64,000 nucleotides of DNA from Macrocystis pyrifera (lineage: Eukaryota > Sar > Phaeophyceae > Laminariales > Laminariaceae), in the NCBI GenBank assembly GCA_031763025.1, contig JASSKH010000007.1, forward strand, positions 6,897,930 through 6,961,929. The letters are read 5' to 3'. The number at the start of each line of letters is the position of its first letter. The stretch's first letter is position 1. The notes below the pieces were generated by a model. The model was not told the origin of the DNA. It made no database searches and saw only the letters and a list, made by a program, of their open reading frames with translations. Shown one piece after another: positions 1 through 64,000 of the stretch. The translations under genes and the position numbers were made by a program.

Positions 1-872
1 CTGCTGTGCCGTGAATCCACTGTAATACACCACCTTGCCCCGATATATAGGGACCACGTTTATACTAATATTAAATAAATCAGTTATTATATTCAGGGAC
101 ACAGCAGTGGTACCAGGCATTCCTTGTGTACTCGAAGTAGAATACCGCATTATAATCAAGATCAAAACGAGGAGGGTTGACTGAATGTTCAGCAAAAAGT
201 CTGACTGCGGCACCACTACGTACAGGCGGTATAGGTCAGCTATCACCATGCCGTGCGCAATGGAGGCAGGCGGCAATAAATCAGACCAGTAGCAGGCCCT
301 TGATCACTCCAGGCTAGGTGCACGAGGACAAGTCTCGGTCACCATGATCAGTCAGTCAGTCTATGGAAAGAGAGCATGTTGCAGCCGGGCTGCCAGGTCG
401 CTCTCCAGAGTACCGAGTACCAGAGGGGCCCTTTCTCTCTCTCAAATGCAGAGCATTCCAATCATCCCTTACCTCCAGCGGCACGGCCTCCACCTCCAGT
501 GAAACCTCTTCCTTGCGAAGTGCGTACATTATTATTTTGCGGGGTTGCAGCAGCACCGTGCGCTGAATATATTGGGTATAGCGTTTCGACGCGAGGAGGC
601 GCAAGAGCCGCAGTCGGCAAGAAAATATACCCGATGGGCCGCCGGAGTTCATTTTGGGAAACACAAAGGAGGCGTTTTCTCACAGAAAGTTCTCTTTTTT
701 ATTTTTATTTTTTTGTTTTTCTTAAAGTCACTGGGAATTATTCTTATTTTCGGTTCTTCGCGTTTCATCTATCGTAGAACTCGAGATTGGTTTCTCTCTC
801 GCCCTCTCCGCTCACACACACACACTGCTTTCTTCGCGAGACAGGTCAACGAACGAAAGTAAAGCACCAGGT
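1..872. other. upstream region of the KH gene, no gene seen
   Basis: No exon with credible splice sites is visible. The stretch contains one TACCAGG-like motif near 110, a CT-rich leader (790-835) with a short CA run, and T-rich DNA around 690-720 ahead of the start codon at 873. It probably holds the promoter and 5' UTR of the KH-domain gene, but no TATA box or initiator can be assigned with confidence. Confidence 0.4.
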
Positions 873-1227
873 ATGCCAGCACAGGTTGCACAAGCAGACC
901 ACCTTCTCGACGGCCAGGGGTCGTCGCCACTACAGCAGCAGAAGGAGCAGCAGGAGCAGTTCCAGAAGCATCACCAGCAGCAGCAGGAGCAGGAGGAGCA
1001 GCACCAGGAGAAGGAGGAGGAGGAGGAAGAGGAGGAGCAGGAGGAGGAGGAGGATGCGGTGCTTGCAGCAGCAGCATCAGATCAGGAGGATCAGGATGAT
1101 GATCCGCAGCAGCATCAGCTAGAAGGCAACGGCACGCAGCAGGATGGCGAAAGCATGACATCAACAGCAGCGCCGGTAGAGGAGACGGATGCTCACGGCA
1201 ACGACAGCAAGCAAAACTTTGGCCAAG
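873..1227 (+). CDS. KH gene exon 1, Gln/Glu-rich N-terminus
   Basis: The ATG at 873 opens a 118-codon exon that ends one base into a codon at a GTAGGA donor; the two bases of exon 2 complete a valine. The encoded segment is low-complexity (Q, E, H) and ends in an acidic Ser/Thr-rich stretch, so it is probably disordered. An upstream start cannot be excluded, but this is the first ATG in this frame after the T-rich leader. Confidence 0.7.
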
Positions 1228-4200
1228 GTAGGAAACGCTCACATGCCATTATAACAGAAAGGCAGTAGTAAACTGCTGCTGCTGAAGTGCACAACGTACT
1301 GCTGTAGTCAGTGCCTGCCTGCGGTGGTGGTGACCTCGATCCTTGGAAGGCAAGGCAAGGTTTCTTTCTTCAGCACACTGCTTGCTCAGTCCGTTTTTCA
1401 CAGCACCAGTTTACCGCTTGCTTGCTTCTACAAGCTACCAGTAGCACATCCTCCTCGCCTGGCCCTTCGCCCGCGGGCCAAAGGGCGTGCCTCCTGTCTG
1501 CCTCCTGGTCTGCCTTCTGCCGGTCGCGTCGAGCAAGCGAGTGGATGATCCTGTCTCGTTGGAAATTGGGAATTGCGGATCGGTTTTTCGTTGGAAATTG
1601 AGTATAATAATATTAATAGTACTGGTGTGATGACGTACATACGTGTCGTGCTCGTATATCCAAAATAAAAAAAATACCAGTATAAAACGGGTCGTAAATA
1701 ACGGTCGTGTCTACAAACAAGAACCTCCCCAAGAGCGACAGCAGGTCGGCTGCGCCCGGCCCAAGCACCACCGCACTCTTGCCACGGCACGTTGCTGGAG
1801 ATAACGGCGAGAGCACTATCACCTGCTGCTTGCTGCTGTTTCTCGCCGAGAAGGGGCGATGATGTAAAGGAGGATCCGATCCGAGAAGAGAAGTCAGATC
1901 ATTTCGTTTTTTTCCTTCACGATATATTGGCTTCCGTTTTTTCAAGTTTCGCAGCGCGTATTGCATACTCTTATACCTGGTATTTGCGTGCTACATGGCG
2001 ATAATAATATAGTCTCTGCCGCTGCTGCAAGCAGCAGCAGCAACAACAACAGTTCGTTCTTTTATCCCAACTCTCGCCAAAAAATATCCAAGTGCGGCAG
2101 TTACAGCTGTATAGTTTCAACGTCGCTTTCCAATAAATATCTCGATCTCACAGCTATTTTTAATAGCTTATAATAGCTGTTGTTTTTCCTTTTCATAAAA
2201 ATATGTGGGTGCTTGCTCGCGAAGCCGCGAGGATGTTATTTCTTCTTCGCTAAAAAGCTCTCTGTGCGCGGCATTTATCTGCGTCAGTCGAGCTTACCGA
2301 GACTGTTTTGCTCGTCCGCAGTAGTTGTATACCTGGTGCAGAGAACACCGCGGAATAGAGCTTACGTGCGATACGTAGGACAGCGCAACACTTTTTTTTA
2401 TACATACCAGCATACTTCAGTCGCATAGACTTAAAAAAGTTTTTTTTTCGTTCGGAAAAAAGTCTAATTTCCACTGAAATCTTCTCTTAATTTTTTTCGT
2501 CGGCCAAGCCGTCGTTTCTTTATCCAAGCAACTGCTATGGTAGTACCGGAATTAGTGCCAACGTCATATAGGAACAATTCCTATTACCCATCCATCAGGT
2601 ATTTTGCTGTGAATAACGTTTATTATGTTATTGTCAACCCTGGCTGAAAGATGGAAGTCTATATATAGCCACAGGCGGGACGAAATCAATGTTAACCATT
2701 ATTGTTTTGTTGGTATACCCCGTCCCGCGCCCGGACGGCATAATAGCTCGAGTGCCTGGCCAGAGACAATAATTCCGTTTTATACTATTACGGGGGTCCA
2801 TAGTTAACAGGACCAAATTTTGTTAGTAAAAATAGGTAAATATATAGGTTTTTATGTATACCATAGGTCCTATTAACTACGTACCCCCGTAATAGTATAC
2901 TGCCACTATTAGTGCTCATGTGCGGCAGTACGAGTGAAGTGTCCGATAAGAGGGAATGCTGCTGCTGGTGCTGCCGCTGTTGCGCTACTGCTGCATTACG
3001 GTGTGTTATATCTCTGTGTCGTAGTCTGTGACCACAGAGCTCGTATATTTCTAGGGTGAAGAATCAGCACGGACACTGGGCTTGCTGGATGTCGACGAGT
3101 AGAAGAACGGTTTAATGTGAAGAACACACCACACACACACACCACTCACAATGGTGATCCATTCATTGGTTGTGTTGTATGAAACAGCTTCTTCTGGCTA
3201 CATATTGGATCGATGAGCGGCGGAGGGGAGGGGACACGACGGTCGGCGACGAAAACAAAAATGAAACTTGGGGCGAGACACGTCGTAGTAAAGCGTGCAA
3301 TGTTGCTGATTTACCTGTTACCACCCACCACCCACCAGGTGTACACGCGTACTCGTATATTTCTATGTTCATACAGCAAATATCGCATCACAAATACAAG
3401 AATGATATAAGCGCCAGGTATAATGCAGCTGCAAGGTTATTTATAACGCGATATATTTGGTATATACAAGTATATTATGTATGTATGTGAAATATACGAG
3501 TCGGGTGTTCGATTTTTTTACGTATTATTCTTTCCTTTCAGTTTTTTGAAGGCCGCATCATAACATGGAACAGACTCATTCGATTCACACATAGTACCAG
3601 GTAATTTCTCATCGTCTAAATAATATAGCACCTGCCTGTGCTCGCCTGTGATTATTAAAGTTCGATGGTTTCGATCTATTGAGTCCGCAGCAATCAACCC
3701 TTCGATAGACAGCTCTAAGTCGCCTGCAATCAGTCTCCTAGCGTGGCGCTGCCCAACGCGATTCGAAAAGCGGAGATCACTGCTCTATCCGAGTCGATTC
3801 AGCTGGCCGCGGGCCTCGGCCCCGCGCCAACGTGTGGTAAAATAAATGTTGCCATGACCTCAACCCGGCATTTTCTCAGAATTTTCTCTGATTTCTCGAA
3901 TTGTGACCATTGTGCTTATTTATTTATTCTATTTGTGAAGATGCGGCAATACAACCAGTTTACAATACACGAATTAATGTAACTACGCAATAATTGCGAC
4001 AGCCCCGCCGAACCGACATCAGTCGCTGCCCACCGCACGTTTGACCCACCCAATCCACTGATCCTTGGTGGGCGGGCCTCACTTATTAGCCTTACGTAGT
4101 AGCGCAGCCACGACGACGTTCTACAACACCCCGGGCAGTTTCATTATCGAGTGCACCCACCCCCACCCCCCCGCTCGCACACAGCCCCCCTCCCTCTGCC

Positions 4201-6292
4201 ACCGCGATGTCGTATAAAGTTGAGGTTAACTTCCTTCGTCCCCCGCGCCCGCCGGCCACCCCATCCTCTGGCCGTGTCGGCCTAGAACTCCTTCCTCCAT
4301 TGTCTTGCGGAGGTACTGGGACTGGTCTCGACCGTTGCGTAAACAACATCGCCGCCCTCGACGCTGCCAAACCGTTGCGCATACGGAGGACAAGAAGGCA
4401 AAAGCAGAAAGAATGAGGCGCGAGCGATCCGCCCCCCCCCCCCCCCCGCGCTTAACCTTTCTCCCCGCGCCGTTTAGCTTCACGAGCCTGACGTGACCTT
4501 CCCCCCCCCCAGCCCCCCCCCCCCCCCCTCCCTTTCTCTCCCCTTCTGCCTTCGTTCCGTTTGTTTTGTCTCTCGGTGCTTGATTGCTGTCCACTTCGCG
4601 CAGTTCCGGAATCGGCCGTGAAGTTCCTCGTACCCAGCTACCTTGCGGGGATATTGATCGGCAAAAAAGGCGCCACGATTAAGGACGTGAGTATCATATA
4701 ATATATTTTACATGCGCACTACCTGGTACGTGTGCTACCCGGTACCCGGTACGCAAAGAGACAACTTTGAGCGATAGCAGTGTCGCCAAAGTGTGTGCGA
4801 GAGGCATAGATAAAAACGCGCGATGCTTGTGGCGGGGCTCGAACGCACGCATGCACCGCCCCGCCCGCGCTCCCTGAATCGTCATGGACGAACGACACCC
4901 ACTGGTCTCTCTCTCTCTCTCCACCATCCACCACCCGCCGCTACCATGACCTACCCCACACATCATGACGCCATGATCTCGAATCTCTACCTATCACCGG
5001 TCTCGAGTTTCAGACTTGAAGAGTTTCGGTTCATGTTTTCTCGTGCGACCACTTTCTCCGCTTGAGTTTAGTCTTTTGCGCGAGCCATTCATGGCCCAGA
5101 GCAATCAATGCCTGTACCGTACCGCACACGATTCCATCTTCCGCCCGAGCGAGAACAGTTACTACCAGACGCAGGTTGACCGAGGGCGTCTGCTTGCCTC
5201 TTTTACCGCCCCGCGGAGGGTCTATGGTAATACCACTACGGCCGTACATGATATTGAGTACACCCTCACTGCACGATTTCTCGCTGTACTCGAGAAAGCG
5301 TCGCGCGTGTCAACGCTTTTGACGGAACCACCCCCCTCAACCATTGTGTGCAAAAAAACAAACGGGCTGCTACCGTTCGTTCTCCGAGCCGTTGATCCGT
5401 ACTGTTCGTCGTCCTTACCGTTGGTGGTACCGTTGATGGCCAACCCGTCAAACGAAACGCACTGACTGGTTGCGTACCGCATGGTCTACAGTTATTTATA
5501 CCGCTGTCGTTTTCTTTGTGGTTCTACTCTAGAAAGTGCGTGTGCATGCACATGAGCAGCCAGTCCATGCCTCGATGCGTTGATGGCGGTTCCGCGGGAT
5601 ACAGGCGGAGGGGGGGCCTCATGACGGCCGCTGCACGTGTAAACATATGCCCCCTCTGCGCCAAAAGTAGGAGGCCATCTACATCCCATGTCTGTAGAGA
5701 GGCCCTCAGCTTGCTTATTTATCCAAAACCAATCGATCTCAAACCTCTGTTCTCACTCGGCATCGCTCGCGTGTCTGACAACAAGGCAGAGCAGCTTCTC
5801 CTCCTCCTTCTCCTCCTCCTCCTCCTCCTCCTCCCCCTCCTGCTGCTTGTGATTTCCTGACCAATGTTCTCCTCTGATCGGTCTCCTCCCTTGTCCATTA
5901 ATTTTAGTCCCCGCCCTCGACTCGATTATTAAAAAATAAAAACAGATCCAGCTCAAGTCTTCGTGTGTCGTTCGAATCGCGACAAGCGGGATGTACTTTC
6001 CCGGGACGATGGAGAGGGCGGTGCTCGTGGCGGGAGGGAGCGAGGGAGTCAAGGTGGGGGAATGTTGTTTGTTGTGCATGGTGCTGGTGGGGGGTGTTTT
6101 TTGGCGACCGCTGGCCAAATTACAGCGTAATTACTGCATCTTTACACGTTGCAAACGGAACTCTTTCCCGTTGCTTGTGTCCATAGCGCAGGAAGAGGAA
6201 GGTGGCGAGAAGAAAGGAAGGGGGGGGGGTCGAAGGGGAATCACATAGAGAGTGGAACAGCGAGAGAAACACAGAGAGAGAGAGAGGGAGAG

Positions 6293-6340
<48 letters not shown>

Positions 6341-9300
6341 GAGAGAGGGAGAGACAGAGGACAGAGACAGAGAGAGCAAAAACAGAGAAGGAGGCAGAGA
6401 GAGACAGAGAGAGATCCAAAGTTTTCATGAACGTGACTATGTACTCACCTACACGACGGCGCTCCTCTGTGTGTGTTTTTTCCCTATATTCCCCCTGTTT
6501 CTTGTTGTTCCAGAAAGCGTGCAGCCTCATCCTCCACACCATCCACGTCCCGAACAACAACGTATCGGGTTGCGCTCAGCTCGTCAGCCAGGAAAAGGCG
6601 GACACCATTGAGCTGACCCAGGTACATCATCAGTAACGGGAAGAACAGCAGCAGAGAACGTATCATATCCACGGGATGTCCTCCTCCACGCTTCAGGGAC
6701 CGTTGTGTCGCATGATACCAAGCGCAGTACATTTATTACTCGAGAAACGACATTTCGTGCACGCGCAGTTTTCTGATTTGTTCTGCAATTTTTTTTCATT
6801 TCAGGCCGAACTTTTTAATGTGATCCGCGAGAGTCCAGAGTTTTCGGAACAAGGCCCGCTAAACGTTCGCGGGGCCACATGTACGACTACTTGCACGGCC
6901 TTGGCCGTGCGTAGATGTTTTTTGATTCGCACCGAGTGTTATTCGGTATCCATGCCTTATCGTGGCATGCACAGGAGGTAGGTGGTGTTGGATACCGAAC
7001 GATAATACGATATCGATATGATACCGAACGATAAATACGATACCGATACGTACGATACTGGAGGAAATACGCATACAGACGTGACCCTGTCGCCCTGAAG
7101 GCTGTTCGCTTCATGTCATACATTTGCCTTACATTCTACAAGAAAAAAACATGTGATCAACTGGTACTACTGCTGTAGTCCATCGATATACCTGGTATAC
7201 AATATATATATATATATTTGGTTATACTTGCGTATTCCGTTTCAGCGAAAAATGTTATGTGGTGGGGTTATAGCCGGTGCACTGGCAATAAAGAATGACA
7301 GGAAATATCCAGGAAGTGTTCGACAGGTCGGTAATTTCAGTAGTATTTCAAAATGAGCCGTTTTTTTTTTTTTATCTGACCCCCGGCATATCGCCAAAAT
7401 GATTGAAATAAATGGTACCTGACCCTGTCAATAAAATCTACCAGGTACTATGCTACAACAGTAACTATTTCTGCTGAAGACTAGCCGTAGAACCCTAACT
7501 CATCGCTTAAGAAATTTCTCGGAAAGAAGAATAATGAGGCGTTTGCGTGTACCATCAACCATTTCGTCGAAACTGGGCCGAGTCACTGCTTTATATTTAT
7601 ACTTAATTTAAAAAAAAATTAGCCCGTATATGGGGCATCTTGAACAGGCAGTTGAACAACAATGCGAGTGAGTGCAGTTGCCACCGTTCCCTTATGTCCA
7701 TCGATTCACTTCTCCTGTACTCTCCGAGTGTATCATGAAGTAGTACTACTAGTAGTCTAGGCAACGGATACCTCACCGTTCATCTATCATCCGACGCTTG
7801 TACGTGGTTGAGGGCCACTTCTCTGCATGATACGGATAAACTGCCTGGCACAGAGCAACAACAGCAGTGGTGGCGTGCATTTAGGATTTACAGGCAGTGT
7901 GACTGCACTCCCGCTGTGGGCACAAAACACTTGCATCTACACTCAGAACTTGGTGCATGTACACTGCAGCACCATGATGACGGTCCAGAGTAAATAGGAC
8001 CCACGGTACGCACAAAAAACCTATATACTTGCCTATTTTTACTAACAATATTGGGTCCTATTTACTATGACCCCCCGTTAATATTATACAGCGCTTTTAG
8101 AACTGCAGTCAGTCCCGTTTTAGGGACAAAGTACTTGGAATTTGACTGCTTTGTCACCAAAACGGTTATGCAGTCTCAAAAGGGCCAAGTAAGACCACCC
8201 CGCGACAACGCCATATACATACATACGTACTATTAATATTAACAACTGTCATTTATCTAATATACTACCTGGTAGTAGGTCTTCTATTTTGAAACTGACC
8301 TTACTTACTGGTTCCAGAACTACTTTTTTTTCGTGACGAGCCGGTTTTACCTCGCGGTCTCATCTCCCGAAAAATCTTATTACCCCAACCCGATCCACTA
8401 ATCTTAATAATGTATGGGTTTATTACAGTAGTTGTTGTCGTCGTCGCGTGCACAGACTGTAGTCTACGACAACCCTACAAGTAGTGGTATAGTGGTGTCG
8501 AATAAGTTGTAAGCTCTACTGTTTTTTTTTTTTTTTTTTTTTTTTCTTCCATCACTTTTACTTTCCAGCCCACTCGTAGGAGGTTTTACCCTCGACGATC
8601 TTCTGGACAAGCCGTGGTCACAGGTGTCGTCCCTTCTCCCCCCCGGTACGTGCCTTTATTTTTTGTCGCGCATAGGGTTCAGCATTCCCACTGCTCGTCG
8701 ATTTTCATCGAATGTAGCCAACTCACGCTTTCGCGCTTTCCCCTTGTCAATTTTTCATGCGAGAAAAAAGTCCCTACGAGTATGAGCATGCACTCGGTGA
8801 GACTTGAACCCACGAAATTGATCTTGACAGGCACGCGGACCACCTACCAAGCCACCGGGAACGCCGGACCATACACATCAACAGTAGTAACAGTAGTAAT
8901 ACTACAATATTTAATACGGTTTTGGCAACAAGCGCGGGCACCTTTCAACCATGTGTGTTTCCCCACGTATTTATTTTTTCTCATTTGTTTCGTCACTTCG
9001 TTCGACCTCTAAACACCTCCTCCTGGCACGGAGAGCCGCAAGACCGGCCATGACACACGACACTTGTTAGCTATTACGGGGGGACCGTAGTTAATAGGAC
9101 TTACGGTACACACAAAATCCTACACATTTACTTATTTTTGCTAACAATACTTCGTCCTATTTACTGTGGTCCCCCGTAGTAAATGCTTGTGCAACAACAC
9201 CCGAAAGAAAAATGCGCCCTTTGATGCGACAAGTGTGACAAGTTAAAACGATGTTGCCTCAATTTTGAAAGTTCGAGATAGCTGTGACGCCACGGGCTGC

Positions 9301-12300
9301 TACTATTAATAGTACTAGTCGTGACAGCAGCAACAGCAGCAGAGGTACGAGTACCAGGTACTTCTTTCTTACTCCCGTGGCCCATGACAGGTGTGGCGCA
9401 TTCAACAGCACGCAACCACGCGCGAAGTACGCCCCCCCCGCTTCGTTTCCCCCGCTTTTATCCATCCGTTCCATGGAACATACGAAGCTACCGATTATTG
9501 AACGGCATGTGACAGATTGTCCGACCCTTTCAAACCATGCCTCTGCTAAAAAAAAAAAAAAAAAAAACGCGCTACTGCTGTCTGTTGTTGTCATCTTTGT
9601 CCCACCCGCTCCCCCCTCCCGCAGCGTATGCTCATCCCACTCACGGCCGGCGGGTTGGTGATCGGGCGCAAGGGGGCCAACATCTCCGCGCTCCTCGAGG
9701 CCTCGGGCGCAAAGGTGACCCTCGGACAGAAGGCCGAGATCAGGGTGCACGAGAGGATGGTCACGGTGCAGGGTAAACTGACGGCGGCGAACAAGGTGAG
9801 AGAGGCTAGGCCAGGCCAGGCCAGGCCAGGCCAGGCCAAGCCAGGCCAGGCCGGTTCGGCAACTATTATTCATGGATGCTGTGTCGTTGTCGCGTGAATC
9901 AACCCTTTTGGGCGTGCAGTCCCGTTACGGGGACAAATTACTTGAAATCAGAATGGTTTTGTCCCCAAGGCGGAGCTGCAGTCCTAAATACTTGGGGGTG
10001 TGACGTACAAGTGAGTAACGTGTTTACTGCTGTCCACTGCGCCGCAGAGACAATGTGCTCGAAATATGTAGTCTCTTGACTCCCGAGCCGGTGGCGGTCC
10101 CCAAACGGGTGGGTGCACTCTCTAGACGGGGGAGAGGGGGTTAACCGCTTGGTTTGTGTGACAAAACTACTTGGAATTGGATCAGAGGATAGTTTGAATT
10201 TTCGTTCTTGCAGTTGTGTTTGGAAGTTACAGTAGCAAATTCGGGTGTTCTGCGCTAGCTTGGAGGAGACCATGGGACCCAACATGGACCCAACCATGGA
10301 CAACCACAGTATGTTCCATGGAGCAATCCACGGAAAAAATGTGCCATGGATTGTACCGTGGTGCAGTCCATGGGTCCATGGTTTGTACCATCGCACCAGG
10401 GATAAACTAGGTGGTGAAAATTGGGTGGTCAGGCCGTTTCCTATGCGGTTCGATTTTTGAGCTTCAGATTTTGACCCGATGGCATTTTCAGATATGAACT
10501 TGGCAAATCGAAAGAGTCTTCCTATGCGCAAAAATAAGATTTATTGTGCGTGTAGAGATCGAGCAAACGCCGAGACCAACTGCTGTTATTGTGGTTTGGC
10601 GCCGCGAAGAGACGCTCTGGGTGCGCTACCCTGCGCGTAGGACCCAAGCGTCCGAGCCCACGCTGACTGCCTCTGGTCTGGCGGCGAAGAGACGTGGCGA
10701 GTGCGCTAGAGCCAACCTGTCTTGGTATTTTGTGTTTCATTTTGTGACCGACTGCTGCTGCTGCTGCTGCTGCTGCTGTACAGCAGTGTAGTCTACGAAT
10801 ACGTATCCACGGAGAGGCGCTGCCGAGTGCGCTTCTCTTGGTCTTTAGGGCCCGAGCCCGCGCCAGCCGACTCTAGTCTGGCCACGGAGGGACGCGCCTT
10901 CCGCGCGTCGGGCGCGAAGCAACGTCGCTATACAGCTGTATCCCCATCCAACTCATCGATCGTTTTGCTGCTGTTTGCTGTCGTGGATAACATGTTGAAT
11001 TTAAAGAGCATGCCATTTTTCGGTTTGAAAAATCTGATAACCCAGGTCGTCGGATTTTGGGCCAAATTGGGTCACCGGATTTTCAAATCGATTTTTTTTC
11101 CGGTCGGATTTGGCATATTTGGACTCTGCATGAGCAGGGTCAATTCATTTTTGAGATCGAAAAATACAAGTATGAAGCTCGAAATCGAACCGCATAGGAA
11201 ACAGCCTGAAATGTTTCGCGCTGGTGAAACACCTTGAAAAAACGGCCATGTGCGGATCCTTAAATGTTCGGGTCTAATTTCGCGCATTTTTTTTTTTTTT
11301 TTTTGTTGGTCTGTTGTACTCGTATTACGGGGGTCCATACTTAACAGGACCAAATATTGTTAGTAAAAATACCTAAAGTATGTGTGCCATAGGTCCTGTT
11401 AACTATGGACCCCCGTAATAGACGTTTTCTTTTGGGTTGTTCTAGTCGCAGGCGCACTATTTTTTTTGTGTGTCTTTTTAGTCGCCTTTGCGACAATGTA
11501 TTTTCGAGTTTCTGTGTGGCTTTTTTGTTGTTGCGGAATTGACTTCAAGCTATGGGTTGAACCATGGATTTGTTTATGGGCCGTCCAAGTAATGTACTAA
11601 CTGTAGATCGTTGAGAGATTATTGCCTCGACGTTTGCGCACGCACCAATACAGCAGTTTTTCTTTTTCAGTGCTGAAATTAGTCAACGGCACACATTCCC
11701 TTCCCTGCCGAACGTGAAACACATTTTGAGCCTGGCGTCGCGTGCGGTGTGACGCGGATTTCGTTTTTTAACGGAGCGTCGTTGCCCGCGGGGTGTGCAA
11801 GACTCCTAGCTGGGGCTGATGATGCGCAAGATGTATGTACCTTGAAATGACCGGACTGGGGCATACCTCCGCGGCGTCGGTTTCACCTACAGTGCCTACC
11901 CAGCTAGTGAGTGGAATACGCAGTTATCGCCGTCCTGCTGCGCCATACCGTTTAGTGCGGTTAGTTCGAGGCAATGGTAAAATAAGGGAACCTGTTGGAT
12001 ATATAGCACTATAAATACCTGCTAAAAACCCTCTGCCAGAGCTGGCTGAGTTGCTCAGTGGCTTATCCTCTGTTCACGAACACAATTGAGTACCTTGGGG
12101 CTCGAAACGGTCTCCCGCCGATAACACTCTTCGGGGTTGATCAATCCCCTGGTAGCACCGGCGCAAAGGAACGCTAGATATGTTCACGCTAGGGCTAAAT
12201 ATACATCAGGTACATCTGTATGTGAAGAGAGCTACGCCGTTCGCCGTAATGGCGGGGCACTCAACGACCTTCGCTAACACACCCGTTTCGACGTTTATTT

Positions 12301-15194
12301 TTAGAGGTCTCCATTCGATATTTTTAATGGCCTTATTCTGTGCTTGGTGCTGATGCGAAAACCGATCGGTTCTCCTAGCCGCCGTACCCTCCTCCCGTTC
12401 CTTCACGCCCACGAAGAGCTCGCGGGCGCTCTCTCTTTTTCGATTGCCCTTTCTCGAGGGCGATAGCTGTGAGCGTGAACACTATACATGTGTACACGCG
12501 TTATGTTTATAGTTCAGTCGCCCACCAGGCATGATATCGTTACGGTGTCGATTAACATCCGTAACTGGTATACATATACGTGCGCGATTTGTTCGACCAC
12601 CGGCATATTCCCCTGCAGGCGGTAGAGATGCTCGTGGATAGGCTACTGGAGGAGCCAGTCCTCTCCCGTTTCTCGAACCTGAGCGTCAACTACCGGGGTC
12701 ACGGCACCAACTACGCCAAGGCGGCTGCCGCTTCCGACACCACTTCTACCGACGCACTCGTAAAACCCGCGGACGTACCCTCCGCGAGCGTTCCTGGAGG
12801 GGGGGGTATTCCGCCGCCGGCCGGCGCATTTCAGGGTTCCGTTGCCGGCGCTGGCGCCGTCGTTGTTGTCGCAGACGGTAGCGCCACGTCGAACTCCCCG
12901 ACACAGTCGACAGGGGGGGGCAGGGGAAGCCTTCGGGTGGTACCACCTTCGGCGTTGCCATCGCCCGTGATTTCCGTCAACAGAGGAATGGTGGGTGGGA
13001 TGGTTGGCCCCAACATGGGCAGGGCCGGAGGGTTCCAGATGCAGAATCACCCGTTTCGACAACAGCAGCAGCAACAGCAGCAGCAACAGCGCCTGCCATA
13101 CCATCGCCAGTTTCACCAGGATTCGCAGCAGCAGCACCGGCCCCAGCAACACCAGCCGCGCCAGCAGCAGCAGCCGTACCAGCAGCGCCAGCAGCACCAA
13201 CAGCAGCACCAGCAGCAGCACCGCCACTACCAGTACCAGCACCACCAGCACCAGCAACCGCATCCGCAACACCAACAACAGCAGCCGAACCAACAACCGA
13301 ACCAGCAATCGAACCAGCAGCAACAACCGCATCAGCAACAGCAGCAGCATCAACCACAGCAGCAACAGCAACAGCAACTACAGCAACCGCACCAGCAACA
13401 GCAACAGCAACAACAGCCGCACCAGCAACAACACCAGCAACAACAACAACCACCACAACAACAACAACAACAACAACAACAGCAGCAGCAGCCCCAGCAG
13501 CAAATGTCGTCTGTGTCTCCACCGCGGCCGCTCCGGCCGACCGTGCCGCCGCAGCCAGGGTCGCCAACATCCCCGGCGACTATACCCATGCCACCCATGG
13601 GCCCCGCTGGGCCGATGATGGCCAACCCAGAACACCTGCAGACCATGACCCCCATGGTCCCGCTTACGCACTCCCCTCCCATGCATGGGATGGCGATGAC
13701 GTACGGCACCCCTTCTACCGGAGTCTTCCAAGCCCCACCTGGCGCCGTATTCCACCCCGGGATGCAGCCTCCCATTATGGCCGGCGGTATTCCCACGGGA
13801 CCGGGGGGCTGCGACGGGTCGCCCGGAGGCTACATGGCCATGCCGCCCCCTCCGCCCCAGCAAGCGATGTTTCAGTTTGAGCAGATGAGCAACCCGGTCG
13901 CGGCGGCGATAGCGGCGTGCCCGCCGTTGACCACGGTTACCGTGGGTATTCCGGACAACATGATCGGGGCGATTCTGGGGCCCGGCGGAGCGACGATCAG
14001 CGAGCTGCAGTCGACCACCGGGGCGAGGATTATCGTGAGTCAGCGGGACGAGTTTTTGCCCGGCACGGAGAACCGCATCCTGACTATCTCGGGGGCACCG
14101 ATGGCGACTCAGGTGAATAGCGTTTTCCGTGTATTGTTGGTTAGGATGGATAAACCTACTGGCCTACTCGAGCCAAACCACTCTGGGCGTAAGTATATAA
14201 AACAGCCGCTTGATCTTTACACTGATGTCGAACCGATCCTTATATTTCCGCCTAGAAATGGTATGGTTTGTTGATTGGAAGAGATGTAGTTGTGGTGAGG
14301 AACATTTTCCGCCGGGCTATTATCTACCTCCCTAAAATCGACCTTGGATCACTGCACCGAACGCAGCAGCGCCGGAAGTATCAACCGTGGAGGAAAGTAT
14401 GGAAGGCTTTCGGGGGGGGGGGGGGGGGGGGGGGGGGGGTGAATGATCCATCTCGATGAAATGTGCACTATCTTCTACCTTGTCTCTTAAGAGGCAAACT
14501 TTTCAGGCTTATCGTCAACCGGAACTTTGACGCGCCCAACTCCTTGAACAGTAAGCCGTTAACTGAATAGGCTAGTGCTTCGTATGTTATCTCTTCAAAC
14601 CAAGAGTACGTGGAATAAATACACACTTGTTTTGCGCCCAGGCCTATTTAAAATCACTGTGATACTGCTTTTCATTACGTGGTGGAATGGTCCACCCACC
14701 CTCCCCCCCCCCCCCCCCCCCCCCCCCCGCCCGCCCCCCCCAAGAAAACTGCTATTTACGGGGGACCATATTAAATAGGACCTACGGTACACACGAAAAC
14801 CTATTTATCAGTAGACGCTGATCTTCGTTTTCTGCAAGGTTTGATGCATGGTGCTATAGACGCGTGCCTGCCTCTCCACGTTTAGCGCGTGAAGTTAAGT
14901 AATCGCAGAAAGAGTTGAGTGTCTTGCGGGACCGGTATGGCGGACCGGTCGACACCAAGGCCCCTGACGGGACTTGTCAATTTTTTCTCCCCCAGACGAT
15001 CAGCCACCGGCACACCCGATGCGCGTCGACCCACAACCACCTCTTTCTTCGTGCACCCTTCCCGTAACCACGTGCTTTATTTCGTCCCGTCCCCCCTCCA
15101 CCTCCCTCCTCCCATCTGTGACCACAAACCACAGATGGCGCAGCACCTGGTTTCGCAAAAGATCGAAGCATTCGCGGAGAGACCAAGACGGTAA
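873..15194 (+). CDS. NOVA-like triple KH-domain RNA-binding protein (nine exons)
   Basis: Predicted exons: 873-1227, 4604-4686, 5946-6053, 6514-6621, 6805-6977, 8569-8623, 9625-9795, 12619-14112, 15135-15194. All junction phases agree, giving about 868 aa. An acidic, Gln/Glu-rich N-terminus (about 1-118) precedes KH1 (about 122-205, GKKG loop, then FPGTMERAVLVAG). KH2 (about 295-370) has GRKG and HERMVTVQG. A roughly 150-residue Gln-rich linker follows, then KH3 (about 787-862) with GPGG, EFLPGTENRILTISG and the closing helix AQHLVSQKI. Domain order, the FPGT..ER signature and the long KH2-KH3 linker match animal NOVA more than hnRNP K. Known family members bind YCAY or C-rich RNA in the nucleus and steer splicing. 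KH1, KH2, KH3 and the last exon are strong; exons five and six are tentative. The stop lies 140 nt before an 82-nt C run, so self-binding is possible (inference). Confidence 0.85.
2785..2895. mobile_element. MITE family A copy (GTCC subtype)
   Basis: This is a 111-bp near-palindrome with ends CTATTACGGGGG and CCCCCGTAATAG, flanked by TA on both sides. The AT-rich centre contains TTAGTAAAAATAGG. It has no coding capacity. TA flanks and short inverted repeats suggest a Tc1/mariner-type MITE; an autonomous partner is not in the window. It lies in intron 1 of the KH gene. Confidence 0.85.
2991..3145 (+). mobile_element. LINE-tail / SINE-like repeat copy 1
   Basis: This copy of the dispersed repeat carries the landmarks GTCTGTGACCACAGAGCTCG, CAGCACGGACACTGG and GGATGTCGACGAGTAGAAG, and ends in an (AC)n run. 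The same block ends the local LINE family at 43.6 and 47.0 kb, so this is either a 5'-truncated LINE or a SINE sharing its tail. Confidence 0.75.
4432..4528 (+). repeat. C-rich tracts upstream of the exon 2 acceptor
   Basis: A 16-nt C run (4432-4447) is followed by broken C runs at 4501-4528. They form the extended pyrimidine region before exon 2 of a gene for a KH protein of a pyrimidine-binding family. Confidence 0.7.
4604..6621 (+). CDS. KH gene exons 2-4 encoding KH1
   Basis: Exons 4604-4686, 5946-6053 and 6514-6621 each have AG acceptors and GT donors and keep frame. Together they encode VPSYLAGILIGKKGATIKD, then IQLKSSCVVRIATSG and FPGTMERAVLVAG, then the C-terminal helix KACSLILHTI. 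This is a complete type I KH fold with an intact GXXG loop. The intron between exons 3 and 4 contains a 44-nt G run. Confidence 0.85.
5795..5840 (+). repeat. CTC/CCT trinucleotide repeat in intron 2
   Basis: About fifteen CTC units, slightly interrupted, lie on the sense strand of the KH gene about 110 nt before the exon 3 acceptor. No other feature is seen in the 1.26-kb intron apart from one TACCTGGTA at 4720. Confidence 0.7.
6250..6339 (+). repeat. GA-rich run followed by a 44-nt G tract
   Basis: An AGAG-rich stretch runs into an uninterrupted G run at 6296-6339, inside intron 3 of the KH gene and on the sense strand. Such RNA could form stable G-quadruplexes. Exact length is prone to sequencing error. 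Confidence 0.75.
6805..8623 (+). CDS. KH gene exons 5-6, linker between KH1 and KH2 (tentative)
   Basis: Exon 5 (6805-6977) follows a strong T-rich acceptor, begins AELFNVIRESPEFSEQ and ends at AGGAG|GTAGGT two bases into a codon. Exon 6 (8569-8623) follows a 25-nt T run and encodes PLVGGFTLDDLLDKPWSQ up to a GTGTCG donor. The phases fit each other and KH2. No domain is recognised; earlier donors inside exon 5 are possible, so the linker sequence is uncertain. Confidence 0.5.
7977..8084. mobile_element. MITE family A copy (GACC subtype), decayed left end
   Basis: The body matches the ACC/AGTAAATAGG subtype: TAAATAGGACC near the left, CCTATTTACTATG near the right, then a C run and GTTAATA. 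The outer left inverted repeat is eroded. It sits directly next to a MITE B copy. Confidence 0.7.
8091..8186. mobile_element. MITE family B copy 1
   Basis: The arms include CTTTTAG, CAGTCCCGTTTTAGGGACAA and the mirrored TTTGTCACCAAAACGG. It is shorter and more diverged than the copy at 40.4 kb. Confidence 0.65.
8793..8875 (-). other. tRNA-like remnant (minus strand)
   Basis: Read on the minus strand there is an A-box-like TGGCTTGGTAGG and, 45 nt on, a B-box-like GGTTCAAGTCT inside a well paired T arm (GTGGG/CTCAC). The acceptor and D stems do not pair. It looks like a decayed tRNA or the head of a tRNA-derived SINE rather than a working tRNA gene. Confidence 0.4.
9071..9181. mobile_element. 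MITE family A copy (mixed subtype)
   Basis: Ends are CTATTACGGGGGG and CCCCCGTAGTA; the body has AATAGGACTTACGG and CCTATTTACTGTGG. Size about 111 bp, in KH intron 6. Confidence 0.75.
9625..9795 (+). CDS. KH gene exon 7 encoding KH2
   Basis: This 57-codon exon is phase 0 on both sides, from CCCGCAG to AACAAG|GTGAGA. It encodes MLIPLTAGGLVIGRKGANI and IRVHERMVTVQG. The GXXG loop is GRKG. The final helix (AVEMLVDRLLEEP) is completed by the next exon, as in NOVA KH2. Confidence 0.85.
9807..9853 (+). repeat. AGGCC pentamer repeat at the exon 7 donor
   Basis: About nine copies of a CCAGG pentamer begin 11 nt after the KH2 exon donor. This is a simple tandem array. Confidence 0.8.
9901..9994. mobile_element. 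MITE family B copy 2
   Basis: The left arm AACCCTTTTGGGCGTGCAGT and CCGTTACGGGGACAAATTAC match the family; the right arm (TTTGTCCCCAAGG, CTGCAGTCC) is diverged. Another fragment with GACAAAACTACTTGGAATTG lies at about 10140-10185. Confidence 0.6.
10265..10395 (+). repeat. CCATGG / YCAY-rich cluster in intron 7
   Basis: Nine YCAY tetramers (CCAT or CCAC) fall within about 130 nt, many inside CCATGG palindromes; about two are expected by chance. YCAY is the target of animal NOVA proteins, and this intron belongs to a NOVA-like gene. A regulatory role is inference. Confidence 0.45.
10431..11207. mobile_element. element bounded by a 36-bp inverted repeat
   Basis: GTTTCCTATGCGGTTCGATT at 10436-10455 recurs inverted at 11183-11203, with matching flanks (GAGCTTCA). 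The interior has GC-rich degenerate direct repeats (GAGACGCTCTGG-like, 10607-10905) and a CTG run but no open frame of note. It could be a non-autonomous DNA element; no target duplication is identified. Confidence 0.45.
11321..11421. mobile_element. MITE family A copy (GTCC subtype)
   Basis: ATTACGGGGGTCCATAC on the left and GGACCCCCGTAATAG on the right, with a shortened centre. About 100 bp. Confidence 0.8.
12040..12175 (+). mobile_element. SINE-like segment (shared with 18.1 kb)
   Basis: TTGCTCAGTGG resembles a tRNA A box. Downstream, GGGCTCGAAACGG and TCTCCCGCCGATAACA reappear inverted at 18117-18165, so this is a dispersed repeat. The combination suggests a tRNA-derived SINE; the 3' end is unclear. 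Confidence 0.45.
12619..14112 (+). CDS. KH gene exon 8: KH2 end, polyQ linker, KH3
   Basis: A 498-codon exon runs from a CCTGCAG acceptor to an ACTCAG|GTGAAT donor. It closes KH2, passes a Gly/Ala/Ser linker, then a polyglutamine-rich stretch (about 13050-13505, mixed CAG and CAA with His, Pro and Asn), then a Pro/Met-rich segment and KH3 with IPDNMIGAILGPGG. The long uninterrupted frame across repetitive DNA supports real coding. Antisense frames through the CAG/CAA array are shadows. Confidence 0.85.
14412..14439 (+). repeat. 28-nt G tract in the last KH intron
   Basis: Uninterrupted G run on the sense strand, 300 nt after the exon 8 donor. Confidence 0.8.
14703..14728 (+). repeat. 26-nt C tract in the last KH intron
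   Basis: Uninterrupted C run followed by more C-rich sequence to 14740, about 400 nt before the terminal exon. With the G tract at 14412 it could pair into a hairpin in the pre-mRNA. Confidence 0.8.
14752..14810. mobile_element. half copy of MITE family A
   Basis: CTATTTACGGGGGACCATA and AATAGGACCTACGGTACACA match the left half of the GACC subtype; the right half is missing. It abuts the C tract. Confidence 0.65.
15135..15194 (+). CDS. KH gene terminal exon
   Basis: After an ACCACAG acceptor this exon supplies MAQHLVSQKIEAFAERPRR and a TAA stop, completing the last helix of KH3 (compare AQYLISQRI in NOVA). Phase 0 matches exon 8. Confidence 0.8.
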   Translation: MAQHLVSQKIEAFAERPRR

Positions 15195-15232
15195 AAGGTA
15201 GCGCCGATGAACAGGCGTTTGCGTTTGGCGTC

Positions 15233-15332
15233 ATGCACGTCCTGACGTTGCCGGACCGGAAACTATTCAGGGCACATCACTCATTCCCGAGCTTCGGGAC
15301 TAGAAGCGCGGCCAACCCAGGCGTATTTTTTT

Positions 15333-15416
<84 letters not shown>

Positions 15417-15667
15417 CCGACTCGCTCCGACTCCCCCCTCCTTCTTTCGATATTCCGCCATCCATACCGACAACAACTCCTCCGGCGCCCCGCGCCCATG
15501 CCGATGATATCCACCTTGTGGTTGTGGATCGAGAGCGTGACCCCGCCACGAAGGTAGTGACCGTCGACCTACGTCGATGTCGACCCTTCAGTTCGCCCAT
15601 GGCCGGCTGTTTTCTGGATAGAAACGGCACGTGCTCAAGGTGGTATGTATTGCTGTACGTTCTATAG
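15233..15667 (+). other. open frame across the poly(C) run, coding doubtful
   Basis: An ATG frame of 144 codons reads the 82-nt C run as polyproline and continues with DDIHLVVVDRERDPATK. That tail looks protein-like, but the frame depends on the exact C count and no acceptor precedes it. It may be an exon of a separate gene or just 3' UTR of the KH gene. Confidence 0.2.
15334..15415 (+). repeat. 82-nt poly(C) run downstream of the KH stop
   Basis: T9 then 82 consecutive C residues begin 140 nt after the stop of the KH gene, on its sense strand, so probably in the 3' UTR. Proteins of the PCBP/hnRNP K branch bind such RNA. True length may differ because of polymerase slippage. Confidence 0.8.
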
Positions 15668-17040
15668 TAAGGCATGCTGTTAATAGGGTATGCTTACATA
15701 TACATATGCAGACGCCATGATATGTAATAGTCTGGCCGTTTTTTGTTTCGTTCGTTGGTTTTTTACAGAGGTACTGGTTATATTTTTAGTGTCCTCCTGT
15801 GGTGCGTGGCGTGGGCCATGCGCGCGAAAAAATAGGGCGCTGCGGTGCGCGCCTGGCTTATTTGCCCCGCGCCTAGAAGAGCACTTTGACGTTTTCTGCG
15901 GTTTGGATTTTTTTTTTTTTTTTGTTCGGGGTTTTTATCTGTTTTTTTTTTTTTTGCTGTTTTTTCATTCCACGGCAGGTACCATTTTGTTGTTGCTGCT
16001 GTTGTTGTTGTGGTGGTGGCGGTGCACTGCTCGCTGTGAGGAGTGCCGATGCTGTATGCCAACGACGGCCCTGGAAGGCGGTTTAGACAAAAACACGACC
16101 TCGTCATATACCGAGCTATGCGTTACGAAGCAGCCGTGTGGTGAATTTACATAGGGCGCGTGTTCTCCCCCCACGGCTCCTGACTAGTTTCACCCCCACG
16201 AGTAAGCACGCCTTCGGAACCCTTTTTCATCGACTCCCGTGTTTGTCAAAGTGTGTTTTGGGCGGGTGCGAGTGGATTGACGTGGTAACACAGCAGTTAA
16301 GAAACACTCAAATAGTAGCAGGTATATATGATACTGCGTAGATACAGTAATATTCAGTGAAGCATGTATTGGTGCGGTCCCCCTTTTCCGTGAGAGATGG
16401 AGGGATTTGCTGTGCGGGGTACAAGGAGGAGGGGGGGGGGTGTGAAATCTGCCACCCGCAGAACGAACGCGAGCACTGCTGTTTTTTTAAATGTTTTTGT
16501 ACGAGATGGGAAAAAAAAAAAGTAGTAGGTGAGGTGTGATTGGCTTTTGCCCGCGAGCTCAGCCGCACAAGACGGTATCTAGAAGGAACAGCTTGTCTGA
16601 AGGTTTGAGTGGAGGATATAGCTCCAATAAACGTCCTTGTTAGGGGAAAAGCCCTCCTCTTGCGGCTTCTCTATCATAGCAGAACTATGTAGTACCTGGT
16701 ATATAGTTGTGTGGATGAAAGGGGCTCTCCACTGCGTGTTGCATGTACCTTTGTCCGTGAATTTTTACTGCTACTCTGTATACTGGATTGGGATTTTTTA
16801 TGTGATTGGATTGGGTTGGATTTAGGGTGTCACTACTAGTTGAGGTTCAATATAGCTCTACGACTTATGCGTGTACGTGGTTAGGTGAATTTATTTTGGT
16901 GTGCTTATTACTTTGTAGCGGTACATAGCGAGGGCGCCAATCGACCATCGTTTTTTTTCGTGAGCAAACCGCGTTATACTGTGCGTGATTTTTTATGCAT
17001 GCGTGTGCGCGTGCCGAAAGCCCCCCCCCCCACTGTTCAG
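15668..17040. other. intergenic or intronic DNA, no gene seen
   Basis: T-rich runs (15909-15957), a TACCTGGTA at 16693 and a short poly(G) at 16431-16440. No exon with convincing splice sites was found on either strand. Confidence 0.4.
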
Positions 17041-17157
17041 TTTGATTTTAGCAAGGAGTTCCCGTTGGTCAGCGGGGAGGCACGCGCAGTAATGGCGTGC
17101 CATTTTGGGGTTTTGGGGTGTGCTAAAGATAGGCAGGCAATACGTATAATATTTTGA
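17041..17157 (+). CDS. possible terminal exon of an unrecognised gene
   Basis: After a 12-nt C run and CTGTTCAG, phase 0 reads FDFSKEFPLVSGEARAVM, then ACHFGVLGCAKDRQAI and a TGA. The acceptor is good and composition is protein-like, but no partner exon can be fixed; 15.5 kb is one candidate. A 199-codon frame on the opposite strand overlaps it. Confidence 0.3.
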   Translation, partial: FDFSKEFPLVSGEARAVMACHFGVLGCAKDRQAIRIIF

Positions 17158-17879
17158 AAGCTGGCGTTCTGGTGTTCGTGCGGTATAGGTTGGAGAACGC
17201 GATTTGACAGCATACATACAATATATACGAAGCAGGTCCATTATACATGGACATAGTTCAGAGTAGCTCTCTGTAGACCAGCCGAAGAGTGAGGGGCGGG
17301 TTCTGCCATTCATGTCGTCATCATAAGCGTGTCGGGAGAGGAGGGTGGTAGCGTTTTTGGGTGGGAGACGCGCGTGACCGGTGAGTAAACACTCCGCGGA
17401 ACGGTTTCTGTGGTGCTTACTACCGCAAGAATTGAAAACGAAGACGAAAAATACCTGTGTGTACTCCCTAGCATTAAGCAGGCAGCACGCAACGCAATAA
17501 GATAGGACATGAAAATATGAAACAGAATAGCCGGAGGCGCTGGGAGGCGTGCGTGCAGGCGCGGGACGTGTCTCTGAAGCTACTCGCTGCAAGTGGCCAT
17601 GCTACCGATCAGCGGCTCGGTGCATAGGCTACGAGTGGCTACTGGTGGGTAGCAGGGTAGCAACCCTTGATAAACCATGCTCGCATGACAAAGCATCAAG
17701 TCTACCACTTACTTGATGTACGTTGATTGACTGTGGCGTGTATGAGTACTCCGGTATAAACAAACTATTCCCCAGTTTCTCACATGCCGTTATAGTGTGG
17801 GGACTCTTTCTCTACCAGCCTCACGCGGACGGCGTCGGTAAGCAGGTTCCTATAGCGGTTCATACTCTGTTGTGGGTGA

Positions 17880-18115
17880 AATATGCGAACGCTCTAGTCG
17901 AAAGTCCAACCAACTCCGGCCAAGAAGGCGCATTTTATCGGGGTTCGAGTCCCGCCAGACGTCATGTTTCCGCTTGTTTTGCCGTGGCGCAGAAAAAGGG
18001 AAATCAAGTAGAGAGAACCACGATAAGAGAGCACTCGATCAGAGAGGCGAAAATGGAGTGAGCCACTTGAGCAAAAGAACGCACGACAAGGAAGGGGGAT
18101 CATGATAGGAAACAC
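17880..18115 (+). mobile_element. tRNA-derived SINE copy 1
   Basis: GGTTCGAGTCCCGCC is a B-box match. Downstream come AGAGAACCAC and AAAGAACGCACGACAAGGA, shared with the next copy in the same orientation. Confidence 0.5.
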
Positions 18116-18204
18116 CAGGCTCTGATCAATCCCGGAAGATGCTATCGGCGGGAGGCCGTATCGAGCCCAAAGACACTTCTTTCGTTTGTTCATGTGGTCC
18201 CCCT

Positions 18205-18350
18205 CCCTCATCAGCGCTGACTTAGTAGCTGAGTGGTTTATCTCAAACATATCGAAGAATGAAGTCCGGGGTTCGAGTCGAAAGCGGAGAGAACCACTAG
18301 AGTGAAAGAACGCACGACTAGGGAGGAGGGCCATAAGAACGAAACAAACA
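18205..18350 (+). mobile_element. tRNA-derived SINE copy 2
   Basis: The A box TAGCTGAGTGG and B box GGTTCGAGTC are about 40 nt apart, followed by AGAGAACCAC and AAAGAACGCACGACTAGG. This is the better preserved head. Between the two copies (18117-18180) lies an inverted segment also found at 12.1 kb. Confidence 0.55.
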
Positions 18351-20859
18351 GCACGCCAACACCGTTGCATTGAAGCTACATTACAGTCTATAGTATGAGA
18401 TCATCCCCCAATGTCAGCATGGACTCAATGTTAGCATGAAGTTCCCAGAAATGAGCAGAAATCCCGAGGGAAACCGAGTAAGCAAACCATTTCCACTACT
18501 ACTGCCAAACGTACCCGATTTTAGTTTCAGCAAGTAGTTGGTCTCTTTTAAAACGTGGCTGCCGCTGCGAAGGGGACCATCATCGCTGCGTTTGGTGCCG
18601 ACCAAGTAGGTGCTCGTGCCCATAGTATAAAAAAAGTCGCTCGTGATAAGATGCGACACTGACGCACGTCGCGTTTTGTTTCTCCAGCAAGCCTATGTGG
18701 CGCATTTTTTGACGGATTGACACACGATGTCGACCGACCCACTACGAAAATACGGACACCGTCGACGAAAATGAATCATTTAAGCTATCGTTAGGACCTC
18801 GCGCAGCAGGACATTCATAGCTGTCGTCAACTTGTGCGCGTTTGGTTAATTTAGAGAATACGGAGAATCGTATACTTCCTCTGTCCCATAAGTCTGGGGA
18901 GTTATGTTTGTACGAGCCCTTAACGGTGTCGGATGTCTTAGGCGATAATATTTTTGAAATCTTGAGCGTTTTTTCGGGTTGAAACACATTTTTTTTTTTT
19001 TTTCTTGCGCACTACCCTGCATGTGCTAGCGGCTAACAAAGAAGTAGTCAGGCCAAAAATGGCCGTATTTTGACCACTGTCCACTGGGGGGGGGGGGGTG
19101 GGGGCACTATAAAAAAAAACACTAAGAACCCCCAAGAATTATCCCCAACCCTAAACCTAACCCCCCTCTACTCAACGATCCATGTCGCATCCCCCCATAC
19201 TAACACCAGTATACTAGTGATCCCGCCCTAAAAACAAGACACTTGGGGGTCCCACATTAAAGCAAGACACTTGGGGGTCCCACACTAAAACCAAGACACT
19301 TGGGGGGCAAGCCAAACAACAGTAGGCCGCCCCCTCTACTCAACGCTCCAACTCAACGATCCATGTCGCGTCCCCCCATACTAAAACCAGTATAATAGCG
19401 TCCCCACACTAAAACCAGTACACTTGGGGGTACCACACTAAAACCAAGACACTTGGGGGTCCCTCACTAAAACCAAGACACTTGGGGGTCCCTCACTAAA
19501 ACCAAGACACTTGGGGGTTCCCAGGGGAAAACAAACGATTAGTTGTCCTCGGCATCACTGGGACTCGGTGCCAGCCACGCCCAAGCCTTGTCGAAAGCCT
19601 CATAAGCAACCTCCACCGCGATAGCAATGCGGCGGCCCACGGATAGCTCACCGCCCTTGAAACGGGGGGGGGGGGGGGGGGGTACTTGGGGGCAAGTCCA
19701 TGGTATTGTGTTGTCTGTGGGCTACGTCCAGGGGTGGTAAACACGAATTCTCAAAAAAAAAAACTCCAAAAAAATCTCCAAAACAAAATCTCAAAAATGA
19801 GCCAAAATGGGCATATTTTGACTTCATTTTAGTATGGACAACCGGCTTTTTTTTTTTTTTTTTGCATCAGCTTCGTTGAGACTTCATCTTTCCAACGAAC
19901 CTAACTATAGGATGATCGGAAAAGTATAAGTGCACAAACAAATACACGCCCAAAACTCCCCAGACTTACGTATGGGACAGAGGAAGTATATTCATCGCAG
20001 TCAGCGCTCGCAGACCCTCGCTCGTTGTAGAACAGGCTTTCAGCCAGGCCGAAAGGGCTTCCCTGCTCTTTGGGCATGATGCAAATTAGAAACTCGCAAT
20101 CTTTCGGTATGACTACTCTACAAAACATACAGCACATTCAAGCCGCGAAAAATGTTGTCACTATATAGCTGCCTCATACCGCCGTAAACACCGTTACCAG
20201 ATATGAAGGGGGAGCAAATCGCCCCCCGGGGCACACCTTTTTCCACGTCTGCGTCGCACGTCCCCGCGGCGGCCGGGGTACACTTTTGTCGGGCAACAAC
20301 TACATAAGTTTGGCAGTAACCAGAGGAGAGGGTATTATGAATTATGAACGGTTTCTGCGAGGTTAAACGTGCTATTCGCTGTTAGTCTACAGCAGTAGAG
20401 GTACACTCCGTAACTCCGAGATCACGAAAGAGACCCCCCCCCCCCCCCCCCCCCTTCTCCTCCCTGACTGACCTATACACCACGGTTACTGAAATAACAT
20501 TTTTGTCGTGCGCAAGCTGGGCACAACACTCCCACCGCCATGAAAGGCGGAGGCGCGTGGAACTGTGTGCTTCCAAGCACTCACCACACGCTTGATGCCC
20601 TAGGCAGACGGTGTTTCACACTTTATGCAGCAGGAGTGAGCGATTTTCCGCGCCCATCCCTATTGATCTTGGCAGTACGTACTTAGTCTCCAGAGGAGAC
20701 GGGTCGCAATTTGTTTTGTGTGCCGACGATCACCGAACTCATGGCTAAATCGTTCGAGGGGATATTCTACGTTGCCACAGCAGTTGCTCAGTTTTGAGTA
20801 TACCAAGCCACCGGGATGATCGGCCGGCCGCATAAAGGATTTGGACGATTCGAGGAAAG
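18351..20859. other. non-coding stretch around the minisatellite
   Basis: Apart from the minisatellite and G/C tracts (19664-19682, 20434-20454) nothing coding is evident. Sequence near 19035-19085 and 19798-19850 shares GGCCGTATTTTGACC/GGGCATATTTTGAC, so another diverged repeat is present. Confidence 0.4.
19140..19520 (+). repeat. 29-bp minisatellite with higher-order structure
   Basis: Units of about 29 bp share AAACCAAGACACTTGGGGGT; seven or more partial to full copies occur at 19226-19315 and 19400-19520. A longer block (CTCTACTCAACG, CCATGTCGC) precedes each sub-array, so the array was duplicated as a whole. A single CCCTAAACCTAACCC sits at its edge. Confidence 0.75.
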
Positions 20860-23800
20860 GAATGGCTCCACGAAATATCAATCCAGCACGAACCGAAGAT
20901 GCGGCTCCTTATATAATCCACTCCCACACATCTAACTTGCGAGGGCTACGAAGCTTCCTGAAGCATTGTCAAAAAGCAAGCAGAAAATGAAGCATATACT
21001 ACGTATACACGTAACGGTCTCGAAAAATGGCAGAGACTGAGGCTATCCGGCATCCCCAGCGATGGGACCGGAGGGGAGGGTGGTAGGAGTGCATTGTTGA
21101 GAAAGGTAAAACACCAGAAACCATCCAATCCCGTGGTATAGTAGGAGCGGCCAAACCCCCCCCGGGGGCGAAAGGAGGCGGGGATCCGCCGGAAAAATGG
21201 TGGAGGGCGAAGACGCCTCGGCATTGCACGAGGCGGTAAAAAAGGCTGACTACAGACGAAACTGACGCGGTCGCAAAAAGCTATCGGCACACGACAAGAA
21301 CATTTTCTCACCGTACCATTTCAGTGAACCGGAGGGGACATCCAACTTAGGCCCGAAGGTAGAAAGAGGCATAGCAGCAACAGCAGGGAGGGAGGTCGTG
21401 TACATGTTAAGGAATGCGCCAAAACGTGACTACTGGATGTTTTCCTACTGCTAGAGTTGGGGTGTCTAGCGGAGGCTACTGCTTACTGTGCTGCAGTCCC
21501 TACTCCCTATTGTTTCTGTGAAATGGTGCAGGATTGGGACACAGTGTATCCCTAGGTTTTGACTACTGAGCAGGTTTTCGTTGTCCTTCGCTTGTGTTTA
21601 TTGCTTAGAGATACCGGAAGGGCAGCCGTACTTCTTTTAGGGCACTATGAAGGACTGAATGGCTGGGCTCGATGCCTCTCGCTCTGAAACCTCTGATTTC
21701 CCATCTAACACACGCCTCCTAAGTAGTACAAATGCGATCCACATACCTGCACCCAAATAATTCAAGGAATTACCATATCACTAGCCCACTCTGATATGCT
21801 GTACATGAGAAAATATCGGAAATTATTGGAAACCTCGATTCCACGAACTAGAACATGAGTCGAAGATTAGTAGTAACCTCATGGAAACGAAAGAGGGAGG
21901 AAAAAAGGAAGAACGAAAAAAGGAGGCCCACCCGCAAGGGGACAGGAAATAGTACGTCAACGAAGCCACCGCCGTACCACCAGCAAGGGCGGGCGGTGGG
22001 GCGAGAATGTGCCGACGGAAACGCGAAAAGTTGAACACGAAAACTCACACAGTAATCCTGTGCCACATTATGAGTAGTAGTCAATTTCTCCAGATCGCCC
22101 CCGGCTCCGAGCGGGGGGGGGGCTCGGCAAGACAAAAAAAGCAACACAAAAAAGTCTGTCTTGGGACCACAAATGAGTGCTCCAGGTACCCAGACCAACC
22201 CCGGCACTGAGCGACGGGGGCGGGCGGGACGAAATGCTCTAAAATCACCCCAAACTCGGCCCAAAAAACTTAGAAACGTGTCTTGTGCAAGATACAAACG
22301 AGTAGCTCTATTCCGTAGACCAGCCTAGTTCCTGGGTGGGGGGGGGTAGGCTGGACGAAATACGCAAAAATCCATCCCACCCCGGCCCAAAAACTCAGAA
22401 AACGCCAAAGGAGTACCTAGAAGAAAACCCAGCCCCGAAAGCTCGCAAAACGTTGAAGGAAAAAAAGTACAAGAGATCCCCCCAAAACCCAGGAAAACGA
22501 CAAGAAAAAATATATCGAGTGTACCTGGTAGCGGCGTGCGAAAATCAGCTATCCACGGCTGCGCCTCAAGATTCCTCTACGTTACGCTGGACCCCTCGAG
22601 CAAACGCGCTAGCCAAGTGTATTTGTAGACGCCAAGAATCTCGTACAGCTCCCGTTGAAGTCGTGTAGCATGCCGGAAAGGCTGGCGGCAACCCGGCGCC
22701 TCCGCTTTCGCCGGGCGCGCTGACGGACAGCCGCTGCCACTGGTGCGACGCCGCCTGCTGATGACTATGGCTTCGGGCCCGGTGGGTCCCCTCGACCATC
22801 CGCCGGGCGAGCTCCCACTGCGCCGCGAGTCCCACGGCTGTGACCGCCTCCGGCCGCCGTTATGGGCCCCGTGGATACGGATCTTGGGGTATAACGGCTT
22901 TTTATACTTGCTGCTGTACAACGTCGCCCACAGCAGCCATTCCTTTCTGGCAGACTCTCTGTCCGGGCTCTGTCCGGTTTGTCTGGGCTTCTCTTTTGGG
23001 TAATAGTAGTTCACGTCATATTTTGCGCATGTCGGCGGGGGTGGCCATCTCGTTCAGGTGTTGAGCAAAGTGCTGACTCTGAGTAGAACGTGACTAACCC
23101 GGCCCGTCTTCACACGCTGCCCCAACGGTACCCATCCCGTCTGACCACCTCCGCGCCAAGCCTGTGGTTTTTTGGGAGTTTCGCCTCCGACTAGCGTACC
23201 GCCCGTCACAACGACCGATTTGGATCCCGTCGGTGCAGCTGCTGCATTACATTTCGATCGTTCCGCAACGTGCGGTTCGGACGGCGACCGGGCGCGGGAG
23301 AAACATACCGAGCCCGCGTGCCACGCCGCCATGCGCTAACGTAGCTCTCGGCCGGCCGGCGGCTTTGCCAAGTGGCATCTTTTGACATGTTCTTTCACAC
23401 CAGCTCCTATCACTTAAAGGGCAACGGTGTGGCGAAGCGTGAAAACTACACGATGGCCTAGATGGTGGCAGTGAACGTCAGCGAGCTCCAAAATAGCTGG
23501 GATAAGCAGTTCCCTGCTCACGCTTGAATTTGCGTACAACAATTCGGTAAGCACCGCCACAGGTTTAGCTCCCAACGAAGTTCACATGGGTCCGCACCTC
23601 TTTCTCACGATTTGCAGCACGCAGGCTGCCCGAGTTATACTCGACAGCGCGGAGCGGCTAGAGAGGCAAAACTTGCGCGGTGGTGCCGGGAGACGCAGAG
23701 CTCAAAAGGCGGCATGGCTTGCTGTCCAGAGACCAGCCTTGTAAGCGGCGTGGTTCACTGCGCAGAGGCCCTGTCCGTTAGTATTGTGTCTCTTGGCTCC

Positions 23801-25850
23801 AACAGGATGTCATGGTCCAGTGGGTGGTCTGATGCACGAAACTCTCGATCCACATCGACAAGCCGCGAAAGGTGAACGGCAGGGGATCTCTCGGTCCCAG
23901 TGTCGTGTTCGCCGCGAGGAGAAGCAGACCGTTTCTTTTCTCGAGTCTCCATCGGGGCTTGCAGGAAGGTCAAGCGTGCGAGGAAAAACAGTTGCTTCCC
24001 AAAAAGGCAAGACACGGAGTTATAATTCGGACTACAATAAAAGGCTGAAAATCTCGTCGAACAAAGCCAAGCGCGAGATGATTCAGGATGGGACACAGAG
24101 TATCCCTCGCCATGTTTGCCTTTTGAGCAGGTTCTGACTGTCACTCACATATGTTGATTGCTTAGAGACTGAAGAAGAGCAGCTGCATTCTTTTGAGGGC
24201 ACCATGGAGGACTGAAAATCGGGGGTCGATGCCTCTCGCCCTGCAACCCTTGGTTTTCCATCTAAGATACGCATCCCAAGTATTACAATACGATCCGGAT
24301 ATCTGCACCCAGGTGATTTCCGGCCTTTCCAGGTAATCCCAGGCAATACCATAACATTGTGTTTTCCATCTCCTTGCAAGGTTGATGGTGCTCCCGCTTA
24401 CTCTGCCGACCCTAAAGAAGGAAGATCACACGAACGTTAAGAGATCGCTTGGGGACACCCGTATCCCATTCAAGACTTGCGTCTTTTCCGGTAAGGAGGA
24501 CCCGCGCTGTCATCCGCGTATGTGCTGTGTGCTTACAGTAGATAGAAGAGAATTGTTGTATTTTTCAGTTCGGGCTGCGATCAAGGTCTGAAAGGGTGGG
24601 CTCGGCTCTTGTCTCGTTCCAGCAAACGTTTTGCTCAACCACATTCATAATCCAAGGCCTGTACAGACCATCCAGAGCAATCCCGCATCATAAGCCCACC
24701 CTGGTGGGCCGTAAAAACAGAAAATCGGAAGACTTCGGGGAACACCGGTTTCACGAACTACAGTAGAACATATCATTGAATCGAAGATGCGGCTCCTACA
24801 CACCCACTACCGCCCCTCTACCTTGCGAGGCGTCGAGGGCTCCTGAAGGAGCATCACAAGGGGATCAGGAAAAGCCTACTACCCGTAACGGGACCGAGAA
24901 ATGTCAGGCACCGACGTTACCACCAGATCCCCAGCGGTGGGGGAGAGGAGGCCGCAACGTATCATTGAATACAGAAGAACACAACAAGCTACCGCCGCAT
25001 CCCCAGCGAGGGGGGGGAGGAGGGCCAACAAGGCATGCGGAAAACGGACGAGAGCACAGGCTACTGCTACATCTCCAGCGAGAGGGGGGGTGTACTCATG
25101 TCATGCATATCCGTAGTCGTATGCCCACAGACCCTCGAATCCCCGCAATGCTGGGACGGAGAACGTCGGGAGAAGCGAAAATGTATTCTCGAGAAAGGCA
25201 CAGCCAAAAAGTCCAGTCCTTCGCCTCAGGGCCACATTAACCAGCTGGAGCACCCCCGGTGAGGAGCGGGCGCTTGTGTGACTAATTTTCAAGAGCGAAA
25301 AATGCGCTGAGTTTGAACACGAGGCCTTTAAAACGTCGGTCGCCAAAGTCGGAAGCGGTCGCAAAATCTGCCGGCACACTGCAAGAACACTACGAGTACA
25401 TATGGAAATCGGCTCACTGTGGAGTGAAAATAAATCGCAACACTGTAGAAACGACGTCGAGACCGAGTTGGAAAACTGAATATCATGTCGAATGAAAAAC
25501 CAGATCTCGAACCCCCCCCCCCCCCCCCCCCTCCCCTCCCCCGCCTGACCTCGTCCCCCCCCCGCCTCCCCCCCCCACCGGATTCAAAACCCAACAAACG
25601 CGAAAAGGCGAACGAACTCGGCCGCCGCGGTGGCATGAAGCCTAGCTAGACAGGTCTGTCCACGCCTTGAAATATGTCAACGCTACGTTGAACCCCTCGA
25701 GCAAAAGAGCTACCAGTTACGCACTATGTACCCAGTCAGTCGAGCGGATTTGCAGATACCGAGAAACCACCGAGAACCCCGTAGAGCCCCAGCCAACACG
25801 TAGTTACTGTAGTTGCAGTTGTGTAGTACGCCGCCCTGACGATTTGTCTT
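20860..25850. mobile_element. fossil Ty3/gypsy-type LTR retrotransposon region
   Basis: Two diverged long direct repeats, about 21500-22680 and 24070-25850, share three blocks in the same order (for example GGGACACAGTGTATCCC/GGGACACAGAGTATCCC; CGAAGATGCGGCTCCT; CCCCTCGAGCAAA). A further partial copy of the middle block at 20870-21310 implies an additional insertion or rearrangement. Between them an integrase remnant is recognisable (23385-23640). The element is broken, lacks most of its internal region and looks old. Confidence 0.55.
23385..23640 (+). pseudogene. Ty3/gypsy integrase C-terminal remnant
   Basis: Traces of the conserved NGV..R.NYTMA and AYNNS.STATGLAPNEVHMG-like integrase end are visible between the two long repeats. 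It is a fossil with several breaks and no intact frame. Assignment to Ty3/gypsy rests on this short stretch only. Confidence 0.55.
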
Positions 25851-26329
25851 GGACACGGTACTTTGTTGTTCGCTTGTATTCACAGGCGTTCATGTACTGC
25901 TGTGCGATCAGCGCGGCTAAGTGCGACGTCTCTTATCCTGCTTGTGCCTCTCCCCTACGGGAGGTGATACTGCTGGTGCTGGTGCTATGTTTCTATGAGG
26001 GTTCCGAAAATGTCTCGTACGTACATACTACTTGCGGACGCCCAGCTCAAAATATCATCTGCTCGTCATCTGTTCAGTTATACCTCTGTACCCAAGAGGT
26101 GTGACCGCAGTTGTCAGTGTTTGTGCGTGATGCTTTTGTTTCGTCATGTCCCCCACACCGGCAGATCATATGCGAATCTACTTCCTCCTCCTTGGTCTTC
26201 TCGATCCGACCAGAGGAGGGTACCGGTACCGAAAACCTCGTGCCTGGTAGCGGTACCTGGTATATGCGGGGCGCTGACCTCGTCTGTGTACTGCGTTGCT
26301 CGTGGTGCGTTGGCGTGGTCCCGCTGACG

Positions 26330-29300
26330 GGGATTGCGCCCCAAGAATCGTGGATTAGATTCCCCGCGACCTTTCTGGCCTGCGGCAACGACGGGGCTCC
26401 GTCGCGGAAAGCGTGGGCTCCGTAGTATGGAGAGCAGGAATGACAGGAGATCCCATGTGAGTAAGCAACTTACAGGGCAGAATGGAGGCGGATGTGACGG
26501 GTTGGGAGTGCTGCACCCGACACGTTGGTAGCAAGGCAAGAACCAATGTAGGCGAAATGTTAGATGGTTGTAAGCTGATCGAAAACAAAGGAGGGGTCGA
26601 AAAACGCGGCGACTTAATCGGGCGGTACGAAGGGCCGCTAGGTTGAAGACTGGAGAGAGCGAGTTGAGCGTGGGCACAATCAACGCCCGTACTCTGGCCG
26701 TCAACGGCAATAATGGTTTTGGTCATGCCGAGAAGATCATGGAGGTCTGCAGGCAAAGCCAGTGTGATATTGTTGGGTTACAGGAGACGAGAAGGAATGG
26801 GCAGGATGGGTTCACAGCAGCGGGCTTCATTGTGTACTGCAGTGGAGCTGACGGAGGTGGTGCGGAGGCCAAGGGTCGACACGGAACAGGGCTAGCCATC
26901 AAGGAGTCGATTTTGCAGGATGTCGAGAAAGTTAGACTGGTTGTGGAGTACCTCAGTTCTCGACTCGTGAAGGTGCGACTAAACATGAAGGGTAATCGAA
27001 TGGGACTTTCTTTGTGGTTGCGTACGCTCCGACTGATGGTCACAATCAGTCCGTGACAAAGACCTGTTTTGGGCTACATTACTGGTAGGCAGTACTGTTG
27101 CTGAGGTTCCTGAAGGAGAACACCTACTTGTCATGATGGATGCTAACGCTCGCACAGGCGCAAGGGGGGAAGGTCGTGTCGACGACGAGGTGTTGGGTGC
27201 ATGCGGGCAGGATACGCTGAATGACAGCTGACGGCGTCTGCTGACATTCTCAGCTGAAAATCAACTTGTTCTTGTCGATACGTTCTTCAGCGCACCCAAA
27301 CGTGGAATCTCACACACCTTCCAAAGTCCAAATCGTTAGAAAGGTTGTTACCGCCTAGATTTCATCCTCACGCGGCAACCAGACAGACGACTCGTACGAA
27401 ATGTCACTATGCGTCGACCTCCTCTAGTGGAACCTGAATCAGAGCACAACCTGATCACAGCAGACATCCGGCTGCCTGGACACTTTGCCCCTATCCGCCG
27501 CAAGCGATTTATGAAGGACAGACGGACAATCGACCTTCAACAACTGGTGGCAAACTCCCAAGTGCGGAGGGCCTTCACCGAGAGATTCAAACCTCTACCC
27601 CCTGGCACGGATGTGAGTGGTATGGCAATGGTGCTTGCTGAAGCGATGTTGTCGACTGCTGCTAACATGGCGCCATGTGCAAAATCGCAGTCAAGGACCG
27701 GCGGAGTGGTGTGCTAGCGAGGAAACGAAAGCGGAAATGCTTGCGGAGTGGCAAGAGAAGGAAACCGCGACAGAGCTATTGCAACAGCAACCTCAGGAAG
27801 TCTCTGAAAGCAGCTGGGAAACGCCTAAAGCACGTGATGATCGAGGCTGTGCAGAGATTCTTCGAGGAATTCGTCAGTCAACCTGAGGTGCGCATCAAAG
27901 ATGGCTACCAACCTGGTTTCTACAAGCACCTCAAGGGGATGGATTTCGAGGGGAAGAAATCGTGCAGCTCTCAGTACTTCAACGACGCAGCGGGCAGTTT
28001 GCTTCGTGACATGGGGCTCATTCGCAATCGGTGGGTACAGCGGTGCAGCTCGTTGCTCAACACTAAGTCACCAACGCTCGACCCAAGTATCGTCAAAGAG
28101 CTCAAGGTATGGCCCCCGTGCACACTTTTAGATGATTTACCTTCGATTTTTGAGGTGAAGGACACCATCAAGAGCATGTCAAGTCGAAAGGCTGTTGGAC
28201 CCGATGAGCTTCCCGCCGAACTGCTCAAACTCGCCTTATACGGAGCTCGTGATGGTAACCACCACCAAATGCTACAACAGTTCCACGCCACTATGATCGA
28301 CATATGGCAGGGCGAGGGCGTGCCGCAGGAGCGGAAAGATGCCACGATCATAGCACTGCACAAGAAGAAGGATCGGACTGAGTGTGGTAAAAGTCGAGGC
28401 ATCTCGCTCGTGGCACACGCTGGCGATGTCCTCCTCAAGATAATCGCTAATCGCCTCAGGAATTACTGCGAACGAGAGGATATCTTACCAGAGGAGCAGT
28501 TCAGCTTCAAACAACAACAGTCGACGATTTATATGATCTTCGTGGTTCGACGACTTCACCAATTGGCACGAAAGAAGAGCACCTCTCTTCACACGTGTTT
28601 CGTCGACCTCGCCAAGGAATATAATTCACTCGATCGGACTCCCTTGTGGACCGTGCTCGCTCGGTTTGGCGTACCACCATGCTCGCCGCTATTCGCCACT
28701 TCCACGATGGAATGCGTGCGCGCATCCGCACGGACGATGGTGAATATTCAGACTGTTTTGGCGTGGGGAAGGGCCTACGGCAAGGATGCGTGCTCGCACC
28801 ATTGTTGTTCAACATGTTCTTTACTGCCGTACTGTGTGTGGCGGTGGAGCGGTTTAGCGCCAACGCAGATGTGGTGAAGGATATGGTGTGCACCACAAGG
28901 TGAGCGATGAGAAGCGGGGGGGGGGAAGCGAGGTGGGCCGGAAAAAGGGCGAGATAAACCCCAAGAGAATGTAGCGGAGCCGCAACCGGTCTGGGGAATG
29001 CTGTGTGCAGACGACGCGGGCATCGTACCCAGATCAAGGAACAGCCTTGCGATAATGATGGCTAATATCGTTGCAGTGCATGGCTCGTTTGGAGTGACAG
29101 TGTCGGAAGCCAAGCCGTGACCATGTGCCTGATGACGAAGTGTATGGACAGGATCACTTTCGTTATGGAGGCAGCCGGCCAGGTGTACAAACAAACCTCC
29201 AAGTTTGTGTACCTTGGGGCAACTGCGTGCGAGAACGCCAGCCTTCCAGCTGAAATCATTCGGCGCGTGCTGCTGACCAACCTACGTTCTAGACCGTAAA

Positions 29301-29841
29301 GTTTGCCACTGTACGACCAGCCCACTGCACCGCTCCGGCTCAAAGTACGGATGCTCAAAGCCGACGTAATGGAGACAACGTTAAACGGGTGTGTCACGTG
29401 GAGCCCCACCGTGGCCGATCTTGCCATACTGCGGGCAGCTCACCAACGATTGCTCCTCCGCTGCATCGGATGGGAAACAAAACCTCGCGACGGCTACCAT
29501 GTGCTTTCATACGCAGACGCACTGGCCGAGATTGTCTGTGAGAACGTCGAGATGACGGTTCTAAAGCGGAGGACAATTTTCGCGGGGTTCGTGACTCCTA
29601 TGGGTAACGGGAGACTACCCGAACGAGTGATGTGTCGAGCCCTGAAGGGGAGAAAGGGTTACTTGGGAGGGCATGAGCAGGACTGGGTTGTCTCGAACGC
29701 GACCTATCGTTGTTTAACCTGCCTAACGAATAGAAGCAATGGACGCTGGCAGCGAAGAAATCGGGTAAGTGGTTCAGACGTGTTGAAGAAGCGGCAGAGC
29801 GGCACATGAAGCGCTGGTTCGTTAAGGAAAAGGAGAACGTA
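26330..29841 (+). mobile_element. long decayed LINE (endonuclease + reverse transcriptase)
   Basis: A non-LTR retrotransposon. The AP-endonuclease starts near 26643 (TINARTLAVNGNNG, VGLQETRRNG, GTGLAIKES). The reverse transcriptase lies at about 27675-28877 ([54 protein letters not shown]) and the catalytic CADDAG is near 29005. The C-terminal region (APLRLKVRMLKADVMETTL) ends at a TAG at 29839. The single ORF expected is split into at least four frames with in-frame stops, so it is inactive. It differs from the family at 42-46 kb in the C-terminus and is clearly older. The 300 bp before the endonuclease look like its 5' UTR. Confidence 0.85.
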
Positions 29842-30861
29842 TAGCCAAACGACGAGCGCTTGGGGTACAAAACGCGCAGCAACCTAATATAGACGCCGTC
29901 GAGCCCAAGGCCACAGGGGGGGGGGGAAAGAGGAGCCGCGTTGAAGTAGGCGTAGCAACAGCAGCTAGGCCATTTAAGAAGGTGAAGGCACCCGCCGAAA
30001 CGTGGTACTGGCCGTCTTTCCAGTTGATACGCCCAGTTACTACGATACTGCCTACCAGGTATGCTGTATGTTACAATCCCTGTTTTATTTTTTGTTTTTT
30101 TGTTGTGATGCCCTATTCCCTGCGAAGTGGATGGTACCCCCCCCCCCCCCCCCCCCCCCCCCCCGTACCCAGTCATTCTGTGTCGACTGCGTCACCTTGT
30201 TGTTATATTTGTGTGACCCTTCGCTCCTTTTCTTTTCTTTTTTTTGTTTCCGACTCCCGTGACGTTTTCCCCTGGTCCATCTGTCTCTATCCTCCATGTG
30301 TCGGTTGTGTCGTCTTTGACCCACCAGCTAACTGGACATAGGACTGTTCATTTTTGTGTTTGTTTTTGTTTGTTGTCAGCTCTTTGTCTCTACCCTCTTC
30401 TTGTCTTCTTGCCTTCCGTCTGGTCTTCTCGTGACGTCCTTATGTTGGTCCATCAGCTGGACATATCATAGGACTGATCGTACCAGCAGACAGCAGCCTT
30501 GTCCTCGGGACTCGGCTTTTGCGCCCTGAGCGCATGTTTGCTTCGTTTTTCTTTCTTTCTTTTCTTTCTTCCTTTCTTTCTCCTGTCTTTTTTTCTCTCT
30601 CTGTATTTTTAGATTTTCTTTTTTCCTTTCTTTTTTTTTCGAGTTTACATATAATACCATGGATATGTTCCTAGTGTTATGTGGTTGCAAGTTATTATAC
30701 GGGATGGTATATACTGCACACAGCTCGTTAGTACCGTGTCCATTACGGACTGGTATGATACTGCTGCCGTGTGCGCACTACTATTATTATAGTTCGCGCT
30801 TGCTTTTGTTTTTTTTTATCGAGACGCATTTTTGTTTACAGCCTGTTTTTTGTGACCACAG
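29842..30861 (+). other. probable LINE 3' UTR and pyrimidine-rich DNA
   Basis: T/C-rich runs (30220-30245, 30535-30640) and a 28-nt C tract (30137-30164). The CTTTTCTTTTC character resembles the 3' UTR of the LINE copies at 43-47 kb, so part of this may be the 3' end of the LINE. No gene is seen. Confidence 0.4.
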
Positions 30862-30969
30862 GCAGGATTTGAGAACATCATGATCATGCGAATCGCCTGC
30901 AGTTTGATGTACGAAGAAATCATCAACAGAATAACGTCAGTCCCCGGCGTACCGCAGTCACTCAACTAA
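30862..30969 (+). CDS. possible terminal exon of an unrecognised gene
   Basis: After GTGACCACAG, phase 0 gives AGFENIMIMRIACSLMYEE, then IINRITSVPGVPQSLN and TAA. The helix-like composition is persuasive. Against it, the 20 bases around the acceptor resemble part of the dispersed repeat at 43.85 kb, and no upstream exon was found. Confidence 0.3.
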   Translation, partial: AGFENIMIMRIACSLMYEEIINRITSVPGVPQSLN

Positions 30970-31799
30970 CTATCTGATGACGGAAGTAGGGTTTTAAAAA
31001 CAGCAGCAGCACCAGATCCCGATGCACACGAAACTCCCCGGGAATCAAGCAAGGGTCTAAACGAGAATATAAAAAACGAAGAGAGGTGAGGTGGTATCCA
31101 ATTTATTACTACAGTAGGCTTAAAGTGCTGGAACTTAGTATTACCAGGTATATACTTCTACTGCTTGCTGTACTGCCTGTGGCAATAACTGAGTACACGG
31201 TCGTCCCCGCCATGTGGTGGGGACTTCTGAAAATTATTGTTGTTTTCATCGTATCGCCTGTTGACTGTTGACGCTCGTTGTTGCTCCTGTGGTGAAAGTA
31301 CTGGTAGCAGCACTGCGGTTACAGAGTCGTGCTGGCTGTACACGCATCCCATCCGTGGAGTGTACAATCTAATAGTACCAGTACATACGAGTACGAATGT
31401 GCCTTGTCCTGTGGTACCTGGTATGTCACGTACCAAGCACTTTGTACCTGTACGGCACAGCAGTTTAACTTATAGTCTGTTACCTGCAGGGATCGTCGAC
31501 AATATGGATGGACATCTCGAAAATATTGGTACGACGTATACATCCGACAGGACACAAACGAAAACCGACCGTTGATCCCTTGATCATTTGGTATTTGATC
31601 GTTGATGGATTCACGGTTTCAGATCGTTACGTACGATACGATAGTGGATCTTGGATCTTAGATCCCCAACCCCCTTGTACCGTACGCCTCTTTCTTATTT
31701 TTTCCAATTTTCAATTTATTGTCGTACCACCAATAGACCTCTTCCCAGTATACTTCGAATCACAGCAGCATTGGACAACAACAAACAAAGAGCAAGAAG

Positions 31800-32234
31800 A
31801 TGTCGCGCACGCTGGAGGATGCACACGCTCCGGACCGGCCGCTCCGGACAACCCACAACCCGTTGTTCAGCTCAAGCGTGTCTGCTCCGAAAGACTCCAG
31901 GCAAGTGTCCTCAATCTCGCCCTGTGGATTGCTAAGAGTAGGTATAGGTCTCTCGTTGTTATATCATGCGATACTTACTCAACTCACTTGGAGTCTCTTC
32001 GAGAGTACCGGCGGATCATGAGTTTGTCGTGCATAGCACAGCAGTCGCAGAGCATGATCACTTGAGTGTTTGAATTACTCCAGGAAAGGGCACGTCTTCC
32101 CGTCTAGCCACACCCGCCTCGCCGGCCACAGCATTGGTGCGCGCCTCCATCCTAAACAGATAACCTCGGCCCCCATCGCAGGGACGCACGACGAAGTCTT
32201 TCGGACCAGCGAGCAGCAGCAGCAGCAGCCGTGA
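31800..32234 (+). CDS. small two-exon gene, unknown function, GC-AG intron
   Basis: The ATG at 31800 (MSRTLEDAHAPDRPLRTTHN) opens an exon ending at 31900. The intron would begin with the textbook GC donor CCAG|GCAAGT and end at a CTCCAG acceptor. Exon 2 (32084-32234) then stays open through KGHVFPSSHTRLAGHSIGAR and a short Gln run to TGA, giving about 83 aa. Using the nearby GT instead (31906) reaches a stop after seven codons, which favours the GC donor. Composition is basic and polar, with no signal peptide or membrane segment. No family is recognised. Exon 1 could alternatively splice to 32832, in which case it would belong to the next gene. Confidence 0.5.
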
Positions 32235-32831
32235 TGATGACTGAGTGTGATCTGATGTGATTGCGTGATGGTGTTTGAAAGGTACCGAGAATAGTTTTTT
32301 TGTTTTTTTCGTCCCGCCGTGTCATTTGTTTTTAAAAAGACGGAAAAAGACCACACCTCCGCTCCAACCTTCAACCTACGATCATCAGGTCTATGTTAAG
32401 GTACGTACTGCTCCCTTGCTCACGAGTACATCAGTATAGGGAAACTCGTACTTGCTGCTATCTGCAGTCATCATCATCAGCATCGATCGCAAGCGAGTAC
32501 AGCAGCGACCTGCCACCTGTCAAATCAGTGTGTTCTATACCGACGCGCGGTACTTGTCTTCAATCCAATCTATTCGTACTATAATAAAAATACTATCAAT
32601 AATAGTTGTGATACTGGTGGATTCGGTTTATTCTTGTACAGACGGGGCGAATGAGGAATCAAAAACAAGGTTTGTCCATCAATCAACCCACGACAGACCA
32701 TGCTGTACATGACATATCCTGTATCATATCTAGGGCGACAATAATTTTGGAGATCTGTGAACCTGTCGGGGGTACGGTAATGCCCTGAATGCTGAAGGCT
32801 ACTTACCGGCATTTGTTTGGGACTACTTCAG

Positions 32832-35800
32832 GCAGCGGTACTCGTATCATACACGCGAGCGCACGACATTTGGGCTGCCAGCCTCACGTTGTTGGATCTC
32901 CTAAAAGTACGTATTTAATAGAGCAGCGGTATAGACTACAGATTAGAGAGAGAGCGAGAGAGAGGGAGAGAGAGAAAACGCAAGTAACGCAGAGTCGGCC
33001 AGACTGCTGCTTGTTGTTGAAGTCTCGCCGAATATTTCCCCTGCTCCCTTGGATGCTTTTTCTTTTACGAAATAAAGAATAAAGTGCGAGAGCACTTCGT
33101 ACGCACTCAATGTAAGAGTACTATCAATACCATGTACATAGAGCAGTGTCCTGCTACTTTTCACTACGTATGATACGTGCTGATACTTGCCCTGCGGTCA
33201 TAAAAATGCTTCATTTTTGTGATGCCGCGATTCTGCGATTCTTTGAAGATTCTGCCTTTGTTGTGGGTGCTGTGCTGCAGTCCGTCCACGAGCATCAACA
33301 GCAGCAGCAACAGAGGTCATCGGCCAGCCTGTTTATTTCCCTCGAAGAACGTAACGGATCAACCTGCCGAGGGACCATGCAACTACGATTTAAAACCACT
33401 ACAGGGGTACCAGGCACAGCTATTATAGCTGTAGAACAACTACAGCAGTCAAAGGCAGGACCTGGTACCTGGTATATTCAAAATATGAAAGTTAAATATC
33501 AAAGCAAGTTCCGCCCTGGTCATGTGGTATAAGCCTCCTCTTTTCACCGTGCGAGAGGAATTACGTATGATATTCGATTTCTTCGATGGAAAGAAGGGAA
33601 ACGGATGTTTGTATCTTATACGATACCATTTGTGTGTACCATTATCTCTTATGTATGTTACGAAGATTCCTGTGTGGTGAATGATGTGCGGTTACGATAC
33701 GAGCATGAGTGTCTATCCTATTCCATCTACCTGCTACTCGTATTCTGTACAGGTACTATTAATACTGGTGTCTACGTACAGATCTGTCTGTCTGTCTGTC
33801 TGTCTGTCTCTGTGTGTTCATCCATCCTCCAGCGCATCAAGGGCGACCGAAAAAAAAAAAAATATGGCCAACACTTCCCCCCTCCACCCCAGGGCGGGCC
33901 GAAATATCCCTAACTCTGAGCATATCGCCTCCCTATTGCAAGCTTCCGCCTCCGCAGACACGAATGTGGTGCAGTGCCCGTTCAGTATGCACGGCGAAGC
34001 CTCTGCACGTTTCATGCCTGGTGTGCGCGATCGAGTTCCATATCAATCGCGAGGCGTTCGTGGGGGAGGGGATGGGTGTTGGATGTCCCCTACTCGGCTC
34101 ATCACATGGTTTTCGTTTGGCTAAACCCCCCCCCCCCCCCCCGCCGCCCTCCCGGAGGGCGCGCTTGGTGCAAGCGATGTCTGTCTGGTCGCGCCCAACT
34201 TGCTGCGTCCTGGCATTGTAGGGATGCGAGAGTCTTTCAATGGTCATGCAACTACCGCCATGCATGACATGCATGACACGACGAGTGGCGGGGCGTAACC
34301 AGAAAAAAAGCGGAGCGTTGGTCCGGTTGGTCACGTTTTTTTCTTTTTTTTTTCTCTTGGCGTACGTGGGCGGATTGGGAAACAAATAAAGCTATGAACA
34401 TGAAACGCATGTGGTGTGGTAACATGAAACCCTTCCAAGGTTTTCTCCACCGCACCTGCCCCTCTCGGGGGTCAGTCAGGTCGGGTCAACGTGCCCAGAC
34501 TCCAGGGGTAACAGCAGCCTGTTCTGATGTTGCAACGGGAGCTATGGGCTAAATCGACACACGACACGAAAATGGAACGTGGAAGTGTGGTTATTTTTAC
34601 CAATCCGCCGGAGGATAAAAAAATAAAAGAATAGAAGAATAAAAAATAAAGCTATTAATATCTACATACTGCTGTAGGTATAAAATACCCGCCGTGTGTC
34701 ATTTTAACCCGTCGCTCCTGTTACAACAGCAGAGGAGCAGGGTGCTGCTACCTCGGGCGCATGAGCATGTCGACCCGACCCGATTTGCTCCCGAAAGGAA
34801 TCAAGTGAGAGGTGGAGATGGTCACCCGAGAGAACTATTAATACATATTTTCGGAGTAGTGTGGGACTTTTGCGCTAACTCACACCCACTCGTACAAAAC
34901 CTTCGGGGTATGCTGCTTGCCCGCCGGACTCGGTCCAGTTACGGTCCACCCTATATACAATAATATACATGCCTATGGGGGCGTGGTCCTCAGTGGCTTC
35001 TGTGTTATCTTTCGCTGGCAACCGTGTATTTTTTATAATATCATATCGTATCATATCCTGACCAGGTGTGCATGATACCCAACGTCATCCGGTGAATGCC
35101 GACTCTTTTTAGGAAGTATGCGGCAACATCATACCATGGTAAGTATTAATAGTAATAATATTATTTGTAGGTTTGTACGTAATGCTGTACGTACCCATCG
35201 GCGCGTGTTAAGTGTTACTACGATTTGGATACTTGTACTTATTTTCGCGAGCGGGACACAACTATTTGTTGCGCCTCCCCCCCGTGACTCTCGAAACTCG
35301 TGATTGCTGTTGATAACAAACACCCGCTACGTAGTACCACGAGTCTCCAAGTAGCGTGTTTGACCCGCAGGTAAACGAGCACTCACTCACCTCTGGTACC
35401 CGGTACGTCAAGGGTACATGTTGCACCAGAAACTCCCTACGTACATCTAAAACTTCCACGTCCGCACAATCACCTTACTGGGGTGAATGGATGCATGCTG
35501 CAATGGTCCGTCGCCTGATGCCTGATGCCTGATGCCTGATGCCTGATGCCTGGTACGCATCACCCCTTCTATTAATAGGACAGCAGCAGCAGTAGTACCG
35601 TTTAGGGGACAAACTATCACGGAGGACCATAGTAAATAGCACCTACGGTACACACAAAAACCTATATATTGCCCTATTTTTTGCTAACATTATTTGGTCC
35701 CATTTACTATTGTGCCCCCCCCCGTAATATTAATGCTTAGAATTAGAGTGGTTTGTCCCCTAAAAGGGACTGCGGTTCTACACGGGTTAGTAGGCACGCC

Positions 35801-36257
35801 CCCATTCACACCCATTGATGGGTTTGCACCTTTCTTGACCCGCGGACGTTTTTTGTGAATTCGACCTACAGCTGTAATATGAAAGCCATGATTACAGCTC
35901 AGGGGTTCAAGCAGCGTAGGGGTAGGGGAGCATTTCGCTGGCATCGCAAGTTAATAGTAGTAGATGAATCATTTCCGACAAGTATTCGTTTGTTTGTTTG
36001 CACGACCGGCGACCTCGCGAGTTCGAGGCGGGGGGGTGCATTGAGAGATTGCGAGATTGCGAGCGGACCCCCTCCAGGGCGAGAAGCCGAGCTGCTGCGC
36101 CTTACCGCTTGTTGCTGCTGCTTGCCGCAGGGAGAGGCATCGATCGATGCGTCAAGATGTCGAACGCAGGTTCTTTGGATGTGTGAAATCTGACGGCACC
36201 ATGACATGCTACTTGGACAGACATCAGCATTGTAATAGTAATATGCTTGGTATATAA
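32832..36257 (+). CDS. multi-exon gene of unknown function (5' end not found)
   Basis: Phase-compatible exons: 32832-32906 (AAVLVSYTRAHDIWAASLTL), 33281-33406 (short Gln run, then SLFISLEERNGSTCRGTMQL), 34730-34804 (RSRVLLPRAHEHVDPTRFAP, donor GTGAGA), 35113-35138 (26-nt micro-exon between TTTTTAG and GTAAGT) and 36131-36257 (RHRSMRQDVERRFFGCVKSD, ending LGI and TAA). Phases run 0-0-0-0/2 and close correctly. At least 135 residues are encoded, with no recognised domain. The first exon shown may extend upstream or join exon 1 of the 31.8-kb gene. Confidence comes from splice signals and frame, not homology. Confidence 0.45.
33784..33810 (+). repeat. TGTC tetranucleotide repeat
   Basis: About seven TGTC units in an intron of the 32.8-36.3 kb gene. 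Confidence 0.85.
35513..35551 (+). repeat. 7-bp tandem repeat GCCTGAT
   Basis: Five and a half exact units of GCCTGAT, ending in GCCTGGTACG, so the array runs into a CCTGGTA-like motif. Confidence 0.85.
35591..35785. mobile_element. MITE family B copy 3 interrupted by a MITE A
   Basis: The left arm (TACCGTTTAGGGGACAAA) and right arm (TTAGAATTAGAGTGGTTTGT, CCCCTAAAAGGGACTGCGG) of family B are separated by a complete family A element at 35614-35730. This gives an order of events: B inserted first, A later. Confidence 0.8.
35614..35730. mobile_element. MITE family A copy (GACC subtype) nested in MITE B
   Basis: CTATCACGGAGGACCATAG at the left and a C run with CCCGTAATA at the right; the body has ACCTACGGTACACACAAAAA. 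It sits inside family B copy 3. Confidence 0.8.
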
Positions 36258-37709
36258 CCTGACACGTGGAAGACTCTACCGTTCATATTATGTGATGTTG
36301 TGATACGATACTCTTGTGATGACTCGCGGAGAGTGATGCAGCCCTCTTTTCGCATTATGTCTATACAGTCTCTCTCCATATCTCCATATATGATGCAGCT
36401 GTATTTACGATATTGAATGGGCTTGAAAGCCATAAATAGGTACACCTTCGCTTTTTTAACCATTTATGGGCGCATTACATGTTGCACTCGGGAAAATAGT
36501 TCCTGGCCCTCCCTCTGATTGACCAGCCCCCGACCATACCTATTGTTGGCTGAAAAGTTACAGGTGCACCTCTACTTTTATACAGCGTCTACTCAAATTG
36601 GGTTGTTGGCTAGGCGACGCCTCTGATTGGTCAGTCCCCGATCGACCTATTGTTGCTCAAGGGTTTCAGGTACACACCTCTCTACTGCTGTGTCTACTCA
36701 TACTGGGCTGTTGGCTAGGAGAAGCTTTCTTGCTTGGGAAATAGGCCGTTGGTAGGGAAAGCTTGATTGAACCATTTCTGCTAATAATATTACAGCAGGG
36801 GTGCTACCCGTTGGTTCACTACCCTGGTACCAGGCAGGTTTATCCGGTCGGGTAGTAACCGTCACGGGTCCGTGCCCGACCCAACCAAAGATATCAGGAG
36901 ACCTGTCGAGCAAGGGAAAGCGACAAACGTGGGCCGTCAAAGGGTGTAAGTAAGGCCGAGTGTTCCACACTCAAAACCTAGTTAATTTGGTGTCAGTGAA
37001 GGCATGTCAAGGCAGTTTTGCTGTCTGATAAGGGGTGAAGCTGTCTCCTGACATCTTTGGCGCCAACAGGGGAATCGATCGTGAACGGGCGAGAGTCCGA
37101 GTCCGACCTCCAGAATTTAGGCGGGTACCCGGGTACCCGGCCTAACTTCTAGGTACAATTGAACCCAAAAAATAGGTGAAGACCGACTGGTACAGACACA
37201 GGTCAGGTGTATTGCACCTGAAAATTTTCAGCCAACAATGGATACCGATCGGGCGCTGGCCAATCAAATCGAGGGCCGGGAAGCTTCCCGAACGCGATCT
37301 GTAGTGTACCTGTAAATGGCTCAAGAGGCGGAGGTATACCTTTTGGCCTTTTCCCTATCAATGTTGTGTATCATTACACATCAGTCATGATACAATGTAC
37401 CTGGTACACAGACAGCAGTAGTATTCGTAGTACCAGCCAGGTAACACTTAGACTCCAGGTATGGGTTTCATCAGACCGGAGGTTGTCTTTCCGTTTTTGC
37501 TTTCATGTCTCGTAAGATGTCTCGTGTCATTGTTTCTTCCTAAAAACACCGGAGGGGTCAGCAAGTCGACCGCTAATAGACCTCTTCGCCATCTCGGCTC
37601 TTGGCTCCTTCGCGTTCGACCCTCGCCTACCTGGTATATACTCACTACCGCAGTATAAACAACGCAATATAGGAACACCCATCCGCTGGCATCCGGTTCC
37701 CTCCGACGC
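36258..37709. other. intergenic DNA with a tandem duplication
   Basis: No exon recognised. A unit of about 110 bp is present twice (about 36512-36610 and 36622-36720), sharing CTCTGATTG, CAGTCCCCGA-like sequence, CCTATTGTTG and TGTTGGCTAGG. TACCTGGTA motifs are at 37398 and 37628. Confidence 0.5.
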
Positions 37710-38147
37710 ATGGCAGACAAGACACGCAACGAATATGGTGTCTGTGGAAATATCTCGTCCACGGAAGGTTGCATAGACGGGACGCATCGGTCGGCGTATT
37801 CAATACGCCCTCCCCGTCCTCAAAAACTCAGCTTTGAAAATGTTCCGACGGGGTGGGTTATCTCGCGTGTTATACGATATTTTCTCTCCGTGTACATCAG
37901 TGTACATATACATAGCTCAAACACTCGGATTCGTGACAGTCTGAAATGTCGAGATCAGTACACAGCAGCAGCAGTACAGCAAGTATACACGTACGAGGGA
38001 AAAGTCTATCGGCAAGTTGGTTTCTACCCGTGGTGTATGTATGCGTTTTTAGACGCGGGCGATCTATGTGATCAAGTAATCGTCAGTCGTGAGCGTGGCA
38101 CCGCAGCTTTGCCAATGCACGAAGCGTTTTGTTGCCGCCACTTGTGA
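37710..38147 (+). other. 145-codon open frame, coding uncertain
   Basis: An ATG frame beginning MADKTRNEYGVCGN and ending HEAFCCRHL runs uninterrupted. It crosses simple CAGCAGTACAGC-type sequence and has no recognised domain, so it may be a single-exon gene or chance. A CTG/CTC repeat follows at 38159-38205. Confidence 0.25.
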
Positions 38148-38393
38148 TATCGATCTGACTGCTGCTGCTGCTCCTGCTGCTGCTGCTGCTCCTGCTCCTG
38201 CTGTTCAATAAATTATAAAAATAAATCGACGAACGATCAATCTATTACTACATTACTACTGCTCGTGTAGTTATTATTTCTTGTGAACTTTCAACCATTT
38301 TGTCGAAAAGCTGGATCAAATCGTACCGTCCACAGACAGCAGTATTGGTATTACCTACTGAGGTACGTATAGAGGTAGAATATAGTATTATTA

Positions 38394-38505
38394 ATATTAC
38401 GGGGGTCCATAGTTAACGGGACCAAATTTTGTTAGTTAAAAATAGGTAAATATGTAGGTTTTTATGTATACCATAGGTCCTATTAACTATGGACCCCCGT
38501 AATAG
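38394..38505. mobile_element. MITE family A copy (GTCC subtype)
   Basis: ATATTACGGGGGTCCATAG to GGACCCCCGTAATAG, close to the consensus and so a relatively young copy. Confidence 0.85.
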
Positions 38506-38935
38506 TAAAAGATCGATCGAACCGGTACGCGAAAACTACCACGATAATCGAGAAATAAGAGGGGACAGGGGTTTCCTCTCGCTCTTCGGGGCGCCAAAAA
38601 AAAAAAAAGATCGATCGATCACCCAGGCTAGGCAGGGTAATCCTTGTGACACTCTTCCCCCCCTCTGAACGGCGGGTTCTTTGGAGCTTCGGCACCGTAA
38701 ACGGCCGTACGCTGACTGACCTATATACCCGCTTCCTTTCAATACCTAGAGAAGGGACATGGGTTTTTCAGGGACGCACGCGAAGCATGTTTGTAAAAGA
38801 AACGGTCGAAGTGAGATTCGAGACCGTGTCCTGCCGACGACGCCAAATGCGATCTTATTACCTACTGAGTTCTAGGGGGTAAAAGATCGATCGATTGCCC
38901 AGCCCAGTGCAGTGTAATCCTTGTAACAAGGGTAT
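38505..38935. repeat. direct repeats with AAAAGATCGATCGA
   Basis: AAAAGATCGATCGA occurs at about 38506, 38604 and 38881; the last two are followed by similar sequence ending GTAATCCTTGT. The 280 bp between them carry a short open frame of doubtful meaning. Confidence 0.6.
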
Positions 38936-39211
38936 GTGCTAGATAGACCTACTGCTACTGCTACTGCTGCTGTATGTGTGGACCGACCCTAAAAAGAACA
39001 GCTTGCGTAAATCCACTCGTTCTCGAGGCGAAAGGCTTCAGATGTGCCCGAAGCAAACGATAAAATGATGATGATGCCGTTCTCATGATTTCGGGTTTTG
39101 TCACGAAACCGCAAGGGATTTTTCCCGACGGTGAGATTCCTTTTCGGTTTCGGCTAGCGGCGGCCACCACCCAGACCCGAAACTTCCTACCTTAGCCAGA
39201 AGTCTGCTTGG

Positions 39212-39306
39212 TTGTTGTTGTTGTTTTCTTCACATTAAACCGCTCTTTCTACCCGTCGACATCCAGCACAACCAGTGTCCGTGCCGATTCTTCAATCCTA
39301 GAGGGA
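39212..39306 (-). mobile_element. LINE-tail / SINE-like repeat copy 2
   Basis: CTTCACATTAAACCG, CGTCGACATCCAGCA and AGTGTCCGTGCCGATTCTTC are the inverted landmarks of the dispersed repeat. It lacks the left part. Confidence 0.7.
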
Positions 39307-40019
39307 CAGCTGGTCGTTATCCTTGGAAAGGCTCTTTTTTTGATGTTGGCATGTTGGAGCAACATGCAACGAAGTTCCGCCTGTAAAGGCAGATAGAGAT
39401 CTACGCAAGATCTAAAACAATGGATACCGGCACAGATAGACTACCATCTACATATACATATTGATATATCACACCTGTAGTGTACCGTCGTGTTAGACCT
39501 GGTGCACTCTGCTCAGTACTGGCGGTGATGGTGCCCAGCCCCATGCCTGGTATATGTAGCCTAAACCCCGCCAGGTAACGTCTAATGCGAAGAGGACACA
39601 TGATGTTCGGCATGGCTTTCGGGCCAGCGAGGTGCCGAAGGCAGCTGCTTGCTGAAGAATAAGGACCCCTCATCTCTCGGAAAACGAGAGGGATTGCCTC
39701 AAAGAGGCACGTGTATGATAGATAGTATGTATATACCAGCCCACAGGAGTACAGAAGGCGCCACGTTCAATGGAAACGCCAATTTGGCGTCGAGGCTCAT
39801 TTTCTATGTTGTTGCCACCATTCAGCACCGGGTACTATTAATATTATATTGGCTACTATACGGGATTTAGGATGGCTTCCGAACCTGAGCACCGTTTTCT
39901 TCGGCCAAATTTCCTATCTATCGTGAGAAGACAAGGCTCAATTTCTGACGGCCGAATTTCTAGAGAGTGAGCGCGCTCTGGTTTCGTTTACGTTGTATTA
40001 ATAGTCCTTTTTACATACT

Positions 40020-40160
40020 ACTGCTGTACAGTACGCGACGGCAGTTGATAATCTCCTGGTTTGGCCGAGGCTCGAGGCTTTTTGTGATGTCAACGATGAG
40101 CACAGACTCTTAGGCTATATACGATGTAGGATAGAGAGCGCCGTTCCTGGCTGAGCACCC
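40020..40160. repeat. dispersed repeat R4, copy 1
   Basis: AGTACGCGACGGCAGTTG, then GGCCGAGGCTCG, GTGATGTCAA, TAGGAT and GCTGAGCAC align in order with 48134-48285. Nature unknown. Confidence 0.6.
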
Positions 40161-40364
40161 ATGCTTACAGCTAGCTGTAAATTCTTGAGTAAAATAAAAA
40201 AGACAACACAACCCAAAAACAGGTGAACCCAAAACAAGTGAAACACCCCCGCCCACGACCCACGTGATTGGCCGGGTGGACATCGTACCTGTTCTTGCGT
40301 CTTAAGGCCTGAAGACACAGGTACACCTGGATATCGATATTATAGCTGGCTTTCAACTGCTGTT

Positions 40365-40459
40365 TAACTCTTTTAGTGCCGCAGTCCCGTTTGGGGGACA
40401 AATCACTTGGAATTAGACTGGTTTGTCCCCAAATCGGGACTGCGGTACTGAAGGGGTTA
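40365..40459. mobile_element. MITE family B copy 4, best preserved
   Basis: A 95-bp palindrome with TTAA at both borders. Arms: CTCTTTTAGTGCCGCAGTCC and the mirrored GGGACTGCGGTACTGAAGGG; inner arms TTTGGGGGACAAATCAC and GTTTGTCCCCAAATCG. TTAA borders with CYC/GGG ends are typical of piggyBac-type elements, so it is probably a piggyBac-like MITE. Confidence 0.75.
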
Positions 40460-40824
40460 AGTGCTCCTGCTGCCCGGCTCGTGCGTTCTTCACTTTCGTT
40501 TTCTTCCGAGCGCTTTTACCTTTCGCTGTCGATTCACTCTGTTCAACCATTATGCGCACCTGGATACGTGCGTCTGTCTGGCACATTCGTATACCAGGTA
40601 TGCAATGACGTACAACACATGCAACGTTCGTGCATCGACTGCTGTTGTAGGGCACGACACACCTGTACGCTCTGAAACCAAGTAGCTTGAGGCTTGAGTA
40701 AAAAACACGCGCTTGCCACCACAACGCTGCTTCTACACTGCTTGTACAGGACCCTGCTCCCGCTTTGCACCCTGACCCAACCCAGACTTGATCCCACCCA
40801 GCAGACCTGACCCCTCCAAACTGA

Positions 40825-41700
40825 ACCTACAGCAGTCCCTGCCCGCGAACCTGGCATTTTTTTTTCGGTTCGATAATTGTTCTCGATGACAACGACTCTG
40901 ATTGACCCGTGTTTTTTTGGAGTAGGTGCCCAACCAAGTGGGGCATCTTTTATTCTTGAATAGTAATTGGAAAACATATTATCTGTTGACTTTAGGGGGC
41001 CAGAAATCCTGTTTTTCCTCCAGCAGGAATAAAAAACTCGCGAAATTCCTGTAGGAAAAGTGGTCATATTCGAATTGAAGCATGGCACGTCCAATCCATG
41101 AACGGGGTGCTCTTGGCATTTATTTGCAATATAAGCAAGACGGTTTTTTGGGCGTTTTTATTTTTCGAACACTCTGTATATTGACGGAGTAGTTGCGTTT
41201 TGACTGTTTGGACAGCAGTCCACACTACTATTAATATTTTTACGGGGGGCCATAGCAAATAGGACCTACGTTACCCACAAAAACCTATATATTTACCTAT
41301 TTTTACTGACAATAATTGGTCCTATTTACTACCAGGTATGGTCCCCCGTAATAATGCCTACCGTAGTGATTAACCGAGAACTTATTATCCGATATTTTCA
41401 AAACGTCAATTACTCCGTCAACATTCATTATTTTCGAAAAACGAGAAGAAACATCTTGTTTCTACAGTCAAGCAATTTCGCGTTTTTTTTTGTGCGTGTA
41501 GGAGAAACACGATCTCTGGACCTAATTCGACAGATGACATTTTTTTCCATACACTATCCGAGAATAAAAGGTGCCCCACGTGGTTGGGCGGGCACCTACT
41601 CAAAAACATGGCGCGGGTCAAATAGAGTTGGTTTCATCGAGAAGCACGATTTTCTCCAAACCAAAAAAAAAATGCCAAGTTCGCTGACAGGGACTTGTAG
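40825..41700. repeat. large inverted repeat (foldback), arms over 300 bp
   Basis: The left arm (about 40825-41215) and right arm (about 41390-41700) are inverted copies: AGTAGGTGCCCAACCAAGTG at the left matches GTGGTTGGGCGGGCACCTACT at the right, with further matches (ACTCCGTCAA, GCGAAATT, TGCCAGG/TGCCAAG) in order. Arms are diverged. The spacer is almost exactly one MITE A copy. Either two opposite copies of one repeat or a foldback element. Confidence 0.65.
41236..41353. mobile_element. MITE family A copy carrying a 7-bp insertion
   Basis: The right arm reads TTTACTACCAGGTATGG where its own left arm and the family read TTTRCTATGG, so CCAGGTA has been inserted after a TA. The copy sits at the centre of a larger inverted repeat. 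Confidence 0.85.
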
Positions 41701-42024
41701 ATACGTTGAGGTGTACCACGTATGGTATATTATTATTAGCCGCCAGCACGTGTACTTGCTTTTGGGTGATGTTGTCAGTGTCTGGGTAGGTGCGATGTGT
41801 GCTTAGGCTAAACCGATCTCGTGATGGCTCGTGGAGTGCGTTTTGACTCTTCTTCAGTGTATACGTACCTGTTTTTGAATCTCACCGGAACGGGTGTACC
41901 TACCTGCTGTACCTGTTTACGGGTATTATTCCTGTTCTTGGCTATTGCCCAAAATTCGAAATTCTGAATTAATTCCCGAAATTCTTGAAACATGTCGCGT
42001 ACATAGTGCTGTTTACTCCTGCTT

Positions 42025-43169
42025 AAGGACAGGGTTGTCGGAAAAGAGGAACCGTTGGCATGCGTGCAAAGGGCTGTGTGGGGCATGTTGTATGCAGACG
42101 ATGCAGGAATAGTCTTGAAGTCGGCGGAAGGCCTTGCGAGAATGATGACAGTCATCGTGACTGTCTTCGAAGCAGTAGGTCTCACGGTATCCGAGAAGAA
42201 GACAGAGACGATGCTCCTACGAACACCGGATCAGACGTTTACCACCTCACCGCTCGCGATCGAAGCTGCAGGCCAAAAGTATAAACAGACGACCCAGTTT
42301 TTGTACCTAGGAGGCATTATCCACGAGAACGCTGACCTCTCCTTCGAAATCGAGCGACGAATCCGTCTGATGCGGGCATGCCTCAAACGGTATGGTCCGG
42401 AACTGTACGATAGGACGAACGCACCGCTTAGTCTGAAAGTCCGGATGCTGAAGGCCGAGGTGATTGAGACCTTGCTGTACGGTTGCGTGACGTGGACCCT
42501 CAATGCGGACCACTTCGCCAAGCTTCGATCAGCCCACCACGAAGTCCTTCTGCGAGTCATTGGTTTCCAGCGTCGACTACGCACCGACCACACCACCCTC
42601 TCGTATGCGAAGGCGCTCAGGATAACACGATGCGAAAGTATCGAAACGACCATCCGTAAACGGCGACTCTTCTTTGCGGGGGCTGTGGTGCGGCAACACG
42701 AGGGGCGATTGCCCAGTCGGTTGATGTTCGGGACGATCGCTGGTGGGGGGAGCCCGAAACCAGGCGGGCAGCCTAAGACTTGGCCTAGGGCAATTGCTGA
42801 GGACCTTAGAGTGTTCAAAGCCTCAGAGGGATCAACGGAAGACTCCCCCTTAGTCTTTGGAGTTGGGACCGCACTGTGGCCCACTGCAGCAAAACAGACG
42901 GGAAAGTGGTACCGGGGAATCCTCGAAGCAGCTGAACAGTTCATGGGCAGGTGGCACGAGGCTGAGGCAAAGCTGAGTAGACAGCGCCGTGCATCCGCTG
43001 CAGGTAGTGTTAGAGGGAATGGGGGGAGGGGTAACAGCAGGAGGGGTAGAGGGAACACCGTACAAGTGTATAGGGGCAGGGGGGGGAACAGGAGGAGTAG
43101 AAGGGAAACCGCGGTAGAAGAGAGTAGCAGAGAGACCGCAGATAGGGTAGCAAGGTACCAGGCCGACTA
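42025..43169 (+). mobile_element. 5'-truncated LINE, C-terminal part intact
   Basis: From MLYADDAGIVLKSAEGLARM the frame stays open for about 370 codons. It passes the RT thumb region (APLSLKVRMLKAEVIETLL, GCVTWTLNADHF), IETTIRKRRLFFAGAVVR, and a basic Gly/Arg-rich end to the TAA at 43168. The catalytic YADD survives but the rest of RT and the endonuclease are absent, which is typical 5' truncation. About 80% similar to the minus-strand copy at 45.5-46.1 kb, so it is a recent family. Confidence 0.85.
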
Positions 43170-43618
43170 ATAGGTTGGACGTTTCTTTGCTACTCGTACC
43201 GCCAACTGCTGCGGCCGTTCGGTATGCATTTTGATTTTTTTCCCTTCTTATCCTTATGAAAGAAGTACTACATAGTGGGTGGGTGACGAGCGTATTTTGG
43301 CCCACTCACTATTGCTCTTTTTACTTAGTTAAGTGTTCACCGGGATGCATAGTCCCCTTTTTCCTTCTCGTATCTTTCCCCTTGCACGTCCCTTTTGGCT
43401 CATGCTCGGGGTAAGTATGTATGTGTCTGAGCTTTGGCTTCCCATTTTATTTATTTATTTGGGATTCTTCTCCTTTTCTTTTTCTTTTTCTTGTTCTTTT
43501 TCGGTTTGGTTTTTTCGTTGCTTCTCTTTCTTTATGGTGTATTTTGGTTGCTGGCGTATGTATGTATGTTGTGTCGGCCGCACCTAGTGCGAAGGCATGG
43601 TATTACGTAGGCTATTAA
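43170..43618 (+). mobile_element. 3' UTR of the LINE
   Basis: Begins with TTTGCTACTCGTACC (shared with the tails at 45.1 and 45.4 kb) and contains a long T/C-rich stretch. From 43330 on it is duplicated at 46840-47045 with about 90% identity. Confidence 0.65.
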
Positions 43619-43798
43619 TGCATTACGGGTGTGTTATCTCTGTGTCGTAGTCTGTGACCACAGAGCTCGTATCTTTCTAGGGTGAAGAATCAGCACGGAC
43701 ACTGGGCTTGCTGGATGTCGACGAGTAGAAGAACGGTTTAATGTGAAGAACACACACACACACACACACTGTGAAGAACACACACACACACACACACA
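43619..43798 (+). mobile_element. LINE-tail repeat copy 3 with (AC)n end
   Basis: TGCATTACGG through GTGACCACAGAGCTCG and GGATGTCGACGAGTAG, ending in two (AC)n blocks separated by a repeated CTGTGAAGAACAC. It directly follows the LINE 3' UTR, suggesting it is the true 3' end of this LINE. Confidence 0.75.
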
Positions 43799-43832
43799 CT
43801 GCATATCAGGCAGCAGTATACTGTAGTATCTC

Positions 43833-43968
43833 TTCTGTCTTGTCGTGGTTTTTGTGACCGCAGGCAGGGCTTGTATCTCTCTACGTTCGGTTCAAGAGTC
43901 GGCACGGACACTGGTTGTGCTGGATGTCGACGGACAGAAAGAACGGTTTAATCCGAAGAACACACACA
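43833..43968 (+). mobile_element. LINE-tail repeat copy 4, diverged
   Basis: TTTTGTGACCGCAGGCAGGG, AGTCGGCACGGACACTGG, GGATGTCGACGGACAGAAAG and GAAGAACACACACA. Tandem to copy 3 in the same orientation. Confidence 0.7.
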
Positions 43969-44159
43969 GACTTTTAGCTCTTCTCAAAACCAGGTTTTGG
44001 ATGACTTTTACTGAAAGGATAGGACTCAAGAAAGGAGCCTCATAATTTTGTGGGAGTCAGGAGTACGTGCCTCCACCCACCGCAGCACGCATCTTACCTA
44101 CACAGCTCAGTACAAATAAATCTCTTGTGTAGTGGCAGTTCTTGTAGTGCGGGTACTGC

Positions 44160-44168
44160 GGCTGTTGC

Positions 44169-44199
<31 letters not shown>

Positions 44200-44205
44200 T
44201 ATACT
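44160..44205 (+). repeat. CTG/GTTGCTG repeat
   Basis: GCTGTTGCTG units followed by about seven CTG. Similar CTG runs occur at 10752, 38159 and 47896. Confidence 0.8.
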
Positions 44206-44303
44206 GCTGTATATAGGTATCATCATGAAAAAAAAAGATGTTCCAAGAACTGGAGTGTAAAAAATGTCTTCCAAGTGTTATTAATAGTATCATGTAATGT
44301 TAA

Positions 44304-44412
44304 TATTACGGGGGTCCATAGTTAACGGGACCAAATTTTGTTAGTAAAAATAGGCAAATATATAGGTTTTTATGTACGCCATAGGTCCTGTTGACTATGG
44401 ACCCCCGTAATA
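44304..44412. mobile_element. MITE family A copy (GTCC subtype)
   Basis: ATATTACGGGGGTCCATAG to GGACCCCCGTAATA; near consensus in the centre. Confidence 0.85.
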
Positions 44413-44597
44413 CTATCATGCGCCGATCGCCTCGGCGGTCTACTTGGGAGGTTTTTGCCTTGGAATTCTACTATTAATACTACATACCGGTACATACTTC
44501 TGGACTGAATGAACTCTAAAATATAAACTTGCCCTGAGGGACCGCCAGGCCGCTAGGGGAAGGGAGGAAGAAGCCGGAGGAATGCAGCCAATGACAT

Positions 44598-45190
44598 GTT
44601 GTTGTTGTTTTCTTCACATTAAACGTTCTTTCTACGCGTCGACATCCAGCACAACCAGTGTCCGTGCCGATTCTTCAAACCTAGAGAGATACAAGTTCTG
44701 TGGTCACAAAGCTACGCCACAGAGATACTACGTTGCCACGTATGTAATGCAATGCCATGTCATCATACTGCGTACGACAGGCACGACATACACATTCCAT
44801 GACTTAGAAAACAAAAACGAAACAAAGAGAAAAAAACAAAAACAAAAACAAAGACAATTCGAAAGAGAAAAGAAACAAAAAAAAGAAACTAAAATATACC
44901 TGGTATATGTATATACTTCAGTATAGCAACAAACCATCGTACCCCCACGTAGGGGACGTGGCAGACACTTGAAAAGAACGAGCTGGAAAAAGAAAAAGAA
45001 AAAGAAGAAAACACCACTAGTCGTCAACAGAGTAAGACTAAGAACCAAGGTAAAATAACAGTCAAACCAAACAAAGCACAAGGCATGCTCCAGGTAGCGG
45101 CAGCAGTTTATGGTACGAGTAGCACAGCCAGGGTATCCCTGCTGGCCCGCCTGGTACCTTGCTACCCTGTCTGCCACCATCGTCCAGCGT
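44598..45190 (-). mobile_element. LINE 3' fragment (UTR plus tail), minus strand
   Basis: Read on the minus strand it begins in the LINE C-terminus (VADRVARYQAG), continues through a T/C-rich 3' UTR and ends with the dispersed tail repeat (44598-44728). It is a strongly 5'-truncated copy that abuts the next LINE fragment. It is the second case where C-terminus, UTR and tail occur together in order. Confidence 0.7.
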
Positions 45191-45194
45191 TCGT

Positions 45195-46085
45195 CAACTA
45201 TGCCCGGCCCCTCGGCGTCAGACAGTACGAAACAAGCAGAGCAGGCTCGTCATCCACCCACGCCACACGACTCCTTCAATAAGGCTTATCAATAGGAGAA
45301 AGGAAGAGAAATGAAAATCACATAGGGTCACCGCAAAGAAGACAATAAAATGAAATAAAAATAAACAAAAACAACAGGAAGACAAAGGAAGACCACGTTC
45401 GAACCAGCTGCACCAGTTGGTGGTACGAGTAGTATAGGCATATTCTACTTCTTAGTCTGCCCGGTACCTGGCTACCCTATCTGCCATCTCCTTCCTACTT
45501 TCGTCCACTGCAGTTTCCCTGCTACTCCTCTTCCCCCCCCCCTCTCCGCATTCCCTTGGTCGGGTTTTCTGTTACTCCTCTTGTTGCCCCTCCTCCCCCC
45601 ATTCCCTTGGACACCACCCACGGCGGATGCGCGGCGCTGCCTGCTCAGCTCAGCCTCAGCCTCGTGCCACCTCACCATGAACCGTTCGGCTGCTTCCAGG
45701 ATCCCCCGGTACCACTTCCCCGCCTTTTTTGCAGCAGTGGGCCACAGTGCGGTCTCAACTCCAAACACCAAGGGAGCAAGTTCCGTTGACCCTTCGGTGG
45801 CGCGGAACTCCCTAAGGTCTTCGACTACGCATCTATGCCAAGTCTTAACCTGTCCGCCAGGTCTCGGGTTCTCCCCACCAGCAATCGTCCCGAACATCAC
45901 CCGGCTAGGTAATCGATCCTTGCTTTGCCGTGCCACCCCCCCCGCAAAGAAGAGACGCCGTTTGCGGATGGTCGTTTCGATGCTCTCGCAACGTGTCATC
46001 TTGAGGGCCTTCGCGTACGAGAGGGTGGCATGGTCAGTACGAAGTCGGCGTTGGAAGCCAATGACTCGCAACAGAACTGGGGATG
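45195..46085 (-). mobile_element. 5'-truncated LINE, C-terminal part, minus strand
   Basis: A minus-strand frame of about 200 codons (stop at 45472) encodes the region after RT: MRVIGFQRRLRTDHATLSYA, IETTIRKRRLFFAGGVARQS, ALWPTAAKKAGKWYRGILEA and a basic end. Its 5' boundary near 46080 lies inside the family's C-terminal region, a 5' truncation. The plus-strand frame over the same DNA is a shadow. Confidence 0.85.
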
Positions 46086-46634
46086 GAACGTCGATGAGGA
46101 ATAGAATATATTATACTGGTAGCTAAAATGAAATGTGGGGAATGGGAATTTGGAAACGACAGGAAGAGAAGTGTATGAGGGATACTACTGATTTATGGAA
46201 GGATATTTGGTTTATATAGGAACGGCATCTACGCTATTTATTTTGAAGGCAATGCCCTAAAATAATAATGAACTAAAACTGTTGTATTATAATAATAATA
46301 GCATTAATTGGTCCCGGTGGTTGTTCGATTCCCACCATGGATGGTGATATTATGAAATCGTTTCCATAAAATAAAATTAAATACAACAAGGAACCAACTA
46401 CTCAGAGCGCCTACGATCGTACAGCAGCAGTAGCGTGGGTAGTAGTAGGCGCATTTCGACGCGAGTCGACGAGGGAAGAATAAGGGCTGAAGTCTTTCCG
46501 CGATAAAAAAAGCCTTCCAAGGCACGAACCGTAGTGGGGAGGGAGAGGGGATGACATGATAACATAACAGCCTGATACGTGGCACCGGATCTGATTTCAA
46601 GACTAATACTCACTGCTGTAGTAAGGGAGACCAT

Positions 46635-46734
46635 ATATATATTAATAGTAATCAGGACTCATCGTTAACACAAAAACCTTTATATCCCAGTATTTTCACG
46701 AAGCGTATTATTTGGTCCTGATTACTGCGTATTA
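46635..46734. mobile_element. diverged MITE A relative
   Basis: TTAATAGTAATCAGGAC, ACACAAAAACCTTTATA and GGTCCTGATTACTG keep the family's layout but not its ends. It is directly followed by another family A copy. Confidence 0.5.
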
Positions 46735-46828
46735 GTATTACGGGGGACCATAGTAAACAGGACCAAATGTTATTCAAAATAGGTAAACATATACTCTGTA
46801 GGTTTTTGTTTGTACCGTAGGTCCTATC
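46735..46828. mobile_element. MITE family A copy cut at its right end, with a 7-bp insertion
   Basis: Left end GTATTACGGGGGACCATAG. The centre reads ACATATACTCTGTAGGTTTT where the family has AATATATAGGTTTT, so CTCTGTA lies after a TA. The right arm stops at GTCCTAT where a LINE 3' segment begins. Confidence 0.7.
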
Positions 46829-46839
46829 ATTCTTTCTCT

Positions 46840-47190
46840 TTTTAACTTACCGTAGTTAAGCATGTGTCTTGAGCTTTGGCTTCCCATTTTACTTATTTAT
46901 CTGGAATTCTTCTCCTTTTCTTTTTCTTTTTCGGTTTTGGTTTCTTCGTTGCTTCTCTTTCTTTATGATTTATTTTGGTTGCTGGCGTATGTATGTATGT
47001 TGTGTCGGCCGCACCTAGTGCGAAGGCATGGTATTGCGTAGGCTATTAATGCATTACGGTGTGTTATCTCTGTGTCGTAATCTGTGACCACAGAGCTCGT
47101 ATCTTTCTAGGGTGAAGAATCAGCACGGACACTGGGCTTGCTGGATGTCGACGAGTAGTAGAAGAACGGTTTAATGTGAAGAACACACAC
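46840..47190 (+). mobile_element. LINE 3' UTR plus tail repeat, duplicated from the 43.3-43.8 kb type
   Basis: GAGCTTTGGCTTCCCATTTT, CGTTGCTTCTCTTTCTTTAT and GCGAAGGCATGGTATTGCGT match 43430-43610, then the tail repeat follows (47045-47190). This 5'-truncated copy supports the view that UTR and tail move as one unit. Confidence 0.75.
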
Positions 47191-47290
47191 ACACATTTAC
47201 TGCTGTGGTCCCCCGTAATAGTGTGTGTGTGTGTTCTTCACATTAAACCGTTCTTCTACTCGTCGACATCCAGCAAGCCCAGTGTAGTCA
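47191..47290. mobile_element. MITE A right end followed by an inverted LINE-tail fragment
   Basis: TTTACTGCTGTGGTCCCCCG and TAATAG (47196-47219) is a right end of family A. From 47220 (GT)n, TTCTTCACATTAAACCG and CGTCGACATCCAGCA form a short inverted tail repeat facing the preceding copy. Confidence 0.65.
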
Positions 47291-47341
47291 GGACCCATCA
47301 TGAATACAAAAACCTACCACCTACGTAAGTCACTATTTTTA

Positions 47342-47473
47342 CTATTACGGGGGACCATAGTAAATAGGACCTACGGTAAAAAAAAAAAAAACAACTACCA
47401 GGTATATATTTACCTATCTATTTGTGCTAGCACAATTTGGTCCTATTTACTGCTGTGGTTCCCCGTAACATTA
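47342..47473. mobile_element. MITE family A copy with A run and CCAGGTA insertion
   Basis: CTATTACGGGGGACCATAG to GGTTCCCCGTAA. Where the family reads AACCTATATATTT this copy reads AACTACCAGGTATATATTT: a CCAGGTA inserted after TA with loss of one C. The ACACA segment has become a 14-nt A run. Confidence 0.8.
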
Positions 47474-47671
47474 TGTAGGCATGTTTGGTTCTGATCACTA
47501 TGAAACAGTTCCCCCGTAATACGTAGGAGGGAGAGGAAAGGACAGAAAGACGATGACCAATAAACTGGACGAAGAAAAAAAAAGTTCGAAAACAAATCAC
47601 GTGTACCGGTGCGTACCACTCTGCTCTGTACCGAAATGTGAGGACGGTTTTGGATATTCACATGATCTACT

Positions 47672-47788
47672 CTATTACGGAGGATCCTAGTAAATAGGAC
47701 CTACGGTGCACACAAAAATCCATATATTTCCGTATTTTTAACTAACAATATTTGGTCCCATTTGCTATGTATGGTCCCCGTGTAATAG
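47672..47788. mobile_element. MITE family A copy (GACC subtype) with a TGTA insertion
   Basis: CTATTACGGAGGATCC to GGTCCCCGTGTAATAG. The right arm reads GCTATGTATGG instead of RCTATGG, a four-base TGTA gain after TA. Confidence 0.8.
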
Positions 47789-47895
47789 ACGGGTTCTTCT
47801 TGCATACCAGGTATTTAGGAACGGAGTGTGAGATATGATGGAAAAGTAGAGAGTGTCTTCGAAGTCCGTGGTGAAAAAATACGTAAGGTGTCTTC

Positions 47896-47930
47896 CTGCT
47901 GCTGCTGCTGCTGCTGTTGCTGCTGCTGTC
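47896..47930 (+). repeat. CTG repeat
   Basis: About eleven CTG units with one GTTG break. Confidence 0.8.
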
Positions 47931-47943
47931 GTACACTTGTTTT

Positions 47944-48047
47944 TAACCCTTTTTAGTGTATACTGCAGTCCCGTACGTTTTGGGTACAAACCAGTCAAAT
48001 TCCAAGTAATTTGTTCTCATAACGGGACTGCGATACTATTAAGGGTT
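47944..48047. mobile_element. MITE family B copy 5 (inverted)
   Basis: TTAACCCTTTTTAGTG at the left and ATTAAGGGTTGA at the right, with ACTGCAGTCCCG and CGGGACTGCG arms. The left border is TTAA; the right border is TTGA. Confidence 0.7.
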
Positions 48048-48129
48048 GAGGGAGAGTCCCTCCTCCTCGGGAGAACACGAGCACGCATACACGGCAGAGT
48101 TATACATACGCTGTCAAAGCTAGAGTCGG

Positions 48130-48300
48130 TAGTATTAATAGTACGCGACAGCAGTTGGGAACCTTTTTTATTTTGGCCAAGACTCGCGGCTTATTGTGAA
48201 GTCAAACGTTTAACCTTTTGATTGAGCGCAGGCTATTGTATACCTGGTAGGATTTAGGGTAGCGTCCTTGCTGAGCACAAACGCTGCTGTCTGGATTAGA
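48130..48300. repeat. dispersed repeat R4, copy 2
   Basis: AGTACGCGACAGCAGTTG, GGCCAAGACTCG, GTGAAGTCAA, TAGGAT and GCTGAGCAC parallel 40030-40150. A TACCTGGTA (48241) lies where copy 1 has TACGATGTA. Confidence 0.6.
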
Positions 48301-48711
48301 AGCTGTCATGATTTGTCTGTACGTAACAAAAAACAAATCAAAGCTGTACGAAAGCTGCAAGCACTCGTAGTAACTGCAGCGTGGAACATCGTTGATTTTG
48401 CGCCAAACTATTCGTTTTTTTCCCCGAGCGGTGCGTCACGAACCATCTTTGCGCATGAACGCATGGAACATGTACGCACGTGCGTATGTATACTCAGCAG
48501 CACGGACGGACAGACAAGGCATGACTCGTGACTGTGTGTGTGTGTGGGTGTTTTGAGAGGTCTCATGCTGATTAGTTGCAAATAACTTACAAACCGTAGC
48601 AACACACAGCGCTTCGATCCTCTCCCGCGATTTATTCTTTCCTTCCATGTTTCTTCCTTCTTGTGAGATGTGTTTGGTGGGTGCATGGACGAGCCTGTTT
48701 TCTTTGTTTAG

Positions 48712-49241
48712 TATTGCCTGACGCGTCCTCTCCTGGGGCGGGGCACGACAGCGACACTGCCACCGCTGTCGACGAAGTACGAAAGGGCGGCGTCCCTCTC
48801 TCGTCCTCGACTGGGGATTTCTCCAACGACGATATCTGTCGTGTAGGCGTCCACCTCCCCCGCTTCGTGTGTTGCATCACCCTGTGCGTTGTGTACCCCA
48901 CCCCCGGAGTACACCACCCGGGTGATAAAATGTAGTAGATCCCCAAATAACCACCCGATTTGTCACCGGGGTACGTCGTACCCCACACCCCCTGCGGTGT
49001 CATGCCCCGTACTCAGTATGACACCCCCTACATATCACCTGGGTATCACCTGGGTGATGCCGTGACGTGAGTAAGCACGCAATACCCCCAGCTGTGCCAG
49101 TGTACCACAGCATATTTCGGAGATGAGCAACGTGGAGGTGGAGGAGGTCCAAAGTCTTGCGAACGCGCGGCCCATCGCAGTAGGGCAAAACTCTTCTAGG
49201 ACGCCAGCGACTGCTGCCACCAGCGCTCAAGGCTCGATCAC
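48712..49241 (+). CDS. possible 5' exons of the 50-57.7 kb gene
   Basis: Exon 48712-48842 (after TTTGTTTAG) reads LPDASSPGAGHDSDTATAVD and ends DDICR at a GTAGGC donor, phase 0. Exon 49111 onward (after GTACCACAG) reads HISEMSNVEVEEVQSLANAR; a donor at 49242 (CAC|GTTTTT) would leave two bases that fit the exon at 50126. The ATG at 49123 could be the start codon. Both segments are polar and probably disordered. Splice signals are fair, so this is tentative. Confidence 0.35.
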
Positions 49242-49770
49242 GTTTTTTTTTTTCACGGAGAAATTACACCCGTGCCTCCTGCTGCTGCGTAGCCCTTTGC
49301 TTGCACAGCTCACCGACAAGCCAGCGCAAGCGTCTGACACCAAGGACCCCCCACGGCAGAGCACTAGTAGACAAAAGCCGAGCACGGCGTCTGCTGCTGA
49401 GGCAGGCCCCCACAACAGATGTGCGAGCTGGCATCAAAAGCTCTAACCACTGCCGCCAGCTGGCATCAAAAGCTCTAACCACTGCCGCCACATCCCTTGG
49501 TGTCACACCCGTTGTCGCCTCCCTGGAGTGGCAGCAAAACCACTAACTGCTATCACACCCCTTTCATCAGACCCGTACCTACTGAAGAGTGTGACAGCCA
49601 AACTCCTTTGCAACTACTGCTGCCATCACACGCACTGTATCACACCCCCTGGAGTGTACCACCCCGGTGATAAGCTTAATCAAATCCCGAATTTATTCAC
49701 GCATTTTTATCACCGGGGTACGCTTGTATATCACACCCCCGGAGTACAACACACCGGGTGATGGGCTTTC
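48890..49770. repeat. CACCCGGGTGATAA-type inverted repeats
   Basis: GGAGTACACCACCCGGGTGA with a mirrored CACCGGGGTACGTCGTACCC (48898-48990) recurs as GGAGTGTACCACCCCGGTGA / ATCACCGGGGTACGCTTG / GGAGTACAACACACCGGGTG (49645-49765). Two copies of a hairpin-forming element, possibly a third MITE family, lie about 650 bp apart. Confidence 0.55.
49426..49489 (+). repeat. exact 32-bp tandem duplication
   Basis: The unit beginning AGCTGGCATCAAAAGC and ending CACTGCCGCC occurs twice back to back without mismatch, so the duplication is recent. Confidence 0.9.
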
Positions 49771-49918
49771 TAGAGCCTCAAACGTTATCACCGAGGGTGC
49801 GGTATACACCGTCGTATACGGTAGGTTTGGTAGCGTATGTACGTTGCGCTTGTCGCAGCCAGGACGGTGGCAGGGCATGGCGTTGTCTGATCGACGTGCG
49901 AGTATTGCGTTGCTATGT

Positions 49919-50047
49919 AGTATCTATGTGTCGTAGCTTGCGACCACCGAGTTTGCATCTCTTTGGGGTGAAATATTCAGCACGGACACTGCTGCGTGTT
50001 CTGGATGTCGACGAGTAGAACATCGGTTTATTGCGAAGAACACACTC
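49919..50047 (+). mobile_element. LINE-tail / SINE-like repeat copy 8
   Basis: TGTGTCGTAGCTTGCGACCA, TTCAGCACGGACACTG, GGATGTCGACGAGTAGAACA and GCGAAGAACACAC. No LINE sequence precedes it. Confidence 0.7.
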
Positions 50048-50125
50048 ATTAATAGAAGTCCGTGGTGAAAAAAAAAAGGCATGCCACTACCATTAGTCTT
50101 GGTGATGTACGAAGAGCACGCTGCA

Positions 50126-53100
50126 GCCGAGCACGCGGTAGGTGCACCACACACATGATACGGCCGACCCGCCCCCCTTCCCCGTCTGCACCGCTGCACC
50201 GCGGCACCCTACCGATCACAGCGTTACTCTTGTCACGGGCGCAGTCTGTATCCAGCGCCACACGCAACGGCCGCGTACGACCAACACCTGTGAAGACGTA
50301 CGTAAGTCGCGAATAGCTCGTGTTTATTCCTGCACCTCTCAGAACTAAAGAAAGCAAGGACGATGCTGACTTGGAGTTCATAGTGGCCTGGACTGCTTTC
50401 TGCCTCGCTAACTTCCGGCGAATATCACGACGGAAACAACAGCGAACGACGACCACCGGTAGCACGCCGACATTTAACTTCTGCCGCCTTCGGCCCCCTA
50501 CTTCTCGGGGGACAATAGTAAATAGGACCAAATATTGTCGGTAAAAAATAGGTGAATATCTAGGTTTTTGTGCGTACCGTAGGTCCTATTTAATATGGTC
50601 CTCCTTAGTGGTACCTTTTTGCTTGGTCCAATAAATAGACGAAAGGAAGGAAAGCTGACTTGCGACCGACCCCAGTCGGGCCTGAAGTTGCGTACCGCGC
50701 GCCACGCATGGTGATGACACACACGCCCTCGGACGAAAAATTTCGAAGCTTGGTTTTGTCGACAATCCAATCCGGAAGTAGGTGCAAACGCCGAACCATG
50801 ATAGCCCTATGGAAATATTTTCGACGAGATATTTCCAGAAGCCGTCATTTTTGTTTTGTGTGCCTCCCCTCCGTGCCTTGGAAAAACTCGGCTCGGAAAG
50901 TTCGCCCCACGATGTGTGTGTGTGTGTGTGTCATCTTGCGTCTTGCGTATCAGGCATAAGGTATATAGTCATGCCTCACTAACCCGGCAAGGAGACGATC
51001 GCGATTCGTATGAATATCCTTGTCCTCGACGTCCGTCCATGGTCCGGATAACCGCACGCGGAAACCGCTGCAGATCTCGACCAACCGTAATATTGTGTTG
51101 AGTGTCGGCAACTGCTATCAAAAGTCTCCGGGGGTGTATAGGGTATGAAGGTAGAGAGCTGTGAGTTGTGTAACTGAAGGTTGTTGTTGGTTGAAGCGGT
51201 GCCAGCTATGCTACTACTTAGGTTTCCTTGCTTATGGAAGGCTTGTTTGCTACGGGGTGCGCGCATTTTTACCCGTTCGACCACTCGCTCAGAGAGGAAG
51301 AGAGAGGCCTGGGAGGTCTACTGCAACTCATCGCGCATCACAAACCCAGCGCCATCGACAGTGCCGGTGCTGATGGGAGTGCCGAAGGCCGTTTTGACGT
51401 TCATTTTATTCCAGTAGTAGTACATTTTGTATGTACAATGCACCCAACATCGCCAGCCGACTACATAGTCTGTAGTCAACAAGGCCAAGTCTAGTGGGTG
51501 GCGTTTCATCAGCGAACTAATAGCTAGCCGGAAAGTCGAGCCAACTCACAACCCTCTATTGATCGTATAAAGTGGTGCCGGTCCCTCTATATTGCCGTTG
51601 TGTGCCAGGTCAATACACGGGCGATGTAGCGGGCACCGGCTCTAATTATTCCGCACGCTTGCCACACTATAACCGTTCATGCCATCTGTCTGTGCCGAGC
51701 GAGTTCACCGGCAATATATCGGGCACCGGTGGCATTTTTAAGCCGGCATTGTCGGGGGGCCCTCGGTGTACAGGAAGTCTAGCCAGCGCTAGAATCCCGG
51801 TGTCTTGTTATTACGGGGGTCCATAGTTTACAGGACCTATGATGTACATAAAAACCTATATCTTTGCCATTTTTTACTAACAAAATTTGGTCCCGTTAAC
51901 TATGGACCCCCGTAATAGTAGGGTTGGTTCTCTCGTATGGGCGAGATAAGTGGTGGAGCTGCGACTCTCGGGTGCTGAGATCGGTCTCCCACCGGGGTGC
52001 TTGCTGGCGGACGTGGCATCCTCCAGAGTTCTACCGCCGGAAATACACGACTTTTCTTTTTTGCAACGACAGTATTGTACTTTTTTCTGCGGGCGGGAGG
52101 GAGCCAATCACAGATCGCAGGTGCGTTAGGCATTTTTCACTTTCTAAGCGGACTCGCTCTTTTAAGTTCATGTTGGGTTCCAGCCCCAGCATCAAGTAAG
52201 TCCTGGAAACGATTGCACGATTGCCAGCAGCAGGTAGTCGAGTTCATCTGAACCGGAACGACAAGGAATGATGGCATGATTCGACACCCCGTGTTCCACC
52301 AAAGAGGCAGTACCTTGAGCGGTCTTCGTTCTACCTCACAGCCAGGCAAAGCAGTTTTGATTTTTTTTTGCGAGTTTCACCATGATATTCAGGAAGAAGG
52401 GGGGGGGGGGGCAGAGAGTTAGTTGCCAAGACAGCTCAGTCGTCCGAGTCACACACAACCCGGTCCCTCGAGCCGTTCGTTTAGAACGCTGCTATCAATA
52501 GCGCGGCGCGGCATTGCTCCTTTTCTCAATTGTACTAACATGTACCGATGCCTGGTACCTTGGTATTGTTTTACATGTATTGCATTTTACCGTGGCGTTC
52601 AGCCCCGACGAGGCTTGGCGACGAGCTCACCAGGACGCTCATACGCGCATTCTATGCCTCTGCGTAACCGCAGCAGTTTTATGTTGTTCGTTCAGTGGGG
52701 AGACATGTTACGGGACGCGGCAGATTGCCTCGTCACAGTTCCGTAGGACGAGGAGTATGGGGCAACCTGGCCAAGTTCGAGCGGTAGACGCAAGTTGTAC
52801 TAGGGGGGCTCCATGCCGGTCGAGACACGTCTGAAAATGTTCACTACTGCTGCCGTATCCTGTACGTGCTTCCCACGATACTCTCCGTAAATAGAATGCC
52901 AGATGAAAGGCTCGGGAAGAATTTGAGCCAAACCGGCGCGGGACACGTCTCTGACGTCTGACCTGAATGAAACCGTTGATAGTGCTTGCGCACCTCGACC
53001 GCTGCCTCCGTGGCATCAAGGATGTCAGGAGGCGACAGTTTACGCCTGCGACCGACGGAAGGAAGACCGACCGTTTAGACTTAGTGTGCCATTTTTAGTG

Positions 53101-56100
53101 TGGTGGTTCCTAAGTACACGTGGCTTGACAAAACACCCAAGACTGTCCCAAAACGACCGCCTGTATAAAGTTCATAGATGTGCGAGGGGCGTCTCCTGAC
53201 GGGGTGATGGCAGGGAGGCAGTCTACGTGTGCCAACACTCTCGATCGTTTCGTTTAGGTTATAGGCGGAGCAGTGTTTCGCGCACTACTTGTAAAGCAGG
53301 AGGAGAGTCCTTTGGGAAGGACGATTTTGCACAAGGCTTCCTGAAGACCCGGGATGCGCGTTAGTTGCGCGTGACAATGTACGCTTACGCTCGTGTTCAC
53401 ATATCCACCGGTCGTTCGCAAATCCATGCGCCGTCGCGGAATGTATATGAACAGCCCCTGGTGTGAAATGCCTCCATTTACGCTGGAAGCCCCTACTTTT
53501 GCCCCGGACGAGGATGGAAGCGTTTCTTTCCCTGCTTTTTAACGCCCTCTCAAGCTTTACGGTTGCCGATCGCGAGAAGGAAGCCTTCGGACCGTTTTTT
53601 ACTGTTGTGTAGCGAAGACCAATCGTGCGAATCCGCCTGAATCCTGCGATTCCGTCTGCGAGTAGCATGGGATGAAGAACGGCTTCCTGTGCGCGCTTTG
53701 CAGATAAGCGTCCAGGCCCAGACCTACCTACTGTAGAAGGCCAAAAGTGAGGGATGGTGGAATCACCAGCCCTCGCGGGAGGTGAAGCCACTGGTTGTGA
53801 CCTTAAGCTACTCGAAAGAGGAAGCACCGACGCAAACATACGTGATGGAACTGGCTTGTTGTCCTGGGACCCCGACTGAGTTTGCTTTGGTTTGGTTTGG
53901 TACCCGCCTGCAGACTGCTTGTTGCTTTTCGTGATCAGGGACTAGGTTAGCACCACAGTGGACGAAAATATAAGGAGCGGTTGGTCATCAACACGAATAC
54001 TGAACTGTTCTCACATTTCCGTCCAGAGTGGTGCAGCGGCGCAGTCGGACGATGGCCGATTTATTTTGATCTCACATGTTGTATACGTGTGTAGATAGAC
54101 GTAGAAAGGAACTTTCCGACGAAGTTATTGCCAAGAGAAAATAACGGGAGCACCGCCGGGAAAGCCTTCGTTACAGAGATGTTGGCACTATTGCCGGTAT
54201 TACTGTGGTGCAAGAAACTAACCTTTATAGCGCGTCTGAGCCACATCGCAACCCCCCTGAGCTAAACGAGCTGTGACAGCAGCCGAAAAAATGACATCAG
54301 CAAACCGCTAAAAGCTATAGGTACGGGCTTATGACGATAGAAACAAGCATTGTTTTTTTTTTTTTTTGCTCTGTCAATGCAAGCAATAGCCTATACCTGG
54401 CAAGCCACAAGCAAAGATGCTTTTGTAACCTGTCAGCCATGGTGCTCTTTTTTATACATCATCCTCCGGCGGATTGGTGATAAAACCAAAAAAGTCAAGC
54501 TCACCTTACTTCCACTCGTAAAATACGTTTCGCGTGTCAAGTTAAGGTCGGTGCGGTAGTTGGGTCTTACGCGGGAGTAGTTCCGGCAACGGCGGCAGTG
54601 GCAGCAGGAACGGCAGCAGCCTGTGTCCCATGCCTATGCCCCAATGCCGTTCATTCTACTTGCTACTGAAGGTTGGAACTTGAAAGTTCCGCCACTTACC
54701 AGTAGGGAGCGCGGGGATGCCGCCCAAAACGATTTTTTGCGCTGCCGGGCATCTTTCCTGCTCCGCGCCGCTCTCGCGACCTACGGGGAAATATCTGACG
54801 GATACATTTTTGCACCCACCCTGGAAATCACGCCAGAGTACCACGTAAAAAAAGTTGAATATTGGAGACTCCTGTCTTGTGAAAACGAAGTAGATGCCGA
54901 ACCAGCACAGGCGCTGGGTGTGCTGGACGTGGGACGCGTAGAAACAACAACAACCGTCTAATGTGATGGAACACGCGAAACACACCCGAGCACACGCAGA
55001 TTATGGCGACGAGTAAAATGTGAGAACAACAACAACCACATCCGTTCAAGCCCAGTAACTTTTTTTTTTTTTTTTTTTTTTGGCAGTAAGATGGGCTATC
55101 AACCTTTCTCTCCGTCCGTGCCCGCTCGTCCCCCACCCCCACCCCCACCCCCCTCCGTTCCTCGCCCGACACGTGTACAGACTGTTCCCCACAGCCGAAG
55201 AAGAATTGACCGCAAGCAAGGTGTCGAGCCTGGTCATGCGTCGGCACGGCAGGAAAGACGGGCGCAAGGACGGTGCCTCTGTGGACATCACCAGGCGGCG
55301 GTAAGAGAGCCACGGGGCTTTGGAATATTTGGGATCTTGAGATCTTGAGATGTTGGGCTTCGACAGGCGGCGACAGTTATTTTTTTTTTACCATGCCGTG
55401 TTTATGTTGTCAGTGCATACCTGGGAACATGTGTGTATTGTGTTAATTGTGGCCCAATGCTGTTAATCGTGATACCAGGTATGCCATATCATGTACCAGG
55501 TATATGTTACGGAAGTCGTAAGTACGTGTATGCTTTATGAGTTATACCTCGTATTTTTGTATGTATCACAGGATTGGGCACACAGACAGGTGTGCGGCCG
55601 CAGCAGTAGACGCACAGGTACATGCCGCGCTTCGAGCGCAGTGTATCAACTATTTACACGAGTTCGTAGATGCGTTTGCTGCAACGATGTGGTGGGGTGC
55701 GGATGTGTCATGGTCATCTGTACCTCCTACATCCTGCACGTGCTCATCTACTACTGCAATCAGGGCGCAAGGTCGGAGGATGGAAGCCAAGCCCTCCACG
55801 ACCGGATGGTGTCCAGCGTCCAGCACTCCACTCACTCGTTGCCCGCTCTTGTCTGTTTCGTTTCTGATGATGGTGGAAAGTTCATGACTCGGGTTTGCAA
55901 AGTGAAGTCTACAGGAAAAAGGGGCTTGTGTACTGCTGCACGTTTTTGTTGATCTGTCAGTGCTGCGGTTTGACCCTAGCCTTTGAATTGATGTCGGATT
56001 ATTTCAACTCCACGTCTGCTTCTGTTTGCTTTCTTTCTGTGGCAACCGATCAGTTCCGGCGAACAAATGGAGCGCTTCAAGAAGGCGGCAAGCGCGAAGC

Positions 56101-57660
56101 AATTGCGACGAGTCAGCTCAATGGAATTGCCGGCATGCGTGGTGGTCAAGTCAGGAGACGCCGCGGATGCCGGGGAGGTGCTTCAGGTGACAGGACGGGG
56201 ATGGGAAGGGTCTCTGGGCCATACCTAAAGCACATGCCACAAACACGCTCGAAATGCGTCGAGTCTATGTATACTCGTCTGTGCGTCAGCGTGCGACTTT
56301 TGGCATTGGCCCGTCGAAATTAGCGCTGACACTCCATGTCACCGACTGGGTTTGTGGTTTTGAGCTCGCAAGCCGTGTTAGCCCGTACCGTCATATCAGC
56401 GCGTTTTTGTATGAAATTCCTCCCCCCTTCCACCACCCAAAGTCCGTTTTTTCTTCTATGCAGTTGGGGGTCCTTCAGTGCCCGCTTACCATGTTACAAC
56501 CTGGAGAACGTACACCAGGTACCATTTCCCTTTCTCACTGGTCGATAGACCGACGACAGATGCACGCAACCGTACGGAGTTACGGAGTAGTGTCTTGGCA
56601 TACAGAGCGGCTTCCGACTGTCACGCGAGGCATCGGGATCGTGGTGCTCCACAAAACCCATATAAACACACGACGTAAAACCTTGCCGTATCCCGAAACG
56701 GGCGGTCAACCTTCCGAAAGACGGCAGCAAGACACTCACTCCCCTGTTTCGCTCCCCTGCCCCTCCCCTCCCCGTACCCGCCACTGCAGCACTGTGCGTT
56801 CCGCATGGAAACCTTCCGGGTGCACAACAAGTCTGCCGCGCCGGACTCCGCGTCGTTCTTATTCGTCTTCAACGGTGGAGGGGCATCACAATCGGCCCTC
56901 GAGGTGACGCACTCACCCCGCCCCACCTCCGCGGGGGGCTCGCCCTCGAGCAACGGTGTGGAAGGAAGGGTCACGATGACCCTCGGTGGAATGAACGTGC
57001 CTCACCTCCCGGGGGAGCCGTACTCGTGCCACATCCGCCAGGTCGGCACCGTCACGTTCAAGCCACGGAAACAGGCAAGTTTACCAGTACCGACATATCC
57101 TTGCTTGTTTTGTCCTTCCACCCGGGCACACATTTTGGTTCTTGTGGGACGGTAAGGGTGCATGGCGAATCTACTGTAGTTCACCTGGTCGCGTGTGCCG
57201 CGCCTTGCGCAGTTCCTCTCGTGTTCTTGTTTTTGTCTACGGTGGTAGCCACGCTTACGACGCGGATTCAGATTGGTGCATGTCGGACGACAGAGGGTGC
57301 AGGGCGCATCTTAATTAGTCTGGTCGCGTGTGCCGCGCCTTACTGTTGCCATTCAAAGCTTATCCTCCAAAGCTGCCGCCGATGTAAGCTTGAATTATTG
57401 AATGCTGCCCGGATCCAAGCAGAGGCCCCTTGTACGAGGCACGTATTATTTCGTAGCTCCTACCTTCGTTCGACTAGCAGCTACACGGTTCACCTCGTGC
57501 GACCTTTCTCTCGGTGTTGCCGATTTTTGTCCTGACACCCGCGCCTGTGTCCTTGGCCTACTCCTTTTATTTGCGCGCCCCGACGGCCCCGCAGGCCAAG
57601 GGATCGTACCTGTACATCCTAAGCCAAGAGGGTCGAACGCTGTACACCGTGCTAAATTGA
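50126..57660 (+). CDS. large multi-exon gene of unknown function
   Basis: Phase-compatible exons: 50126-50297, 50343-50458 (ESKDDADLEFIVAWTAFCLA), 51241-51428 (LFATGCAHFYPFDHSLREEE), 52149-52195, a gap, 52747-52783, 53300-53359 (GESFGKDDFAQGFLKTRDA), 54672-54878 (LLRAALATYGEISDGYIFAP), 55195-55300 (LVMRRHGRKDGRKDGASVDI, donor GTAAGA), 55572-55704 (ALRAQCINYLHEFVDAFAAT), 55764-55906, 56054-56186 (SGEQMERFKKAASAKQLRRV), 56790-57074 (SCHIRQVGTVTFKPRKQ, donor GC) and 57595-57660 (KGSYLYILSQEGRTLYTVL, TGA). The sequence is mixed helical then beta-rich, with Cys/His-poor ends and no membrane segment or catalytic motif I recognise. From 54672 the splice sites and frames are mutually consistent; 52.2-52.7 kb needs one more exon (a weak candidate is 52425-52461). 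Introns carry MITEs and a LINE tail. Confidence 0.6.
50499..50609. mobile_element. MITE family A copy (GACC subtype), eroded ends
   Basis: CTCGGGGGACAATAGTAAAT to TTAATATGGTCCTCC. It lies in an intron of the 50-57.7 kb gene. Confidence 0.75.
51572..51800 (+). other. open frame with an internal protein-level repeat
   Basis: The frame contains PGQYTGDVAGTGSNYSARL and, about 30 residues on, PSEFTGNISGTGGIFKPAL: two related units of about 19 residues with conserved TG, GTG and AL. It ends abruptly at a MITE A copy. It may be an exon of the surrounding gene or relic coding DNA; the phase needed for splicing is not well supported. Confidence 0.25.
51807..51917. mobile_element. MITE family A copy (GTCC subtype), opposite orientation
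   Basis: GTTATTACGGGGGTCCATAG to GGACCCCCGTAATAG, centre in reverse orientation (CATAAAAACCTATATC). About 111 bp. Confidence 0.85.
54886..54990 (+). mobile_element. diverged LINE-tail-like repeat
   Basis: GAACCAGCACAGGCGCTGGG, GTGCTGGACGTGGGACGCGT and ATGTGATGGAACACGCG loosely follow the tail repeat landmarks. It begins 8 nt after a predicted exon donor (54878). Confidence 0.4.
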
Positions 57661-59390
57661 AGCTCGCTCGGACGAACCGTTGGTCTTCCGTCGTGTGGAG
57701 ACAAGACGAACTTTTGCCGTGCGCGCACCTCGTCCCTGGCCGCGCGCTCTACGCATCTTTGTCGTTGTGTGTGCGCTAGCCAGATGCGGTTGCCGGCAAG
57801 CAGTCAGCCTGCCGAAGCGTGCGATTTAGCGCACACAGGACTTCGGCTAATCTGGTGACCTTATGTGAAGCATGGGGAGGTGGATTTCTATGATCGACTT
57901 TTTTCTGTTACAAAGTTTTTTTTTGCAATCTGTGGTTGGAACCAAACAACCGCCTACAGTAGCAGGGGTCGTGTTATTGTCCTTGGTGTTGCCTGCGCAG
58001 GCATGCGGCATACGGGGAATGAAAATGGGAAGGTGTACGAACAAAAAAAAGGGCTCGGACATGTATAGCTAACAACCTTTTCTATATATTTATACATTTT
58101 GTTTAGATGATCTGAGTCTCATGTTTTTGGTGCAGTGGGTGGTGTGGACGGAAGGTGGTGTACTCGAGATGCGAGTACTTTTTTTTTCGTTTTTTTGTCG
58201 TTTTTTTCTGTGTTGGTGGGATGGTACGGCAACGGCACGGCAGGGCACTACAAGGATTCAGGTAGTTTTTTGGCCCCTTTGCGGCGTAGGGTGTAGGGTG
58301 TGAGAGTCGTGATGGCCGGTTGACCGTGCCGCTCGTTCCCGTGTGGAAGGCGATATATGGTCCTACTACGGGATCGTCAGGAAGTGCGGTTCATAGATTT
58401 TAGGCTCTGGTTAGAGACGGCGAGAGAACGGGCTCTTTGGGTGTGTCGTATTGTGATTCTTTTTGTTTCGGCCGCTCACGAGCGGTTGCAACTGGGTTTT
58501 GAGATAGTCGGTCTAGTCGGTCGGCAGTGATGTCCCGCCCTCCGGTCGAAGCTACAACAATCGACTCGAGATGGAGACGACGTTAACATGGTGTCACAAG
58601 TGGTACTATTGTGGCTTTGACGTATTCTGGTACATGCGTGTATAGTATCCTGGTGTCACATACCAGGCACGTACTTACTGCTGTGCCTCCGGTGACCTTG
58701 TTTTTTTCGTGTTTGTTTCTTGGGAGGTACCAGTAGGTGTTTTTCGGACTCCCTGTTTTTATGCCGTTGGCGTGCATACAGTCTCCTCGTATATATCCGT
58801 TCTCGTTTTGTTTTGCCCGGTGTGCACTTCGGCACAGTGTGGTTGTTCAAACTTTCATTCAAGCTTCAAGTGAAAACTTACGTCTCGGGAGGCGAACAGC
58901 ACGGTAGTACTTTGTATGTGGATTCTTAGCGGCACCGACCGTCAAATCGCTTGGATGCTGGCTACAGAGGGGCGACTACCGGTATTCATAAGCGCTTTTA
59001 CCCACGAATGCGGCGCGCCAGTTTCCTCAAAATGCCGCACAAGCGTAATGCTGCCTGCTGTGGTTTAGCAAGGTCAAACAGTCGCTCGTATGCCAGTATA
59101 TCTAATGCAGGAACACCACGCAAAGCCATTGTTTGCGGGAGAAAGGGTATACCTGGTTGGTATACTTTTGCGAAATGCTTTGCATGGCATGCTCGACACG
59201 ACAAGAGCTAGCTGGTGGGCTCAAGTATCGCCAAGTTTGAAGCTTGCCGTCGAGGGAAGTCCTCCATGACGTTCGTCTTTTGGCGGAAAAATGAAGACTA
59301 TGCCGCTATTGCTGTTACCTGGTGCATGCTAGCCGTGATATTGTCATCATCGCAGCATTGAAAATTGTGCACTTTTAATACTATACTGCG
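57661..59390. other. region after the 3' end of the large gene, no gene seen
   Basis: The first hundred bases are probably 3' UTR. CGCACACAC-type and T-rich runs occur (58170-58210), and a near-match CTTTTTTTCG. No exon with good splice sites was found on either strand. Confidence 0.4.
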
Positions 59391-60200
59391 TTGATCCGCT
59401 TGGAGAAAACGACGTGTGGAGCCACAAATGCGTTGCCAAGCAGTACGGATTATGCGCTAACCGCAGGCAGCCATTGGCAGCTGTTGCTGTGGAGTGCGGC
59501 ACGGAGAACATTATCTTCTGTCGGAAACGCACTCTATACATGGTTTTTCGAAGGGTCAGCATTCATGTCGCCCTTGGCGGCAAAAACCAAATCTCTACTA
59601 CCCCTGAAAGGTGGCGCTGGTCAGTGCCGTGCCGTCGCAACGTCCCACTACGGTCCAGGAGCGCTCCCATTAAAGCTACTGCAGGTAGGTGCTGACCCAC
59701 GCTTTTCAACCGCTTTTGATTGAAATTATGTCCCTGATTATAATAGAATAAACCTTCACGACGCTAGATCTGTTTGCACCTCCAGCTATGAGAGGGGCAG
59801 ACCCCTCCCCGATGGCGTCAGGTGAGAACGTGATTTCGGCCGAGCCCCCCCCCCCCCCTCCCCTGCTTTGAAGTCTGTAACTGCCAAGTCCTCAGTTTAG
59901 TGGTTCTCAGTGGCGGAAAGTCCAATTAACTTCAGAAACTTAGCTTCTAAAGGCTTACCGCGCGGATATTCTAAAAGTGTGCGACGGTTATAATGTGGAA
60001 CTATCGAGAGGCTACCCGGGTACTGCGCGAGATAGCCGACCAAGCAGGATTGGGTCCCAAACGAGTTTCTCTGCACTCGTTGCGGATCGGTACCGTTACA
60101 GTTTTACCAGTCGGGGGGGGGGAGATTGCGGAACGAGTTATCCAGAGAGGGCACATGAAAGTCGGGGATCGACACGTACACGGTGTACACCCGAAATAAC
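59391..60200 (+). pseudogene. fossil tyrosine-recombinase (Crypton- or DIRS-like)
   Basis: Near 60010-60200 the plus strand encodes REIADQAGLGPKRVSLHSLR, then GGGEIAERVIQRGHMK, which matches the C-terminal HxxR region of eukaryotic tyrosine recombinases. Upstream, LYTWFFEGSAFMSPLAAKTK (about 59535) resembles the FF.GSEF core segment. The element is broken in a few places and its ends are not found. Crypton (DNA transposon) and DIRS-type elements cannot be separated on this evidence. Confidence 0.5.
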
Positions 60201-60639
60201 GTAAATAATTAGGTCGTGTTGCCTGTGTCCGCTTGCATTCAGAAGCCCCGAACCTCCGATTTTTGTCCCCCAAATAACAAATAATGATACTCGACGAACA
60301 TTCCCCGAAAGAAGCCATCACAGGGGCGTTGGCCGTCGTTCATCATGTTACCCACCCTCGCCAAGTTTCAGCTTGTTCGGTGCCGCCTGTGTGATGTTGT
60401 GCTGTTCCCCTCCTGCCTCGTTGTACACACGCACACGCTTTTACGGCTGTTTGTGACTACCACAGTATCACTTTTGAACATATATGTCTGTCTGATACCT
60501 GGTTCAATGTATCCACAAAAAGAGTAAGGAAATCACAGGAAGAACACACACAGCATCAGCAAGCATCGACCACCAACATGCAGCAGCATGCAGCAACGCT
60601 CGGAAAGAGGCTTCTGCTCGTGACAAAGTTCCAATGGTT

Positions 60640-62050
60640 TACATTAATATTGTACTTTTGGCGGGGTACGCATCGGAGCTCCCACGGGCGCCCATGAGCT
60701 GCCGCGATGGCTCCCACGTGGGACTTCGTGGACTCCCACAGCATCCTCCATGGGCGCCCGCGAGACTCCACTTGGTACGCCGTGAGAACCCGCCGGGTCC
60801 TATGGGAATTGTCTTGGAACTTCATATGGGAACCCTCTTGGGGCCTTGACATCTCTTTACAGCAAGTTTAGCCTACTACGCTTGTCGCGACGAACATCAG
60901 GGACATTTTCTTCCACGAGAACTCGCACCAGGGGCAGCTACCAAAGAGATTCATGAGGGCCTACCACCGCGCACCCCCGTGGTTTGTTTGTACTCTTTCT
61001 CATGGCATGCCCTTCCAGGGACGAAGTGTGGCGGGAGACGGACCAACGCGGCACGTCGTCTCCCAGAGTCCCATACACTTTCGGTGATGGATTTAGGGGG
61101 TTTAGGGTCTTGGGAATATACCCTGCTCTGAAACCGAAGTATTACGATACCAGCGTAACATATTTCGTTGTCTGGAGAGAATACGGCCCACGGCTCTCTC
61201 TAGTTTCCACGAGCGCCCGCGGGCGTCAGCGGCAACTCGGGTGGTCACCCGTGGCCGTTCGCGTGGGCGGCCTACAGTCCCGAGAGCGCCCACGGGCGTT
61301 CGCGTGGGCCCTCGTGGGGGCCCACGGGTTTCGCATGGGCGTCCGCGCGCGGGAACGCCGGAGAAAAATCTTAGTTCCTAGGTGGGTCACTCCATAGGTG
61401 CTCACGGGCGTTCGCATGGGCGCACGCTAACGCCCGTGACTAGCCTTGGTTCCCAGACGAGCTACCGCTTGGGCCCGCGTGAATACAAAGACATTTTTTT
61501 ATTACTTGGTTTGGGGTTATTATGTACCAAAACTGTGGCTAAAATACGGAGACCCGCGGGCGTTCGTGTGGGCACTGGCGGAGACTCGAGGGCGTACGCG
61601 TGAGCGCCCGCGAGCACTCCCGTTGACATAAGGGCATTCGCGGGCGTTCACGTGGGTGCCGCCTGGAACTCGCGTGGGCGTCCTTGGCAACTACGGAAAA
61701 CCACGTGGGCACCCGCGGCCCTCATGGGCACTCCGGGAACTCAGGGTGAAACCCATACAACCATGCGACAATGATAGATTTAATTAAAACAAATGACGAA
61801 GTGAACAGTATATCATGGGAGTCTACTGTGTGGTGTCCCATGGGTGTTGCCGACGGAAATCCCGCGGAACTTCAAGCGGGAAGCCCCACGACAGGATATA
61901 CACGGTGTCCCATGGGAGCCGTATCCCGCCCGCAGAGAACCGCGGGTGCCCATGACGATGACCATTGGCGCCAGTGGGCTCTCGCGGTCTCCCACATGGG
62001 AGGCCGTGGAATCCCGTAGTGTCTCCCATGGGAGCTCTCACGCGTTGCCA
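60640..62050. repeat. field of imperfect CCCRYGGG palindromes
   Basis: Dozens of CCCACGGGCG, CCCATGGGAG, CCCACGTGGGA and GCGTGGGC-type motifs cluster in three stretches (60670-60840, 61190-61450, 61550-62040) separated by AT-rich DNA. The spacing is irregular, so it is not a simple tandem repeat. No protein frame explains it. Confidence 0.6.
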
Positions 62051-64000
62051 TCAAAACAACATAATCAGCGACCTTCGTTTGTGGAACGGTCCTCCCTTGA
62101 GACCCACGTGCCAGCCACGCGCGAGACCAGGCGAAGAGAGGCTTTGGGCTGAATCGGGAGAAAATCTGCGTTTTTCTTTGCGTGTTTTCGACATTTTCTA
62201 ACATTTTCATGGAGTCGTCAAACGAGTGCTACGAAGCTCGGTGGCACCTGCATACGAAGCGTGAGGGACCTTCGTGAGAGAGAGACCCCGTGGGGGGGCT
62301 CCCTCCCGATCGAATCGAGAGAGTCAGCCAAGGGGCAATCGTCTTGAATACGAGTTTAAATTGGGTGTCACCATTTGTTTTTTTCTCGCATTTTCTGTTA
62401 TGTTCAGCTACATACCTGATTATGTACACGCAGAATTACGCAGAATTTAGCAAGTATGATTATTTCGAAATCTCGCTCAGGTGTTTAACACGCAACCCTC
62501 TCCAATTGCCTTCTTCGGCGGTTCACTTCCTGGTAGCAGCGTCCAATTTCTTCCCTTTTTTGTTTCAACTGGAGCATGACATCGTATATGTATGTAAATA
62601 AAGCCAGTAAAGTTATTCGTCCTGCTGGCTGCTGTTGTATATGCGAGGTGCGGCGATTCAGGGGCGAGGGTGAAAGCAGACCATCGCCTGCAAGTCCTTT
62701 CATCGGATACCTTGCTTGTAAAACGTCATTTTTCCCCCCGTACGAGGGAGGGTACCATGTGTACAGCACGCCAACGTAACTGCCATGCATTGTCAGATTA
62801 ATACGTACTTTTTTTTTTTTTCGCTTCCACTTGCAATTTGCAACACACATCGTTCATGCGTCTAAATGCTGAAGTTGGAAACGTCTTCGTACGGCGTCCA
62901 TCCTGGTACACAACTGAGCAGTGCCCTGGGGAACAGCTCGGCCTCGTATACCGTTGACGCTGCATTTTCTATTTGTATTTATGATCGATCGTATTATATA
63001 CCAGGCGTTGTGCGGGGGTCTGTGTCAAGACTACTCGGAAGATTCAGTCGAACGAAAGACAAACCGAACTGTAATATAAAGCGCATCAAGGCGCCGCCGT
63101 TAATGGAACGATGTTGTATTAATCTCACCACTCGAATGCCATGGACACAATCGGAGGGTTTTCGTCGCTCGTATATACGTGCGGAGGGTATTCGCTGCAT
63201 GTGGCATCATCATCAATACAAACACATACATCTACAGGAAACATGTACTCTCAACATAGGATACTATCTAATGGATCCAGGTATGCCCGTCTGTACTTTG
63301 CGAGTCACGAGCACATTGAGCACAACACACGGGGCGGCGAGGTTGAGGGGGGGGGTGGCGGTGGAGGGGGGCACACCAACCAATCGCCGATATGAAGTAT
63401 AAGAGGTATCGGAGCATCCCGTCTCACAGCAGGCAATGCATCGCTAGCCTATCCCTCGACGGATGGTTGTAAGTACGCAGCGAACCAACAACAGCTTGCA
63501 CTACCACTGCAGGCCCTATCTATTTTCGTTCGGTGTGTCTGCCTTGACCTTCTATCATACGTTACCCACGGGGTTCACATGTTTTCTGCCTACGCGCTCT
63601 ATATATAAATGTGTTTCGAGACACTTTTGGACCTGCCCCATATACAATCGTATCAAGCCATAAACAGTACCAGGGTATCATACACTCTTATGCACGTTCT
63701 CGTCACGGGGCAAAGTGAAATAACTATAACCGTTAACTAACCCCACCGTGAAATGGTGCACTGATTGTCGCCGACGGTGCCGAGCACGCCCGTTTACAGC
63801 ACACGAACCAATGCCAATGCCATAGATCACGTCTCTAGTACGATACCGACACACAGAGAGAGGTGGGTGACACAATTGCAGAGTCACGATGCTAATGTCG
63901 ACGCGCTTGTAAGTACGCACCGCAATAAACCATACCCTCCGTAACATCACACAACCAGTATAACGAGACACATCTATTCTTACGAAAACTTCACAACTCG
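62051..64000. other. right end of the window, no supported gene
   Basis: A 178-codon ATG frame at 62866-63402 has no recognised domain and overlaps an alternative frame of similar quality, so it may be chance. A G-rich block lies at 63347-63371. Nothing else is evident on either strand. Confidence 0.35.

Follow-up and report, generated by a model that had tools for sequence, protein, structure and literature searches.

Dispersed TACCWGGTA words in a kelp contig as putative excision footprints of a TA-targeting DNA element

The window and its 24 motifs

The window, the whole 64-kb stretch of Macrocystis pyrifera DNA analysed here, encodes an ORF with a KH domain and a long glutamine tract, as well as a LINE-type reverse transcriptase. 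Four ORFs, together spanning 4,725 bases, were treated as coding. Pfam returned KH_1 and RVT_1 above the cut-off, one RVT_1 below it, and no match for the fourth ORF, which is an inverted copy of the one with the sub-cut-off RVT_1. Also present, as judged by alignment, are 14 copies, full-length or partial, of a repeat of ~110 bp with inverted ends, (TA)TTACGGGGG...CCCCCGTAA(TA).

Scattered through this sequence is the 9-bp word TACCWGGTA. The original prediction listed 24 occurrences, and all of them are exact, with none to add. Read on the + strand, 13 are TACCTGGTA and 11 are TACCAGGTA; we list them without an assigned strand, as exact matches that represent putative excision scars. The TACCTGGTA form lies at 1974-1982, 4720-4728, 7189-7197, 8266-8274, 16693-16701, 22522-22530, 26254-26262, 31415-31423, 33466-33474, 37398-37406, 37628-37636, 44897-44905 and 48241-48249. 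The TACCAGGTA form lies at 3595-3603, 7439-7447, 9352-9360, 30053-30061, 31142-31150, 40592-40600, 47805-47813, 55473-55481 and, 21 bp after the start of the last, 55494-55502, with two further sites at 41330 and 47396 that fall within repeat copies and are described below. Two overlapping TACCCGGTA words, at 4736 and 4743, follow the motif at 4720-4728.

The motif had been put at far above a chance expectation of about 0.5, and the excess is borne out: 100 dinucleotide shuffles of the window gave a mean of 0.38 and a maximum of 3, and a second-order Markov model expects 0.59. By the same model, TACCWGGTA has the highest z-score among TA-N5-TA words with at least five occurrences. Among the 32 near-palindromic TA-N5-TA classes it ranks first with 24, followed by TAGGWCCTA with 8; the latter contains a word present in the ~110-bp repeat. 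As a control, 486,212 bases of unrelated viral DNA, taken from 56 contig stretches, contained four copies of TACCWGGTA. The motif positions are compatible with a uniform spread over the window (Kolmogorov-Smirnov p=0.50).

None of the sites had been thought to lie in an exon. For the four ORFs treated as coding this stands, at 0 of 24 motifs, a count that does not differ significantly from the ~1.8 expected. Four sites (9352, 26254, 55473 and 55494) do lie inside further ORFs without stops that rank in the top 70 on a rough codon score, with only 26254 falling within the scored segment; the ORF around 9352 has no Pfam match. These counts neither establish nor contradict the exon claim.

Motif sites compared with intact repeat copies

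A contig scan with 19 bases of the repeat end yielded three contigs (L001-L003) that are assigned to bacterial MAGs, named Saprospiraceae, Phycisphaera and Flavimaricola. All three contigs carry further copies of the ~110-bp repeat. TACCWGGTA occurs three times in L003 and is absent from L001 and from the examined part of L002. Flavimaricola is also named in passages of a study on bull kelp, which give 39.0-49.8% kelp DNA for whole-tissue assemblies (PMC9238374).

The original prediction read the motifs as insertions, for which empty sites should exist, and we looked for such sites with interspersed repeat copies as a stand-in. At 27 sites, 24 in the window and three in L003, each motif was swapped for TA and the resulting sequence was aligned to the window and L001-L003, with junction-spanning matches taken at E up to 1e-3. 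Four sites gave such matches (41330, 47396, L003:2762 and L003:2824), and all four are inside copies of the ~110-bp repeat. Neither the window nor L001-L003 yielded a comparable copy for the other 23; at a laxer cut-off, a few of them matched weakly only.

Two of the four sites are clean. The TACCAGGTA at 41330-41338 breaks a TA-flanked, inverted-end repeat copy at 41234-41353 (+ strand, 14-copy alignment), and the copies at 2786-2856, 44304-44374, 51847-51917, L001:1-74 and L003:425-499 cross the corresponding TA without a gap; a few others, such as 47711-47787, have small indels of their own at this junction. At L003:2762, GGTCC-TA-TTAACTATGG has become GGTCC-TACCTGGTA-TTAACTATGG, again a clean gain of 7 bp, with some copies reading TG or CG in place of TA. 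The TACCAGGTA at 47396-47404 interrupts the copy at 47339-47473 (+ strand, same alignment); here the right side and the TA agree with other copies, and on the left an A-run is expanded (five further bases). At L003:2824 the right junction agrees and four further bases lie on the left. No aligned repeat copy has the motif at an identical position, which argues against the motif being a conserved part of the repeat.

The comparison supports reading the motifs as insertions, as had been proposed. It covers 4 of 27 sites: at two, a clean gain of 7 bp with duplication of the TA has produced TACCWGGTA where other copies read TA or differ from it by a single base, and the two with additional changes on the left, 47396 and L003:2824, probably arose in the same way. 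For the remaining 23 sites, a 7-bp gain is an extrapolation.

Probable excision and the alternatives to it

In our view, a single family of TA-targeting, cut-and-paste DNA elements similar to Tc1/mariner probably left the 24 motifs behind on excision. Insertion of such an element, with ends starting CCW or CCWGG, would duplicate the TA. The transposase would then cut inside each element end, so that a short terminal stretch stays next to each TA, and repair would join these leftover bases to give TA-CCWGG-TA. This could happen in two ways. Overhangs of 5 nt, CCAGG (or CCTGG), might anneal at all but the central base, with the A:A or T:T mismatch there then repaired to A or T. Alternatively, one base might be lost as two 3-nt ends, CCW, are joined (CCA+GG or CC+TGG). 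The sameness of the scars would follow from a self-pairing 5-nt overhang; 3+2 joining is the plainer option. The former presence of a larger element at the motif sites, the overhang, the joining and the kinship with Tc1/mariner are all inferred. We put forward only tentatively the most specific version, which we doubt somewhat more than we believe, namely that a single family of TA-targeting transposases makes its cut 5 nt into the element ends and leaves a self-annealing CCWGG overhang, producing a near-invariant scar, with scars far outnumbering resident elements.

A parent element with ends matching the residue was not found in the window or L001-L003. In the window, TA-flanked inverted ends starting CCNGG gave 309 pairs, with no candidate among the best 12; the best pair is part of an inverted LINE duplication. 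Neither the 52 hits to TA-flanked inverted 14-mers nor the 12 pairs of inverted ends starting CC included a candidate parent. A comparison of what follows TACC across the window and L001-L003 gave 84 pairs with shared sequence, and the 40 examined lie in known repeats or a C-run. An element at 18871-19990 was rejected, as its ends, CTTCCTCTGTCCCA, cannot yield CCWGG, and the same holds for the TTACGGGGG repeat. Rfam gave no match. The repeat end was not found in viral contigs, a 14-base scan of which gave 56 stretches with the ~110-bp repeat in none; four stretches fitted a reverse transcriptase pattern and none was confirmed. A literature search, covering few subscription papers, showed no report of a TACCWGGTA-type scar among the papers listed.

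The lack of a parent in the window or L001-L003, together with the identity of the gained unit in the clean cases, would also fit direct addition of a 7-bp unit (CCWGG plus a copy of TA) at TAs where a larger element never stood; an abortive reaction of a transposase or of repair could be one source. We know of no reaction of this kind, and a TA duplication around a mirror-image residue is what excision of an element is expected to leave, so we regard direct addition as unlikely.

The flanks of the motifs count in favour of the excision reading and bear also on a different explanation. TRT stands outside the motif TAs in 11 of 48 flanks versus 4.9% for all TA in the window (p=1.7e-5), or at 10 of 24 sites versus 9.5% (p=3.4e-5), and resampling of 24 TA sites equalled the count in 1 of 100,000 trials; these values are for a pattern picked after the flank counts were known, prompted by the Sleeping Beauty target consensus, AYATATRT. 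The largest deviation at any single flank position is T at +6 (25 of 48 versus 12.3 expected), which we cannot account for. ZB prefers a palindromic AT repeat as its target, according to the available part of PMC7913693, and the TRT flanks, though chosen post hoc, are in line with an AT-rich palindromic preference of this kind. They match insertion at TA better than they match a functional word, such as a binding site, that selection has kept or spread. A near-palindrome far above chance is what such a word might look like; yet it is missing from other copies of the same repeat at comparable sites and its positions fit a uniform spread, and we find this explanation very improbable.

In a window rich in repeats, TACCWGGTA could instead be the conserved core that is left of a longer repeat after long decay, and its one-mismatch neighbours are somewhat raised (36 versus 13.6 expected). 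Eight of these 36 are one odd variant, TACCAGGCA, which was tried as an element end and dropped because the sites listed share nothing beyond it. If the whole one-mismatch excess were decayed scars, divergence would be ~10% per base. Against a decayed core, the edges are sharp at 9 bp, and alignment of the sequence flanking the 24 motifs revealed nothing common that is tied to the motif; the matches found were overlaps between neighbouring sites or fragments of nearby repeats. The arms TACC and GGTA occur 27 times with a one-base spacer (W at the centre in 24, C in 3), and 0-6 times at each spacer of 0 and 2-11 bases. Because only the one-base spacer is enriched and the flanks do not align, we take the motif to be a 9-bp unit and give a decayed core very little credence. 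An assembly or sequencing artefact has almost no probability, as the same word breaks the same repeat elsewhere in L003, a contig from a separate public record.

Excision at TA has a probable internal parallel. TATTAATA occurs 16 times at dispersed positions in the window, with 0.35 expected; it is made up of TA, the first two bases at the end of the TTACGGGGG repeat, the mirror image of these two bases, and TA. GTA flanks 12 of 32 TATTAATA sides and 5 of 17 ends of the ~110-bp repeat, versus a background of 2%, and TRT is not raised at either (1 of 32 and 0 of 17). For TACCWGGTA the preference is reversed, with GTA in 3 of 48 flanks and TRT in 11 of 48. A few TATTAATA words adjoin repeat copies, so that the two sets are not wholly independent. 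A search at 20 sites, with two in L001 left out, gave two spanning alignments and no clean empty site for TATTAATA. On this circumstantial evidence, TATTAATA is probably the predicted footprint of the ~110-bp repeat, parallel to TACCWGGTA, and two scar types with two flank preferences would fit two transposases.

Excision scars are usually few and varied. Here a putative scar is found every 2-3 kb; extrapolated to a genome of some hundreds of megabases for which the window is typical, this would be on the order of 10^5 scars, perhaps produced by regular excision in each life cycle. On the 5-nt version above, the scars would form a countable, dateable record. When a scar is uniform and the state before insertion is known, an assembly could show how many excisions took place, when, and at which targets. 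Scars this uniform would suggest that a transposase or repair path joins ends with unusual regularity. Many 7-bp indels would then be expected between strains, and TACCWGGTA would be at risk of being mistaken for a regulatory site.

Relation to known transposon footprints

The footprint left by Sleeping Beauty is TACWGTA, symmetric but for its centre, a word that is not enriched in the window (12 versus 9.7 expected). With Sleeping Beauty, ZB and Passer, members of Tc1/mariner, the motif sites share a TA target and its duplication, and a short putative end residue between two TAs. An AT-rich palindromic target preference is a further likeness, from what is accessible of the ZB study (PMC7913693). 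That portion also gives 2-4 bp as the usual Tc1/mariner footprint and 0-3 for ZB, and Passer leaves 0-4 (PMC9976928); the TACCWGGTA residue differs in being 5 bp and near-invariant. In Ectocarpus, a brown alga, Mariner-Tc1 elements fall into 17 families with close to 12,000 copies, most of them non-autonomous, as stated in the consulted sections of PMC12477816, the main text of which does not contain "footprint" or "excision" as whole words.

For mariner and Stowaway elements, the available pages of PMC4561436 describe excision by a staggered cut inside the end, leaving the target site duplication and short single-stranded end sequences. The same pages give PIF/Harbinger (Tourist) elements a 3-bp duplication and mostly precise excision, whereas the clean motif sites have a 2-bp TA duplication and a 5-bp residue.

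The closest precedent in size comes from grass Stowaway elements. As far as the accessible part of PMC1925063 goes, their inferred footprints retain 2-4 bp on one side and 1-2 bp on the other, 3-6 bp in total, a range that includes the 5 bp seen here, which is outside the 2-4 bp of PMC7913693; in TACTC...AGTA the residue is likewise 5 bp in total. A 5-nt stagger is not required, because 5-bp totals have been inferred for these footprints. The Stowaway ends differ, starting CTCCCTCCRT rather than CCW, and five different footprints are inferred for a single intron site, in contrast to the single form of TACCWGGTA at 24 dispersed sites (both from the same part of PMC1925063). Thus, a five-base residue has precedent, and the unusual part is its uniformity over 24 sites and its high density.

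A repeat family of about 110 bp

A repeat of about 110 bp, with inverted ends TTACGGGGGWCCATAG and TA on its flanks, is MITE-like and occurs in the window in 14 copies, full or partial (2782-2898, 7982-8086, 9071-9181, 11322-11421, 14756-14808, 35606-35735, 38390-38508, 41234-41353, 44296-44425, 46731-46827, 47339-47473, 47672-47769, 50506-50607 and 51809-51920). The family is also present in three contigs assigned to bacterial MAG bins (JALZVB010000211.1, JALZVY010000069.1 and JALZWD010000061.1), and because these contigs carry it, we suggest that algal DNA has been mixed into the bins holding them.

Dispersed words, one a probable footprint

The word TATTAATA was found at 16 dispersed sites, compared with 0.35 expected by chance (1611, 8231, 9304, 33757, 34653, 34836, 35144, 35570, 38389, 39836, 39996, 41229, 44279, 44472, 46640 and 48133). 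GTA is preferred in its flanks, and likewise at the own ends of the TTACGGGGG repeat, of which TATTAATA is probably the 2-nt footprint.

Another word, TACCAGGCA, has eight sites against 0.59 expected, on the forward strand at 111, 33408, 36828 and 58661 and on the reverse strand at 26241, 35547, 39544 and 52549; its mirror variant, TACCTGGCA, has one. One of the eight lies at a tandem ATGCCTG array. Finally, TACCCGGTA occurs at 4736, 4743 and 35397, with two of the three overlapping as TACCCGGTACCCGGTA, a pair that looks as if a second hit had fallen at the TA of an earlier scar.

Larger features of the window

Two reverse-transcriptase fragments form an inverted pair (42543-43215 and 45407-46078; 80% similarity over 544 bases and 73% over 163 bases), and an ORF with a KH domain and a long glutamine tract lies at 12565-14274. 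A homopolymer of at least 82 C spans 15334-15415, and there are more long C or G runs elsewhere in the window. An element of about 1.1 kb (18871-19990), which contains a tandem array with ACTTGGGGGTCCC units, has TA and matching inverted ends, CTTCCTCTGTCCCA, that closely resemble the Stowaway end consensus CTCCCTCCRT.
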